From a virus, in the IMG/VR virus record IMGVR_UViG_3300037882_001289, positions 1 to 48,057 of that record: a stretch of 48,057 nucleotides of DNA. One strand, written 5' to 3'. The translations under genes and the position numbers were made by a program. The notes under the pieces were generated by a model. That model saw only the letters and a program-made list of their open reading frames with translations. It had not been told where the DNA came from and searched no databases. Each line of letters opens with the position of its first letter. The first letter of the stretch is position 1. Of this stretch, positions 1 through 48,057 are shown in pieces.

Positions 1-37
1 CGCACCATGTCAACCGCCGAAGGACAGGAGTGAGTAA
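1..37 (+). CDS. Duplicate 3' fragment of the cupin-like gene (join artefact)
   Basis: The last codons of the gene complete at 47471-47995, ending in TAA 35-37. Present only because the window overlaps itself by 99 bases. Confidence 0.9.
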   Translation, partial: APCQPPKDRSE

Positions 38-99
38 TGGCTAAAGTCGTTATCACTAAATGGGCGTGCGACCGTTGCGGCGAAGTCCACGAGAAGCAG
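1..99. repeat. 99-bp direct terminal repeat, left copy
   Basis: Bases 1-99 are identical to 47959-48057. The repeat covers the last codons of the cupin-like gene (stop at 35-37) and the first 21 codons of the zinc-ribbon gene at 37, so reading frames continue seamlessly across the join. A 99-base overlap is a length commonly left by k-mer assemblers when a circular or terminally redundant molecule is closed. I therefore infer a complete circular or circularly permuted genome, not a biological 99-bp terminal repeat. Confidence 0.95.
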
Positions 100-291
100 C
101 CAGAGACCCGTGGCCGTGATCAATATGTCCTTAAAATGACTTGCGTTGGCGAGTGGTCAAGCTGGGACATATTCGATTGGAAGGAGCTTTGCCACCAATG
201 CAACAGAGACGTTGAAGCGGCGTTGGACGCCTTGCGTTATCGTTCTGCGGCTGATTCAAGCGCCAAGCCAACCGATGGGGGCTCACAGTGA
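37..291 (+). CDS. Small zinc-ribbon-like protein, unknown function
   Basis: 84 residues. Two CxxC pairs (CDRC near residues 11-14 and CHQC near 52-55) suggest one structural zinc site. The start ATG has an AGGAG 10 bases upstream and overlaps the stop of the upstream cupin-like gene (TAATG, visible intact at 47993-47997). It is part of a tightly packed early operon; the next gene overlaps it by 4 bases. Small Cys-pair proteins like this are common in phage early regions. No specific function can be assigned. Confidence 0.8.
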   Translation: MAKVVITKWACDRCGEVHEKQPETRGRDQYVLKMTCVGEWSSWDIFDWKELCHQCNRDVEAALDALRYRSAADSSAKPTDGGSQ

Positions 292-473
292 AAGATAAAT
301 ACATCGTTCATGCCGTGTGCATTCCGCTATGTTTGGCCATAATTTTGCATGGCGTTTTAACGGGTCAAAGTCCGAACAATGAACGCGATCAATCAAGGCT
401 ATATGAATTATGCCTCTCCAATCATTCTATGGCTGATTGCGACAGCCGCCGCGATAAAGGAATGTTCAAGTGA
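288..473 (+). CDS. Small single-span membrane protein
   Basis: 61 residues with a GTG start overlapping the preceding stop (GTGA). A hydrophobic stretch at about residues 8-25 is followed by a polar tail with two cysteines. This looks like an inner-membrane or exported small protein. The overlap suggests translational coupling with its neighbours. Function unknown; early phage membrane peptides often act on host physiology or superinfection, but nothing in the sequence shows that here. Confidence 0.6.
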   Translation: MKDKYIVHAVCIPLCLAIILHGVLTGQSPNNERDQSRLYELCLSNHSMADCDSRRDKGMFK

Positions 474-568
474 CCGCGCCGGATAATATTTGGACTATGA
501 ACGAAGATGAGAAGCAAATCCTGATGGACCACGTTCACCGCATAGAGGCTGCAAATGGCAAAGAGTGA
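470..568 (+). CDS. Very small acidic ORF, 32 aa
   Basis: GTG start in a GTGA overlap with the previous stop, ending at TGA 566-568. The peptide is charged (NEDEKQ) with a plausible C-terminal helix. Support comes only from the exact stop/start overlap, which matches the packing of neighbouring genes. There is no homology that I recognise. Confidence 0.4.
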   Translation: MTAPDNIWTMNEDEKQILMDHVHRIEAANGKE

Positions 569-773
569 TTTCATATTAGGGCGACGTGCCTGTCGTGAAG
601 CTTTCCGGGCAGGCGGAGCTTTCACCGTCTCAGCCTACGTCTATCACGGCAACGGACGCCCTCATATGCGTTACACAGACCCGATACAGAACCAACCGAA
701 GCCAACCAGCCAGATTAGCTATCGCATTCGCGTTACGCCAAAACTGCAATCTTCAACCAAGAGGAACCAACCC

Positions 774-1472
774 ATGTACTTCTACGAGACAGCACAACCT
801 TCCGGCAAATGGACCCCCCGTGTGAGTGGCGACATGCCGAAGATCCACGTGTCGGGGGGCATCCGAAGAATCAGTGATGGCTGCGGACCAAGGATCAGCT
901 TCGAACCTGTTCTGGTGGCCGAGGAGCATCGGCACTTGACCTTGACTGATCTTGCCAACATCTACGGCCAGAACACCAACACTGCGTTGCTTCTATCGAA
1001 GACGATGCTCGTCAGCCCCGGCGAAGCTTCTTCGAATGACCAAGCGGTCGGGAAACTGCCATCTTTCAAAGCTTTGTACCGCAACTACAAGGGCGAGGCT
1101 TCAATGCGTGAGATCATTCCGATCCGGGTATGGTTCGGCAACACGCAGTGGCATCCAGAAGACCAATGGATGATGACTGCTTTCGATCTTGGCAAGCAAG
1201 CGAACCGGGACTTCGCTCTCAAAGACTTCGGCAACATTAACGAAGTCGCCAGCACTGACGGCATCAATCAAGCCATCGAGCGGGTTGAGCGTCTCAATTC
1301 CGCAATGAAGGAAGTCGAAGAGCATCTCTTCGTGGAGCTGTCTCTGCGCCAGCAGGTCGCTCTCAAATTCTCAGCTGCTCGTCTGCAGCGGCACGGCATC
1401 GCGGGCCTTGCAGAGAGCTTCGCCCTCGCTGACGCTTTCCTGGCCTTCCCTGAGCCCAAGGAGAGCGAATGA
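774..1472 (+). CDS. Hypothetical phage protein, 232 aa
   Basis: The chosen ATG at 774 has GAGG 9 bases upstream. The frame is open back to an ATG at 555, which also has a GAGG at good distance and would give 305 residues, but the extra 73 residues are Pro/Arg/Gln rich and less protein-like. The 774 product is globular-looking, with a Trp-rich centre and a helical C-terminal half containing a possible coiled coil at about residues 150-200. Product unknown. It is followed by an ATGA overlap with a mini-gene. Confidence 0.7.
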   Translation: MYFYETAQPSGKWTPRVSGDMPKIHVSGGIRRISDGCGPRISFEPVLVAEEHRHLTLTDLANIYGQNTNTALLLSKTMLVSPGEASSNDQAVGKLPSFKALYRNYKGEASMREIIPIRVWFGNTQWHPEDQWMMTAFDLGKQANRDFALKDFGNINEVASTDGINQAIERVERLNSAMKEVEEHLFVELSLRQQVALKFSAARLQRHGIAGLAESFALADAFLAFPEPKESE

Positions 1473-1615
1473 TGAGACGCTTCTTCATGAGGATCGTCTG
1501 CTGGCTGGATGACCACAAATATGGCCCGTCCAGATCAGTATCCTGGATCAGCGAGAGAGCTTATCCAAGGATGAAGACCTGCCAACGTTGCGGCAAGGAG
1601 GAGCTGGTCGAATGA
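1469..1615 (+). CDS. Mini-gene with C-terminal CxxC, 48 aa
   Basis: Starts at an ATGATGA overlap with the previous stop and ends at TGA 1613-1615, itself overlapping the ATG of the next gene. The peptide starts basic and aromatic and ends with CQRCGKEELVE, half of a zinc knuckle. Its 3' end also supplies the AAGGAGG ribosome-binding site of the GHKL-like gene, so translation is probably coupled. Function unknown. Confidence 0.55.
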   Translation: MMRRFFMRIVCWLDDHKYGPSRSVSWISERAYPRMKTCQRCGKEELVE

Positions 1616-2652
1616 CTGTTCGATTCATCACTGCGACAGAGATACCGCTGCAGAGCTTCACTCTCCTTGGTATCAATGTCAAGACGAAGACTGACGCCAT
1701 AGGGCGATTTGGGACTGGTCTCAAATACGCCGTAGCAGTCATCTTGCGTCATGGCGGAACGATCAGGCTCTTCATATCCGGGACGGAGTATGAGTTCTAC
1801 CTCCATGGTCTTAAGTTCAGAGGCAAGGACTTCCAGCAAGTCAGAATGCGTAAGAGAGCAACCTTCGGTGGTTGGTTGTCCTCTAAAGCTTTGCCATTCA
1901 CGACCGAGTTCGGCAAGGACTGGGGACTGTGGCAAGCCTACCGCGAGCTGGAGAGCAACACTCGCGACGAGAGCGGCCACACCACATCAGATGGCATTCA
2001 GCCTGAAGCATACAAATCCGGGACAGTGATCGAAGTTGACTGCCCCGGCTTCCAAGAGGCTATCGACGAAGAGCAAGTTTTCTTCGATCCCGGCGATAAA
2101 CCCAAGGTCAACTCTTGCGACATCTTCGATATGTACGAAGGCGAGAGCAAGCATTTCTACTATCAAGGGATCCGGGTATATACTCTGCGTTATCCTGCCC
2201 GGTTCACTTATAACTTCAAGTCTCCATATGTGAGGCTGACGGAAGACCGGACCGCAGATAATGCATTCTCTCTGTTCTATTGGATCGCACAAGAGGCCAT
2301 GAAGCTAAGTTCCAACAATCTGGTAACGAGGATGCTTGTGAAGTCCGATAATCCTTGCATGGAGACCCATGATCTCAACTTTGACGTGGATAAAAGAGGC
2401 TCAGATGTGTTCGTGAACACCGCGCGAGCAATGCACGCTGGGGGGTCGCTCGGAAGGTCTTATTCTAATTGGTTCGCTTCTGCTCCAGTTAACCAGGAAC
2501 CGGGCCTGAAGGAAGTCAGTTACAGCCTCACCAACCCTGAATGGGAACTGATCATTAAGGCTGTCGAGCGTGGCCGCCATTGGGATCAAGACTGGTCCGA
2601 TGACAGCGAGCGTGCCTACCAACGTCTTCTCCGCAAACGCGAACCATTCTGA
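1612..2652 (+). CDS. GHKL/Hsp90-like ATPase-fold protein
   Basis: 346 residues. ATG at 1612 is preceded by AAGGAGG and overlaps the upstream stop. Residues 30-40 (IGRFGTGLKYA) match the glycine-rich G2 box of the GHKL ATP-lid (Hsp90, MutL, histidine kinases, Top6B). The N-box and G1 box upstream are not clear, so ATP binding is inferred from one motif. The rest has no domain I recognise. Phage proteins of this type are usually annotated as ATP-binding proteins of unknown role. It sits between cysteine-rich mini-genes in the early operon. Confidence 0.7.
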   Translation: MTVRFITATEIPLQSFTLLGINVKTKTDAIGRFGTGLKYAVAVILRHGGTIRLFISGTEYEFYLHGLKFRGKDFQQVRMRKRATFGGWLSSKALPFTTEFGKDWGLWQAYRELESNTRDESGHTTSDGIQPEAYKSGTVIEVDCPGFQEAIDEEQVFFDPGDKPKVNSCDIFDMYEGESKHFYYQGIRVYTLRYPARFTYNFKSPYVRLTEDRTADNAFSLFYWIAQEAMKLSSNNLVTRMLVKSDNPCMETHDLNFDVDKRGSDVFVNTARAMHAGGSLGRSYSNWFASAPVNQEPGLKEVSYSLTNPEWELIIKAVERGRHWDQDWSDDSERAYQRLLRKREPF

Positions 2653-2662
2653 GGTAACCATC

Positions 2663-2851
2663 ATGCCAAAGCGCCACTGGTCAGAGATCATGACTTGCTC
2701 ATGCGGAGCACGGTTCACGGACTACGCTAGGGAAGCTTATCATCGCCACAACTTCCCTCTTGTCTGCCGTAAGCCTAAGACGAAGAAAACAGCAAGAACG
2801 GCTGAAAAAGAGCGTGCTACTGCGCTTCAGGCGAGAGATAAGCGGTCTTGA
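2663..2851 (+). CDS. Small Cys-containing basic protein
   Basis: 62 residues. ATG at 2663 follows GAGGT closely and lies 10 bases after the previous stop. CSCGARF near residues 12-18 plus HRHNFPLVC form a zinc-finger-like CxC/H/C pattern. The C-terminal 25 residues are Lys/Arg/Ala rich, consistent with nucleic-acid binding. Last gene before a short gap containing a long inverted repeat. Confidence 0.6.
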   Translation: MPKRHWSEIMTCSCGARFTDYAREAYHRHNFPLVCRKPKTKKTARTAEKERATALQARDKRS

Positions 2852-2864
2852 GGGTCGTCTCCTC

Positions 2865-2926
2865 CGCGAAGCGAGTGCAACGTCTTTACGCCCTTTCAGG
2901 CTAGAATGACTCAAGCTCGCTTCGCG
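2865..2926. repeat. Inverted repeat, 11-bp perfect arms
   Basis: CGCGAAGCGAG at 2865-2875 pairs perfectly with CTCGCTTCGCG at 2916-2926, leaving a 40-nt loop. It lies in the 118-bp gap between the genes ending at 2851 and starting at 2970. No T-run follows, so it is not a classic intrinsic terminator. It could be an mRNA processing or stability structure, or a site for a dimeric DNA-binding protein. Confidence 0.7.
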
Positions 2927-2969
2927 ACCTGACGATCTAATCCGGCTTCCCGGCCTTAAGGAGATGATG

Positions 2970-3212
2970 ATGCAAAACTATGACAAGGCGGAATACGTTG
3001 GACCTGATCCAGCTTACGCAGGCCAGAAAGCGGATATCAGACCGCTGAATAAAGCTAAGAGCGAGCTCTCGGGAGACAGTCCGATTGAGGTGCGCTGGGA
3101 AGACCCGAACCTTCCAAAGAATGATGACTTGGGATATTCCCCAGTTCGGGATGATTGGCATTATCACATGGCCAAGAACTTCAAGATCCTTGTCCGCGTC
3201 CCTGCAGCTTAG
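2970..3212 (+). CDS. Hypothetical protein, 80 aa
   Basis: Three successive ATGs occur at 2964, 2967 and 2970. The last has AAGGAG at 6-base spacing and is preferred. The product is acidic, Pro/Asp-rich and has a C-terminal segment ending KILVRVPAA. No motif is recognised. It precedes the 292-aa replication-region protein in the same orientation. Confidence 0.65.
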   Translation: MQNYDKAEYVGPDPAYAGQKADIRPLNKAKSELSGDSPIEVRWEDPNLPKNDDLGYSPVRDDWHYHMAKNFKILVRVPAA

Positions 3213-3329
3213 CTGATGGGCGGACCTTCGCATGCTCGCTGCATAAGAGGCGGCGACAACACTAAACTCTGCAGCTTCTGCGGAGCCAACCCAGAAGAGG
3301 ATTGTCCTCTTCGAATCAGGAGACGCCTC

Positions 3330-4208
3330 ATGGCAGTTAAAGACAAAGAAGCGGAGACCCTCGTCGTCAAGAACGAGAACGCAGTCACGCTCCAAGACCA
3401 GGCAACGGCAGTCGCGAACTTCAACGACGATGATTTCTTCGGCATCAACACGGGCATGGACGAGGTCACTTCTGCCGACGTCACCCTGCCGCGTTATACC
3501 ATCCTGCAGGGCTTGTCGCCGCAAGTCAACAGTCGCAAGGACGAATACGTCGATGGCGCCCAGATGGGCATGATCTTGAACACTGCTTCCAACAAAGTCA
3601 TGAACAGTCAGCGGCTGGTCTTTGCCTATTACCAACGCCGGAACATCGAATGGACACCGCGCGATAAGCCATGTCCGATCGAAGGCTTGCCCAAGCCGCT
3701 GGGCGGGGGGTTGTATCGCGACTATGGGACCGACGACAGCATCCTCGAAGAATGCGTCCGTTGGGAAGAGAACGGTTCGCTGTGGACCCCCCGTGGGAAC
3801 GAGCTGGTCGTGACCGGGACGTGGTATGTCATCGACCCTGACACCTTGTCCATGGGCTGGATCGGGATGGGCAAGACCCAGCTGACTTCGTCCAAGAAGC
3901 TGCTGGCTGGCATCCGCGACGAGAAGTTCATCCATCCTTCGAAGGGCCTGCAGCCTGCTCCGATGTTCTTCCGTGTTTGGGAGATGTCGACCCGTCTGCG
4001 CGAGTTCGACGGCAACGAATGGTTCGTCTGGCAGCACAAGCCCGGTGAGCTGATCCAGAACCACGTCAACGGTCGGGCCATTCTGGAAGCTTGCCGCGAG
4101 GTCAGCCGGACGATCCGCGAAGGCGAGATGCAGATCGATGTCACTGTCGGTGAGACCGACAGTCAGACGCAGAAAGGCGGTTCGGTCGATCAAGGTGGCC
4201 GGATGTAG
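3330..4208 (+). CDS. Phage replication-region protein, unknown role
   Basis: 292 residues; ATG at 3330 has AGGAG at 7-base spacing. The layout of an acidic N-terminus, a central YQRRNIEWTPR-type block, LTSSKKLL and a Trp/Phe-rich C-terminal half resembles a conserved tailed-phage family often found beside replication or recombination genes, usually annotated hypothetical. I recall the family only loosely. An in-frame ATG at 3216 would add 38 residues with LCSFCGANPEEDC, a zinc-knuckle-like segment, but has no ribosome-binding site. DNA binding is possible, not shown. Confidence 0.75.
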   Translation: MAVKDKEAETLVVKNENAVTLQDQATAVANFNDDDFFGINTGMDEVTSADVTLPRYTILQGLSPQVNSRKDEYVDGAQMGMILNTASNKVMNSQRLVFAYYQRRNIEWTPRDKPCPIEGLPKPLGGGLYRDYGTDDSILEECVRWEENGSLWTPRGNELVVTGTWYVIDPDTLSMGWIGMGKTQLTSSKKLLAGIRDEKFIHPSKGLQPAPMFFRVWEMSTRLREFDGNEWFVWQHKPGELIQNHVNGRAILEACREVSRTIREGEMQIDVTVGETDSQTQKGGSVDQGGRM

Positions 4209-4475
4209 GGATCCCGAAAAGCCCGCACGGGCCTGCATGCGAATATGGGTGTATGCCAGAGGGACAGCTGGCATTTCACGACCAGAACGATGCTAGGGGT
4301 TGGCGAGGACGGAAGCTTCTGCCGTGACAGCCGGAGAGACGGCACCTTTTCCAAGCTAGGTAAGCCTATGTTAATGATGGGAAACCAAGCTATCATCTTT
4401 TGAGTACGAAGGTACCTTGAAGATGAGATTGACACCCTTGCCCATTCCTTGAGGGCTTTGACCCAGGAGACGAAC
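4209..4475. other. 267-bp gap with two small hairpins
   Basis: No convincing gene. GCCCG/CGGGC at 4221-4232 forms a tight hairpin. ATGCCAG at 4253-4259 pairs with CTGGCAT at 4268-4274 over an 8-nt loop and is followed by a short T stretch, so a weak terminator after the gene ending at 4208 is possible. A TTGACA lies about 35 bases before the downstream start region but has no good -10. A 37-codon ATG frame (4290-4403) lacks a ribosome-binding site. Confidence 0.5.
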
Positions 4476-4847
4476 ATGCCTCAATTTTTGACTGAACCGG
4501 AATATGCTGGCTTCGTGGCTTCACGGGTTAAAGACCCTGAGCTGCTTCTGCAGCAAGTTACGGCAGAGAAGCTGCATCAGATTCATATGGCGACTGGCCT
4601 GTCCACCGAAGCTGGCGAACTGCTTAGCGCTTTCAAGGCTTCGGTTTTCTACAACAAACCTCTCGACATGGCGAACGTGATCGAGGAGCTTGGCGACATT
4701 GAATTCTATCTTGAGGGTGTCCGGGCCTTGATCGGCGTGACGCGTCAAGAGGTTCTTGCTGGCAACGTGGACAAGCTGTCCAAGCGCTACAAGGACAAGT
4801 TCACCGATGAGCAGGCCAAGGCTCGCGCCGACAAGGAGCAGTCCTGA
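4476..4847 (+). CDS. MazG-like nucleotide pyrophosphohydrolase
   Basis: 123 residues; ATG with CAGGAGACGAAC upstream. The all-alpha NTP-PPase signature is visible: LSTEAGELLSAFK (EAGE, about residues 44-56), then VIEELGDIEFYLE (EELGD) and a closing NVDKLSKRY. These acidic residues bind magnesium and the triphosphate. The family hydrolyses (d)NTPs to (d)NMPs plus pyrophosphate. In phages it can remove non-canonical or host-derived nucleotides, or lower alarmone signalling. It opens the nucleotide-metabolism block, fitting a role in shaping the dNTP pool with the HD and HAD phosphatases downstream. Confidence 0.88.
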   Translation: MPQFLTEPEYAGFVASRVKDPELLLQQVTAEKLHQIHMATGLSTEAGELLSAFKASVFYNKPLDMANVIEELGDIEFYLEGVRALIGVTRQEVLAGNVDKLSKRYKDKFTDEQAKARADKEQS

Positions 4848-5035
4848 TGCTGGACGTGAATGCTATCCAGGAAGGCACCAAGGTCCGGTATCGTCCTTCG
4901 CCTGTCGCCCAAGGGACCCTTGGGGGGACTTTCATCCGTTCCGCTAGGGCCAAGGAGCCTGCAGCGATGATCCTCTTCGAAGGTGAAGAGACCCCCCGGA
5001 TCGCTTACTGCGCTAGGCTTGAGCTCGCGGACTGA
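4847..5035 (+). CDS. Hypothetical protein, 62 aa
   Basis: Start codon shares one base with the MazG stop (TGATG), suggesting coupled translation. The predicted protein is a small beta-rich domain (KVRYRPSP, GGTFIR, MILFEG). Its tight linkage to mazG hints at a related role. No family recognised. Confidence 0.65.
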   Translation: MLDVNAIQEGTKVRYRPSPVAQGTLGGTFIRSARAKEPAAMILFEGEETPRIAYCARLELAD

Positions 5036-5086
5036 TCGCGAGCCTTTCCAATTTCAACGCTAACAACAAACCATAAGGAGACGACC

Positions 5087-5782
5087 ATGACGGAGAATAA
5101 CGAAGAGTTCTTCGGTGACGACCTTCCGGAGACCACGGACAACAACAACACTGCGAGGGTCATCTCTACCTTCAAAGAGTTGATGGAAGCTCAAGAGCAG
5201 TTTGACCAAGTCACGGAACTGGCTGAAGGGCTGAAGGCGAAGATCGGAAAGATCAAGACCGATACCTTCCCAGATCTGCTTCGCGAGATGGGCACGGAGA
5301 TCTGGCGTGACCCTGAAACTGGCATCACCGTTGAACTCGAGACCTCGGTCAACGCTTCTCTGCCGAAGGATCGCGAGAAGCGGAACGAGATCTTGCACGC
5401 TCTTCGCCCGCTTGGCATCGACGAGATCTTGGGCGAAGAGTTCAACGTCACCTTCATCCCAAACGATGTCCGTTCTCCTGTCCTCCGCCGCTTGCTTGGT
5501 ATCCCTGAGCCTGTGGAGGAGCTCATCGAGGATGATTCTGCGCCGACTGCTTCTCCGAAACTGACCAATATGCAGATCGATGCTATTGAGCAGTTCCGCG
5601 AAGCCTTCGCGCTTGGCGAGATGCCAGCTGAAGAGAAGCTTGGCGTCCATGCCAGCCGCCTCGGTGCCTGGCTTCGCAAGAAGATCAACGACGGCAAAGG
5701 TGCAGAAGTCACCGCCGCTGGCATCTGGCACGGCAAGAAGGCCGAAGTCAAGAAGCCTAAGCAGAAGGGAGCTAAAGCATGA
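5087..5782 (+). CDS. Hypothetical phage protein with N-terminal coiled coil
   Basis: 231 residues; ATG preceded by AAGGAGACGACC. Acidic N-terminus, a helical/coiled-coil segment at about residues 25-55, then a beta-rich part (TEIWRDPETGITVELE, then SLPKDREKRNEILHALR) and a lysine-rich C-terminus. The central arrangement resembles a widespread phage replication-region family of unknown function. It overlaps the HD gene by 4 bases, so it probably belongs to the nucleotide/replication operon. The basic tail may contact nucleic acid; this is inference. Confidence 0.7.
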   Translation: MTENNEEFFGDDLPETTDNNNTARVISTFKELMEAQEQFDQVTELAEGLKAKIGKIKTDTFPDLLREMGTEIWRDPETGITVELETSVNASLPKDREKRNEILHALRPLGIDEILGEEFNVTFIPNDVRSPVLRRLLGIPEPVEELIEDDSAPTASPKLTNMQIDAIEQFREAFALGEMPAEEKLGVHASRLGAWLRKKINDGKGAEVTAAGIWHGKKAEVKKPKQKGAKA

Positions 5783-6411
5783 GCGAAGTCTCTGAACCTC
5801 CTTTCATCACCGCGATGTACGCAGCAACCTTCACTGGCAAACAGATCGATTTTGATCATATCAGGCTTGAAGATATCAGTATCGTCGACATCGCTGTTGG
5901 CTTGTCTCAGCAGTGCCGTTACGCTGGGCAGGTCTGGCCGTTCTACTCGGTCGCCGAGCACAGCGTCCTGGTCAGTCAGCTGGTGCCTCAGCAGCCAAGG
6001 AGCCGCTTACCGCTGCAGGCTTTGATGCACGACGGGCCGGAATACATCCTCAACGATATGATCCGGCCCGTCAAGCGTCGGATCACTGGCTATGACGATC
6101 TAGAAGATCGCGTCATGTATGCGATCGACAAGCGGTTCCGGCTGGACTACACCGTCGAAGCTTGGAAGTCCATCAAGCACTTCGATGACCTGATCACGGT
6201 GGCAGAGCGTCGCAAGCTTATGCCACGTCTTGACCCGGCCAAGTACGGACGGGGGGTCAATGAGCTTGATGTCCCGCAAGTGCATTTCAAATGCATGTCT
6301 CCCCCCGTCGCTTGTCTCTCCTTCCTGCATCGGTTCATGCAACTGACGGAATGGACGCCGGACAGCGCAGAACGTGAACTGATCGAGATGATCATGAAGA
6401 CGAGGTTCTGA
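5779..6411 (+). CDS. HD-domain (YfbR-like) phosphohydrolase
   Basis: 210 residues, ATGA overlap with the previous gene. The CRYAGQVWPFYSVAEHSVLV block places H61 in the metal site; the HD pair is in LMHDGPEYILND (H84-D85, with E88), and a later Asp is in KHFDDL. This matches phage HD proteins related to the 5'-deoxynucleotidase YfbR. YfbR-type enzymes dephosphorylate dNMPs, and related phage HD enzymes (DatZ) act on dATP. Substrate here is unknown. With MazG upstream and a HAD phosphatase downstream it could clear a particular dNTP. MHDGPE replaces the more usual LHDAxE, a modest deviation. Confidence 0.82.
   Translation: MSEVSEPPFITAMYAATFTGKQIDFDHIRLEDISIVDIAVGLSQQCRYAGQVWPFYSVAEHSVLVSQLVPQQPRSRLPLQALMHDGPEYILNDMIRPVKRRITGYDDLEDRVMYAIDKRFRLDYTVEAWKSIKHFDDLITVAERRKLMPRLDPAKYGRGVNELDVPQVHFKCMSPPVACLSFLHRFMQLTEWTPDSAERELIEMIMKTRF
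6248..6309. repeat. G6/C6 pair with 9-bp arms inside the HD gene
   Basis: GACGGGGGG (6248-6256) pairs with CCCCCCGTC (6301-6309) across 44 nt; the loop itself contains TGCATTTCAAATGCA, a second hairpin. Codons read CGG GGG GTC and TCT CCC CCC GTC, so different residues are encoded by the two runs. Confidence 0.8.
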
Positions 6412-6413
6412 CC

Positions 6414-7367
6414 ATGGATGATGCAAAGCAGTTGACGATCTTCGGCGCGGGTTTGGCAGGCTTGATTGCTGCCCGCATGCTGATCGAGCGGAAGCCTGTC
6501 ATACTTGAGCAGAAGGATAAGCTTCCGAATAACCATCACGCTCTGCTCCGTTTCCGCAGCGACGCTGTCGGGGAAGCGACCAACATCCCGTTCAGGAAGG
6601 TCTCTGTTTCCAAGAACGTGATCCAAGATGCAGGTAGCAACCAGATCAGGAATGCTGTGATCTATTCGCGCAAGGTCTCTGGGATGATCCATTCCAGATC
6701 AGTTATGGATCTTTCCACCGTCGATCGCTACATCGCACCGAAAGATCTGGTAGCCCGCCTTGCCTCGACTGCGGACATCCAATACGGCAAAGACTTCCTC
6801 GGATGGTCTAGCAACCTGATCAAGCCTCATGGCCCAGTGATCTCGACCATCCCCGTCCCTGTCATGATGGAGATGTTCAAATGGAAGGATGCTGTCAAGT
6901 TCTCCAACAGGGCTGGGTGGACTATCAAGGCTTCCATCAACCCTGATCTTGATTGCAAGCTCAATGCGACCATCTACTCTGCTCGAAGCAGCGATATTTG
7001 GTACCGGGCTTCCGTGACAGACGATCATCTCATGATCGAAGGGGCTGGCAGCGAAAGTATTGACGCTGACCAATGCCTCGACATCTTGAATTCCGTCGTT
7101 GGCCACTTCGGACTTATGTACGGAGACTTGACTACTTTTGCGTGCCACGGGAATGCCTATCAGAAGATCTCTGACCTAAGCGTTTCTGACCGTGAATCTG
7201 TCAAACGTTTCGTGATGTGGTTATCCAACAGGCACCAGATCTATTCGCTTGGGCGTTTCGCTACTTGGCGCCCAAAGCTTCTGCTCGACGACCTCGTCAA
7301 CGATGTCCGCGTCATCGCGCGGTTGATCGATGGCGAATCAAGCTACCAAGAAACAATCAGAGGTTGA
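6414..7367 (+). CDS. FAD/NAD(P)-binding oxidoreductase
   Basis: 317 residues. The N-terminus has a Rossmann dinucleotide motif, IFGAGLAGLIAARML (GxGxxG at about residues 11-16), with an acidic residue ending beta-2 (VILEQ), typical of FAD binding. The C-terminus (SLGRFATWRPKLLLDD) resembles the FAD-closing segment of amine-oxidase/UDP-galactopyranose-mutase-like flavoenzymes. It is 2 bases from the HD stop and 3 bases from the ThyX start, so it is co-transcribed with ThyX. The role is unknown: it might reduce or modify a pyrimidine, or recycle flavin. The middle of the protein has no domain I recognise. Confidence 0.75.
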   Translation: MDDAKQLTIFGAGLAGLIAARMLIERKPVILEQKDKLPNNHHALLRFRSDAVGEATNIPFRKVSVSKNVIQDAGSNQIRNAVIYSRKVSGMIHSRSVMDLSTVDRYIAPKDLVARLASTADIQYGKDFLGWSSNLIKPHGPVISTIPVPVMMEMFKWKDAVKFSNRAGWTIKASINPDLDCKLNATIYSARSSDIWYRASVTDDHLMIEGAGSESIDADQCLDILNSVVGHFGLMYGDLTTFACHGNAYQKISDLSVSDRESVKRFVMWLSNRHQIYSLGRFATWRPKLLLDDLVNDVRVIARLIDGESSYQETIRG

Positions 7368-7370
7368 ACG

Positions 7371-8186
7371 ATGGAATACGAAGCCAATCAGAAACGCCAG
7401 CACGTCAACATTGTTGCTGCCACTTTCATTCATCCTGTCGCTGCTGCAGCGATGCTGATCTTCACGAAGTCGACACGTCTTGAGATGTCTCCTGGCGGGT
7501 TGGAAGAAGTAAAGCAGAAGTGCTTCGCTGAGCCGGAATGGATGATGCAGGAGCTGGACTACATGTCCAAGACCATCCGGTCGAGCTGGGAATTCCTGGA
7601 CATCACCTTCGCAGTCCGCAACGTGTCACGGGCCTGTGCGCAGCAGATGACCCGGACCCGGTTCACGCCGATCGATGGCGACCTTTTCGCTTCCTATGCT
7701 ATGCAGTCGCAACGCGTGACCGATATGTCCGGAATGGGCTGGCACAACCCGTTCGACGCTGAAGAGCAGCAGGACCGCTTCGAAGAGTTCGAAGCTCGCA
7801 TGCAGGACATCGTCCATGGCCATTATGAGATCATGGTCAATGATGGCGTCAAGCTCGAGGACGCGCGGGGGGTACTTCCCGTAAACCTTCACTGCAACCT
7901 CATTGCGAAGTACAACCTTCGCATGCTGGTCGATCTGGTCCAGAAGCGCGAGAGCTATCGGGCGCAAGGCGAGTTCAACACGGTTGCCCGGGAAATGCGC
8001 GAAGCTCTGGTCGAGATGTGGCCTTGGGCGAGCTTGTTCCTGCGTCCGAAGAACGATTTAGCAAAGTCTGCTGTCCAAGATCTTCGTGTGTCGATCGAGA
8101 AGGCGGCAGACCAAGTTGGCCAGAAGCTTGCTCATGAGATGATGATCAAGCTTGCCAAGGTCGATGACATCCTTCAAGGAGACTGA
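7371..8186 (+). CDS. thyX: Flavin-dependent thymidylate synthase (ThyX) variant
   Basis: 271 residues. C-terminal ThyX hallmarks are present: ARGVLPVNLHCNLIAKYNLR (about 164-183), then YRAQGEFNTVAREM, matching the usual LP...NLR...AQxExR layout. The ThyX signature (canonically RHR-x7-S) reads TRTRF and then, after an insertion of about 8 residues (TPIDGDLF), ASYAMQSQR. ThyX methylates dUMP using methylene-THF, with FADH2 as hydride carrier. The altered signature may only be a phage-type variant, or may reflect another one-carbon transfer such as hydroxymethylation. It sits between the FAD oxidoreductase and nucleotide phosphatases. Confidence 0.85.
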   Translation: MEYEANQKRQHVNIVAATFIHPVAAAAMLIFTKSTRLEMSPGGLEEVKQKCFAEPEWMMQELDYMSKTIRSSWEFLDITFAVRNVSRACAQQMTRTRFTPIDGDLFASYAMQSQRVTDMSGMGWHNPFDAEEQQDRFEEFEARMQDIVHGHYEIMVNDGVKLEDARGVLPVNLHCNLIAKYNLRMLVDLVQKRESYRAQGEFNTVAREMREALVEMWPWASLFLRPKNDLAKSAVQDLRVSIEKAADQVGQKLAHEMMIKLAKVDDILQGD

Positions 8187-8187
8187 C

Positions 8188-8391
8188 ATGTCAACGACAG
8201 GGATCATTGATGTCGAAGTTATCTATCGGCATCACACCGACCGCGCTATCTGCGTCTGGACAGACGAGACGGCGAGAGACGACATCTGGCTTCCGCTTTC
8301 AGCCGTAGAAGTTGATGGTCTGAAAGCTCGTGGCCGCAAAGTCACAGTCACCGGACCAGAGACCATGTTCCTCGAGAAAGGGCTCATCTGA
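8188..8391 (+). CDS. Hypothetical protein, 67 aa
   Basis: ATG at 8188 lies directly after the thyX stop with AAGGAG upstream; its stop overlaps the next ATG. Beta-rich small protein containing DVEVIYRHHTDRAICVW and WLPLSAVEVD. No family recognised, but the position suggests an accessory of the nucleotide block. Confidence 0.65.
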   Translation: MSTTGIIDVEVIYRHHTDRAICVWTDETARDDIWLPLSAVEVDGLKARGRKVTVTGPETMFLEKGLI

Positions 8392-8879
8392 TGAAAGACA
8401 TTGAACTGATAGTCTGCGATCTTGACGGAACTTTATGTGACGTCAGGCATCGTCAGCATCTTGCTCAAGTCGGGCAATGGGACGAGTTCCATTCTCTGCT
8501 TGAGCTTGACTCCCCCCGGCCTATGGTGCTGGCCATGATCAAGCATATGCTGACCTTGGAATCTGAGCCAAGGTTCGTATTCCTGACTGGCAGGCCGGAC
8601 AACCACAGAGGCCAGACAATAGCTTGGTTGGCCGAGAAATGCGACCTGCTCGAAATCGACGACTACAATGAGCTGCTCATGCGCGGTAAGGATGAGTATG
8701 GCTCAGATACGGTCATCAAGCAAGAACTTCTGGAATCATATATCGCTTCCGAGTTCTCTGGCTATGACCCAGAAGAGATCAAGTCGAGGACTTTGATCCT
8801 CGACGATAGAGATAAAGTGGTAGCCCACTTCCGAGACTTGGGCTATGAAACGTGGCAAGTCAACGAAGGAACATTCTGA
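8391..8879 (+). CDS. HAD-superfamily phosphatase
   Basis: 162 residues. Motif I is CDLDGT (nucleophile D10, acid/base D12), motif II is VFLTGRP (Thr near residue 66), and motif IV is LILDDRDK (about residues 138-145). The pattern resembles the phosphatase domain of polynucleotide kinase/3'-phosphatase and phage acid phosphatases. Likely substrates are 3'- or 5'-nucleotide phosphates. No kinase domain is attached. It overlaps both neighbours by one base, so translation is coupled. Confidence 0.83.
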   Translation: MKDIELIVCDLDGTLCDVRHRQHLAQVGQWDEFHSLLELDSPRPMVLAMIKHMLTLESEPRFVFLTGRPDNHRGQTIAWLAEKCDLLEIDDYNELLMRGKDEYGSDTVIKQELLESYIASEFSGYDPEEIKSRTLILDDRDKVVAHFRDLGYETWQVNEGTF

Positions 8880-9730
8880 TGAAAGATGACCTCGACAAAC
8901 CTTACGTTCCGAACGTGTTCGTTGTCACTGGGGCGAGCAGCGGCCTTGGTAAAGCTATCGCCGATCAGCTGGCTACAAGGCCAGACAGCTTCGTGCTCAG
9001 GATCCATGGGCCCAACGAAGAGGGCGCAAGGTACTGGCCCGGTGACATGGACGAGTGCTGGACTGATCTGGCGTCAGAGACCGAATCGGCATTGACGGCC
9101 GATTGGATCAAGGATCGCACAAGAAGGTATATCGAACAGGTTTCCAAGACTGCTTGGAATGAATCCGAATGCTATCCGGTTCTGATCAACTGCGCAGGCA
9201 TCAACTACATCGAATGGTTCGATCAAGCTGACTTCAGCGAGTTCGACAAGCTGATGAATCTGAATGTCAAGGCTGGCCTGATGCTCACTCACTATCTGAT
9301 TGGGAAGAAGCCTCCAGCCGTTCAATCAGATCACGAGAACTGGTTCCGTGGCACCGGAGCTATCTTGAACATCGTGTCGAACGCGAGCCACGTCGCTATG
9401 ACTAACTCTGCGTTCTACAATGCTTCCAAGGGCGCATTCCACATCGCAACTCTTGCGTTGGCGCGCGAACTGCGCAAGACGCACGGCATCTGCGTCTTTG
9501 GGATCAGCCCCAACAAGCTGTCTGGGACTTCGATGTCAGAATACATCGAGAACAGGGTACCTTCGCTGCGTGGATGGACGCCAGAGCAGGCCGCAAGCTA
9601 CCAGCTGGCAGCGTTGCCGTCGGGGGAGGAGACTGATCCGATCATCCTTGCCGAGTTCATCGGGTTTCTTCTTTCGAAGCCTGAACGCCACAAATACCTC
9701 ACCAACACTGTAATCCCTTACGGAGCTTGA
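8879..9730 (+). CDS. Short-chain dehydrogenase/reductase (SDR)
   Basis: 283 residues, start overlapping the previous stop by one base. The cofactor motif TGASSGLGKA (TGxxxGxG) is near residue 18, the NAG equivalent is NCAGINY, and the catalytic Ser, Tyr and Lys appear in VSNASHVAMT and FYNASKGA (YxxxK). ISPNKLSGT follows. It is a full-length classical SDR with an intact NAD(P)-dependent active site. An SDR is unusual in a phage of this size. Its place beside thyX, HAD and VOC genes hints at base, sugar or cofactor modification, but the substrate cannot be read from sequence. Confidence 0.88.
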   Translation: MKDDLDKPYVPNVFVVTGASSGLGKAIADQLATRPDSFVLRIHGPNEEGARYWPGDMDECWTDLASETESALTADWIKDRTRRYIEQVSKTAWNESECYPVLINCAGINYIEWFDQADFSEFDKLMNLNVKAGLMLTHYLIGKKPPAVQSDHENWFRGTGAILNIVSNASHVAMTNSAFYNASKGAFHIATLALARELRKTHGICVFGISPNKLSGTSMSEYIENRVPSLRGWTPEQAASYQLAALPSGEETDPIILAEFIGFLLSKPERHKYLTNTVIPYGA

Positions 9731-9731
9731 A

Positions 9732-10268
9732 ATGCAAGAAATCCATCCTTTGGCTACCAAGAATGTGGCTTTATCCCCCCTCGCTATGTTCCTGAAGATC
9801 GACCAGTTGGCCTTCTTGGCCCGGACCGACGAGGACGTCGCTTCGATCAAGAAGATGCTTCGCCTGGAAGAAGCGAACTGGGTCGAAGACGAAGTCGCAG
9901 CTCGCGGTTACGTCCGTGGCGCGGGCGACGAAGCAACGAACTTCGCTCGCTTGCTCTTCAACTACGATCTTGGGATCGAAGTCGAGATCTTGCGCTATTT
10001 GAACGGCGCGAACTATCCCGACATCGGCGAAGTGCCTTCCTGCAAGCTCGCCCATATCGGCATGCATGTGGACAAGGGCGAGAAGATCCCGGTCGGGCTT
10101 GTCGACTTCGTCTTCGCATTCCCGATCATCCAGCAGGTCGAGACTATCGCCCACACCAACGAGTTCTTGATCAATACGGGCCGGAAATATCGCTATACGA
10201 TTTACGACACTCGTGAATTGCTTGGCGTGTACTTGAAAGTCATCGAACGTCTGGAGCAAGAAGCATGA
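9732..10268 (+). CDS. VOC/glyoxalase-fold protein
   Basis: 178 residues, starting 1 base after the SDR stop region. KIDQLAFLARTDEDVASIKK and LLFNYDLGIEVEILRY with KLAHIGMHV resemble the paired beta-alpha-beta-beta-beta modules of the vicinal-oxygen-chelate fold. H in KLAHIGMHV and E in the EVEI strand could be metal ligands. Family members include glyoxalases, isomerases, dioxygenases and drug-binding proteins, so the reaction is open. Tight coupling to the SDR suggests the two act in one pathway. Confidence 0.6.
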   Translation: MQEIHPLATKNVALSPLAMFLKIDQLAFLARTDEDVASIKKMLRLEEANWVEDEVAARGYVRGAGDEATNFARLLFNYDLGIEVEILRYLNGANYPDIGEVPSCKLAHIGMHVDKGEKIPVGLVDFVFAFPIIQQVETIAHTNEFLINTGRKYRYTIYDTRELLGVYLKVIERLEQEA

Positions 10269-10792
10269 GTGAATCTTCCCATGCTTTCAATCACAGCACG
10301 GGGAAATGCGACTGGTGCGGAGCAACAAGGTACTCCGTGCCAGTCAACGATGTCTGCCTTAAGAGAGGAGAAGACATCTATGCCCCGCAACCAGAATTCC
10401 AATCCATCCGAGGTAAAATAAAGCCGATATTCTTGAAGGGGATGGATCAAGAAATGCCAGAAGAAGAGACCCGGTTGCCTTTCGTGGCTTCGAAGCTGCA
10501 TGGGCTCGCTGATCTATTCGCTGAAAGGAATGCAGTCTATAAGGACAACTTCCGTATGGTGGGCAGGATCATGGTCGCCATGTTCCCAGAAGGGATCGAG
10601 CTGAAGACTGAAGAAGACCACAACAAGTTTCACCTCTTCATGCTTAAGATCGTCAAGCTTTCACGATACGTCGTCAACTACGACCAAGGTCATATAGACA
10701 GCATCGACGATGATATCGTGTACACTGCCATGGTGGCGGCGCTGGACGAGGAAGCGAGAGCGAGTAGGTCTGAAAATGGCCAGCAGGCTTGA
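10265..10792 (+). CDS. DUF6378-like protein with N-terminal zinc knuckle
   Basis: 175 residues, ATGA overlap with the VOC gene. N-terminal CDWCGATRYS...C is a probable zinc knuckle. The C-terminal half (ERNAVYKDNF, then LFMLKIVKLSRYV, then IDDDIVYTAMVAAL) resembles the small helical DUF6378 phage family, which has MazG-like helical character. Function is unknown; a role in nucleotide handling is suggested by position only. Confidence 0.6.
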   Translation: MSESSHAFNHSTGKCDWCGATRYSVPVNDVCLKRGEDIYAPQPEFQSIRGKIKPIFLKGMDQEMPEEETRLPFVASKLHGLADLFAERNAVYKDNFRMVGRIMVAMFPEGIELKTEEDHNKFHLFMLKIVKLSRYVVNYDQGHIDSIDDDIVYTAMVAALDEEARASRSENGQQA

Positions 10793-11231
10793 GCAAGAAA
10801 CAGCTTCTTGTAGCGTCGCCAGCCAACCGAGTGGCGACGAGCTGAGTGGCTTTCTTGGCCATTTTCTTGACCCCGAAGATCTGTCAGCTCAGGATGACTT
10901 CCTTCACAAGGCTATGGCTATTGGAGCTGCTCGCAGAAGAGAGTTGCTCAGCCAGATCTTCGAAAGATGCCGTTGGGAAGGTGCCTGCCTGATCTGGCAA
11001 GGCAGTCATTCTGGGGAAGGAAGAGGCGGCGGATACGGCAGGATGAGCTTCGAGGGAACGACAGCCTCTGTGCACCGGATAGTCTATGCAATAGTGTATG
11101 GCCCTATACCGCCAAAGAAGCAAGTGGATCACGATTGCAATACGAGGCGGTGCTGCAATCCGCTTCACATGAAGCATATGACCCACAAGAAGAATCAGAA
11201 ACTCAGGGACAAGAGATCCCGGACAACTTAA
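10776..11231 (+). CDS. HNH endonuclease
   Basis: 151 residues from ATG 10776, overlapping the previous gene by 17 bases in another frame. GYGRMSFEGTTASVHRIVYA followed by VDHDCNTRRCCNPLHMKHM is an HNH_3-type core: the DH pair supplies the catalytic His and the Cys pair plus later His/Asn shape the zinc/metal site. Such genes are often homing endonucleases inserted near replication genes, and this one lies directly before the exonuclease and polymerase genes. It could be a free-standing mobile element or a domesticated nicking enzyme. Confidence 0.88.
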   Translation: MASRLEQETASCSVASQPSGDELSGFLGHFLDPEDLSAQDDFLHKAMAIGAARRRELLSQIFERCRWEGACLIWQGSHSGEGRGGGYGRMSFEGTTASVHRIVYAIVYGPIPPKKQVDHDCNTRRCCNPLHMKHMTHKKNQKLRDKRSRTT

Positions 11232-11242
11232 GAGGGACGACA

Positions 11243-11794
11243 ATGGTTGCCATCGTATTCGACACAGAGACGACAGGGTTCATAAGCAGCATTGATGCTC
11301 CTCTGAACACTCAGCCGAAGATCATCGAATTGTTCGCATTGAAGATCGACGAACAGAATTTCGAGATCATCGACGAGCTTGAGCTATTGATTGATCCAAG
11401 GGAAGACCTGCAGGAAGAGATCATTCGGGTCACCGGGCTGAATGATGTTGACCTGAAGGGCAAGGGAGAGTTCGCTATCCATGCGAATGCAATCAGCGAC
11501 TTCTGGCTTGGGTCAAACAGTTCTGTCGGGCACAACATCACGTTCGACTGCGACATGCTTGAAGTCGAGTTCAAACGGCTTGGCCGCGTCAACCGTTTCC
11601 CATGGTCGCCGAAGCGTATCTGCACGGTCGAGGCTTCAGAACACTACTTCGGAAGAAGGCTCAAGCTGATTGACTTGCATACCTACCTGTTCAGCGAAGG
11701 CTTCGAGCAAGCTCACCGGGCGAGGAATGACGTGATGGCAACCTACCGTTGCGTCAAAGAGCTTCACAGGCGGGGGGATCTTATTTTCTCTTGA
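11243..11794 (+). CDS. dnaQ: DnaQ-like 3'-5' exonuclease
   Basis: 183 residues from ATG 11243. DEDDh motifs are complete: ExoI VFDTETTG (D7, E9), ExoII GHNITFDCDM (Asp near 102) and ExoIII HRARNDV (His and Asp near 158-163). It ends 68 bases before the DnaE-type polymerase. This pairing mimics the bacterial alpha-epsilon proofreading couple, so it probably edits for the phage polymerase. No clamp-binding motif or alpha-binding tail like the E. coli epsilon C-terminus is evident. Confidence 0.9.
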   Translation: MVAIVFDTETTGFISSIDAPLNTQPKIIELFALKIDEQNFEIIDELELLIDPREDLQEEIIRVTGLNDVDLKGKGEFAIHANAISDFWLGSNSSVGHNITFDCDMLEVEFKRLGRVNRFPWSPKRICTVEASEHYFGRRLKLIDLHTYLFSEGFEQAHRARNDVMATYRCVKELHRRGDLIFS

Positions 11795-11862
11795 TTAACG
11801 CTTTTATTGGTGCTTCTGCCAGCCAGGCAGGGCATCTTTTCAACGACAAGAGGAGACGAGCC

Positions 11863-14601
11863 TTGAGAATTAGAAGTGGTTATTCCTTCCGTACAGCGTA
11901 CGGATTCCTTGAAGACGTGATGAGTAGAATTGATACGGAATACGCCCCCCTCACGGACAGGGCGTCTGCCTATGGGTTCAACCGTTGGCGCAAGCTGTGC
12001 GTCAAGAAAGGCCGCAAGCCTGTATTCGGCGTTGAGATCGCTGTCACTGATTCTCCTAACGCCAAGAAGATGAATCTGAACCATGTGACCTTGATCGCGA
12101 CCAATAGCCTAGGGCCATTGAACTCTGCTATTGAGCTTGCCTTCAGTAAGTTCAGGTTCGAGCCTGTCCTTACCTACAACGATCTTAACGCAATCGATCC
12201 AAGCATCAAGGTAATCCTTGGCCGCCGGATTGATCCGCAGATGCTCGATAATCAGCGCGAATGGTATGTGGCCGAAGGACCAAGCCAGATCCCGGCGATG
12301 AAGCGTATGGCTACTGAGTACGGATGGAAGCCTATAGCGAGCTCAGACAACCTGTACCCTTCGCCAGAAGATAGGCACGCATTCCTGATCACCCTTGGCC
12401 GCGATTCAAACACTCAGACTTGGGCTCAGCACATCATGTCCGATGCTGAGCTTCGAATGCATGCTTCTCCTGAAGCTTTCGCGAACCGGGACGCTCTGGC
12501 AGCGATGTGCACTGCCGACATGCTTACTCCTAAGCTGGTCAAACCTGCCACAGATAAGACCGTTGAGCAGTGGTGTCTGGATGCAGCCATTGGGCTTGGC
12601 GTGAACCTGCAGGATCCAGTGTATTGGGCGCGCTTCGAGCGTGAGCTTAAAGTCGTCAAGCAGCTTGGGTTCGAAGACTACTTCTTGATCATCGCTGATC
12701 TTGTGCGCTTCGCCAAGACCAAGATGTTCGTAGGTCCAGCTCGCGGTTCGTCTTGCGGTTCATTGATATGCTATCTGATGGGCATCACTACAGTCGATCC
12801 GATTGAGCATGACCTTCTGTTCGAACGTTTCCTAGATCCTGGTCGTGCCGACCTTCCGGACATCGACATCGACTTCAGCCACCAGCGCCGCGATATGGTG
12901 TTCACTTATCTATCGGACACTTACGGCAGAGATCACGTCGCTCGCCTTGGGACGATCTCCTTCATGCGTGAGCGTCAACTGGCTAAGGAAGTCTCAAGCG
13001 CGCTCAAGGTTCCTCACTTCAAGTTTGAATCCGTCATCAACAACGTTGAGAAGAACGAAGGCAACACTACGCTTATGATGGCCCTGCAGAACACGCAGGA
13101 TGGCGCTAAGCTGATGAGAGAGCATCCTGAGCTCGAGATCATCGGTCGGATCGAAGGTCATCCTAGGCACCACTCCACCCACGCGGCTGGGGTCGTTGTG
13201 ACTGACCTTCCTGTCCACGAGTACGTGGCTGTGGACGCCAGATCCAACACGGCAGAGGTTGATAAGAAGGATGCAGAGGACCTAGGTCTTCTGAAGATCG
13301 ACGCTCTTGGGCTTAAGCAGTTGTCCATCTTTGAGGATTGCCTTGAACTGATTGGCAAGCCATTCACTTGGTTGCAGAAGCTTCCGCTTAATGATCAAGC
13401 TGCGTTCAAGGTTCTCAACGACAAGCTATTCTCCGGCGTATTCCAATACAACGGCAGAGCAGTGCAACAGGTATCTTCGTCCTTCAATATCGAACAATTC
13501 GAAGATATGGTTGCCACAACTGCACTAGCTCGCCCCGGCCCACTTGGCGCTGGTGGCACAGACAAGTGGATTGCAGTCAGGAGAGGCGAAGCAACGGCAG
13601 CAATCGAGCATCCTGCCTTCGAACCAATCCTCGCCAGAACCAAAGGTATCGTGCTGTACCAAGAGCAGGTCATGCAAGCAGGTCGCGAGATCGGCGACAT
13701 GGACTGGGTGCGAGTGACCAAGCTTCGTAAGGCTGTCCAGTACTTTGGAGGCTCCAAGGGCATGGAAGAGTTCCGGGATGAGTTCATGATCGGAGCTAAA
13801 GCTAAAGAGATACCTGAGGACGTGGCCACTCGTTTCTGGGATGATCTTTTGACCTACGGTTCGTACGCATTCAACCGTTCCCACGCTGTTGCTTATTCGA
13901 TGATCTCATATTGGTGCTGCTACCTAAAGGCTCATCACTCTCTTGAATACGCTGCAGCCCTTCTCAACCATGAAGCTGACCCATCAAGACAGCGGATGCA
14001 GCTCAGAGAGATGGAAGCGGAAGGAGTAAAATACGTCCCAGTGGATCCGGAGACTTCAGGTCTCAAGTGGCAGGTGACCAAGAACGGCCTAGTTGGCCCG
14101 ATATCTCTGGTCAAAGGCATGGGCGCTAGAACAGCCCAAGAATACATAAGAGCGAGAGACCGGGGGGTCGATCCTCCAAAACGTGCAATGACGCTACTCA
14201 AGGATCCAGTCACCCCCCTCGACAGCTTGACGCCGATAACGCGTTCGATCAGCAACAACCATCCTGATCTGACTGCGATCAACATCTTCTCTGCGCCTAC
14301 CAAGGTAGATGAGCTCGGAGACCGGGCCCAGCGCGACTTGCTGCTCCTGCTCCGGTTGGTCAAGGCCAAGCCAAGGAAGGATGACAAGACTGGCGGAACC
14401 AAGATGACTGCTCTGATGGAGGATGACACCGGAGAGATCAAGGTCTTCTTCAATGGCCGCAAGTACAACGAATACGGAGCCGCTATGCTTGACCGTGGTC
14501 GGGTAGGTACGACCCTATGGGCAGTCAAAGGTTCTCAACCTGACGGTGGCGGGATCATATTCTGCGACGCTATCCGCTATCTGGGAGAGTTCAAACAATG
14601 A
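11863..14601 (+). CDS. dnaE: DNA polymerase III alpha (DnaE)-type replicative polymerase
   Basis: 912 residues. The frame is open upstream, but TTG at 11863 has AGGAGACGAG at ideal spacing and the product then begins LRIRSGYSFRTAYG, where DnaE PHP domains begin. PHP metal ligands look degraded (TDRASAYG for the usual TDHGN), so the domain is probably inactive. GPARGSSCGSLICYLMGI and PDIDIDF (D333, D335) carry two catalytic Asp; the third is probably D480 in KIDALGL. A helix-hairpin-helix lies near LVKGMGARTAQEY, and a C-terminal OB-like part ends the protein. Shorter than bacterial DnaE (about 1160), with no tau-binding domain visible. Likely the phage replicase. Confidence 0.93.
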   Translation: MRIRSGYSFRTAYGFLEDVMSRIDTEYAPLTDRASAYGFNRWRKLCVKKGRKPVFGVEIAVTDSPNAKKMNLNHVTLIATNSLGPLNSAIELAFSKFRFEPVLTYNDLNAIDPSIKVILGRRIDPQMLDNQREWYVAEGPSQIPAMKRMATEYGWKPIASSDNLYPSPEDRHAFLITLGRDSNTQTWAQHIMSDAELRMHASPEAFANRDALAAMCTADMLTPKLVKPATDKTVEQWCLDAAIGLGVNLQDPVYWARFERELKVVKQLGFEDYFLIIADLVRFAKTKMFVGPARGSSCGSLICYLMGITTVDPIEHDLLFERFLDPGRADLPDIDIDFSHQRRDMVFTYLSDTYGRDHVARLGTISFMRERQLAKEVSSALKVPHFKFESVINNVEKNEGNTTLMMALQNTQDGAKLMREHPELEIIGRIEGHPRHHSTHAAGVVVTDLPVHEYVAVDARSNTAEVDKKDAEDLGLLKIDALGLKQLSIFEDCLELIGKPFTWLQKLPLNDQAAFKVLNDKLFSGVFQYNGRAVQQVSSSFNIEQFEDMVATTALARPGPLGAGGTDKWIAVRRGEATAAIEHPAFEPILARTKGIVLYQEQVMQAGREIGDMDWVRVTKLRKAVQYFGGSKGMEEFRDEFMIGAKAKEIPEDVATRFWDDLLTYGSYAFNRSHAVAYSMISYWCCYLKAHHSLEYAAALLNHEADPSRQRMQLREMEAEGVKYVPVDPETSGLKWQVTKNGLVGPISLVKGMGARTAQEYIRARDRGVDPPKRAMTLLKDPVTPLDSLTPITRSISNNHPDLTAINIFSAPTKVDELGDRAQRDLLLLLRLVKAKPRKDDKTGGTKMTALMEDDTGEIKVFFNGRKYNEYGAAMLDRGRVGTTLWAVKGSQPDGGGIIFCDAIRYLGEFKQ

Positions 14602-16799
14602 GCATCTCTCCTATCCAGAATTCAAGAGCTGTTATGCTCTATCTTGACAGGATTGGCGCCACTGTCCGCACTCTATTCTCTGCTACGATAACCACGCAGA
14701 GCCTTGGATATGAGAAGGAAGTCTACAGCGTAAGGTTCACTAGAGAGGGTCAAGTCCGTGGGCCTGCTCACTTGCTTCCTAATGCAGAGGAAGCTAAGGA
14801 GATTGAATCAGACATCGCCAAGATGAAGTTCCCTAAGCAGGTGACCGTTGCGGCGTTGAGCAATTCCAATCTCCCTGAGCTGATCCTCAATGCTCCGAGC
14901 GAGAAGTTATTCATATTCAAGAAGCCTAACGGCGGCGATATACGTTTCATCCAAGTCAGGATTGAACTGGAGAACGGAGACAAGAAGTATATCCCTCAGA
15001 CACTATGGGACGATGGAGAGTGGCGCTCAATCGAGCCAGAAGAAGGTCTGCCAATCTATGGCATAGAGAATGTCCGCAAAGGAGACCGGGTAATCTTGCA
15101 TGAAGGAGCTAAGGCGGCCAAAGCTGCAGCGGCAATAGCTCAGCAGCAAGACCATCCATTCTACGACTACTTCAAGACTGGCGTCCATGTCGGGTGGATC
15201 GGAGGAGCTCACTTCATCCACAGGACCATGTGGCATGAATTAATCTCAATGCAGCCCGGTGAAGTGATCATCGTCCCTGACAACGACTTCATTGGCAGGA
15301 GCAAGACCAACACGATAGCTCGCAAGTTCAATTGTCCCGTGTCGTTCTTGAGGCTTGACTCAAGCTGGCCGAAGACTTGGGATGTTGCTGATCCGATCCC
15401 AGAGGAGTTCTTCTCTCCTGAGAATGACCAAGAGCTTGGAGGCTTCTATCGCGGGCCAACTTTCGACGACATGCTAGTGGCTTGCGATTGGGCTACTGAG
15501 GAAGTCGCGGTCTCAGACAATGGAAGACCGATATACGAGATCAGAGAGATATTCGCGCAGAACTGGATCAGGATCCAGAACCTCCAGCACTACGCCCACA
15601 TCAATAACCCAGAGATAACCTTGAACAAGGATCAGTTCAATATCCTGGTAAGGCCATATTCCGACGTCGCTGAGACTTCTGCTCTCCTGCATAAGTTCGC
15701 TGGAAACATATGCGACAAGGTCACCTTCATGCCTTCTAAGCCTACAGGCATGATATCCCTTGATGGAGATTACTGCCTCAACCAATACGTTGACAGAAGG
15801 ATCAAGCCTATCCGGAACAACTCAGGGAAGGCATCGACCAAGCCTTTCTGGGACTTCATGCAGTACCTCTTTCCTAGGATTGAGGAGCGAGACACGGTCA
15901 TGAAGTGGATAGCGACCCTTTACGCCAAGCCGGGGACTAGGGTTGCTTTCGGGCTTCTGCTTCTGTCCAAGCTGCAGGGTGTTGGCAAGTCTACATTGTT
16001 GAATCTAATCGCTGAGCTGATAGGTCGCAAGCATGCATCCTTCCCCGGCGATGCAATGATCCAGGGAGACTTCAACGGATGGCTGGTCAACAAACGGTTG
16101 GTGGTCGTGCACGAAATCTATGCTGGACAGAGTTGGAAGACCTACAACCGCCTGAAGACCTTGATCACAGACGAGTTCGTTGAAGCCAACAACAAGCATA
16201 TCGTCAATTACACGTTACCTAACTGGACCCACTTCGTTGCTGCTTCTAACTCGATGGAAGCCTTGCGTATGGAGAATGACGACCGCCGCTGGTATGTCCC
16301 AGAGCTTCCGACCTACCTGTACGACAACTACGGAGAGTTGCGAGAATGGATCCGCAGAGGGGGGTTGAGAAACCTTGCAGGCGAGTTGCTTGACTTTGGC
16401 CGCTACCTTAACGAAGGAGATCAAGCCCCCCTGACGCTGGCAAAGACCAACCTGATCGACCAGTCCATGCCGAACGACGAACGGATGATCTTGGTCATGA
16501 TGGAACGGATGGACGATGGCTCTTGCGTTGACGTCAAGGAGCTATGGCTCTGGCTGCAGCAAGAGGCTAAGGGCAGAGCCTTTGTCAGCCCTCAGAGGAT
16601 CGCAGGCCTGCTGACCGAGCATGGCTACGTCGTTGACGCTGTCAGAAGCATAGGGGCTAGGGCGAGGCAGGTCGTGTGGCGTAACCCTGAAGCACGTAAG
16701 AAAGCCTTAAATGATGTGACTGGAGATGCAGAAGTCAAGGCTATCGTTGGACGGATGAAAGCGCCCTCAGATATCTTCAGGAACGACGCTGTCATGTAA
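14598..16799 (+). CDS. Primase-helicase (toprim-like N-terminus, SF3/D5-like helicase)
   Basis: 733 residues, overlapping the polymerase stop by 4 bases. The N-terminal half shows a toprim-like region: RVILHEGAKAAKAAAAI (catalytic Glu) and EVIIVPDNDFIGRS (DxD-like). The C-terminal half is a DUF5906/VirE-type ATPase: Walker A QGVGKSTLL at about residues 461-469, Walker B RLVVVHEI, then FVAASNSMEALRMENDDRRW as sensor/arginine-finger region. It should open the duplex and prime DNA for the adjacent DnaE-type polymerase. There is no zinc-finger primase domain. Confidence 0.85.
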   Translation: MSISPIQNSRAVMLYLDRIGATVRTLFSATITTQSLGYEKEVYSVRFTREGQVRGPAHLLPNAEEAKEIESDIAKMKFPKQVTVAALSNSNLPELILNAPSEKLFIFKKPNGGDIRFIQVRIELENGDKKYIPQTLWDDGEWRSIEPEEGLPIYGIENVRKGDRVILHEGAKAAKAAAAIAQQQDHPFYDYFKTGVHVGWIGGAHFIHRTMWHELISMQPGEVIIVPDNDFIGRSKTNTIARKFNCPVSFLRLDSSWPKTWDVADPIPEEFFSPENDQELGGFYRGPTFDDMLVACDWATEEVAVSDNGRPIYEIREIFAQNWIRIQNLQHYAHINNPEITLNKDQFNILVRPYSDVAETSALLHKFAGNICDKVTFMPSKPTGMISLDGDYCLNQYVDRRIKPIRNNSGKASTKPFWDFMQYLFPRIEERDTVMKWIATLYAKPGTRVAFGLLLLSKLQGVGKSTLLNLIAELIGRKHASFPGDAMIQGDFNGWLVNKRLVVVHEIYAGQSWKTYNRLKTLITDEFVEANNKHIVNYTLPNWTHFVAASNSMEALRMENDDRRWYVPELPTYLYDNYGELREWIRRGGLRNLAGELLDFGRYLNEGDQAPLTLAKTNLIDQSMPNDERMILVMMERMDDGSCVDVKELWLWLQQEAKGRAFVSPQRIAGLLTEHGYVVDAVRSIGARARQVVWRNPEARKKALNDVTGDAEVKAIVGRMKAPSDIFRNDAVM

Positions 16800-17160
16800 G
16801 TGCATGTTATTAATGTGAAACCAAGAGTTGATAGGTTTGGTGCAAGGGTGAGCTGAAATAACAGCATGATCCTTTGGCCAAACCTTGACCAATTTGATGC
16901 ACTTCATAATAGTTTCCAAACTTGTGAAATAGTTAGTGCCTTCTGTAGCAAGTTGAGGCATAAGTTCTTTACCGAGGCGGCGACGCGACGGTACGGGACG
17001 AGAGGCCCCAAGCATAAGTCTCTCACCGTCTGGTAGGACGGGGAAGCTGGACCGAAGGCAATCGATCCTCGCAGCAACCCCGAACTGGTTTCTAGCGGTT
17101 CCCTAGTAGCCCGGAATGGTATCCGGTGCCTGACGAGAAACCCGAAACTAGGAGACGACT
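16800..17160. other. 361-bp gap: possible promoter or RNA region
   Basis: No confident gene. A frame of 56 codons (16866-17036) has no ribosome-binding site, and an opposite-strand frame of 82 codons (16767-17015) is likewise unsupported. TTGACC at 16885-16890 with TAATAG at 16907-16912 is a weak sigma70-like pair. Around 17025-17042, CCGTC and GACGG form a small hairpin. The last 60 bases look like a degenerate copy of the repeated junction element found downstream. Confidence 0.45.
17101..17160 (+). repeat. Degenerate junction element (copy 0)
   Basis: CCGGA at 17111-17115 pairs with TCCGG at 17122-17126, followed by GCCTGACGAGAAACCC and then AGGAGACGACT before the ATG at 17161. The order hairpin, CTGACG, AACC, GGAGACGA matches copies 1-6, but the sequence is more diverged. 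Confidence 0.45.
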
Positions 17161-17367
17161 ATGGAACACCGCATCGAGACGAACGTCGAAGGTAAAGACA
17201 TCGAAAACGTTCGATTGGTTCTTCGTCGTAAGATGGACGCTAGCGACTTGATCAAGGTCACGGTTTTCTGGCCGACAGGAAGCAACGTAACTTTGATCGT
17301 CAAAGGGAATGGAGCATTTCTTAGAGATGTGGCATTTGCTCTTGACGTCGCAGGAATGCTTGATTGA
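17161..17367 (+). CDS. Hypothetical protein, 68 aa
   Basis: ATG after AGGAGACGACT. The product has alternating charged and hydrophobic strands (NVRLVLRRKM, LIKVTVFWPTGS, VTLIVKG), a likely small beta domain with a C-terminal helix. Its stop codon lies inside the first full copy of the repeated junction element. First gene of the element-separated ladder. Confidence 0.65.
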   Translation: MEHRIETNVEGKDIENVRLVLRRKMDASDLIKVTVFWPTGSNVTLIVKGNGAFLRDVAFALDVAGMLD

Positions 17368-17431
17368 CCTTCTGGTTAGGCGGATCGCGATCCGCCCTTC
17401 TTGACGGCCAACCATAACAGGAGACGAGACT
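17365..17431 (+). repeat. Structured junction element, copy 1
   Basis: Begins with the stop codon TGACC, then TCTGGTTA, then an 18-nt perfect palindrome GGCGGATCGCGATCCGCC (17379-17396), then CTTCTTGACGGCCAACC, and ends with AGGAGACGAGACT immediately before the next ATG. The same order recurs at five more junctions downstream. Confidence 0.9.
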
Positions 17432-17665
17432 ATGACCAACAAACCGACACTGTCCCCGATTGAAGCTCTCAACCGCCATCGTGAATCTGGTCAGGACGCT
17501 TATGAGCATGAAGGTTTCGATTACACGCTCGACGGTTGTCAAGGTTCTCCGAGGGAAGAATGGGCAAGCTTCGCTGAAGACAAAGAGACAGAAGCTCAAT
17601 GGTTCGCTTCAGGAGAACTTGGAGAAGACGTAACGGAAGCCAGCGAATGGGTTCTGGCCGATTGA
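17432..17665 (+). CDS. Hypothetical acidic protein, 77 aa
   Basis: ATG after GGAGACGAGACT. The protein is strongly acidic (EDKETEAQW, GELGEDVTEASEW) with an N-terminal helix (SPIEALNRHRES). Strong negative charge raises the possibility of DNA mimicry or binding a basic host protein, but no motif supports it. Flanked by junction elements 1 and 2. Confidence 0.65.
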   Translation: MTNKPTLSPIEALNRHRESGQDAYEHEGFDYTLDGCQGSPREEWASFAEDKETEAQWFASGELGEDVTEASEWVLAD

Positions 17666-17730
17666 CCATCTGGTTAGGCGGATTGCGATCCGCCCTTCTT
17701 GACGGCCAACCCTTAAGAGGAGACGAGACT
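17663..17730 (+). repeat. Structured junction element, copy 2
   Basis: Stop TGACC, ATCTGGTTA, hairpin GGCGGAT-TGCG-ATCCGCC at 17677-17694, CTTCTTGACGGCCAACC, then AAGAGGAGACGAGACT and the next ATG. Almost identical to copies 3 and 4. Confidence 0.92.
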
Positions 17731-18000
17731 ATGACCGCTTTTGACACACTGAGCTTTGCTAAAGCCTATCTGACCGGAAACGAGGAAGCCCAGAAATACG
17801 ACCCCACCAAGCCCGACTTCAAAGGCGCGATGCAGATCGCAGACGCGCTAGGTTATGCCCGCAATAGCATGGAATGGGACGCTGTTGTTGGCGGCGCTGC
17901 AGCCTTCTATATCAATGGCCACCGCTTCCAAGTAAGAGCCTCGGAAATAATCATTCCTTTGACCGAAACCCCGGTTGTTATCCCGGTTTCGCCATATTGA
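17731..18000 (+). CDS. Hypothetical protein, 89 aa
   Basis: ATG after AGAGGAGACGAGACT. N-terminal helix (LSFAKAYLTGNEEAQKY), a middle part resembling a small alpha/beta domain, and a Pro-rich tail (ETPVVIPVSPY). The tail codons plus stop belong to a sequence (CGCCATATTGACC) that recurs after the following gene. Unknown function. Confidence 0.65.
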   Translation: MTAFDTLSFAKAYLTGNEEAQKYDPTKPDFKGAMQIADALGYARNSMEWDAVVGGAAAFYINGHRFQVRASEIIIPLTETPVVIPVSPY

Positions 18001-18065
18001 CCCTCTAGTTAGGCGGATTGCGATCCGCCCTTCTTGACGGCCAACCCTTAAGAGGAGACGAAACC
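17998..18065 (+). repeat. Structured junction element, copy 3
   Basis: Stop TGACC, CTCTAGTTA, hairpin GGCGGAT-TGCG-ATCCGCC at 18012-18029, CTTCTTGACGGCCAACC, AAGAGGAGACGAAACC, then a GTG start. Confidence 0.92.
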
Positions 18066-18305
18066 GTGACCGCAGCAACAGCAACAGAACTGAAAACATC
18101 TTGGAGCTACAACGAATTGCCAGAGGGCATCTATTCCGCAAGTGTTGATCAATACGGCGATAAATGGATGTTTAGGGCTTACCCGAACCGGGGCGACCAT
18201 TGCGATGAAGGCATTTACCACAACAAAGAACAGGCTTGCGATATTGGTGCGCGCTACGCTTCTGGCGAACTCCGGCTTCCGGGCCTGTATTCCGCCTGCT
18301 TCTGA
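18066..18305 (+). CDS. Hypothetical protein, 79 aa
   Basis: GTG start directly behind the GGAGACGA motif of junction element 3. WSYNELPEGIYSASVDQYGDKWMFRAYP looks like a compact beta domain; the C-terminal half has an ASGELRLPGL motif. Here the stop (18303-18305) lies 19 bases upstream of the element's own TGACC, so this junction keeps a remnant stop context, perhaps after a late frameshift or truncation. Confidence 0.65.
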   Translation: MTAATATELKTSWSYNELPEGIYSASVDQYGDKWMFRAYPNRGDHCDEGIYHNKEQACDIGARYASGELRLPGLYSACF

Positions 18306-18324
18306 CTTTCCGGTGACGCCATAT

Positions 18325-18390
18325 TGACCATCTGGTTAGGCGGATTGCGATCCGCCCTTCTTGACGGCCAACCAAAGCACGGAGACGACG
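18325..18390 (+). repeat. Structured junction element, copy 4
   Basis: TGACC, ATCTGGTTA, hairpin GGCGGAT-TGCG-ATCCGCC at 18339-18356, CTTCTTGACGGCCAACC, then CGGAGACGACG before ATG 18391. It is preceded by CGCCATAT as in copy 3, although the upstream gene already stopped at 18305. Confidence 0.9.
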
Positions 18391-18852
18391 ATGCCAGCCC
18401 TCAAACGCACCAAATATACTTCGCTCTTCAAGGCGTATGAAGAGAAGGCCCGCGCAAGCGGAGACAAGAACTTCTGCTCACCGCTTGCTATCGCTCTGGT
18501 CTGCGAACGCAGCATTGAAGAAGTCCAAGCGATCATGGAGGTTAAAGGTCGCAAGAAAGGTAAACCGACTTACCCTACTACTGAAGAGAATACACTCGAC
18601 GAGCTTGGATTCAAGATGAAACGAGTTGATATCCAAGAAATCTTGTACAGTCTTCCTAGGCCGCATTGCGACGTCTTGAAGAACTTGACCACTCACCATC
18701 CCCGCCGCTTCCCCGGTTGCATTGACCCTGAGAAGCGCTATCTAGCCTTCGTTCGTGGTCACGTCTTAGCCATCGTGGGGGGTGAAGTCCAAGATTGGAC
18801 AATCAATAATTCCTTGAGGATCTACAAGCTCGCACAAGTTGTTGCTAAATAA
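18391..18852 (+). CDS. Hypothetical phage protein, 153 aa
   Basis: ATG after CGGAGACGACG. The N-terminal part (KRTKYTSLFKAYEEKA, then CSPLAIALVCERSIEEVQAI) has a helix-turn-helix-like pattern; the C-terminal part (YLAFVRGHVLAIVGGEVQDW) resembles a beta-hairpin domain also seen in cysteine-protease-like folds. Neither assignment is secure. A long G6/C6 inverted repeat straddles its 3' end. Confidence 0.65.
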   Translation: MPALKRTKYTSLFKAYEEKARASGDKNFCSPLAIALVCERSIEEVQAIMEVKGRKKGKPTYPTTEENTLDELGFKMKRVDIQEILYSLPRPHCDVLKNLTTHHPRRFPGCIDPEKRYLAFVRGHVLAIVGGEVQDWTINNSLRIYKLAQVVAK

Positions 18853-18902
18853 CGCGTGCTTTTACTCTGAAAACCAGCATAATACGCTCACCCCCCGATG
18901 GC
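18769..18902. repeat. Long imperfect inverted repeat around a gene end
   Basis: GCCATCGTGGGGGGTG (18769-18784) pairs with CACCCCCCGATGGC (18889-18902) across a 104-nt loop, with only a 2-nt bulge. It spans the stop codon of the gene ending at 18852. It is the most extended G6/C6 pair in the genome. Confidence 0.8.
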
Positions 18903-18933
18903 TGCGTGCCACGGCAACCTATGGAGACGAACC

Positions 18934-19080
18934 ATGAAATACAACCGAGTGTACAATGCCCTAAAGGCTTGTGGATTCAGCCCTTTGACCTCTTTGAATA
19001 TTATCAAAGACGCTGAAAGGAAAGATGAATCTGCTATGATGTTCATCCGCATTTCTTTCTCCAATCGCCACAAGAATTGA
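18934..19080 (+). CDS. Small hypothetical protein, 48 aa
   Basis: ATG after TGGAGACGAACC; stop TGA lies inside junction element 5. The peptide is basic and helical (RVYNALKACGFSP, then NIIKDAERKDESAMMF). The upstream junction (18853-18933) shares only the 3' part of the repeated element (CGGCAACC then GGAGACGAACC). Function unknown. Confidence 0.6.
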   Translation: MKYNRVYNALKACGFSPLTSLNIIKDAERKDESAMMFIRISFSNRHKN

Positions 19081-19144
19081 CCCTCTGGTGTCAAGCCCTG
19101 ATTGGGCTTGCATCCTGAAGGCCAACCCAACCAGGAGACGAACC
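19078..19144 (+). repeat. Structured junction element, copy 5
   Basis: Stop TGACC, CTCTGGTGT, hairpin CAAGCCC-TGATT-GGGCTTG (19092-19110), CATCCTGAAGGCCAACCC, CAGGAGACGAACC and ATG. The stem sequence differs fully from copies 1-4, yet pairing and flanking motifs are kept. Confidence 0.85.
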
Positions 19145-20257
19145 ATGTCCTATCGTACCGCTGAAGGCGAAATCCTTGACATCCGCACAGAAGAAGCCCA
19201 AGGCTTCTTGCGCAAGAACTACCCGGCCATCATGGCCGATCGTCCTGTGAACATGAGCGACAGCTACCAGTTCATGTCCAGTTTCAAGATCGCAGAGACC
19301 ATGATCAACAAGTTCAATATGGGCTTGGTCTCGGTCAGCCAGCAGTTCTCCAGAAGCCGTGATCCTCGCGGTCAGGAACACTTCATGCGCTTCCGCCTTC
19401 CGGAGACCATGAATCTCCGTACTGTCGGCGATTCGGCCCCAGAGCTGGTGATCATGAACAGCCACAACGGTCGTTCGACTTTGCGTGCTTACGCAGGGAT
19501 CTTCCGTATGGTCTGCGAAAACGGTATGGTCGTTGCTGATCGCACCTTCGGCAAGATCAATCTTCGCCACTTCGGCCTTGACAACAACTATGAAGCGTTC
19601 TCCAAGGTTCTTGATGGCGTCGCCGCCAACTTCAGCCGCATGGATCTTCGGATGCAGACCTTGGACCAGTTGATGATGACCGCTGGGCAGCAGCAGGGTC
19701 TTGCTCGCGCAATGATGAAGGCTCGTGGCGTGCCGAATTGGGTTGAACCGGAGATGGTCCTGAAGGCTCGTCGCGACATCGAGCTTCCGAATGACGCTGG
19801 TCAGCGTTCGGCCTGGAAGACCTACAACGTCCTGCAAGAGAGCCTTGCTGAGTCAAGGGACGTGGCTTTCGAGCGTGCAGGAGCACGTGCTCGGTCTCTT
19901 CGGCCACTGACTGGTGCTCGCGCTGAGGTGCTCGTAAACGAGCGTCTCTGGCAAGCTATGGAGGAGTTTGTCGGCAAGAACTGGCCAGAGCTCGCCTCTC
20001 AGATCATCGAAGGAAAGGCTGAAGAAGTCTCAGATCCTCTGGCTCTGCCCGTGGTCACCGAGGACCATCGCCAGGAAGAAAGCGAGCCTAAAACGACAGT
20101 CTTGCGTCGCTTCGAAGAGCTTATGGCGCTGAGCCATGAGGACATGGCGACGATCAGCGAAGATGAGGTCAAATCTCTCAGCGCCGATAACAAGAAGAAG
20201 TTGTCCAGCCGTAAGAGCTATCTGAAGAAGAAGGCTCAAGGCTTACCAATCCTTTGA
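19145..20257 (+). CDS. DUF932 family protein
   Basis: 370 residues; ATG behind AGGAGACGAACC. The DUF932 core is recognisable: YQFMSS, then HFMRFRLPE, VIMNSHNGRSTLRAYAGIFR and MVCENGMVV, followed by a helical region with many Met/Gln. DUF932 proteins are widespread in phages and plasmids, often abundant early proteins, with no proven activity. The C-terminus is an acidic linker ending in a Lys-rich helix. It is framed by junction elements 5 and 6, suggesting strong, independently tuned expression. Confidence 0.85.
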   Translation: MSYRTAEGEILDIRTEEAQGFLRKNYPAIMADRPVNMSDSYQFMSSFKIAETMINKFNMGLVSVSQQFSRSRDPRGQEHFMRFRLPETMNLRTVGDSAPELVIMNSHNGRSTLRAYAGIFRMVCENGMVVADRTFGKINLRHFGLDNNYEAFSKVLDGVAANFSRMDLRMQTLDQLMMTAGQQQGLARAMMKARGVPNWVEPEMVLKARRDIELPNDAGQRSAWKTYNVLQESLAESRDVAFERAGARARSLRPLTGARAEVLVNERLWQAMEEFVGKNWPELASQIIEGKAEEVSDPLALPVVTEDHRQEESEPKTTVLRRFEELMALSHEDMATISEDEVKSLSADNKKKLSSRKSYLKKKAQGLPIL

Positions 20258-20318
20258 CTCTCTGGTGACCAGCCCCGCGCGGGCTGGCATCCTGACGGTC
20301 AACCAAAGGAGACGAACT
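20255..20318 (+). repeat. Structured junction element, copy 6
   Basis: Stop TGACT, CTCTGGTGA, hairpin CCAGCCC-CGCGC-GGGCTGG (20269-20287), CATCCTGACGGTCAACC, AAAGGAGACGAACT and ATG 20319. Relative to copy 5 the second stem pair changes from A-T to C-G, a compensatory change. Confidence 0.85.
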
Positions 20319-20504
20319 ATGAAAGATAAGGATTGGAACTATGACCGAATTATCAACGCGCAAGCTATGATGAATGCGGTTGAAGTGGATATCATGCGAA
20401 CTCTCCATAAAGGAGAAGTTGGCAGCAGCGTTCGTAATAGGATCGTTACGCATCTGCGCAACGCTGCCGATGAACTCGAACGCATGGAAGTGAAAGGAGT
20501 TTGA
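20319..20504 (+). CDS. Small helical protein, 61 aa
   Basis: ATG behind AAGGAGACGAACT of junction element 6. Predicted all-alpha (IINAQAMMNAVEVDIMRTL, VRNRIVTHLRNAADELERM). No motif. Last gene of the element-separated ladder; the following genes are tightly packed instead. Confidence 0.65.
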   Translation: MKDKDWNYDRIINAQAMMNAVEVDIMRTLHKGEVGSSVRNRIVTHLRNAADELERMEVKGV

Positions 20505-20506
20505 TC

Positions 20507-20734
20507 ATGAATAGTTTTGAGCAATATCAAGCTGAATGGGTGAAGAAATTCATCGCAGCAGGACATGTGTTTAAGATGACCGCCGAAGAAGGGGAAACCC
20601 CAGAGATAAACTGGTGGGCATCTTATGAAGACATTCATAATGGCCCAGAGTGCGTTCGTTGCGGTGACACTTGGTGTCAGCATTGCACTGCGCCGGACGA
20701 AATTAAACCCTGCGCAGGAGAGACCAAGCCATGA
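20507..20734 (+). CDS. Small zinc-binding-like protein, 75 aa
   Basis: ATG 20507, with AAGGAG at 7-base spacing, is preferred over a TTG at 20501. The C-terminal half has CVRCGDTWCQHC, three closely spaced cysteine ligands plus a later Cys, consistent with one zinc site. N-terminal amphipathic helix (YQAEWVKKFIAAGHVF). The stop overlaps the next ATG. Confidence 0.65.
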   Translation: MNSFEQYQAEWVKKFIAAGHVFKMTAEEGETPEINWWASYEDIHNGPECVRCGDTWCQHCTAPDEIKPCAGETKP

Positions 20735-20928
20735 AGACCAACAATACAATCCATCTTGGCGATGGAGCCTATGCTGGGGTTGACGCCCATGACGGCCACC
20801 AGATCTGGCTTGGATCCAACCATCACGAGCATATGACCGTGGCCCTTGGGCCGCGAGAGATAGCAGTGCTGGTCGGTTGGCTTCGTAGGGAAGCGCCTCA
20901 TATTGCCAAGGAAGCTGGCCTGCTATGA
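20731..20928 (+). CDS. Small hypothetical protein, 65 aa
   Basis: ATGA overlap at both ends. Contains a His/Asp-rich strand segment (VDAHDGHQIWLGSNHHEHM) and a C-terminal helix (PREIAVLVGWLRREA). Position directly before the helicase suggests a partner, but nothing more can be said. Confidence 0.65.
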   Translation: MKTNNTIHLGDGAYAGVDAHDGHQIWLGSNHHEHMTVALGPREIAVLVGWLRREAPHIAKEAGLL

Positions 20929-22625
20929 GCAAGATCGTAATCGACCTTAGGGAACCGCGCGGCCGGATTTCATGCACTCCTTCTTGGACGATTACGGCCA
21001 TGGAGAAGGCGAAGGCTATGCCTGATCGCAAGAAGTTCGTTGACAGAGTAATGCACTTCGAACTAACGCCGAAGAATATCGCTTACGTCAAGTCTTCGTT
21101 CCGGGGGGCTGAGTTCATAGTTCCAGCTTCAGAAGGCAAGAGGAACTTGGTAAACTCCCCCCGCATGCCCTTCGTGACCGCATACGAACCGACTGCGTTG
21201 CAAGCGGAAGCCTTCACTAAGAGCAGAGGTCAGAAGCTCTTCGCCTTCTTCGAGAAGCCGGGATCCGGCAAGACTAAGATGATGCTGGACTGGGCTGTTG
21301 ACCAGTGGTGCTCTGGCGACATCGATGGCCTGTTCGTGCTCAGCTATGCTGGGGTCCACGAGCAATGGATATACGACGAGGCTCCTAAGCACTTGAGCAG
21401 TAAGCTGCCATGGTTTGGCGTTCCTTGGAAGGCAGGGAAGAAGCTAGACGACAGGATCTTCAAACCTGACCCGAATGTATTCAGGGTCTTCTCCATGAAC
21501 TATGAATCATATGCCGTATCCGACGCTGGCTTCGCCGCTGCGAAGAAGTTCGCAGACAGTGGCGCTATGGCAGCGGCTGCAGATGAGAGCCAGAGGCTGA
21601 AGGCGGATGAGAGCAAAGTCTCTGACCGGGCAATAGGGAACCGCGACGATTGGGTCTCAAGGGTCTTAGGATCTGGAGAACCTACACCACTCGGCATCCA
21701 AGATTACTACGCTCAATTCTGCTTCCTTGACCCCAAGATCGTTGGCTGTTGGACGCTAGAAGGATTCAAATCTATGTTCTGCCGAATGGGCGGTTATGAG
21801 AACAGGACAGTGATTGGATATCACAATCAGGAGTATCTCCATAAGAGAATGGCGCCATATGTCCACGTCGGTGCTCCTGATATCGCGGCCAAGCAGATAT
21901 TCGAAGTCAGTCGCTTTAACCTTGGCCAAAGGGTCAGGGAAGCTTACGATCAACTGAAAGAGGAGTTGGTTCTCGACCTCAGTAACTATGATCCAGAATC
22001 AGGGATATATCGCCTGAGGTCAGAGCTTGCTAAGGCCACCAAGCTCAGAGAGATTGCTTGCGGAAGGATCACTGACCGGGAAGGCAAGGTCCATCAGATA
22101 GACAACACGAGGATGGAGCTTCTGATGTCTTTGCTGGACATCTACCGTGGCAACAAAGCAATCATATGGTCTTGCTTCAAGGAAGACCATCGCATGCAAG
22201 CTGAAGCTCTTGCTGGTAAGGCTGAAGTCCTCAATGGCGACACGCCTAAGGGTCAACGTAGAGAGATGGTTGAGCGATTCAAGGATTCTGATAGCGGATT
22301 GCAATATCTCATATGCTCCCCCGCCGCTGGGGGAACAGGTTGGAACATGCAAGGAGCAGCATGGAGGAATATCTACTACTGCAGCAACAACAATGCAGGG
22401 CAGATCTGGCAGTCTTGGATGAGGCTGTATCGGCTTGGGACCACCAAGGACGTTCACAGCATTGATATCGTAGCCCGCAATACGGTCGATATCGGAACGC
22501 TAAACTCCAATAGGAGGAAGCGTGATATCTCAGATATGTCTATATCTGAGTTCAAGAGCATAATGAATGACACGCAGGTAGAGAATGAAGATTTCACTCT
22601 GTCTGCATTCTATGGAGATGAATGA
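20925..22625 (+). CDS. SNF2/SF2-type helicase
   Basis: 566 residues. Walker A is FEKPGSGKTKMMLDW (GSGKT about 112-117), the DExx box is AADESQRLK near 219, and motifs V/VI include CSPAAGGTGWNMQ and QIWQSWMRLYRLG (about 495-507; arginine finger). The two RecA-like lobes are separated by about 200 residues, as in SNF2-like phage helicases. The family translocates on duplex DNA or remodels forks; in phages it may aid replication restart or recombination. Overlaps both neighbours. Confidence 0.87.
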   Translation: MSKIVIDLREPRGRISCTPSWTITAMEKAKAMPDRKKFVDRVMHFELTPKNIAYVKSSFRGAEFIVPASEGKRNLVNSPRMPFVTAYEPTALQAEAFTKSRGQKLFAFFEKPGSGKTKMMLDWAVDQWCSGDIDGLFVLSYAGVHEQWIYDEAPKHLSSKLPWFGVPWKAGKKLDDRIFKPDPNVFRVFSMNYESYAVSDAGFAAAKKFADSGAMAAAADESQRLKADESKVSDRAIGNRDDWVSRVLGSGEPTPLGIQDYYAQFCFLDPKIVGCWTLEGFKSMFCRMGGYENRTVIGYHNQEYLHKRMAPYVHVGAPDIAAKQIFEVSRFNLGQRVREAYDQLKEELVLDLSNYDPESGIYRLRSELAKATKLREIACGRITDREGKVHQIDNTRMELLMSLLDIYRGNKAIIWSCFKEDHRMQAEALAGKAEVLNGDTPKGQRREMVERFKDSDSGLQYLICSPAAGGTGWNMQGAAWRNIYYCSNNNAGQIWQSWMRLYRLGTTKDVHSIDIVARNTVDIGTLNSNRRKRDISDMSISEFKSIMNDTQVENEDFTLSAFYGDE

Positions 22626-22771
22626 TGAACCCTAAAAAACTTGCTTTGATTATGATAGCGGCCTTCGCTGCTTTATCGTTTACTGAGATTGTAATATCTC
22701 ACTCTCAAGCTGAAAGTGATTGCGCAGCCAGCAAAGGTTTCGCCAGCTGCGCAAAGTTGTTGGCAGATTAA
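22622..22771 (+). CDS. Small membrane or exported protein, 49 aa
   Basis: Starts at an ATGATGA overlap with the helicase stop. KK at residues 5-6, then a hydrophobic segment (LALIMIAAFAALSFTEIVI), then a polar tail with two cysteines (CAASKGFASC). This could be an uncleaved signal anchor or a Sec signal with a small disulfide-bonded mature peptide. Last rightward gene; 18 bases separate its stop from the convergent fibre gene. Confidence 0.6.
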   Translation: MMNPKKLALIMIAAFAALSFTEIVISHSQAESDCAASKGFASCAKLLAD

Positions 22772-22789
22772 GCGGCCATATTTATTAAA

Positions 22790-24427
22790 TCAGTAATCCG
22801 TTTCGATGTAGTGGCTGAAAATCTTAAGGCCGACGACGCTGGACGTGCCCCCCACGCTCATCTGTGCAACCGGGGCGATCAGGGTCGTATTGGTCGGCAG
22901 GTCAGTTGTGATCGTCCCCGACGCCTCGGCCCCCGACACCAGGTCCGTCACCCGATAACCCACCGATTGCGTCGTGCCGGGGCGGGCAAACAGCACCAAT
23001 TCATAGACGCTAGTGCGGTCCACGGTCGGCACGGGAAAGGACGCGCCAAGGTCGATCTTGGTGGCCGTGCCCGAACCGTCATTGTGCATCATCTGAATGT
23101 TCGTATCGGCGGCATCCCAGCCCATGCCAACCATGTTCACGATGCTGGATGTTTCGACATCCGTGGGCGTCGTCACGACCCGCATTCCAGAGAACGCACG
23201 ATTGGTCGTCGTCGATACACCAATTGCCGGACCCCAGCGCATGATGTCCATAAACCCGCCGTCGCCCGCCGTCGCCGCCCCAATGGTCCATTGGTTGTTG
23301 TTGCCCCGGAAGCCCACGACAGCAGTCGTCGCCGCCACAGTCACCAGATATTCCAACCCCCGCATACGGCTAAACCGGTTCGTCGTTGCCACGCTGGCAG
23401 TCGAGGCTGTGCCTGTCGAGGTATAGGCGATCCCCCATTGCGTGGCCGTCGTGCTGTTGCCGTTTGGCAAAAACATCGCCACCCGGTTGGTGGCCAGCAG
23501 CGGCTGCAAAGATGTGTCCAGCCCAGACGGCCCGACGATGCCCAACAGAATGCGCCCCGCCAATGACCGACCGAATAACTTGACCCCGCCCGCCACTGGT
23601 GTCGTTGGAGTGCTGATCGCTGGAAGGCGTAATTGGCCACCCTCAATCTCAACATCCGATGCCCCGGAAAAGGTCCCCGCGTCATTGTACTGCACTTCGC
23701 CAGATGAACCGCCCGGCGACCCCCCGCCGCCAGCCGCAACAGTCAACGTCCCTGCCACATCATCATAGGTAAGCGTCACCCCGGACCCAGCCACCAGCAG
23801 CGCCGCCGTCCGGTCATCTAACGCTTCTGCAAAGTCCGTGATCGTACTGGCTGTCTGGTTATGCGCGGCAGGCGCAAAGGTAAGCGGAACGTCCGACAAA
23901 TCAGCATAGCTGCCCGATGTCGCCACTGTCGCCAAATCTCCGGGCTGCACCGCCGTTATGGCAAGTACCCCTTGAGCCAACGTAGCATAGGTTGCGTTAC
24001 CTTCTGCTGGTGTCAGATAGCCAGGATGAGGGTCTGGAGCAGCGACGTGAGTAGCAATGCCTGCCGCCATTCTTGCATCTGCCGCAGAGACAAAGTCGCT
24101 GATGTCTGCAGCAACATGTCCATGAACTGCCGCCGCGAAGGCTCCAGAACTGACCAAAGCAGCAGTGCCAAGCCCAAGCACAGTCCTTGCTGCAGCTGGA
24201 TCAGCCGTGGCCAAGAGAGCCAGCCCGGTGACCATAGCTTGGGAATCATCTAGCTTTGAAGCGAGCAGCGTCTGAATATTGCCATATTCGGCAATAAGAT
24301 CAAGCCGCTGCGTCGCGGCAGGTGATCCAAGAGGCGGTGGCGTCCAATCTGCAGTCTGAGCGAATGCAGAAGCCCCCAGCATAAGCTGGAGGCTCAGGAA
24401 GCATAATCCGATTGCGCGTTTGATCAT
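22790..24427 (-). CDS. Tail fibre/receptor-binding protein with Sec-like signal peptide
   Basis: 545 residues. The N-terminus looks like a cleavable Sec signal (MIKR, hydrophobic core, ASAFAQ), odd for a virion protein. Ala/Thr/Gly-rich fibre-like repeats follow (TLAQGVLAITAVQPGDLATV), then a Gly-rich linker near residue 235 and a C-terminal domain. The last 130 residues (GWDAADTN, TKIDLGASFPVPT, GGTSS) closely match the fibre encoded at 25807-26817. DNA for the C-terminal two thirds looks more GC-rich than its surroundings, suggesting acquisition. Probable host-recognition protein. Confidence 0.75.
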   Translation of the reverse strand: MIKRAIGLCFLSLQLMLGASAFAQTADWTPPPLGSPAATQRLDLIAEYGNIQTLLASKLDDSQAMVTGLALLATADPAAARTVLGLGTAALVSSGAFAAAVHGHVAADISDFVSAADARMAAGIATHVAAPDPHPGYLTPAEGNATYATLAQGVLAITAVQPGDLATVATSGSYADLSDVPLTFAPAAHNQTASTITDFAEALDDRTAALLVAGSGVTLTYDDVAGTLTVAAGGGGSPGGSSGEVQYNDAGTFSGASDVEIEGGQLRLPAISTPTTPVAGGVKLFGRSLAGRILLGIVGPSGLDTSLQPLLATNRVAMFLPNGNSTTATQWGIAYTSTGTASTASVATTNRFSRMRGLEYLVTVAATTAVVGFRGNNNQWTIGAATAGDGGFMDIMRWGPAIGVSTTTNRAFSGMRVVTTPTDVETSSIVNMVGMGWDAADTNIQMMHNDGSGTATKIDLGASFPVPTVDRTSVYELVLFARPGTTQSVGYRVTDLVSGAEASGTITTDLPTNTTLIAPVAQMSVGGTSSVVGLKIFSHYIETDY

Positions 24428-24428
24428 T

Positions 24429-24770
24429 TCAGCGACCCTGACCTTTGATGATTGCTTTGGCCTTATCCATCATAACCGAATCTCGAGCCTGAAGGCCTTT
24501 GATGGCATCAGGGACAGATCGTTTGGCGTATGCAACCGCCTGTTCCTGGATCTTGGCCTCAATCGAAGTCGTGGACTGTTTGACCCCGGTCTCAAGAGCA
24601 CGATTCAGGGCTTCGCGCATCAGCTGCTCAGCCTTGAGACCAAAGTAGCGCCGGACAGAAGTCAGCAGCATGGCGCCAAGCGTTCCGAGCAAAGCGACCA
24701 GCAGGGGGGCTAGCACGTCGTTGATGACAGGCTCAAGGGCCTTCATCATTTCGTTGATCAGTTCTTGCAT
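24429..24770 (-). CDS. Holin-like membrane protein
   Basis: 113 residues from ATG 24770, with GAGGAACTGA upstream. One strong hydrophobic segment (LAPLLVALLGTLGAMLLTSV, about residues 16-35) is followed by an amphipathic, charged cytoplasmic tail. It lies directly downstream of the endolysin in the same operon, as expected for a single-span holin. Holin identity is inferred from topology and context. Confidence 0.65.
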   Translation of the reverse strand: MQELINEMMKALEPVINDVLAPLLVALLGTLGAMLLTSVRRYFGLKAEQLMREALNRALETGVKQSTTSIEAKIQEQAVAYAKRSVPDAIKGLQARDSVMMDKAKAIIKGQGR

Positions 24771-24780
24771 ATTCAGTTCC

Positions 24781-25446
24781 TCATGCTTCGTTGGTTGATA
24801 CTGCGCCTTCGATCGTGACCTTCGGAAGATAGATCGGGCGACGTTCGAAAGTTGATGGCCACCGGGATCCTTTCGGGAGCATTCTGCTTTTCTCAATCTT
24901 TGTGACGCTAACGGTGTTGCTCTGGTTACCACCGAGAACGATGAAATTCTTGTCGCCGTCGTGCCCAAGACATATTGCAACATGACCCCCCGTCTCTCTC
25001 TCGAAAGACAGGATGCATCCGTAAGTCGGTTCGGTGTATTCTCCAAGCAGAGCCCAGTTCCGGGCCCAATAGGGATTCACTCCAAGTGCTCCAGGAAACA
25101 CTTCATCCGGGAGAGTGCGTTTGATACAGGTCTCTGCGAAATCACCGCACCAAGGGTACACCGAAGGATCACCGAGTAAAGCTCCGTCGCTCTTCAAGAA
25201 CTCAGTGAGCTTCTTCTTGTCGCGGATCTCATGGAGACCGTAGACTGTCTTGGCCAGAGTGACCCAAGGAAGCTCGCCTGCCGTGTGAGCTCCTGGACCG
25301 GGCTTCCCTCCAGCCTCTACGTAGGCAAGGACGCCGCCACGCGTCTTGGGACCATAGATCCCGTCGATATTTCCGACTGGATATCCGAGGTTATCCAGCG
25401 CCGCTTGAAGCAGAGCTGTAGCTTCTTTGAGTTCATTAGGCGTCAT
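24781..25446 (-). CDS. Endolysin: peptidoglycan-binding plus NlpC/P60-like hydrolase (TIGR02594-type)
   Basis: 221 residues. Residues 5-45 form a PG_binding_1-like repeat (LLQAALDNLGYPVGNIDGIYG). The catalytic part has PWCGDFAETC (C100 as nucleophile) and GGHVAICLG (H155), followed by FIVLGGNQSNTVSV and SRWP, matching the TIGR02594 cysteine-hydrolase family common in phages of Gram-negatives. It should cut peptidoglycan peptides. No signal peptide, so release depends on the neighbouring holin. Confidence 0.87.
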   Translation of the reverse strand: MTPNELKEATALLQAALDNLGYPVGNIDGIYGPKTRGGVLAYVEAGGKPGPGAHTAGELPWVTLAKTVYGLHEIRDKKKLTEFLKSDGALLGDPSVYPWCGDFAETCIKRTLPDEVFPGALGVNPYWARNWALLGEYTEPTYGCILSFERETGGHVAICLGHDGDKNFIVLGGNQSNTVSVTKIEKSRMLPKGSRWPSTFERRPIYLPKVTIEGAVSTNEA

Positions 25447-25449
25447 GGT

Positions 25450-25773
25450 TCATGGCCTTTCGTCAATCAGCTTTTCGAGGCTCGATTCGATTTTGCTGAG
25501 GGTTGATTGGATGTTGCGCAGATCAGAAGATTGTCCGGCGGCAGATAATTCTACAGCTCGAAGTCTAGCTTCTGAAGCAGCTTCAGCTGCACGGACACGG
25601 GTTTCCTCTGCCGATCGTTGAAGATCTGAGGATTGAACTCGCTCTTCGAGGTTCTGTATCCGAGTAGCTGTGATACCCCAAGTAACCCCGATCCCGATGA
25701 CCAAAGTTCCGACTGATACGACCATAGTCAAATAGTTACCTAGCGTCATCTTAGGCTCATACTCTACTCTCAT
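25450..25773 (-). CDS. Membrane protein with coiled coil (spanin or second-holin candidate)
   Basis: 107 residues; AAGGAGCG upstream of ATG 25773. A single transmembrane segment (YLTMVVSVGTLVIGIGVTWG, about 14-33) is followed by a long charged coiled coil to the end. The topology fits an inner-membrane spanin or an accessory lysis protein. No outer-membrane lipoprotein partner is embedded nearby; the only lipobox peptide is at 46920. Located directly upstream of the endolysin. Confidence 0.6.
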   Translation of the reverse strand: MRVEYEPKMTLGNYLTMVVSVGTLVIGIGVTWGITATRIQNLEERVQSSDLQRSAEETRVRAAEAASEARLRAVELSAAGQSSDLRNIQSTLSKIESSLEKLIDERP

Positions 25774-25806
25774 TGTTACGCTCCTTTCTGCCCGGATCGT
25801 TGGGGG

Positions 25807-26817
25807 TTAGTCGTTGAATTCGAGCGTGACGCCGCCGAAAGCGAAACCGACTGCGCTGCTGGTGCCGCCTGCGCTGACCACAAAATGCAAAGACAATACT
25901 TGGCCAGCCCCAGATGGGTGCGTAAAACTGCCAGTGGCCACAGCGCCAGTCAACAAGTTCACGACTTCATAATACACCTTGGCAGCTTCATCGTTCGGGC
26001 TAAAAAACCTGACATCATACATGTTGTTGAAGTTGGCGGTCGGAACCGGAAAGGATGCCCCAAGGTCAATTTTTGTCGCTGAACCAGTGGACCTGTAAAT
26101 TACTTGGCAATTTGTATCAGCTGCGTCCCACCCGAAACAGAAAGAGTTATTGACGGATGACGGTTCAACATCAGTGTTTGTGAATCCTGTGGACATGCCG
26201 AAGCGCGCCCTCAAAGTGGCGGCTGCTGCTCCTTCGGAAATGCCGACCCTAAAGTTTAGGTCGAAACCGCCGCCCAACGTAGGGTCGCCAAAAGTAACCT
26301 GTCCGGCGTTACTATATAAATACGCGATAGCGTTCGTGGCTGGTGTTGACTGCGTTACGGTCAAGTGCCGATATTTGCGCTGGATGTTGCCCGCCAGTGG
26401 GGTCGCCCAACGGTGGTTTCCCAACGTCCCGGCTACTTGGTTAAGGGCGATGCCTTGGTCCACCAATGCTGCGGTGCCACCGTTGGGGGAAGTAATACAA
26501 GCAGCGGTTCTAAGTGGCCCGGACCGGAGCCTTGCACCAGCCTTTCCGGTTTTCTCGCGCAACTTGCCAACGACAAAAGCATCTCCACTGATAGCGGCAT
26601 CGCCGCCGATAGTGGCGTTTCCGGTGACTGCGATATTTGTGAAAGTCCCAGGACCCGACGCAGCAAGAGCAAGTGCCATCAATTCAGCATAGACGGCATT
26701 CATCTCTGCGACCATCAAAGGCGTCCAGTCGATGAAACCTTGCCATGCGCCATCAAAGGTCACTTGATCTTGCGATCGGTTAGGAGCAGGGCTGGGGGGC
26801 GGCGTCAGAGTTGTCAT
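25807..26817 (-). CDS. Tail fibre protein, paralogue of the distal fibre
   Basis: 336 residues. Pro-rich start, then a collagen/beta-helix-like hexapeptide stretch (ATIGGDAAISGDAFVVG) typical of fibre shafts, then a receptor-binding-like C-terminal half. The last 130 residues share GWDAADTN, TKIDLGASFPVPT and GGTSSAVGF with the fibre at 22790-24427, showing a shared terminal domain. There is no signal peptide here. It overlaps the upstream tail gene by 4 bases, so it is likely the primary virion fibre. Confidence 0.75.
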   Translation of the reverse strand: MTTLTPPPSPAPNRSQDQVTFDGAWQGFIDWTPLMVAEMNAVYAELMALALAASGPGTFTNIAVTGNATIGGDAAISGDAFVVGKLREKTGKAGARLRSGPLRTAACITSPNGGTAALVDQGIALNQVAGTLGNHRWATPLAGNIQRKYRHLTVTQSTPATNAIAYLYSNAGQVTFGDPTLGGGFDLNFRVGISEGAAAATLRARFGMSTGFTNTDVEPSSVNNSFCFGWDAADTNCQVIYRSTGSATKIDLGASFPVPTANFNNMYDVRFFSPNDEAAKVYYEVVNLLTGAVATGSFTHPSGAGQVLSLHFVVSAGGTSSAVGFAFGGVTLEFND

Positions 26818-27704
26818 GTCAATCCCTCGACTTCGATTGCGATTGTTGCGTAGTCAGGAGTTTTCATCAACTCCGTGATGTTGGTGTAACGTCCATAAGA
26901 GAGCGTCCACCTTTGATTGTCTTCGCCTATCCAGACGCAAGCTTCCGTTCTTAGGGAAGCGAGCAGAGATTCCATGGGCCATAGATCATTGGCCGTCATC
27001 TTGATCTCATATTCACGCTTCAAGGAGTATCCACGCTTGATCAACTGATCATAGTCGCCAAATACGTTCCTCTCTTTGCGGCTGTAATCTATGATGCTGC
27101 CATTCATGTCTCCGATAGTCTCGCCCATATATCTTGATCGACCGAGGAACAAGACGCCACATGAAGTAGCAGCTCCGTCGCCTTCAATATCGACTAAGAT
27201 GTCAGCGCCAGAATAGAGCGGAAGATCGAAGAACGTAGCGTCTGAAGCAGGAAGGATAGGCTCAAATCCCCAAGCCCAATAAGAGGCAGTGAGGTTAGAT
27301 ATATCCTTTAGTTCCTTTGTCTGGTCATAGACTACAGTTCCATTGTCTACGCGAACACGGACCCTCTTGCCTTTAGCGTTAAGGATGATCGCAGTATCGA
27401 TATAAGTCGTAGCTGCGATTGATACTTCAATATCTCCAACACCATCTGTCGCCCAACTAATGTATTGGTCGAACATCGCCATCTTATTGATGGCACCGAC
27501 AACCGCCCAAGTCGGTTCATCTTTGTCAAGGCCGACAGGGATCGTGTCGCTTGTGCCAGAAGCTGCCACAACTTCATACAAAGTAGTGTCGAGGTATTTC
27601 TTGATTCCTTTAGCGTAAGTACCAGCCGTCCACAATGATTCAGTGATCGGAATGTTGGTTGTCAACATAGCCTCTGTCACTGCCATAGGCACAATGATCT
27701 TCAT
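26814..27704 (-). CDS. Tail protein downstream of tape measure
   Basis: 296 residues. The N-terminal region (WTAGTYAKGIKKYLDTTLYEVV) resembles a carbohydrate-binding-like or baseplate module seen in phage tail proteins, followed by a beta-rich body with GSIIDYSRKERNVFGDY. It is directly downstream of the tape-measure gene, where distal-tail or tail-tip proteins lie. It is the only gene between the tape measure and the fibres, so the tail tip appears minimal. The specific role is inferred from synteny. Confidence 0.65.
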   Translation of the reverse strand: MKIIVPMAVTEAMLTTNIPITESLWTAGTYAKGIKKYLDTTLYEVVAASGTSDTIPVGLDKDEPTWAVVGAINKMAMFDQYISWATDGVGDIEVSIAATTYIDTAIILNAKGKRVRVRVDNGTVVYDQTKELKDISNLTASYWAWGFEPILPASDATFFDLPLYSGADILVDIEGDGAATSCGVLFLGRSRYMGETIGDMNGSIIDYSRKERNVFGDYDQLIKRGYSLKREYEIKMTANDLWPMESLLASLRTEACVWIGEDNQRWTLSYGRYTNITELMKTPDYATIAIEVEGLT

Positions 27705-27713
27705 TTGAAGCTC

Positions 27714-30700
27714 TCAATTAGATGTTGAAGTTCTAGTCTTCGGCATTCCGTCGTTGTTCCACTGGTCCAGGATCTTCTGGCTGAACCCGACGTGCTTAGC
27801 TATTTGAAGCAACACGGCAAGAAGGTCAGAGTTCTTTGTCCTGTCTGAATCAGCACCAGCCGAACCTTGGTCAATCTCTTCGTCATTGGCCGCTTGCGCT
27901 TGAGCGGCAGGAGACCCTTTAGCTGGATAATCAATAGCCCCTTGAGCTCTTCTATATTCCAACATAGTCCGGAAGTCATTCGGGTCGAGCTGCTCTTTGA
28001 GATCTTGAACTGCATCAGCTGTACCCCCCAGAGCCTCTTGAAGCTGCACGAACAGGGGGGCGAGTTTGATCAACTTAGCTGCAGCTTGGGTCCGGCCTGC
28101 AGCTTCGAGATTGTCAACCAGCGTCCGGTATTCTTCGATACTCTTTGGCAATGAAGCTCCAACGCCAGCCTTATTAAAGCCGACCTTGAGCTGTTGACTC
28201 AGCGCTAGGATCTTCTCTTCATTGGTGTAGAAATTATCGAAGTAATAACTAGTAGCCTGAAGGAAGTTCTGAATGTTTCCGAAGATCTTGACGATCTGGT
28301 TTGAAGCTTTAGCTCCCTTGATTGAGACATCAAACAAATCGAAACCAAGCAATTTGAAGGTCTTGTTAACGACTTTCAATTGCATTGCAACGCGAGCCAG
28401 AGTTGACATTGCGTCTTCTCCGGCCTTCTTCATTGACATTAGGCCAGGCACTCTTTTCGCGAATGCATTGCCCATACCTTTCAGTTGATTCTGAAGCTTC
28501 TCTGCGATCTCTTGCTTTGTCAGATCCTTAGTGCTGAACCAGATCGTCCTGCGAAACTTCTCGAATACCTTAGCGTCAACTCCAATAGCCTCAGCGTTCT
28601 TCCTGACGCTCTTCTGAATCTTGACTATCGTGTTTACGATAGGGTCACGGAGAGCTTTGGCTGCATTAGCCATTTCTACCGAAGTCTTTTTCGAAAGGCC
28701 CCAGAACTTCTTCTTCTCTAGGGTCTGGAACGTCTGGACGAAAGCGCCCATATTCTTTACGTTGATCTTCAAACCAGCGTCAAGAACTTTAGTCTTAGTT
28801 TTGAAGAAACTTAGCACTGCTCCAAGACCAGCGATGATTGGCATTATAGCGCCTGCCGCAGCAGCGAGGCCACCTAGGCTAGCAGTAGCGCCGCTGAGAA
28901 CAGTAGACAGATAAGTCCCTGCTGCGCCGATGCCGCCGCCTGCTCCGAACAGAGAACTGATCAAACCAGAAGCTCCAGAACCAAAGCTCCCGAGTATCCC
29001 CATCAATCCGCCGCCACCGCCAGAAGCTCCACCAAAGCCTAGCAAAGTGCTAAGAAGCCCCCCGCCGCCTGCTGTCGGCGATACTCCAGCTGCAAGGGAA
29101 CCAGCATCGCTAGCTGTGGTGCTAAAGCCCATGGACATCATTATGCGATTGCGCATAGCGTAGCTGACCATTTCGCTGATCATCCCAGTGAAGCTGTCTT
29201 TTACGCTATCAACGAACGAATCAAAGTCTTTGAACCCGCGAGACACAAAATCGCCCCAAGCATCAGAAACTCCCTCGATAGCGCCAATCATGGGCCGATC
29301 GAGCTCTTCCTGCAACTTCTCTGCAGCTTTCTGCGAATCCTCAAGAGCCTTCTTGGCTTCCTTCTGAGCTTCTGTAAGCTTCTTGCCAGCGCCACCACCA
29401 GACTTGCCTGTGCGTTTCATCTGCTCTTCGAGCTTCTTGGCGGCGACTTCAGCATCCTGGAGCTGACGGTAGAAACCGTTCGGATCTTCCTGGCTGAACT
29501 GGCCACCAATAACGCCACCAGGCGTCATCCCGCGCCCACCGCCCACAGCCTTGGCGTGAGCACCCATAGCGCCCAAGGCTGACCATATGCTTGAGGCCGC
29601 TAACTGGGCTTTACCAGCAAGAGCATCAGCCCAGCTAGCAGCGCCAGCCAGAGCATTGGCAGCAGCATTTGCACCATCGACAAAGTCCCAGATACTGAAT
29701 GTAGAAGATTCAGTAGCCCCTTGCACTTCACCTGCTTGCAGAACAATGTCAGCCATAGAGCTATAGACGCTCTGCAAGGCAGGCGGCATATTGCTTACGC
29801 TTCCGTAAGCTGCTTCAAGAGAATATTGCACTTCAGCGGCTGCCAAAGCTTGATCTCTTAGGCTAGAAGCTCCTTGAAGATCAGACAGAGCAGATTTCAG
29901 CCTTGCTGCTTCATCTGCAGCTAGGCCAAATTCAGCCTTGATCTGAGAGACAGTCCCGACAAAACCTTTGCCAGCTGCAACGATCTTCAGCTCAGTGAGA
30001 TCAGCAGTCGCTTTATCAATAGCGACGCTCATCGCATTGAAGACTTCCTGAAGGCGGATATCCTTCATGGCTTGAAGCGCAAGACGCGCTTGGGTTGTCA
30101 ATGAGCCGTATTTAGCCTTCAAGCCATCAGTGCTTACCGAAGCGGCATTGACTGCAGATACGTATTCTTGAGCTGCAGAGCTGAGATCTTGGAAGACTTC
30201 TTTCAACGTCTTCGCTTTCTCCTCCGAAGAGAAGAATGACATAGCCATTTGAATGGCCGCAGCACCGATAGCGATAACGGCAATCGTCGCCAAAGAAATA
30301 GGGCTAAGCATTCCGAGGAATGCAGCCTTCAGAGAAGCGCCAACACTCTTACCGCTAGAAGCGACTTGAGTAAGAACTTGAGATATCTGCGTACCTTGCT
30401 GCATAGCGAGGATCAAAGGGTTTTGTCCTGCAGCGAGCATGACCATGATGTCATTACCCTGAGCAACGAGGTTGCCCATAGAACCAGCTGCTGCGTTAGT
30501 TTGGTGGCCGTAGCGTTGAGCTGCAGCGCCAGTGGCGAGGAACTGAGCCTCTGCCATCTTCATCATGCGAGCATGTTGAGCTTGCGTCGCTACACCTTGC
30601 TTCAAAGCAAGATCGATCTGCTCAACAGCTTGTTGATATCGCATGCTGTTCGCATAGACAGGGTCTATGGACATGCGAAGAGCGTTGAATGAATTCTGTT

Positions 30701-31010
30701 GCGCGTTCAACGCCGCAGTGAATGCGTTAGCGGAAGCCTCAGCAGATTTGAATTCTCTGCTTACTCCGGTAATGGCGTTCACGCTCGAAAGAGTTGCGGT
30801 CGACATCTTCGCAGATTCGACCGCAACTTTGTTGAAGGCTGCTCCAACAGTAGTACCAACCTTCGCAGCTTCAGACCCGATTGAAGCAAGAGCTTTACCT
30901 ACGCTTGCCTCAGCCTTAGCTCCTGTTGCCACCAATGAATCTAGACCAGCTTCGCCGCGCTCTAGACCAGAGGTATCCGCTTCCAGAATCAGTTTCGCGA
31001 ATTCCGACAT
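27714..31010 (-). CDS. Tape measure protein
   Basis: 1098 residues from ATG 31010 (MSEFAKLILEADTSGLERG, the usual start of this family). Ala/Ser-rich helical repeats, a hydrophobic segment near residues 250-275 (SLATIAVIAIGAAAIQMAM), a Gly-rich hydrophobic stretch near 650-720 and coiled coils are all typical. It sets tail length and is released during DNA injection. At about 1.5 Angstrom per residue it implies a tail near 160 nm. Its start lies within the GT chaperone extension, as in lambda-like phages. Confidence 0.92.
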   Translation of the reverse strand: MSEFAKLILEADTSGLERGEAGLDSLVATGAKAEASVGKALASIGSEAAKVGTTVGAAFNKVAVESAKMSTATLSSVNAITGVSREFKSAEASANAFTAALNAQQNSFNALRMSIDPVYANSMRYQQAVEQIDLALKQGVATQAQHARMMKMAEAQFLATGAAAQRYGHQTNAAAGSMGNLVAQGNDIMVMLAAGQNPLILAMQQGTQISQVLTQVASSGKSVGASLKAAFLGMLSPISLATIAVIAIGAAAIQMAMSFFSSEEKAKTLKEVFQDLSSAAQEYVSAVNAASVSTDGLKAKYGSLTTQARLALQAMKDIRLQEVFNAMSVAIDKATADLTELKIVAAGKGFVGTVSQIKAEFGLAADEAARLKSALSDLQGASSLRDQALAAAEVQYSLEAAYGSVSNMPPALQSVYSSMADIVLQAGEVQGATESSTFSIWDFVDGANAAANALAGAASWADALAGKAQLAASSIWSALGAMGAHAKAVGGGRGMTPGGVIGGQFSQEDPNGFYRQLQDAEVAAKKLEEQMKRTGKSGGGAGKKLTEAQKEAKKALEDSQKAAEKLQEELDRPMIGAIEGVSDAWGDFVSRGFKDFDSFVDSVKDSFTGMISEMVSYAMRNRIMMSMGFSTTASDAGSLAAGVSPTAGGGGLLSTLLGFGGASGGGGGLMGILGSFGSGASGLISSLFGAGGGIGAAGTYLSTVLSGATASLGGLAAAAGAIMPIIAGLGAVLSFFKTKTKVLDAGLKINVKNMGAFVQTFQTLEKKKFWGLSKKTSVEMANAAKALRDPIVNTIVKIQKSVRKNAEAIGVDAKVFEKFRRTIWFSTKDLTKQEIAEKLQNQLKGMGNAFAKRVPGLMSMKKAGEDAMSTLARVAMQLKVVNKTFKLLGFDLFDVSIKGAKASNQIVKIFGNIQNFLQATSYYFDNFYTNEEKILALSQQLKVGFNKAGVGASLPKSIEEYRTLVDNLEAAGRTQAAAKLIKLAPLFVQLQEALGGTADAVQDLKEQLDPNDFRTMLEYRRAQGAIDYPAKGSPAAQAQAANDEEIDQGSAGADSDRTKNSDLLAVLLQIAKHVGFSQKILDQWNNDGMPKTRTSTSN

Positions 31011-31389
31011 CGGGTTCTTCCTGCTGTACCGGAGAAGGCGCAAAGAGCTTCGCGCCTTCCAATTTCGCGTTCACGTAAGCCTCACTCATGGCGTGCAGAG
31101 CCTCGTACTCCCAAGGTTCAATGATGGTCTCTGTGCTGAGCCCGTAAGCTCTAAGAGTCAACCATGTAACCGGGATCTCACCCCCCGTGGCGTGGTACTC
31201 TGAAGGGCCAACCTTGAAGAAGGCCTTCATGAGATAACCGCAACCGTCCAACGGGGGGTGACCGAGTGGTTTGCCTTGCTGCTTGAGAACCTCATAGCGG
31301 TTCATGCCTTTCGGCCAACCGCCACCTTTCGGAACAGCATGAAGCCAACCATAGTGCTTTGCAGCAAGGATTAGGCTTCCGACCCGTTT
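30916..31389 (-). CDS. Tail assembly chaperone, T-like part reached by -1 frameshift
   Basis: The frame opens just after a TAA next to the slippery site and runs 157 residues from AAA at 31389-31387 to a stop at 30916. Slipping at TTTGGGA would fuse residues 1-137 of the upstream chaperone to this frame, giving about 294 residues. An internal ATG at 31305 would give 129 residues, but the preceding 28 codons also read as protein. It overlaps the tape-measure start by 95 bases. gpGT-type products load the tape measure and are absent from the virion. Confidence 0.8.
   Translation of the reverse strand, partial: KRVGSLILAAKHYGWLHAVPKGGGWPKGMNRYEVLKQQGKPLGHPPLDGCGYLMKAFFKVGPSEYHATGGEIPVTWLTLRAYGLSTETIIEPWEYEALHAMSEAYVNAKLEGAKLFAPSPVQQEEPDVGIRETDSGSGYLWSRARRSWSRFIGGNRS
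31178..31261. repeat. G6/C6 pair with 9-bp arms inside the chaperone extension
   Basis: TCACCCCCC (31178-31186) pairs with GGGGGGTGA (31253-31261). It lies 125-208 nt downstream of the frameshift site in the messenger direction, too far for a classical stimulator. Confidence 0.8.
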
Positions 31390-31799
31390 CCCAAATGGTT
31401 CTTACGGTTGAGCGAATATTCGTTGATCTGCTCAGTGAACGACTTCTGACCAGCTTGCCCGGTCATCCGCTGCAGGCCAAGGAACTTGTCCTTGTCCTCT
31501 TCAGAATTGGTCAGGGCCTTGCCATCGAGGTAGATGTTCTCGAAGCCTGCGATCAGGATCTTGGTGTCCTCGCGCAGTTCTTCTTCGGCATTTCCCTTCG
31601 GCTTCTTGGCGCGTTTGCGCTCGTTCGCCTTCAAGGCTTCTTCGACCTCAGGGCATTCAGCGCCATACACCAACACGATGCAAGGCTCGCCTTCGTTGGT
31701 CAGCAGATCATCGTAGTCTGCAGGGTTGCGCGTTTGCATGCGGCCAGGAGTTGAGCCGCCCTTGCGGCTGTTGAATTGAGAGAAGTCAAGCTTGGTCAT
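31371..31799 (-). CDS. Tail assembly chaperone, G-like
   Basis: 142 residues in the unshifted frame. Lys/Glu-rich, with a helical centre (CPEVEEALKANERKRAKKPK), between the tail tube and tape-measure genes. It ends soon after the slippery decamer, so most ribosomes would make the short form and a minority the GT fusion. This matches the position and design of lambda G/GT. Confidence 0.8.
   Translation of the reverse strand: MTKLDFSQFNSRKGGSTPGRMQTRNPADYDDLLTNEGEPCIVLVYGAECPEVEEALKANERKRAKKPKGNAEEELREDTKILIAGFENIYLDGKALTNSEEDKDKFLGLQRMTGQAGQKSFTEQINEYSLNRKNHLGNGSEA
31386..31395 (-). promoter_or_regulatory. Programmed -1 frameshift slippery sequence
   Basis: On the minus strand the bases read TTTGGGAAAC. 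In the zero frame (CA-T TTG GGA AAC) this contains two overlapping X-XXY-YYZ heptamers, TTTGGGA and GGGAAAC. Both allow simultaneous -1 slippage of P- and A-site tRNAs into the open chaperone extension. The stop of the zero frame is 5 codons downstream. Confidence 0.88.
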
Positions 31800-31831
31800 T
31801 CGTCCATTCCTAATGGTTCTGGTTCATGGAA

Positions 31832-31862
31832 GCGGGGCACGGCGAACCAACCCGTACCCCGC
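31832..31862 (-). promoter_or_regulatory. Strong hairpin between tail tube and chaperone genes
   Basis: GCGGGGCACGG (31832-31842) pairs with CCGTACCCCGC (31852-31862), 11 pairs with one mismatch/wobble and a 9-nt loop. It sits in the 99-bp gap downstream of the tail tube gene. There is no long T-run, so partial termination or 3'-end protection of the tail tube message is more likely than full termination. Confidence 0.6.
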
Positions 31863-31898
31863 CTTATCGGCTACAGCGCCTAAGCGCCATTGCCCATA

Positions 31899-32336
31899 TC
31901 AGGGGCTGGTGAAGGTTGCCGTGTTGACGCGGAAGACGCCGGATTGGCCCTTGAGCGTCGAGGCTTCACGAGGCGGTTTGGTCAAGTTGGCAACCAGAGC
32001 ACCGAAGTACTCAATCTCGCCGTCGATGTCAACAACCTTGACCGCAACCTTGGTGTTGGTGTTGTTGTTGGTGCGGCAGATGATCTGGCCCGGATCGAGC
32101 TTCTCATACTGGTAGGAGAATTCACGTTCAAGGCCATCTTTGGCCCCGTTGACGCGTTTCTTCCGACCAGCCAAAGTCGTGTATTCCACGCCTTCGCTTT
32201 CGTCGCCGCTTCCCGGCCCGATCATCACTTCGCCGATTGCAGTGTACGACAGAGCTGCGAAACCCGCGTAGTCTTCTGTCGCAGGAGTTGCTGCCACGAT
32301 CGACACAATCGATCCAATGTAAGTACCAGCGGTCAT
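31899..32336 (-). CDS. Major tail (tube) protein
   Basis: 145 residues. A beta-rich protein with a G/S-rich N-terminus, an extended loop (GVEYTTLAGRKKRVNGAKDGL) and a C-terminal barrel half, located just before the chaperone genes as tube proteins usually are. It is followed by a strong hairpin, as expected for an abundant virion protein. Assigned by size, fold pattern and synteny. Confidence 0.72.
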   Translation of the reverse strand: MTAGTYIGSIVSIVAATPATEDYAGFAALSYTAIGEVMIGPGSGDESEGVEYTTLAGRKKRVNGAKDGLEREFSYQYEKLDPGQIICRTNNNTNTKVAVKVVDIDGEIEYFGALVANLTKPPREASTLKGQSGVFRVNTATFTSP

Positions 32337-32593
32337 GTCGATCCTTCCTTCGTTGCCGCCTCAGCGGTCTGTTTCTGTTTGGGCTTGATCCCAGGAGAAG
32401 AGCTCTCTGGGCCCGGTTCAGGATCCTTGTCGTATTCGACCTCAACGTCACCGCTTGAGATCAGGCTCGACAGGGTTGGCCAGTTGTCATTCCGAATGGC
32501 GTCGTTCGCCACTTCGATGCTGCTGTTGGCCGGGATAACATGCCCAGCTGGAAGCCGCAACAATGTCGAAGCCTTGTTGGTGATCTTCGCCAT
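32333..32593 (-). CDS. Hypothetical virion/assembly protein, 86 aa
   Basis: ATGA overlap with the tube gene. Residues 1-50 look like a small beta domain (LRLPAGHVIPANSSIEV) close to ones found in head or tail accessory proteins, followed by a disordered Pro/Glu/Lys tail. Lies between two structural genes. Role unknown. Confidence 0.65.
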   Translation of the reverse strand: MAKITNKASTLLRLPAGHVIPANSSIEVANDAIRNDNWPTLSSLISSGDVEVEYDKDPEPGPESSSPGIKPKQKQTAEAATKEGST

Positions 32594-32952
32594 TATGGGT
32601 TCCTCAGCGAAGCTTTGATCCCAGTCCCGCCAGTAACGGCAATCACGCCATTGCTGCTACGGAGATAATGCTTGATAGAATCAAGCGGGATCTCGACGTC
32701 GCCCGTTGTCGCTGCGATAGGGCCGATGGACTTCCCTGCAGCGTAGTTGATCGTTCCGCCGCCTTCGACTTTCTGCGATACTGCTTGATCGCCAAGCAGG
32801 TTCACAGTCAACGCACCAGCGGTAACGTTGCGGAGCCGAAGGATCTGGCCAGTTCCAGGGTTGTACTGGAGCGTATCGGAAGCAGTCAACGTTGTTTCCG
32901 TAACGTTGCGTTCCTCCGGGCCACCACCAGAATATGGTACAATGACTGCCAT
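32593..32952 (-). CDS. Probable virion decoration or tail accessory protein, 119 aa
   Basis: Beta-rich, Gly/Thr-rich sequence (YNPGTGQILRLRNVTAGALTV, then GGGTINYAAGKSIG, then DVEIPLDSIKHYL). This jelly-roll-like pattern fits decoration proteins or short tail modules. Overlaps the next gene (TAATG). Assigned by context only. Confidence 0.6.
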   Translation of the reverse strand: MAVIVPYSGGGPEERNVTETTLTASDTLQYNPGTGQILRLRNVTAGALTVNLLGDQAVSQKVEGGGTINYAAGKSIGPIAATTGDVEIPLDSIKHYLRSSNGVIAVTGGTGIKASLRNP

Positions 32953-32971
32953 GTCTTTCCTCTTGATTGGG

Positions 32972-33697
32972 TCAGACCGACCCGGTTACAACCTTTGCGC
33001 CTGCAGTAGACGCTCGGATGATGTGAGTCAAGGGCGATATCAACTCGTCCTGGACCAACACATTGTTCTGCCGCCCGATCAGTGCCACCGGGGGGCTTCC
33101 ATTTACCCTGACAACGACTGCTGAAGTGTTGTTAACTGCAACATCGAAAGCAATCAGGACTTCCTCTGCTGAGAAGTCTAGGCCTGGAACAGTAAGTTCG
33201 ATATCGTTGGCTGACCCCCCGACCACGCTCGCCAGGAAGAATATACCGGAGCCTCCTGGCGTCGGATCAGGAACCGGAGTGTTGCTGAACGCTCCGATGC
33301 CCTGATATCGATAGTTGATCCTCACTGGCGTTCGCCATGAAGTGTCGTCCGGGAAGCCTCGCATAACGAACGGTGGACGCGTTATCGTTATGTGGCCGTT
33401 ATCGAAGCCAAGCCTCAATCCGTAAGCGAAACGTTCAGCAATAAGATCACCGATCTCTTTGGCTGATACGTCGTATTGGTTGAGCTGACTAACTACGGTC
33501 ACCATCAGGTAGCCTTCGCCCCAGCCTGCGCCGCTTGCCAAGGTATTGTTGCCTGTAAGCGTAGGGACGTCATCAAACACGAGGTACGGTTTAGCTGGAC
33601 CGCTTACTTCCTCGTTAGGATATACGATGCTGTTCGCCAGAGCCGGAGCGATGTCAAGCCTAGCCATTAAGGCCTTCGTTACGTCAGCAGTCTTCAT
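32972..33697 (-). CDS. Tail terminator-like protein (DUF4128-like) with extra C-terminal domain
   Basis: 241 residues. The first 140 residues fit tail-terminator/completion proteins (YPNEEVSGPAKPYLVFDDVP, then EIGDLIAERFAYG, then RTPVRINYRYQGIG). After a Pro-rich linker (PDPTPGG) about 90 further residues form an Ig-like or lectin-like module (GGSANDIELTVPGLDF), which is unusual and may be surface exposed. Position after the neck genes supports the call. Confidence 0.7.
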   Translation of the reverse strand: MKTADVTKALMARLDIAPALANSIVYPNEEVSGPAKPYLVFDDVPTLTGNNTLASGAGWGEGYLMVTVVSQLNQYDVSAKEIGDLIAERFAYGLRLGFDNGHITITRPPFVMRGFPDDTSWRTPVRINYRYQGIGAFSNTPVPDPTPGGSGIFFLASVVGGSANDIELTVPGLDFSAEEVLIAFDVAVNNTSAVVVRVNGSPPVALIGRQNNVLVQDELISPLTHIIRASTAGAKVVTGSV

Positions 33698-34113
33698 GAT
33701 CTGACCTCAGCGACCCTTTGATCCACGAACATGCTGAACAAGGCGGCATTGTAGCCAACGAAGTGTCGGCCAGCCATCTCGCTTGTGCCAAGCTCTATAT
33801 GAATCGCATATTCCATAGTCCATCCGAACTTGAGTATATCGCCGATCTCGTATCCGGCAATTACGGTCGCGTAGCTGTCAGCCCCAGGAGCACCGAAAGC
33901 GCCATCGACGCCAGAGACTAGACTATTGATCAATGCGCTAGTCAGAACTGGTATCTTGCCTTCTTCGAACGAACCTCCAGTTATCGTGACAGAAGGTTGC
34001 GGCGTCTGAGCTCCCATGACCACGTCTTGAATCGCCATAGTGGCAACGTATATCATGTTCTGCTTAGTCAAGTCCGCGAAGTCCTTGATCTGAGCCGCGA
34101 AGGTCTTAGCCAT
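33694..34113 (-). CDS. Head-tail connector (HK97 gp10-like)
   Basis: 139 residues from ATG 34113, preceded by AAGAAGG; a TTG two codons upstream is less likely. The C-terminal WTMEYAIHIELGTSEMAGRHFV matches the YAxxxExGT...R.F pattern of HK97 gp10-like tail completion proteins. It belongs to the neck module between capsid and tail genes and overlaps the tail-terminator gene. Confidence 0.75.
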   Translation of the reverse strand: MAKTFAAQIKDFADLTKQNMIYVATMAIQDVVMGAQTPQPSVTITGGSFEEGKIPVLTSALINSLVSGVDGAFGAPGADSYATVIAGYEIGDILKFGWTMEYAIHIELGTSEMAGRHFVGYNAALFSMFVDQRVAEVRS

Positions 34114-34115
34114 GC

Positions 34116-35123
34116 TCAAGCCTTCTTGACTATGATTCTATACAACGCTATGCAGCGGCAGTGTACGCTGTGCCTAGCGCCGCCAGAGGGATCGTGCGGA
34201 TGCTTCATCTTGATGCCACGACTGAACTCGAAGAACTCTCCGAGCCTGATCGTTCTCTTCGCCTTGTCGCTGCTTAGGCTGAGGTGTTCTATCCTTGGTT
34301 CAGCAGAGAGGTTGTGCTGCCAAGTGACATCCACACGCTCAATTCCAGGCTTGTCAAGGACTTGGCGATAGCCTTCGTCGCGTCCTGCCGACATAGAAGT
34401 GAACGATTCATTCTCAGCTATCGTCTTGCCGCGATACCTGAGTGCTTTGACCTTGTGAGCTTCGATCACACGTTCCAGATCGTCACCCTTGAGACCTTCG
34501 CCTCGTTTGATGGCCCGCTTGATCATGCCATCGAACCTAGTTTGGCGAAGCTTTAGCTGTAGATATTCAGCCATAAGCGCCGGATCACCAGAGGCTAGCT
34601 TAAAGCGGCCATTAGTGATGCTGGTCTCCATCTGCGAAGTAAGGCCTATGAACCCCCCGACATGCTGCCCTGCCACAACTCTACCAGTCAGCTGCGACGC
34701 AATCTTGAGCGGTGACGTCCCGTTCTCAAGACCGCTTGAGATAAGGCTGCGAGCCATGACCACGCTGTCGTCAGATATGCCTTGGACGAGCGAGGCACCT
34801 TCAGTATTCATCCACTGTTGGGCCCGGTAAGCCCTGCCGTCAAACCCGAACTGCCCAGCGATAGCCTTAGGCAACTCAGCCCGGACAGATATCCCTCCAG
34901 AGACGTACCCAGACCGGACAGCTTCCTGCAGAGGGAACAGCGTGTTGGTCTCTATCTTGACTAACTGCGCTGCAGCTTCTACGTCTCCTCTCTTGAGGGC
35001 TTCGATCAGAGCCTTCTTGTCCACTGAAGCTATCGACCTAGCGACGGCATCCAGGAAGGCTTTCTGAATCTGCGGTTCAAGCTTACGGACCAGATCGTAG
35101 ACTTGCTGGATCTGGCTAGCCAT
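34116..35123 (-). CDS. Head morphogenesis protein (Mu gpF / SPP1 gp7-like)
   Basis: 335 residues. A long helical N-terminal half ends in a C-terminal minor-capsid module: RDEGYRQ, then RVDVTWQHNLSAEPRIEHL and a terminal HSVHCRCIALYR (Cys/His cluster), the hallmark of phage Mu F-like proteins. Usually this gene follows the portal; here it is displaced downstream among the neck genes. It is likely a minor capsid or ejection-related protein. Confidence 0.78.
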   Translation of the reverse strand: MASQIQQVYDLVRKLEPQIQKAFLDAVARSIASVDKKALIEALKRGDVEAAAQLVKIETNTLFPLQEAVRSGYVSGGISVRAELPKAIAGQFGFDGRAYRAQQWMNTEGASLVQGISDDSVVMARSLISSGLENGTSPLKIASQLTGRVVAGQHVGGFIGLTSQMETSITNGRFKLASGDPALMAEYLQLKLRQTRFDGMIKRAIKRGEGLKGDDLERVIEAHKVKALRYRGKTIAENESFTSMSAGRDEGYRQVLDKPGIERVDVTWQHNLSAEPRIEHLSLSSDKAKRTIRLGEFFEFSRGIKMKHPHDPSGGARHSVHCRCIALYRIIVKKA

Positions 35124-35149
35124 GTTGGTTCTCCTAGGCTAGTTGATAT

Positions 35150-35509
35150 TCAGGCAGCGAGCGTGAGATCGTAGAAGATGTCCGTTGCTCCTTGCCAGAA
35201 CACGTCAGCTTGCAGGATCTCACGCCACGTCCCACGGACGTACACTCGGTCGTTCTTCTTTGGCACTACGCCCTGAGCCGCGACCATCAACTTGTCTCTG
35301 GTCTCTCCAGTCAAGGTTCCAGATTTATCTCTGACCTTCTCCATGTCCGGTATAGCGTAGATGGTGTAGGTCGTAGGGGCACCAGCCACGCCACCGGAGT
35401 AAGGGTTAGGCGGCAGAGTGCCTGGCTTCTCCAGCGTCAGGGGGGTACCAACATCTATGATCGCAAGAGCGACCTCAGCCGCGACTGCATCCCAATCCTC
35501 AGCCATCAC
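35150..35509 (-). CDS. Head-tail adaptor/stopper candidate
   Basis: 119 residues, overlapping the adjacent connector gene. Beta-rich C-terminal half (DKLMVAAQGVVPKKNDRVYV, then WREILQADVFWQG) resembles neck stopper proteins (gpFII/gp16-like). Assigned from size and the head-to-tail gene order. Confidence 0.65.
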   Translation of the reverse strand: MMAEDWDAVAAEVALAIIDVGTPLTLEKPGTLPPNPYSGGVAGAPTTYTIYAIPDMEKVRDKSGTLTGETRDKLMVAAQGVVPKKNDRVYVRGTWREILQADVFWQGATDIFYDLTLAA

Positions 35510-35916
35510 ACCACCAGAACAGCAGGCATCCCGAAGGAGCAGAAAGGATTGAGCAATGCATCGATAGCAGGAGACATCGGAGAGTTCGAATCAATCCCGC
35601 CACGAAGCGTTCCGGAAGCCACAGTCCACTTGATCCCTTTGACTTCAGTCAGCACCTTGACTTGCGAAGGTGTGTAAGTCACGGACCAGAATCCAGGTTT
35701 TGTCAGCTCATAAGAGGCTGCGATGTACACTGCCTCTGTGACATTAGCATGATCCTCCGAGTATTCGGTCAGGAAACGCAGGATATAGTTCAGGCGAATG
35801 TAGTCAAATGCCCGTGTCAATGCGGCATTCGCGTCTGCATCTACAGCATTCGTAGGCGCCATATTGCCACGAAGAGCCGCGTAAGCGCGCCAGCCAGCTA
35901 GGGTGTAAGACGCCAT
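35506..35916 (-). CDS. Head-tail adaptor (gp6/gp15-like, DnaT_2-type)
   Basis: 136 residues, mostly helical: ALTRAFDYIRLNY and VTEAVYIAASYELTKPGFW, then a beta-hairpin. This matches phage head-completion proteins often labelled DnaT-like ssDNA-binding in databases; the connector role is better supported by position. It lies just downstream of the capsid genes. Confidence 0.68.
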   Translation of the reverse strand: MASYTLAGWRAYAALRGNMAPTNAVDADANAALTRAFDYIRLNYILRFLTEYSEDHANVTEAVYIAASYELTKPGFWSVTYTPSQVKVLTEVKGIKWTVASGTLRGGIDSNSPMSPAIDALLNPFCSFGMPAVLVV

Positions 35917-35986
35917 ATCATCCTCCAGAGTTACACGGGAAGTCTCTCGACCCCCCGTGCTGTCCTCTCGTCATCGCATCCCAAGC

Positions 35987-36412
35987 TCAGGTCTTGGGTT
36001 TGTCGTCGGCTTTCGCCGTTGCCTTGGCAGAAGCCAACTCGGTTTCCAGCATGCTGGTCTTCTTGTTGGCAGCTTCCAGTTCAACCTTCAGGCCCTCGAT
36101 CTGCTTGTTGGCATCGTCGAGTTGGACAGTCACCTTCTGGTGAGCGTCGCCCGCTTCAGCGATAGCCTTGCGCAGAGCTTCCATTTCTTCGATCAAGGCA
36201 CGAAGGTTCGCGTCACTTTCACTGTCGGTGGAAGCAGCAGCGATTGCCCCTGCCGGAACCAACAGACCTTCCTTGATCCAAGATTGGACACCGGAATTGG
36301 CCAAGACATCCTCGCCCAATTCCACTTCCTGGCCATGCAGGATTGCTTCGCCCGAAGGCAGAACCAACCCGCCAGCATTCATGCCGACGAACATTTGCTT
36401 CTTGTTGCCCAT
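35987..36412 (-). CDS. Capsid-adjacent protein with coiled-coil tail
   Basis: 141 residues. N-terminal 45 residues form a small beta domain (GEAILHGQEVELGEDVL) ending in WIKEGLLVPAG, then a long Glu/Ala/Lys coiled coil to the end. This domain type occurs in proteins encoded next to phage capsids. Possible roles are head completion or fibre-like decoration. It starts 2 bases after the capsid stop. Confidence 0.6.
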   Translation of the reverse strand: MGNKKQMFVGMNAGGLVLPSGEAILHGQEVELGEDVLANSGVQSWIKEGLLVPAGAIAAASTDSESDANLRALIEEMEALRKAIAEAGDAHQKVTVQLDDANKQIEGLKVELEAANKKTSMLETELASAKATAKADDKPKT

Positions 36413-36414
36413 GA

Positions 36415-37326
36415 TCAGATCCCCGTCACATACCGGACAGCCTTCGGCTTCCGGATCGACAGCGGCGCAAACCGGAACATGCCCGGAACGCGAACTGCGA
36501 GGTTGATCAACTGAGGCGGGATGAACCGCAACGGCATCGGCATATGCAGCTTCAGGACTTCAGGCGAACGCCGATAGACCACCATCTTCGACGTCAGGCG
36601 ACGATCCGCCATGATGGTCAAGGGGCGACCAGTCATTGCAGTGTACACGTTGCCCTTCTGGATGAACTCCAGGATGGTCATCGAGCTCGTCGCATCGATC
36701 CGCTTGGTCGCGATGATGCCAAATTCGGCCAATGGCAGAACGATGGTGTCGGCCATCTCAATGCCTTCGGTCGAGGTCATCACCAGCGTCAGAGCGTTGT
36801 TGATGATGGCCAAGGTCTGCTCCGGCGTGCCAGCCGCGAAGGTCGTGCCAGCAGCGGCTGACGCGATGCCAGTCGTGTTGTACAGGCCTTCGTAGCCTTC
36901 CGCGCCGATCAGGGTGACTTCATCGACCATGGTCTCGAAAGCCAGACGAGCGGCGGCAGCACCGTCAGTCGGAAGCGAACGGCCCAACATCTGAGCTTGG
37001 CCAATCTCGATCAGGCCGAACTCGTAGCCGATCCCAGCGTCCAAGATGCCCTGCTCGAACTTGGTGCGCAGGATGTTGGCCAACGGGATGTCATCCCCGC
37101 GAGGACTGATCAGCTTCGCCTTGCCGACTGCGTCCTGCGTGAAGAAGGTAACGCTGGTCGCGAACTCATGCGCCGAAGTGTCCACCGGAACCATCTCGGC
37201 ATAACGGATTGCCGGGTAAGGAATGGAGTAGACTTCGGTTTCGATATGGGACGTCTGGGAGACGACGAAGCCAAGAGCGGCCTGCGCGTCAACCATCATG
37301 TCCGAAGCAAAGATAGGTTTGTTCAT
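36415..37326 (-). CDS. Major capsid protein (DUF2184, HK97-fold)
   Basis: 303 residues from ATG 37326, with AAGGAAG upstream. Recognised by the DUF2184 pattern: an N-terminal arm, SHIETEVYSIPYPAIRYAEMVPVD, LANILRTKFEQGILDAGIGYEFGLIE, an E-loop/P-domain region and a C-terminal RFAPLSIRKPKAVRYVTGI. It forms the icosahedral shell. The frame extends 34 codons upstream, but those residues are Ser/Arg-rich and lack a ribosome-binding site. Confidence 0.92.
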   Translation of the reverse strand: MNKPIFASDMMVDAQAALGFVVSQTSHIETEVYSIPYPAIRYAEMVPVDTSAHEFATSVTFFTQDAVGKAKLISPRGDDIPLANILRTKFEQGILDAGIGYEFGLIEIGQAQMLGRSLPTDGAAAARLAFETMVDEVTLIGAEGYEGLYNTTGIASAAAGTTFAAGTPEQTLAIINNALTLVMTSTEGIEMADTIVLPLAEFGIIATKRIDATSSMTILEFIQKGNVYTAMTGRPLTIMADRRLTSKMVVYRRSPEVLKLHMPMPLRFIPPQLINLAVRVPGMFRFAPLSIRKPKAVRYVTGI

Positions 37327-37339
37327 GCTTGGCCCTTCC

Positions 37340-37774
37340 TTAGCCCAAGTAGACGCGAACGAGTGCGCCTGCGAGTGCAGTCGTCTCGAACTTCGCGCCA
37401 GCGATTGTGGTGACCAGACCAGCGCCAATGACGCCAGTGGCTGCGGTGAACGTCACCGGATCAGCCGGAGTGACGTTGTTCGAGGCGATGACCCAGACAG
37501 CACCCTTGCGGATGACGCCAGCGACTTCGCCAACGGCATACTGGTCAGCCGAACGGGTCTTGTCGGCAACAGTGATGCCTTCGAAGCCCGCGCCAGCCAG
37601 CTTGGCCGATCCGTCGGCAGTCCCGCGACCGACTGCGAGGCCAAAGGCAACGGCAGCAGTCTCGATCTTCCGCGACGCGACGTCACGGTTGCCGTTCAGT
37701 TCGGCAATCATCCCAGCATAGGCAGCGGCCATGCGAACGGGATAGGTGCCGATAGTGTCTTGGATGGGAGCCAT
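37340..37774 (-). CDS. Capsid decoration/cement protein
   Basis: 144 residues, directly before the capsid gene. RDVASRKIETAAVAFGLAVGRG, then GEVAGVIRKGAVWVIASNNV, then DPVTFTAATGVIG and VRVYLG are typical of DUF2190-like structural cement proteins in phages with DUF2213/DUF2184 capsids. It probably stabilises the mature head. Confidence 0.8.
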   Translation of the reverse strand: MAPIQDTIGTYPVRMAAAYAGMIAELNGNRDVASRKIETAAVAFGLAVGRGTADGSAKLAGAGFEGITVADKTRSADQYAVGEVAGVIRKGAVWVIASNNVTPADPVTFTAATGVIGAGLVTTIAGAKFETTALAGALVRVYLG

Positions 37775-38901
37775 TACACCTTCTCCTTCACTTTGTGGGC
37801 ATCTTCAAGTCCTGCGACGTAGTTGTCGTAGGCGCTGACTTTGCCTTGTTGGGTTTGGTTGTCACGGACCGCGCCACGCAGAGGGTCTGCAGCGGTCTGT
37901 GCGGCACTGTCTTGCGACAGCAGATCGAACGCGGCATCGACATAGGCTTCCGACTTGTCGGCAACCGTGTCAGCGCCACGCAGCTTGGCCACAACCGCCC
38001 GCTTGATGGCGGCGTCGGACAAGCCAGCGGTCACCACGTCTTTGGCCAGCTTTGCTGCTTTAGCGACAAGGTCGCCACGGGCCTGGACGCGAGCGTCCAA
38101 AGCAGCATCGGTCAGGGCTTCGGCCTGGAGCTTCGCAATCTGCGCGTCCTTCTTGGCCAGATCAGCGTCCTTGGCCGCCATAATGGCGTCATTGGCAGCT
38201 TTGGCATCGGACAACTGCTTCGCGCTGTCCGACTTGAACTTCTCGATGGCTGCGACGTCAGCGACAGCAACACTCACTGCCGAATCGCCCAGAACCACCG
38301 TCTTAAGAGCATTATCAACCACTTGCGTAGTCCTTTCATCGCTCAAGGTGACAGGGCTCACGCCCCAGTTGACCGCATTGTCTCCAATACGGAAGTCAGG
38401 TCCAGCACGCCCACGGGGCACGATGGCAACATGATTGATCCGGATGTTCCGCTGAACGGCATCGTAAGCTTGGCCGTCTTCCGTGATTCCAGATTCGATT
38501 GACAGGTCGCATAGATAACCAGCAGACAGTTGCCGTGTTCCGGCTTCAACGTCGCTGATCGCTTGTGCGTCCTTGATGATCAACGGCAACTTGATCTTGC
38601 CATCAACCCATTCAGCCTCAGTGCTGACTTCGCCCTTGGCCAGCTTAGACCAGTTGTCAGCGGTAACCATCTCGGTCGGGTGCCCCATGGTCACTGGAGC
38701 ATGAGTGAAGGTTGCGAGGCTCTTGACATCCTTCACTTCAGACTCAGGACGCCATACCCGGACGATCTTCTTGTCCGCAACTCCGCACTCATCGCCAGTG
38801 TAGAGCTGGATCCCAGTCCGCACAGCGAAGGCTTCCGCAATCAGATAGCCTTCGCTGCTCCTTCGCGTCCCGCTAAGGACAGCAGCATCTGTGTACCTCA
38901 T
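37774..38901 (-). CDS. DUF2213 prohead protease/scaffold
   Basis: 375 residues. The N-terminal half is the DUF2213 module: YLIAEAFAVRTGIQLYTGDE, THAPVTMGHP, ISDVEAGTRQLSAGYLCDL, INHVAIVPRGRAG. His and Ser in these blocks are candidates for a serine-protease active site. The C-terminal half is an Ala/Lys/Asp-rich coiled coil (DADLAKKDAQIAKLQAEAL), as expected for a scaffold. One protein thus probably combines assembly scaffold and maturation protease. Confidence 0.85.
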   Translation of the reverse strand: MRYTDAAVLSGTRRSSEGYLIAEAFAVRTGIQLYTGDECGVADKKIVRVWRPESEVKDVKSLATFTHAPVTMGHPTEMVTADNWSKLAKGEVSTEAEWVDGKIKLPLIIKDAQAISDVEAGTRQLSAGYLCDLSIESGITEDGQAYDAVQRNIRINHVAIVPRGRAGPDFRIGDNAVNWGVSPVTLSDERTTQVVDNALKTVVLGDSAVSVAVADVAAIEKFKSDSAKQLSDAKAANDAIMAAKDADLAKKDAQIAKLQAEALTDAALDARVQARGDLVAKAAKLAKDVVTAGLSDAAIKRAVVAKLRGADTVADKSEAYVDAAFDLLSQDSAAQTAADPLRGAVRDNQTQQGKVSAYDNYVAGLEDAHKVKEKV

Positions 38902-40739
38902 GGCGCTTCCTCGTCCAATGCTTTCGCCTTCCAGTCTTCATCGATCTCTTCGAAGATCTCAGGCCCAAGCACGATCCGACCCTGATAAGGCTTCACGTTG
39001 CTTAGGTCAATCTCCTGATCCTTCCAACTGATCGTGATATGAGGCTGATAGTCGGGATAGTCATAAGACCCCCCGGCATCTATCACTGCCACATGTCTCC
39101 AAGCCAGTCGGCTGGATGTGAAGAGCAAGACAGTGGCCTCTCCGAACTGATCCATGAGGCGCGGCCCACCAGCCGCGATCACGAACTCTTCGTCGCCCCA
39201 GTCAGTGCCGACCTTCATCCAGTCGACTGGCTGCTTGCTGTATGCGATGGTCACATGCAGCTGGCTAGCGTCCATCGGTTCAGTGAAGCCTTGCGACTTC
39301 GCCCAAGCGATGATCTCTGCACCGTTGACAACATCCCTGCGAACATAGAGCGAACGGGGGGCTGCATCAGTGACTGGCTTCTTAGCCTTTGGCTTCGCGC
39401 CTTCGTCAACGTCTTCAGGCTCGTCCTCTTCGCCTAGATCTTCAGACTTAGGAAGCTTGTTACCTTCAGCGTAGAACTCTTCGACGTAGCCTTCGAGCCC
39501 AGGAGCAGCGCCACTCTCAGTGAGAGCATTGACCGCAGACTTGGCAACCGCCTCTTCAGGTACGCTCCCAAGACGGTTGAGCTTGTCGAAGGCCGACATG
39601 ATCTTGTCTGCGTTCTCTGCACGTTCCTTCTGGGTCGGTTGCCACAGAGGCTTCCAGTTATAGTGCAGGTCAGCAGGCCGCGAGCCTAGAGCAGAGTAGA
39701 TCAGGCACTCGTCCAAGTTAGCTGCAAGAGCAGGTTGGATCTTGAGCGTCTGCTCCACCTTCACGCGGTCGTAGTAAAGGCGAATGTCAGCGTCGCCTGT
39801 TGCCTGCATCCCAGCCGGAGACATCTCAAACAGGAGCGTCATCGGGATGCCAGCGTTAGCACTAGCGAGCTGCATCATGCGATCGATCACATCAGGAAGG
39901 CCAGCGAAGGACGCATTCTTCTGTTCGTACTCCTCAAGCACGTCCAGCAGCAGCATCCCGTTGATACCCTTGGCCGTGGCCGCCAGCATCACACGCTTAA
40001 TGATCTCGTCTGAGTAGGCGGAACCGCGAGTGGCCAAGTTCACCATGAAGTCCGGGATCTTGACCACGTCAACCTTAGCTTCGTACACCAAGGAGTTCGT
40101 ATTGTCCGCGACCTCATCAACCCGAATGAGGCTCTTGAGCATCCCAGGAAGTACACTGTCCCCCCAGCCATCATTGCTCATCATGCCATTCATATCGGCC
40201 ATAGGCTCGATACCATGGAACAGGGCTACACGCGAAGGGTGCAGGCGAACCGCACTCTGAGCCACTTGCCAGTATCCGGGCTTGCCGAAGTCGGGCGAGG
40301 TCACGTCAGACACGAACTCTACAGGGTTCATGTTGATCCGCGACACGACGGTCAGATACTTCAGGCCTTCCTTACCAATCGAAGCAGGAAGCAGAGGCTG
40401 AGTTGGGTCAGCAGCGCCATCTCCGATGATGATAGCTGCACCACCATACAACCGAGCCAACTGCCGCGCCTTATAGACCTTGTACTTGAGGTCCAGGCGA
40501 GCCTCTTCAGCTTCGATCAGGCTGATGTCTGCCGCCTCAGCCTGCCACTCGCGCCACTCACGGCATGAATCCTCAGCAGGCAGGTCGACAGCACGACGCA
40601 CTAGAGCAGAAGCCTTGTACGACGTATGGAGCTCCATCAGGTCTTGCTGGCCGAATATGTATTTGGCTGCACTCGCCTTATCGCGAGCAGTGCCCAATCC
40701 AGACACAAGATTAACCAAGTTGTCCCATACTCTAGCCAT
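38898..40739 (-). CDS. Portal protein (DUF1073) with C-terminal 2H phosphoesterase, Acb1-like
   Basis: 613 residues. Residues 1-430 are the DUF1073 portal (YKASALVRRAVDLPAEDSCR, LARLYGGAAIIIGD, LHPSRVALFHG, LLFEMSPAGM). After an acidic linker (about 430-460), the last 150 residues carry two HxT motifs, LHVTIAY (H near 495) and PHITISW (H near 567), 72 residues apart, as in 2H phosphoesterases. Acb1 is a phage 2H enzyme that cleaves CBASS cyclic nucleotides, and related domains occur fused to DUF1073 portals. Activity here is inferred from motifs. Confidence 0.85.
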   Translation of the reverse strand: MARVWDNLVNLVSGLGTARDKASAAKYIFGQQDLMELHTSYKASALVRRAVDLPAEDSCREWREWQAEAADISLIEAEEARLDLKYKVYKARQLARLYGGAAIIIGDGAADPTQPLLPASIGKEGLKYLTVVSRINMNPVEFVSDVTSPDFGKPGYWQVAQSAVRLHPSRVALFHGIEPMADMNGMMSNDGWGDSVLPGMLKSLIRVDEVADNTNSLVYEAKVDVVKIPDFMVNLATRGSAYSDEIIKRVMLAATAKGINGMLLLDVLEEYEQKNASFAGLPDVIDRMMQLASANAGIPMTLLFEMSPAGMQATGDADIRLYYDRVKVEQTLKIQPALAANLDECLIYSALGSRPADLHYNWKPLWQPTQKERAENADKIMSAFDKLNRLGSVPEEAVAKSAVNALTESGAAPGLEGYVEEFYAEGNKLPKSEDLGEEDEPEDVDEGAKPKAKKPVTDAAPRSLYVRRDVVNGAEIIAWAKSQGFTEPMDASQLHVTIAYSKQPVDWMKVGTDWGDEEFVIAAGGPRLMDQFGEATVLLFTSSRLAWRHVAVIDAGGSYDYPDYQPHITISWKDQEIDLSNVKPYQGRIVLGPEIFEEIDEDWKAKALDEEAP

Positions 40740-42124
40740 CAACCAATCCCGCCAAGTGTGTAGCTAGGCCCACTAAGAGCCGCAAAGGCCCTGCTCGTGC
40801 TATCTACATCGTCGTCATGCGCAGCCTCAGGGAAGCCCTCAAGGTTGCTGAACCATCTCTCGTTCCACTCACCACGGACCACGATCACGTTGCCTGCTTC
40901 CGCTTGCGCAGAGAACGGACTGAACCGGACGATCTTATCGCCAGTCTCAGGGCTGAACCGACAGTTGTATCCGGTCAACAGCTTAGCGTAAGAGGCCACT
41001 TGAGCCTTGCCTGCTTGCCCCGGATCCTGAGCCAAGTCCTGTACGGTCGTTATGCCGTCCTGAGACGCAGTGTTCTTTACTAAGCGTTCAACGCCCATTG
41101 GACTTAGGTGCTCGTTGACGTTGTCGTACACCACGTAGCGGCCATCAGCGGTGACGCCCATTTTAGTCCCGCTAGTGGCGTCAGGGTCATTGCCCTCGGT
41201 CACCGTAGTGCCAGCAAGGTCCCAGCCTCTAGCCTTCTTGATGCAGGCAGGAGCAACATCTACAACCTCAACCCATGAACGATTGAAGTACAGACCTGCT
41301 GCGGCCCGGATCTTCCAGTTACCGCCCAACAGACGCTCACGCTCGACCTTAGGCAGCGCAAGCAGCGACGCCATGTAGTTGGGGTCAGCCTGCATCAGCT
41401 TCTTGTTGTCTGTCAGCTTAGAAGCCACGAAGGTAACCGACTTAGGCGGGATCGGGACCATGTCGCCGAACTCGTCCTCCATCGTGTAGCCTTCAAGCTC
41501 TCGCTTGCTGTCAGCCCAGATGATCTTATCGCCTATCCGAACGAACCAGCGGATGTTGCCAGAACGCTCAGGTATCGCATACCCAGTGTTGGGGTCGATC
41601 CACCATGCTATGAAGCGTGCGACCCAGCTATCAGCGTCAGGGTTGCAACTAGCTCGCACATAGGGCCGAACACCGCACATGCTCCGGTTACGTGAGAGCA
41701 TATAGAAGAACTGAGACTCAGAGAAGTGCGTCAGCTCATCGAACATGATCAAAGGGATCTGAGACCCTTGCCAGTCCTTAGTTGTCTTCTCATGCTCAAG
41801 GTGAGACATTGAGACAGAAGCTCCAGAAGGGAACTTCCAATCCAGAGTGCTGTCCCTAGGTTCGCCGCCAGCAGCAGGATAGAGCTTAATGCTCTCGTCC
41901 CAGAGACCGCCCTCGTTCCTGATCTGCTTGGTATTGCGGCGGAAGAAGACAGCGCCGAAGCCCGGTACGCCTATGTGGCGAAGGGCTTCAAGCAATAAGG
42001 CCCAAGTCTTCCCCCCGCCTGCAGCTCCACCGTAGATAGCGATGTCAGCAGAGGAAGCAAGGAAGGTCTCTTGCGGTCCCTGTTGCGGCCTGATTACGAT
42101 CTCATGCTTGCTCATCGCCGTCAT
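40739..42124 (-). CDS. terL: Terminase large subunit
   Basis: 461 residues. Walker A GGAAGGGKTWA (about 32-42), Walker B LIMFDELTHF (about 125-134) and coupling motif SCNPDADSWV show the packaging ATPase. The nuclease part has ARGWDLAGT, QDPGQAGK and HDDDVDS, the usual acidic metal ligands. Overlaps the small subunit (start ATG 42124; ATG 42115 is an alternative) and shares its stop with the portal start. Confidence 0.93.
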   Translation of the reverse strand: MTAMSKHEIVIRPQQGPQETFLASSADIAIYGGAAGGGKTWALLLEALRHIGVPGFGAVFFRRNTKQIRNEGGLWDESIKLYPAAGGEPRDSTLDWKFPSGASVSMSHLEHEKTTKDWQGSQIPLIMFDELTHFSESQFFYMLSRNRSMCGVRPYVRASCNPDADSWVARFIAWWIDPNTGYAIPERSGNIRWFVRIGDKIIWADSKRELEGYTMEDEFGDMVPIPPKSVTFVASKLTDNKKLMQADPNYMASLLALPKVERERLLGGNWKIRAAAGLYFNRSWVEVVDVAPACIKKARGWDLAGTTVTEGNDPDATSGTKMGVTADGRYVVYDNVNEHLSPMGVERLVKNTASQDGITTVQDLAQDPGQAGKAQVASYAKLLTGYNCRFSPETGDKIVRFSPFSAQAEAGNVIVVRGEWNERWFSNLEGFPEAAHDDDVDSTSRAFAALSGPSYTLGGIG

Positions 42125-42656
42125 CGTTCTTCGGTGCTTCTACCGGATCGCGATTGTTGGATGGTAGCTGATAGGTTGTAACAGCTGGAAGCGGATGTTC
42201 TGGGTCAGATCCCAAAAGAGTTCTCTCGACTAAGTTGAGATCACGCATGATAATCTGGGCGTTGAACAGTCCGGCTGCAGCTCCAGAGAACTTCCAATCG
42301 TGCATCGCTTGCTCGGCAGCGACGACGACATCATGCAGGTCGGTGCGCTTTCTTCCTTGCTTGATGTCGCCCCAGAAGGTGCGTGACATCCCAGTCCAAA
42401 GCAGGATGCCATTCAAGGTAGGCGTGCGGGCCTTAGGGATGTCCTCAAGCGTAGAGTTGCCCTCGTAGGTGACGAGTTTCTTCTCCTGAAAGGGATTGCT
42501 TTCGACCCACTGGAAGTAGTCAGCGATAGCCTTCACAAGATCCGCGGGGTCATTGAACAACTTATTCGGCTGAAGCCTGTTGTTGAGACCGATAGCCCAC
42601 AGGCTATTCCCCTTGACAAAAGGGGACGGCATCTTCGGGATTTCATCGCTTTGCAT
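42102..42656 (-). CDS. terS: Terminase small subunit (P22 gp3-like)
   Basis: 184 residues from ATG 42656, with AAAGGCAG upstream. Helical protein: FNDPADLVKAIADYFQWVES, TPTLNGILLWTGMSRTFWGD (HTH-like DNA recognition) and HDWKFSGAAAGLFNAQIIMR match DNA-packaging gp3-type subunits. It recognises phage DNA and loads the large subunit encoded immediately downstream. Confidence 0.85.
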   Translation of the reverse strand: MQSDEIPKMPSPFVKGNSLWAIGLNNRLQPNKLFNDPADLVKAIADYFQWVESNPFQEKKLVTYEGNSTLEDIPKARTPTLNGILLWTGMSRTFWGDIKQGRKRTDLHDVVVAAEQAMHDWKFSGAAAGLFNAQIIMRDLNLVERTLLGSDPEHPLPAVTTYQLPSNNRDPVEAPKNDDGDEQA

Positions 42657-42727
42657 GGTTCTGCCTTTCGGGTTAATACCCAGGGGTCGGTCGCCTCTCA
42701 AACGAAGGTCGGTAAGCCCGATCGTCC

Positions 42728-43276
42728 CTAAATCTTCTCGACTTGATTCGCTTTCGCAGTCATGTCGAACTTATCTCCAGCGATGACAACGTCTTCGCCC
42801 ACTATCTGCACCACCGGACCTGAGAAGCCCTTGAACGGGCCATCCTTCATCCGAACGGTCTTGCCTGCTAGGTCTTGTATGCTTATATCAGCAACGACCT
42901 TCTTCATCCTCTCAAGCGCGTCCCTAGGTTTCTCGCGCTTCCTGACACCCTTCTCGAAGAGCTTCAGATCTTCAATGTCCTGGTCTCGAGCGTAGCAGAT
43001 CCCTACCGAAGTAGATATGAACCCAAACACTCCCTTGATCTGACACACGCTCGATAGTTCTTCATCTCCATCGCACCGGACGAATATGTAACCATCGAGC
43101 AGAGCAGTCTTGACCAATTCCCTCGTCTGCTTGCTGCGCACAGCGATATGCTTAGGCAGCTTCCTCCAACGCTTATAGACCGGGCAGTATGATTCGACTT
43201 CGGCTTCAAGAAGGATCTTGGCGCAGAGGTCTAACTCTTCTCCGAATCTCACAATCGCTACGGCCCAACGTCTCAA
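42728..43276 (-). CDS. NusG-like transcription (anti)termination factor
   Basis: 182 residues from a TTG start, with GGGAG at 6-base spacing. The N-terminal NGN-like domain reads RWAVAIVRFGEELDLCAKIL and LLDGYIFVRC (the usual PGYVFV strand); the C-terminal KOW is GKTVRMKDGPFKGFSGPVVQI. The layout matches NusG/RfaH and phage or plasmid paralogues. Located near the beginning of the long leftward late operon just before the terminase genes, it may let RNA polymerase read through terminators across 20 kb, or hinder host NusG. Confidence 0.83.
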   Translation of the reverse strand: MRRWAVAIVRFGEELDLCAKILLEAEVESYCPVYKRWRKLPKHIAVRSKQTRELVKTALLDGYIFVRCDGDEELSSVCQIKGVFGFISTSVGICYARDQDIEDLKLFEKGVRKREKPRDALERMKKVVADISIQDLAGKTVRMKDGPFKGFSGPVVQIVGEDVVIAGDKFDMTAKANQVEKI

Positions 43277-43352
43277 AGCGTTCTCCCTGAGTGCAACCGC
43301 AGCCTTGTTTTCCTTTTATCCCGCCAGATCGGCAGAAGCACGCGAAAAAGCA

Positions 43353-43778
43353 TTAATTCCTCATCTTTTCCGCAACAAAGTTGTTAATGATCTCAACAAA
43401 CCACTGATAATCCAGCTTCTTCATATCAACTGACCCAAGCTCAAGCTCAGACAAAGTTCCCATGAACCCCCCAGTGAGCTGCAGCGCTACCATCAACACC
43501 GTCTCGTCTTTCCTCAGGGTCATCCCATAACTCTGGCAGCCTAACCATAATGAATTGCGATGCCATCGGCGCTGGCTTGGCCTCAACTCCTTAACGACAG
43601 AAGCTCCGCGCTTCAACTCGCAGGGTTGCCAATAAGGACCAACAGGTATCCAACAGTCTGGCATGCCAGTGTCTGACCCAAGTCCCGGTTCCATAAATGA
43701 AACGGTCCCAGAGGGGAACCGACCGTCATCCCTAAGGATTGATCTCAGTTCACTCTCCAGGACCTTCCTAGCGCACAT
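43353..43778 (-). CDS. PD-(D/E)XK nuclease-like protein (VRR-NUC/RecB-like)
   Basis: 141 residues from ATG 43778 (an upstream TTG at 43793 is possible). GMPDCWIPVGPYWQPCELKRG supplies the D and ExK of the motif, followed by LRPSQRRWH, the Q-motif helix typical of Holliday-junction-resolvase/VRR-NUC-like small nucleases. It could trim or resolve DNA during packaging, matching its place upstream of the terminase. Motif-based call. Confidence 0.7.
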   Translation of the reverse strand: MCARKVLESELRSILRDDGRFPSGTVSFMEPGLGSDTGMPDCWIPVGPYWQPCELKRGASVVKELRPSQRRWHRNSLWLGCQSYGMTLRKDETVLMVALQLTGGFMGTLSELELGSVDMKKLDYQWFVEIINNFVAEKMRN

Positions 43779-43803
43779 GGCGCTAACCGCCAATCACATC
43801 AGA

Positions 43804-44127
43804 TTACTTGCCGTCGTTGTTCGGAACGTAGTTCTCGTCCTTGTAGGTCCGGTTCCGGACGATCTGGCTGATCGTGCCAGCGTTGGTGTCGAACTTTTCG
43901 GCCAGCTTGGCGTGCGACCAGATCGGCGTCCCAGCCTTCTCGGTGCCTTCTTCGTGGCGCAGCGAACGCAGTTGGCGAATCTCGCGCACTTGTTCCGGCG
44001 TATAGCGGCCAGGAGCAGGCCCACGTTCTTTCTTGGCCGGAGCGGCAGCGGTCGTGGCAGCATCGGCAGGCATGAAAGCAACGCCAGACATCAGCGCGCC
44101 CATATTCAGTTTCAGAAGGTTTTTCAT
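43804..44127 (-). CDS. HTH DNA-binding protein, first leftward gene
   Basis: 107 residues from ATG 44127, with AAGGA at 8-base spacing. The C-terminal half has YTPEQVREIRQLR and SHAKLAEKFDTNAGTISQIV, a helix-turn-helix. The N-terminal 30 residues are hydrophobic/Ala-rich and may be flexible. As the first leftward gene beside the repeat-rich divergent region, it is a candidate regulator binding those repeats. Confidence 0.72.
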   Translation of the reverse strand: MKNLLKLNMGALMSGVAFMPADAATTAAAPAKKERGPAPGRYTPEQVREIRQLRSLRHEEGTEKAGTPIWSHAKLAEKFDTNAGTISQIVRNRTYKDENYVPNNDGK

Positions 44128-44345
44128 AGCGTCCATCCTTGGTTCAAGTTAAGGTCTTCATCAGACTCATCCGACAGAATCACTTATCGCCCCACTGGAC
44201 CGCAGAAGCATCACCTATTTGTCCCAATCTTGTTCTACCGCAACAGCCAGACAGCCACTACCTCTTTTAAAGGCCCAAGAAACGCCCCCCAACCATCCTT
44301 CTTGGTCACCAAACCATCTCCTGCTCTTTCACCTAACCCTTCAGA

Positions 44346-44402
44346 TTTTATCCGTCGCAGATTATCTCCATGTTTTCACTCGGTTATTTCCGATCTCCTG
44401 CC
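44346..44402. repeat. 57-bp direct repeat, copy A
   Basis: Identical to 44434-44490, 88 bp apart start to start. Begins TTTTATCCGTCGCAGATTA and ends GATCTCCTGCC. Contains the 16-nt motif TATCCGTCGCAGATTA (44349-44364), which recurs inverted at 44643-44658. Confidence 0.95.
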
Positions 44403-44433
44403 TATAAGCATCCATCTCCTGCTCTTTCATCGT

Positions 44434-44490
44434 TTTTATCCGTCGCAGATTATCTCCATGTTTTCACTCGGTTATTTCCGATCTCCTGCC
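44434..44490. repeat. 57-bp direct repeat, copy B
   Basis: Exact copy of 44346-44402. The spacer between the copies carries another ATCTCCTGCTCTTTC (44414-44428), which also occurs at 44316-44330. Confidence 0.95.
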
Positions 44491-44604
44491 CTTTTATCCT
44501 CCTTTCTCTCCTTTTCTAGGTTTCTTTAGGACCAGTCGTTATTATTTTCTTAAAAGACCACATCATCTTCCTAAAAAGCCGGGGGGCGTTTTTCTTGGTT
44601 TATA

Positions 44605-44703
44605 GGCAGGAGATGCGAATTTTCCCAGCGATAACAAGGCTTTAATCTGCGACGGATAGCTTTTCCTAAAGAGCAGGAGATAACCCCTCTAAGAGCAGGA
44701 GAT
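44605..44703. repeat. Cluster of inverted copies of the left repeat motifs
   Basis: TATAGGCAGGAGAT (44601-44614), TAATCTGCGACGGATA (44643-44658), AAAGAGCAGGAGAT (44668-44681) and AAGAGCAGGAGAT (44691-44703) are reverse complements of ATCTCCTGCCTATA (44393-44406), TATCCGTCGCAGATTA and ATCTCCTGCTCTTT on the left. The whole region is a dispersed, imperfect palindrome centred near 44540. Confidence 0.9.
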
Positions 44704-44915
44704 GCCACAAGAAACGCCCATTTTCGGCCGTTTACGCCTCTTTTGCTCCAGCACCATGCAACGTGGACCATGAACCTGACACTCTTTTCACAATTATTAT
44801 CAACAAAGATTATCAAGAAAACCCATTATTAACAAAATAATATCTTTTTCCGCGTGCCAATGCGCCGCGCAACAGGCATACTGACCCTCAAGAACCAGCA
44901 AGAGGCACAAGATCT

Positions 44916-45413
44916 ATGGCTAGAGAAGAATACGTCTTAGGTGACGAACAACAACCCGCGTCAACCACGTCAGGGCCACTGCTTCACCTGCCCTTCGACA
45001 AGGCCCGGTATGCCCTGCACAAGCCTCCATGCCAAGCCCTAGTGGCGAGCTTCTACGCGTCAGGGATCGACTACCTCGTTATGACGCACTACGGATGCTT
45101 CATAAGTGTCACCAAGAAGCAGACCCAGGCAATGATGGAGCTGGGAAGGTTCGCATGGATCGTCAACGCAAATCCTTGCCAAGCCTCTGGGACCCTGAAG
45201 CGTGGCCTGCAGATTGAGTTCTCTGAAGAGCTGACCAACTACCGTCCATTCTTCACTGAGAGGATGAACCGGGCAAGCGTTGAGCAGTTTAAGGACTTAG
45301 CTCACCTGATGAAGCTCAACAACAGGAAGCACTCCTTCGTCCTTGACCCCGTCACCGGGCTTCCTAGCAACCTTTATCCGCGCGTCGCGAGAGGAGACAA
45401 CACCCATGCCTGA
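44916..45413 (+). CDS. Hypothetical protein, first rightward gene, 165 aa
   Basis: ATG 44916 follows AGAGGCACAAGATCT, with only a loose ribosome-binding site. Mixed alpha/beta sequence with HLPFDKARYALHKPPCQALV and YLVMTHYGCFISVTKKQ. As the first gene out of the divergent region it is probably expressed very early. No family recognised. Confidence 0.7.
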   Translation: MAREEYVLGDEQQPASTTSGPLLHLPFDKARYALHKPPCQALVASFYASGIDYLVMTHYGCFISVTKKQTQAMMELGRFAWIVNANPCQASGTLKRGLQIEFSEELTNYRPFFTERMNRASVEQFKDLAHLMKLNNRKHSFVLDPVTGLPSNLYPRVARGDNTHA

Positions 45414-45831
45414 GATGAACCTGATCACACCGCTGTTGGCTTATGAGATCGAGATGGCTGCCAATCTCTGCGCCGATGCCTTCAAGGCCTTCAAAGCGGC
45501 AGACAAGCATTGGTTTGCGTTGGCCCCTTCGCTGGCTCATTTTGCCATGCAGACGGACACCTCACGCTTGCTGGTCGAGGATGGCTATGATGCCAACCCA
45601 ACGGCCTACACGGCAATCCTGCGGTTGTACGCCAAGTACCTGCGCAACGCTGGGCTCTACGTGGCCCCTCGCATGTGGATCGGCGACAAGCACCACACCT
45701 CAGTGTGGCTGAGCGACAAGGACAAGACCGCCCACTTCCGCGTTAGGGCCACCATTGACCATGGTTCTCCAGCCAACGGGGGGCGAGCCCAGTATGACTA
45801 CAGCAAGAAGTGGAGTTTCGGAGATGAGTGA
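45406..45831 (+). CDS. Hypothetical protein, 141 aa
   Basis: ATG 45406 lies behind GAGGAGACAACACCC and overlaps the previous gene. N-terminal half is helical and Ala-rich (YEIEMAANLCADAFKAFKAA); the C-terminal half is beta-rich with GDKHHTSVWLSDKDKTAHFR. No known motif. Overlaps the next start. Confidence 0.68.
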   Translation: MPEMNLITPLLAYEIEMAANLCADAFKAFKAADKHWFALAPSLAHFAMQTDTSRLLVEDGYDANPTAYTAILRLYAKYLRNAGLYVAPRMWIGDKHHTSVWLSDKDKTAHFRVRATIDHGSPANGGRAQYDYSKKWSFGDE

Positions 45832-46057
45832 GATCAAGACAGAGGTTCCCCCCGGCATTCCTGGGCTGGATCTGCAGCAGTCTCCTTACGTTAAGGAACT
45901 GAACCAGCAGGCCTTCAACCGGGCCTTCCTCCACCTCACCGCAAAAGACGCTGCAGGGGCTGTGTTGGCGGCGCTGACTGAGCGCTTCGGACCATGGGAA
46001 GCGGAGACGATCCTGGAGACTGCGACGCTAGCTGCAAGGAGACAGCGCAATGGGTAA
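45824..46057 (+). CDS. Hypothetical protein, 77 aa
   Basis: ATG 45824 overlaps the preceding stop by 8 bases. A Pro-rich start (PPGIPGLDLQQSP) is followed by two helices (NQQAFNRAFLHLTAKDAAGA and WEAETILETATLAARRQ). Could be a small dimeric helical protein. Unknown function. Confidence 0.65.
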   Translation: MSEIKTEVPPGIPGLDLQQSPYVKELNQQAFNRAFLHLTAKDAAGAVLAALTERFGPWEAETILETATLAARRQRNG

Positions 46058-46238
46058 TCAATTACTTGTCGATGGGCTGCAGAGCGAGATTAACTTCCTG
46101 CGAACCGTCCTGGAAGACCTTCGGATTCGCGAGCTTGGGCTCAAGACCCACAAGCAGGACATCCTCGAAGACATCCTCAGGCTGCGTCGTCAGCAACATG
46201 CCTACAAGCTGGAAGATCCGACGGTGGTGTACAAATGA
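46050..46238 (+). CDS. Small coiled-coil protein, 62 aa
   Basis: Overlaps both neighbours. The sequence is a continuous heptad-like helix (LQSEINFLRTVLEDLRIREL, then HKQDILEDILRLRRQQ), suggesting a coiled-coil dimer. No further function visible. Confidence 0.65.
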   Translation: MGNQLLVDGLQSEINFLRTVLEDLRIRELGLKTHKQDILEDILRLRRQQHAYKLEDPTVVYK

Positions 46239-46480
46239 TGGACTTCTTCGCAAACTTATTCATGTGCAAGCCGGGAAGACAGTTCGGTATCCATGGGACA
46301 GTGCTCACCAACTGCGGCGGCATGGAAGACGCTGAACTGTGCCTGCGCTGCGGACTGGAGTATTACCCGACCATCATGAGAGGAATGATAGCGCAAGAGA
46401 AGAGGGAAATCAAGGTTCCGGAAGACTGGCCTGCTATTGAGGCGGCGAGGAAGCTCCCAGGAGGGATCGACTGTGACTGA
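46235..46480 (+). CDS. Small Cys-rich protein, 81 aa
   Basis: ATGATG start overlapping the previous stop. FMCKPGRQF, then TNCGGMEDAELCLRCGLEYY, place four cysteines as two pairs, consistent with a zinc-ribbon. The C-terminal helix is charged. Unknown function. Confidence 0.65.
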   Translation: MMDFFANLFMCKPGRQFGIHGTVLTNCGGMEDAELCLRCGLEYYPTIMRGMIAQEKREIKVPEDWPAIEAARKLPGGIDCD

Positions 46481-46766
46481 ACATCAATCATGGGCTGAGG
46501 CAGATTGGCTTCCGGAAGGTGAACCAGTTGATGGGCTCACTCTTCGTGCAGACGGCTGGGCTTACTGGTTCTCTGACGACTACGAGCTAACCGAGTTCAA
46601 GACTATAGCCATGGTCCTTGGGGAGCCGGATGTGGACTTCAGGACGCTTATCTATTCTGCAAGGGTCCGTGATGGCAAGACCCTGTACCATGGTCAATTC
46701 GTAATCAGCCCCCCGGCATGGGCGCGGCTGCAAGCTTACTTAAATCAGAAAGGGAAACCAACATGA
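46473..46766 (+). CDS. Hypothetical acidic Trp-rich protein, 97 aa
   Basis: GTG start preceded by AGGAGG at 9-base spacing and overlapping the previous stop. The N-terminus is rich in Trp, Glu and Asp (SWAEADWLPEGEP, WAYWFSDDYELTEF). Its stop overlaps the tiny membrane-protein gene. The acidic surface could mimic nucleic acid, but this is speculation. Confidence 0.62.
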   Translation: MTEHQSWAEADWLPEGEPVDGLTLRADGWAYWFSDDYELTEFKTIAMVLGEPDVDFRTLIYSARVRDGKTLYHGQFVISPPAWARLQAYLNQKGKPT

Positions 46767-46834
46767 CCACGATTGAGTTCGCAATCATTGTTCTCTGCGT
46801 CTTGCTGATCTTCTTGCCACCGAAGATCAGATAA
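46763..46834 (+). CDS. Tiny transmembrane peptide, 23 aa
   Basis: ATG in an ATGA overlap with the previous stop, GGGAAACCA upstream. The peptide is MTTIEF, a hydrophobic helix (AIIVLCVLLIFL), then PPKIR. Too short for normal gene callers, but the start/stop overlap and clean membrane helix support it. Confidence 0.5.
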   Translation: MTTIEFAIIVLCVLLIFLPPKIR

Positions 46835-46919
46835 CAAGTTTAGTGATATCAGAGAGTGTCATTCGTCTGGAGTTCAGGCATAACTGAACCAGAGGCTTAA
46901 CAAACTGGAGGAACTTGAG

Positions 46920-47039
46920 ATGAAGATGATGGTAATCATAATGCTTGCCGCCTTGATGTCGGGCTGCACACAACAAAACACGGGCGCGCTGATCTGGGCG
47001 ATTGGCGAGGCGTCATCAACAACGGGATCAACGCGATGA
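46920..47039 (+). CDS. Small lipoprotein, 39 aa
   Basis: ATG 46920 behind GGAGGAACTTGAG, a strong ribosome-binding site. The N-terminus MKMMVIIMLAALMSGC is a textbook lipoprotein signal with lipobox LMSGC; Thr at +2 would not retain it in the inner membrane. The mature part is about 24 residues. Outer-membrane phage lipopeptides can block superinfection or act as outer spanins; it lies far from the lysis genes, so exclusion is more likely. Overlaps the next start. Confidence 0.7.
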   Translation: MKMMVIIMLAALMSGCTQQNTGALIWAIGEASSTTGSTR

Positions 47040-47236
47040 ACTGGAAGCCGATTGAGACCGCGCCAAAGAATGGGAAACCTTTCATTGCGCACGAAAATGG
47101 CGATGCTTATAAGTGCTGGTGGCACCGTGACGATACAGAAGGCGATTATTGGCAGAACGAAGCCGATAGTGAACCTAATCCTGATCTATGGATCGAATGG
47201 CCCACGACACCAACAGATGAAACAGGGAGCCGCTGA
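47036..47236 (+). CDS. DUF551-like small protein, 66 aa
   Basis: ATGA overlap with the lipoprotein gene. MNWKPIETAPKNGKPFIAH is the typical start of a common phage family (WxPIxTAPKdG), followed by KCWWHRDDTEGDYW. Function unknown, but frequently found in phage early operons. Confidence 0.75.
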   Translation: MNWKPIETAPKNGKPFIAHENGDAYKCWWHRDDTEGDYWQNEADSEPNPDLWIEWPTTPTDETGSR

Positions 47237-47237
47237 T

Positions 47238-47471
47238 ATGCCGCAAACAACGCCAGAGCGCGCGGCCCGTTGGCCGGGTATGGATGCAGAGGCTTGCAAA
47301 TTCTTGGAGGACAGTGGCTTCCGTTGCAGCCGCGATTGGGAGTGGTCTCACCCAGAAAAGAAGAAGGTTGAAGATCTGACTGAACGTGAAGCGGATGCAA
47401 TCATATATCTCATCGAGGAATGGGATTACGGCGGCTTCACTCCCGTCACATTGACCGATAGGGGAGCGTGA
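47238..47471 (+). CDS. Hypothetical protein, 77 aa
   Basis: ATG 47238 follows the previous stop at once with GGAGCC upstream. Helical with several aromatic residues (MDAEACKFLEDSGF, then ADAIIYLIEEWDYGGF). Stop overlaps the next ATG by one base. No motif recognised. Confidence 0.65.
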   Translation: MPQTTPERAARWPGMDAEACKFLEDSGFRCSRDWEWSHPEKKKVEDLTEREADAIIYLIEEWDYGGFTPVTLTDRGA

Positions 47472-47995
47472 TGACTGAACCCTTCATCGGAAAGCGCACG
47501 ATCTATGATGAGGTCGGCGAAAGCCGGACGCCCTACATGACGCGTGCGTGGATCGGGCGTCTACGCCTTCACATCTTCTATCGCGGCGACAACGACCCGG
47601 ACCCGCATGATCATCCATGGGACTTCTGGACCTTCCCGTTGACGTCTTATCTTGAGGACGTCACTACGCAGTTGCGAGATGCTGTAGCTGAGGGTCGTCC
47701 GGAACCATCGCCAAGATACCAGAAGCGCCTTCAGCTAGTCTGCGCGTGGCGATGGCATTATCGCCACGCGGAATATTGCCATCGTGTCATCGGTCGGGCG
47801 GTCGAACGCTACAAGGATGATTACAAGATTCTTCCGGGTAAGATCGTAACCATCGTCTGGATTCGGAAGCGAGACCGTCGCTGGGGTTTCTTGAAGCAAC
47901 GGGACGGTAAATGGTGCTGGGTGCACTGGAAAGAATACATCTACCGTGGCGGCAAGGACGCACCATGTCAACCGCCGAAGGACAGGAGTGAGTAA
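47471..47995 (+). CDS. Cupin-like phage protein, 174 aa
   Basis: ATG 47471 with GGGGAG upstream; GTG 47468 is an alternative. LRLHIFYRGDNDPDPHDHPWDFWTF contains a His-Asp-His cluster in a strand-turn, then HRVIGRAVERYKDDYKILPG, which together resemble a cupin metal site and barrel. This is a recurrent phage family of unknown reaction. Its 3' end lies in the terminal repeat, and its last 12 codons also appear at 1-37. Confidence 0.65.
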   Translation: MTEPFIGKRTIYDEVGESRTPYMTRAWIGRLRLHIFYRGDNDPDPHDHPWDFWTFPLTSYLEDVTTQLRDAVAEGRPEPSPRYQKRLQLVCAWRWHYRHAEYCHRVIGRAVERYKDDYKILPGKIVTIVWIRKRDRRWGFLKQRDGKWCWVHWKEYIYRGGKDAPCQPPKDRSE

Positions 47996-48057
47996 TGGCT
48001 AAAGTCGTTATCACTAAATGGGCGTGCGACCGTTGCGGCGAAGTCCACGAGAAGCAG
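47959..48057. repeat. 99-bp direct terminal repeat, right copy
   Basis: Exact second copy of bases 1-99. It ends inside the zinc-ribbon gene that starts at 47995 here and at 37 in the left copy. Removing one copy gives a circle of 47,958 bp. Confidence 0.95.
47995..48057 (+). CDS. Duplicate 5' fragment of the zinc-ribbon gene (join artefact)
   Basis: First 21 codons of the gene complete at 37-291. In the circular genome this start overlaps the cupin-like stop (TAATG). Confidence 0.9.
   Translation, partial: MAKVVITKWACDRCGEVHEKQ

Follow-up and report, generated by a model that had tools for sequence, protein, structure and literature searches.

Known genomic words and primase start sites

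Short words that are over-represented in genomes are known from several systems. Chi sites, which in the E. coli type read GCTGGTGG, are one example, and the enrichment of phages in Chi is a described idea. The DUS/USS words of Neisseria and Pasteurellaceae are also over-represented and often arranged as inverted pairs; they belong to cellular genomes, where the inverted pairs are often intergenic and act as terminators.

The start sites of primases do not normally stand out in a genome, being too short and too common. T7 gp4 sites are 5'-GTC, with (G/T)2GTC preferred, and DnaG sites are CTG, CTA and CCC. Known sites of the T7 and DnaG types are so abundant that enrichment is unnecessary. Among them, d(CCC) is the start trinucleotide for the Aquifex and C. 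difficile primases (PMC5204125). A longer requirement was found for the NrS-1 primase-polymerase, which needs an 8-nt template sequence (PMC7102993). The Okazaki fragments of T7 are about 3 kb long, with a range of about 1–6 kb (PMC12839067).

Exact runs of six in a viral genome

The window analyzed here is the whole 48,057-nucleotide stretch of a viral record (IMGVR_UViG_3300037882_001289). In an earlier note, 47 runs of exactly six G or C had been counted by eye, with about nine of five and none of seven or more. Computation returned the same sixes (27 C6 and 20 G6) and no run of at least seven; the fives came to ten (five C5 and five G5) rather than nine, and their scarcity relative to the sixes stood. 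The expectation that fives should outnumber sixes by chance held in order-1 to order-3 Markov simulations (26–43 fives, 5–10 sixes, 1–3 runs of at least seven) and in 300 synonymous-codon shuffles (36 fives, mean of 18.3 sixes), and is reversed in the window. The codon-shuffle comparison proposed in the note placed the observed 47 sixes above the shuffle maximum of 25, and a second shuffle run on automatically called ORFs gave 23.5 sixes with a maximum of 35. Codon or dinucleotide bias was thereby ruled out as the cause in the window. When the 47 sites were held fixed in the shuffles, runs of four were found to be depleted (93 vs 149), as were runs of five (10 vs 29).

Most sites (43 of 47) lie inside ORFs, and all six sense and frame combinations are represented, in agreement with the varied codon phase noted before. 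The base 3' of C6 is G at 30 of the 47 sites, again as described, and the consensus around the hexamer in the window phage is A-CCCCCC-G. All sites below come from the exact-length run count and are given by the strand carrying C6, a minus-strand C6 being a G6 on the plus strand.

814–819, plus, C6, pairs with 854
854–859, minus, C6, pairs with 814
2440–2445, minus, C6, single
3705–3710, minus, C6, pairs with 3787; displaced 4 nt in L006 homologue
3787–3792, plus, C6, pairs with 3705; kept in G007
4922–4927, minus, C6, pairs with 4992; not in ORFs used
4992–4997, plus, C6, pairs with 4922; not in ORFs used
6251–6256, minus, C6, pairs with 6301
6301–6306, plus, C6, pairs with 6251
7867–7872, minus, C6, single
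8512–8517, plus, C6, single
9775–9780, plus, C6, kept in L006, L008, G007
11772–11777, minus, C6, pairs with 11945; kept in L005
11945–11950, plus, C6, pairs with 11772; kept in L005
14162–14167, minus, C6, pairs with 14213; kept in L006, G007; displaced 2 nt in L007
14213–14218, plus, C6, pairs with 14162; kept in G007
16359–16364, minus, C6, pairs with 16426; kept in L005, L006, L007, G007, G009
16426–16431, plus, C6, pairs with 16359; kept in L006, L007, G007, G009
18777–18782, minus, C6, pairs with 18891; kept in L006, G009
18891–18896, plus, C6, pairs with 18777; not in ORFs used
21103–21108, minus, C6, pairs with 21157
21157–21162, plus, C6, pairs with 21103
22848–22853, plus, C6, single
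23720–23725, plus, C6, single
24704–24709, minus, C6, pairs with 24986
24986–24991, plus, C6, pairs with 24704
26794–26799, minus, C6, single
28024–28029, plus, C6, pairs with 28055
28055–28060, minus, C6, pairs with 28024
29058–29063, plus, C6, single
31181–31186, plus, C6, pairs with 31253
31253–31258, minus, C6, pairs with 31181
33090–33095, minus, C6, pairs with 33215
33215–33220, plus, C6, pairs with 33090
34653–34658, plus, C6, single
35440–35445, minus, C6, single
35951–35956, plus, C6, not in ORFs used
39069–39074, plus, C6, portal gene; pairs with 39356
39356–39361, minus, C6, portal gene; pairs with 39069
40160–40165, plus, C6, portal gene
42011–42016, plus, C6, terminase gene
43467–43472, plus, C6, displaced 2 nt in L006 homologue
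44285–44290, plus, C6, neighbours 44581
44581–44586, minus, C6, neighbours 44285
45778–45783, minus, C6, pairs with 45848
45848–45853, plus, C6, pairs with 45778
46709–46714, plus, C6, single

A feature absent from the earlier note is the even spacing along each strand. Same-strand gaps are 818–3118 nt for C6 (CV 0.38) and 1197–5225 nt for G6 (CV 0.46), with a null CV of about 0.95 for both. The window and the related contig L006 show this evenness clearly, and L005 does not. A strand asymmetry marking an origin was looked for in the window and none was clear.

Conservation among relatives

A C6 excess was found in eight other metagenomic contigs that carry the window's DNA polymerase III/primase-helicase module (L005 to L009 and G007 to G009), and the carriers of the array form one clade with 100/100 support. 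The excess does not rise above synonymous shuffles in L009, and in G007 it was reached by one shuffle set. It is absent in relatives whose similarity to the window is confined to terminase and head genes, including Rhizobium phages with a 67–68% identical terminase, and in more distant polymerase relatives; many of the polymerase relatives examined have no comparable motif. The C6 trait follows the replication module. Moreover, the window's head genes contain four sites in 5.7 kb and the Rhizobium homologues none, so that the factor acts in trans and genome-wide.

Window sites are kept at 6 of 12 positions in G007, 5 of 15 in L006 and 3 of 3 in G009, against 2–5% for other GC-only hexamers, so that the conservation check suggested in the note came out positive in several relatives; L005, L009 and G008 retain few or none of the exact positions. 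Codon alignments of homologous sites contain no gaps, the differences being substitutions, and some sites are displaced by 1–8 nt with the run retained and the codon register changed (for example, ACA-GGG-GGG-TAT vs ACG-GGG-GGA-TAT). This shift of register at conserved sites upholds the proposal that the target of selection is the nucleic acid rather than the encoded residues. Sequence-specific selection at the DNA level is well supported.

Replication module and proposed reader

The following genes of the window's replication module are relevant to what may read the sites:

10967–11794, plus strand, DnaQ-like exonuclease (RNase_T)
11749–14601, plus strand, DNA polymerase III alpha
14598–16799, plus strand, primase-helicase (T7-gp4-like Toprim primase fold and NrS-1-like helicase, from structure models, alignments and PHROG), proposed site reader
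20925–22625, plus strand, helicase, homologue of a phage protein annotated UvsW-like

We lean towards C6 being a site recognized by replication machinery that the phage itself encodes, and most likely the template start site of its primase-helicase. A replication signal was among the possibilities listed in the note, and it is the one favored here, as the trait tracks the replication module. A T7-like primase-helicase would start primers at C6 on the template. Each strand, copied discontinuously by the Pol III module, would need a start every 1–3 kb, and selection would therefore have placed one C6 per about 1.8–2.4 kb per strand, in coding regions too and in whichever frame. Three points are our inference: the primase reads the sites, the template is the C strand, and Okazaki-fragment length is reflected in the same-strand spacing. 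The strand-wise gaps of 0.8–5.2 kb in the window compare with the 1–6 kb fragments of T7.

A primase is encoded by the replicon itself. The PHROG match of the 14598–16799 product is DNA primase, and its model aligns with the T7 gp4 primase core (Z 12.8, 166 residues, 3.3 Å) and with DnaG (Z about 10), while its helicase part matches the NrS-1 helicase (E 3e-14). A Pfam Toprim search gave no match at threshold. The cysteine pairs of the zinc domain, which reads the site in T7 and DnaG, are absent, and the first 80 residues contain no Cys. With this domain missing, the site would have to be recognized by some other N-terminal module, and C6 is therefore claimed to work like a primase site and not to be a site of the DnaG/T7 type. 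Since polymerase, helicase and primase travel together, another protein of the module could also be the reader. A search of genome contigs for the host yielded nothing beyond one 32% primase relative, from a Parvularcula assembly.

Opposite-strand pairs

The earlier statement that all 16 pairs of neighbours closer than 300 nt are complementary was confirmed by computed orientation (16 of 16 on opposite strands, 12 within 125 nt). The test of orientation and spacing it called for gave 12 opposite pairs within 130 nt against 2.9 expected, with none of 4000 rotations of one strand's sites reaching this number. In G007, five such pairs were found against 0.9 expected. Pairing is thus real in the window and G007, and is secondary to even strand-wise spacing because not all relatives show it. 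Priming alone does not predict opposite-strand pairs within 130 nt.

Pairing is what would be expected if a duplex-DNA-binding or bridging protein of the same module bound inverted pairs as a two-fold symmetric dimer, in genome organization, packaging or paired mini-origins. Close neighbours across the clade (45 on opposite strands, two on the same strand), the clustering just described and the retention of 16359/16426 as a pair in five genomes all fit such a protein. However, it does not predict strand-wise even spacing, pair clustering is lacking in L006 and in the AGCGGA phages described below, 15 window sites are unpaired, and no candidate DNA-binding protein was found. We regard this explanation as improbable, though the best placed of the alternatives.

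Other words in distant relatives

Further arrays, in more distant polymerase relatives, suggest that C6 may have counterparts. The words differ in lineages whose primases differ, which speaks for the primase reading. AGCGGA occurs 84 times against 14 expected in Vibrio phage VA-RY-3, 59 against 13 in Cronobacter phage Ss1 and 54 against 8 in Vibrio phage PVA7; these phages have a common primase family that is not alignable to the window primase. CCCCAA was found about 103 times against 22–25 expected in two contigs, one of which encodes a primase 34% identical to the window's. Evenness is partial in both kinds of array. The hexamers CCCCGG (G010), CCCGGC (G013) and CCGGGA (G014/G016) are enriched but clustered and unevenly spaced, and were therefore set aside as a different phenomenon. 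No comparable even array was found in Wifcevirus Mansfield, JSF39, T7 or two Rhizobium phages, and a literature search of open-licence papers returned no description of a phage C6/G6 or primase-word array.

A broader and quite tentative proposal is that a family of tailed phages, each encoding its own Pol III/primase replisome, imprints lineage-specific start words of 6–7 nt (CCCCCC, CCCCAA, AGCGGA) evenly on both strands, genome-wide. The inverted pairs of the C6 clade would then also be many small bidirectional start points, and the replication programme could be read from raw sequence.

Chi-like sites, at which a nuclease that degrades DNA (RecBCD/AddAB of the host, or an enzyme of the phage) is converted into a recombination complex, would likewise be needed at intervals on both strands, and C6/G6 sites are G-rich, orientation-dependent and regular on both strands. 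A motif of this kind should differ between host genera. The AGCGGA array, the analogue of C6, is common to Vibrio and Cronobacter phages, and the motif tracks phage lineage over host. A host Chi-like site, which had been on the earlier list, is disfavored for this reason, and we consider any Chi-like function rather unlikely.

Hairpins, copying and artefact

The complementarity of neighbouring runs could also mean that G6:C6 pairs form RNA or single-strand DNA hairpins, and in L007 three intergenic C6-N10-G6 elements lie upstream of genes. The extended arms reported earlier exist in part, some pairs gaining 3–5 bp, but the mean extension outside the hexamer is 1.6 bp vs 1.24 bp for unrelated far pairs, which is not clearly above chance. 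Moreover, the hexamer is invariant with no compensatory covariation, loops range from 6 to 290, and single sites are common. The long-range hairpin suggested before is thus very unlikely.

Template switching, also raised before, and inserted repeats were rejected, as no copied flanks were found and homologous sites arose by substitution. A transcription signal was rejected as well, with sites in both gene arms, on both strands and within ORFs in every frame. Although some sequencing is error-prone at homopolymers, artefact or compositional bias can practically be dismissed: assembly error is ruled out by conservation across metagenomes (eight further contigs with the array, gap-free homologues) and by frames intact across the sites, and synonymous shuffles give only 18 sixes.

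Comparison with known systems

If the primase does have a rare six-base site, selection would have been forced to lay starts at Okazaki spacing, and lagging-strand priming, allowed gaps and enzyme-site co-evolution would be readable from sequence. This would be directly testable in the cultured phages Ss1, VA-RY-3 and PVA7. Even with a different protein as the reader, the array would represent strand-resolved, genome-wide selection on a DNA word overriding codon choice, of which the open-licence papers searched gave no description.

The array shares with Chi a short, oriented, G-rich and over-represented word, but Chi tracks a host enzyme whereas C6-type motifs track phage replication lineage. 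Over-representation and the occurrence of inverted pairs are also shared with DUS/USS, from which the array differs in lying mostly inside phage ORFs. NrS-1 is similar in having a phage enzyme, a homologous ring helicase domain and a long specific template site. However, its genome has two site copies, one per strand (PMC7102993), against 47 in the window, and its domain is of the PrimPol type rather than the Toprim type. T7 gp4 is likewise a phage primase fused to a helicase, with lagging-template sites and fragments in the kilobase range, and DnaG provides the CCC precedent. The pentamers of T7 occur densely and show no clear regularity (CV 0.74, P 0.036 for GGGTC on one strand). T7 and DnaG sites are abundant words of 3–5 bases, whereas the window's word has six bases, is rare by chance and is selected at even spacing.

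Distribution of C6 Runs in the Window

Runs of exactly six C or G (C6 and G6, the latter being the same word on the minus strand) were counted directly over the 48,057 nt. The window holds 27 C6 and 20 G6 runs, five C5 and five G5 runs, and none longer than six. Order 1–3 Markov models predict 26–43 fives and 5–10 sixes, and synonymous codons shuffled across genes give a mean of 18 sixes (maximum 25, n = 300) and 36 fives, which bears out the excess of exact sixes over fives described in the earlier note. In shuffles with the 47 sites fixed, G/C runs of four (93 vs. 149 expected) and five (10 vs. 29) are depleted, perhaps reflecting avoidance of near-miss sites or a disadvantage of homopolymers. 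One G6 run lies in a terminator-like element at 44571–44596 (CTAAAAAGCCGGGGGGCGTTTTTCTT).

A property absent from that note is the evenness of the sites on each strand. C6 gaps on the plus strand span 818–3118 nt (CV 0.38) and G6 gaps 1197–5225 nt (CV 0.46), where random placement gives about 0.95, and the minimum gap on either strand was matched by none of 4000 random sets. Site density is equal in the two arms, with 22 in 22.7 kb (replication) and 22 in 22.1 kb (structural); 1.5–1.8 expected with sites collapsed.

Conservation and Lineage Restriction

The C6 excess is common to metagenomic relatives L005–L009 and G007–G009, identified as Pol III alpha homologues, which form a single clade in the polymerase tree (100/100 support). 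The carriers have a syntenic module of Pam3-like gp34/gp33, ThyX, PNKP phosphatase, dehydrogenase, DnaQ, Pol III and primase-helicase. Its relevant members in the window are:

3216–4208, homologue of cyanophage Pam3 gp34, opening the module and kept in most of the clade
5087–5782, homologue of Pam3 gp33, likewise
14598–16799 (+), primase-helicase, proposed to recognize the C6 sites

Window sites recur at homologous codons in G007 (6/12), L006 (5/15), L007 (2/7), G009 (3/3) and L005 (3/18), and none of their positions is kept in L009 and G008; other GC-only hexamers in the same comparison are kept in 2–12%. Six genomes carry site 16359 and five carry its partner 16426, and several homologous sites are displaced by 1–8 nt. 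At 6680, one relative encodes Thr-Gly-Gly as ACA-GGG-GGG and another as ACG-GGG-GGA, which keeps the run in two registers. Codon frames and encoded residues vary among window sites, and flanks are lineage-dependent: the base after C6 is G at most window sites and T at most L006 sites. The suggestion that selection acts on nucleic acid is thus supported.

Two relatives carry further elements. G007 (L154–L156) has 19 copies of CCACCCCC (0.5 expected) besides its C6 sites, which may be a variant word or encode low-complexity protein. In L007, three near-identical intergenic elements (7274–7296, 7650–7672, 8728–8750) consist of C6-N10-G6 or C6-N11-G6 followed by CAACCAACCTCAGGAGAC, directly upstream of start codons, combining a hairpin-like pair with a ribosome-binding sequence.

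The excess is absent in relatives sharing terminase and head genes, including Rhizobium phages TM3_3_3 and N28_2, and the terminase-to-capsid stretch contains four sites in the window vs. none in the Rhizobium phages. From this, it appears that a factor encoded with the replication module selects sites genome-wide, including in genes of other ancestry.

Other Words in Other Lineages

In a scan of about 100 loci, few hexamers other than C6 combined over-representation with even spacing along a strand. AGCGGA occurs 84 times (14 expected) in VA-RY-3 (Vibrio) and 59 times (13 expected) in Ss1 (Cronobacter), both cultured phages, fairly evenly on both strands (CV 0.6–0.7). PVA7, chosen on primase similarity alone (50%), has 54 copies vs. 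8 expected with weaker evenness. Two 75-kb contigs, G011 (L161–L164) and G012 (L142–L145), each contain about 103 copies of CCCCAA (22–25 expected). One strand is dense and even (62 and 61 sites); its complement has fewer sites (41 and 43), irregularly placed, above all near the record ends. Synonymous shuffles fail to account for either excess. Other distant polymerase relatives have dispersed clustered repeats resembling repeated regulatory elements: AGCGAGCC (42 copies) in G010 (L159, L160), and AGCGAGAG (35) and CCGGGACA (20) in G013 (L146, L147).

The AGCGGA primases belong to PHROG 3022 (DUF3987) and are not alignable to that of the window, and one CCCCAA-contig primase is 34% identical to it. 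Since the words change where the primase changes and are shared across host genera, the evidence favours a reader encoded by the phage over a Chi site of the host; the association is correlational, polymerase, helicase and primase being co-inherited.

Paired Sites

As had been noted, close neighbours are complementary: all 16 pairs within 300 nt lie on opposite strands, and across the C6 clade 45 close neighbours are opposite-strand and two same-strand. The window has 12 opposite-strand pairs within 130 nt, vs. 2.9 on rotating the sites of one strand. Such pairing at 30–130 nt is present in the window and G007, and pair clustering was not found in L006 or the AGCGGA phages. Paired sites are possibly small bidirectional start points. 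The earlier proposal of hairpins is not supported: the arms are not clearly extended past the hexamer, so selection is not on stems. Template switching, also proposed, is unsupported.

A Candidate Reader and Comparison With Known Primases

The 14598–16799 protein is a DNA primase per PHROGs. The structure predicted for its N-terminal half (pLDDT 89) can be superposed on T7 gp4 primase (Z 12.8, 166 residues) and on DnaG cores (Z about 10), and its C-terminal half matches the NrS-1 primase ring helicase. We judge the chance that this primase reads the C6 word to be slightly better than even. Were a primase to depend on a rare six-base site, each strand would have to offer one at fragment-length intervals, and the layout seen agrees. 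The C strand would serve as template, and site spacing would set fragment length. Overall, the initial observation is confirmed, the suggestion of a replication signal gains support, and the array is best filed as a variant form of primase/replication start site.

In T7, the primase reads its site through a zinc module; the window protein has no N-terminal cysteines and therefore lacks such a module. DnaG of Aquifex and C. difficile starts at d(CCC) (PMC5204125), and NrS-1 uses an 8-nt template word (PMC7102993). T7 Okazaki fragments are about 3 kb long, ranging from 1 to 6 kb (PMC12839067), and the same-strand intervals in the window are close to these lengths.
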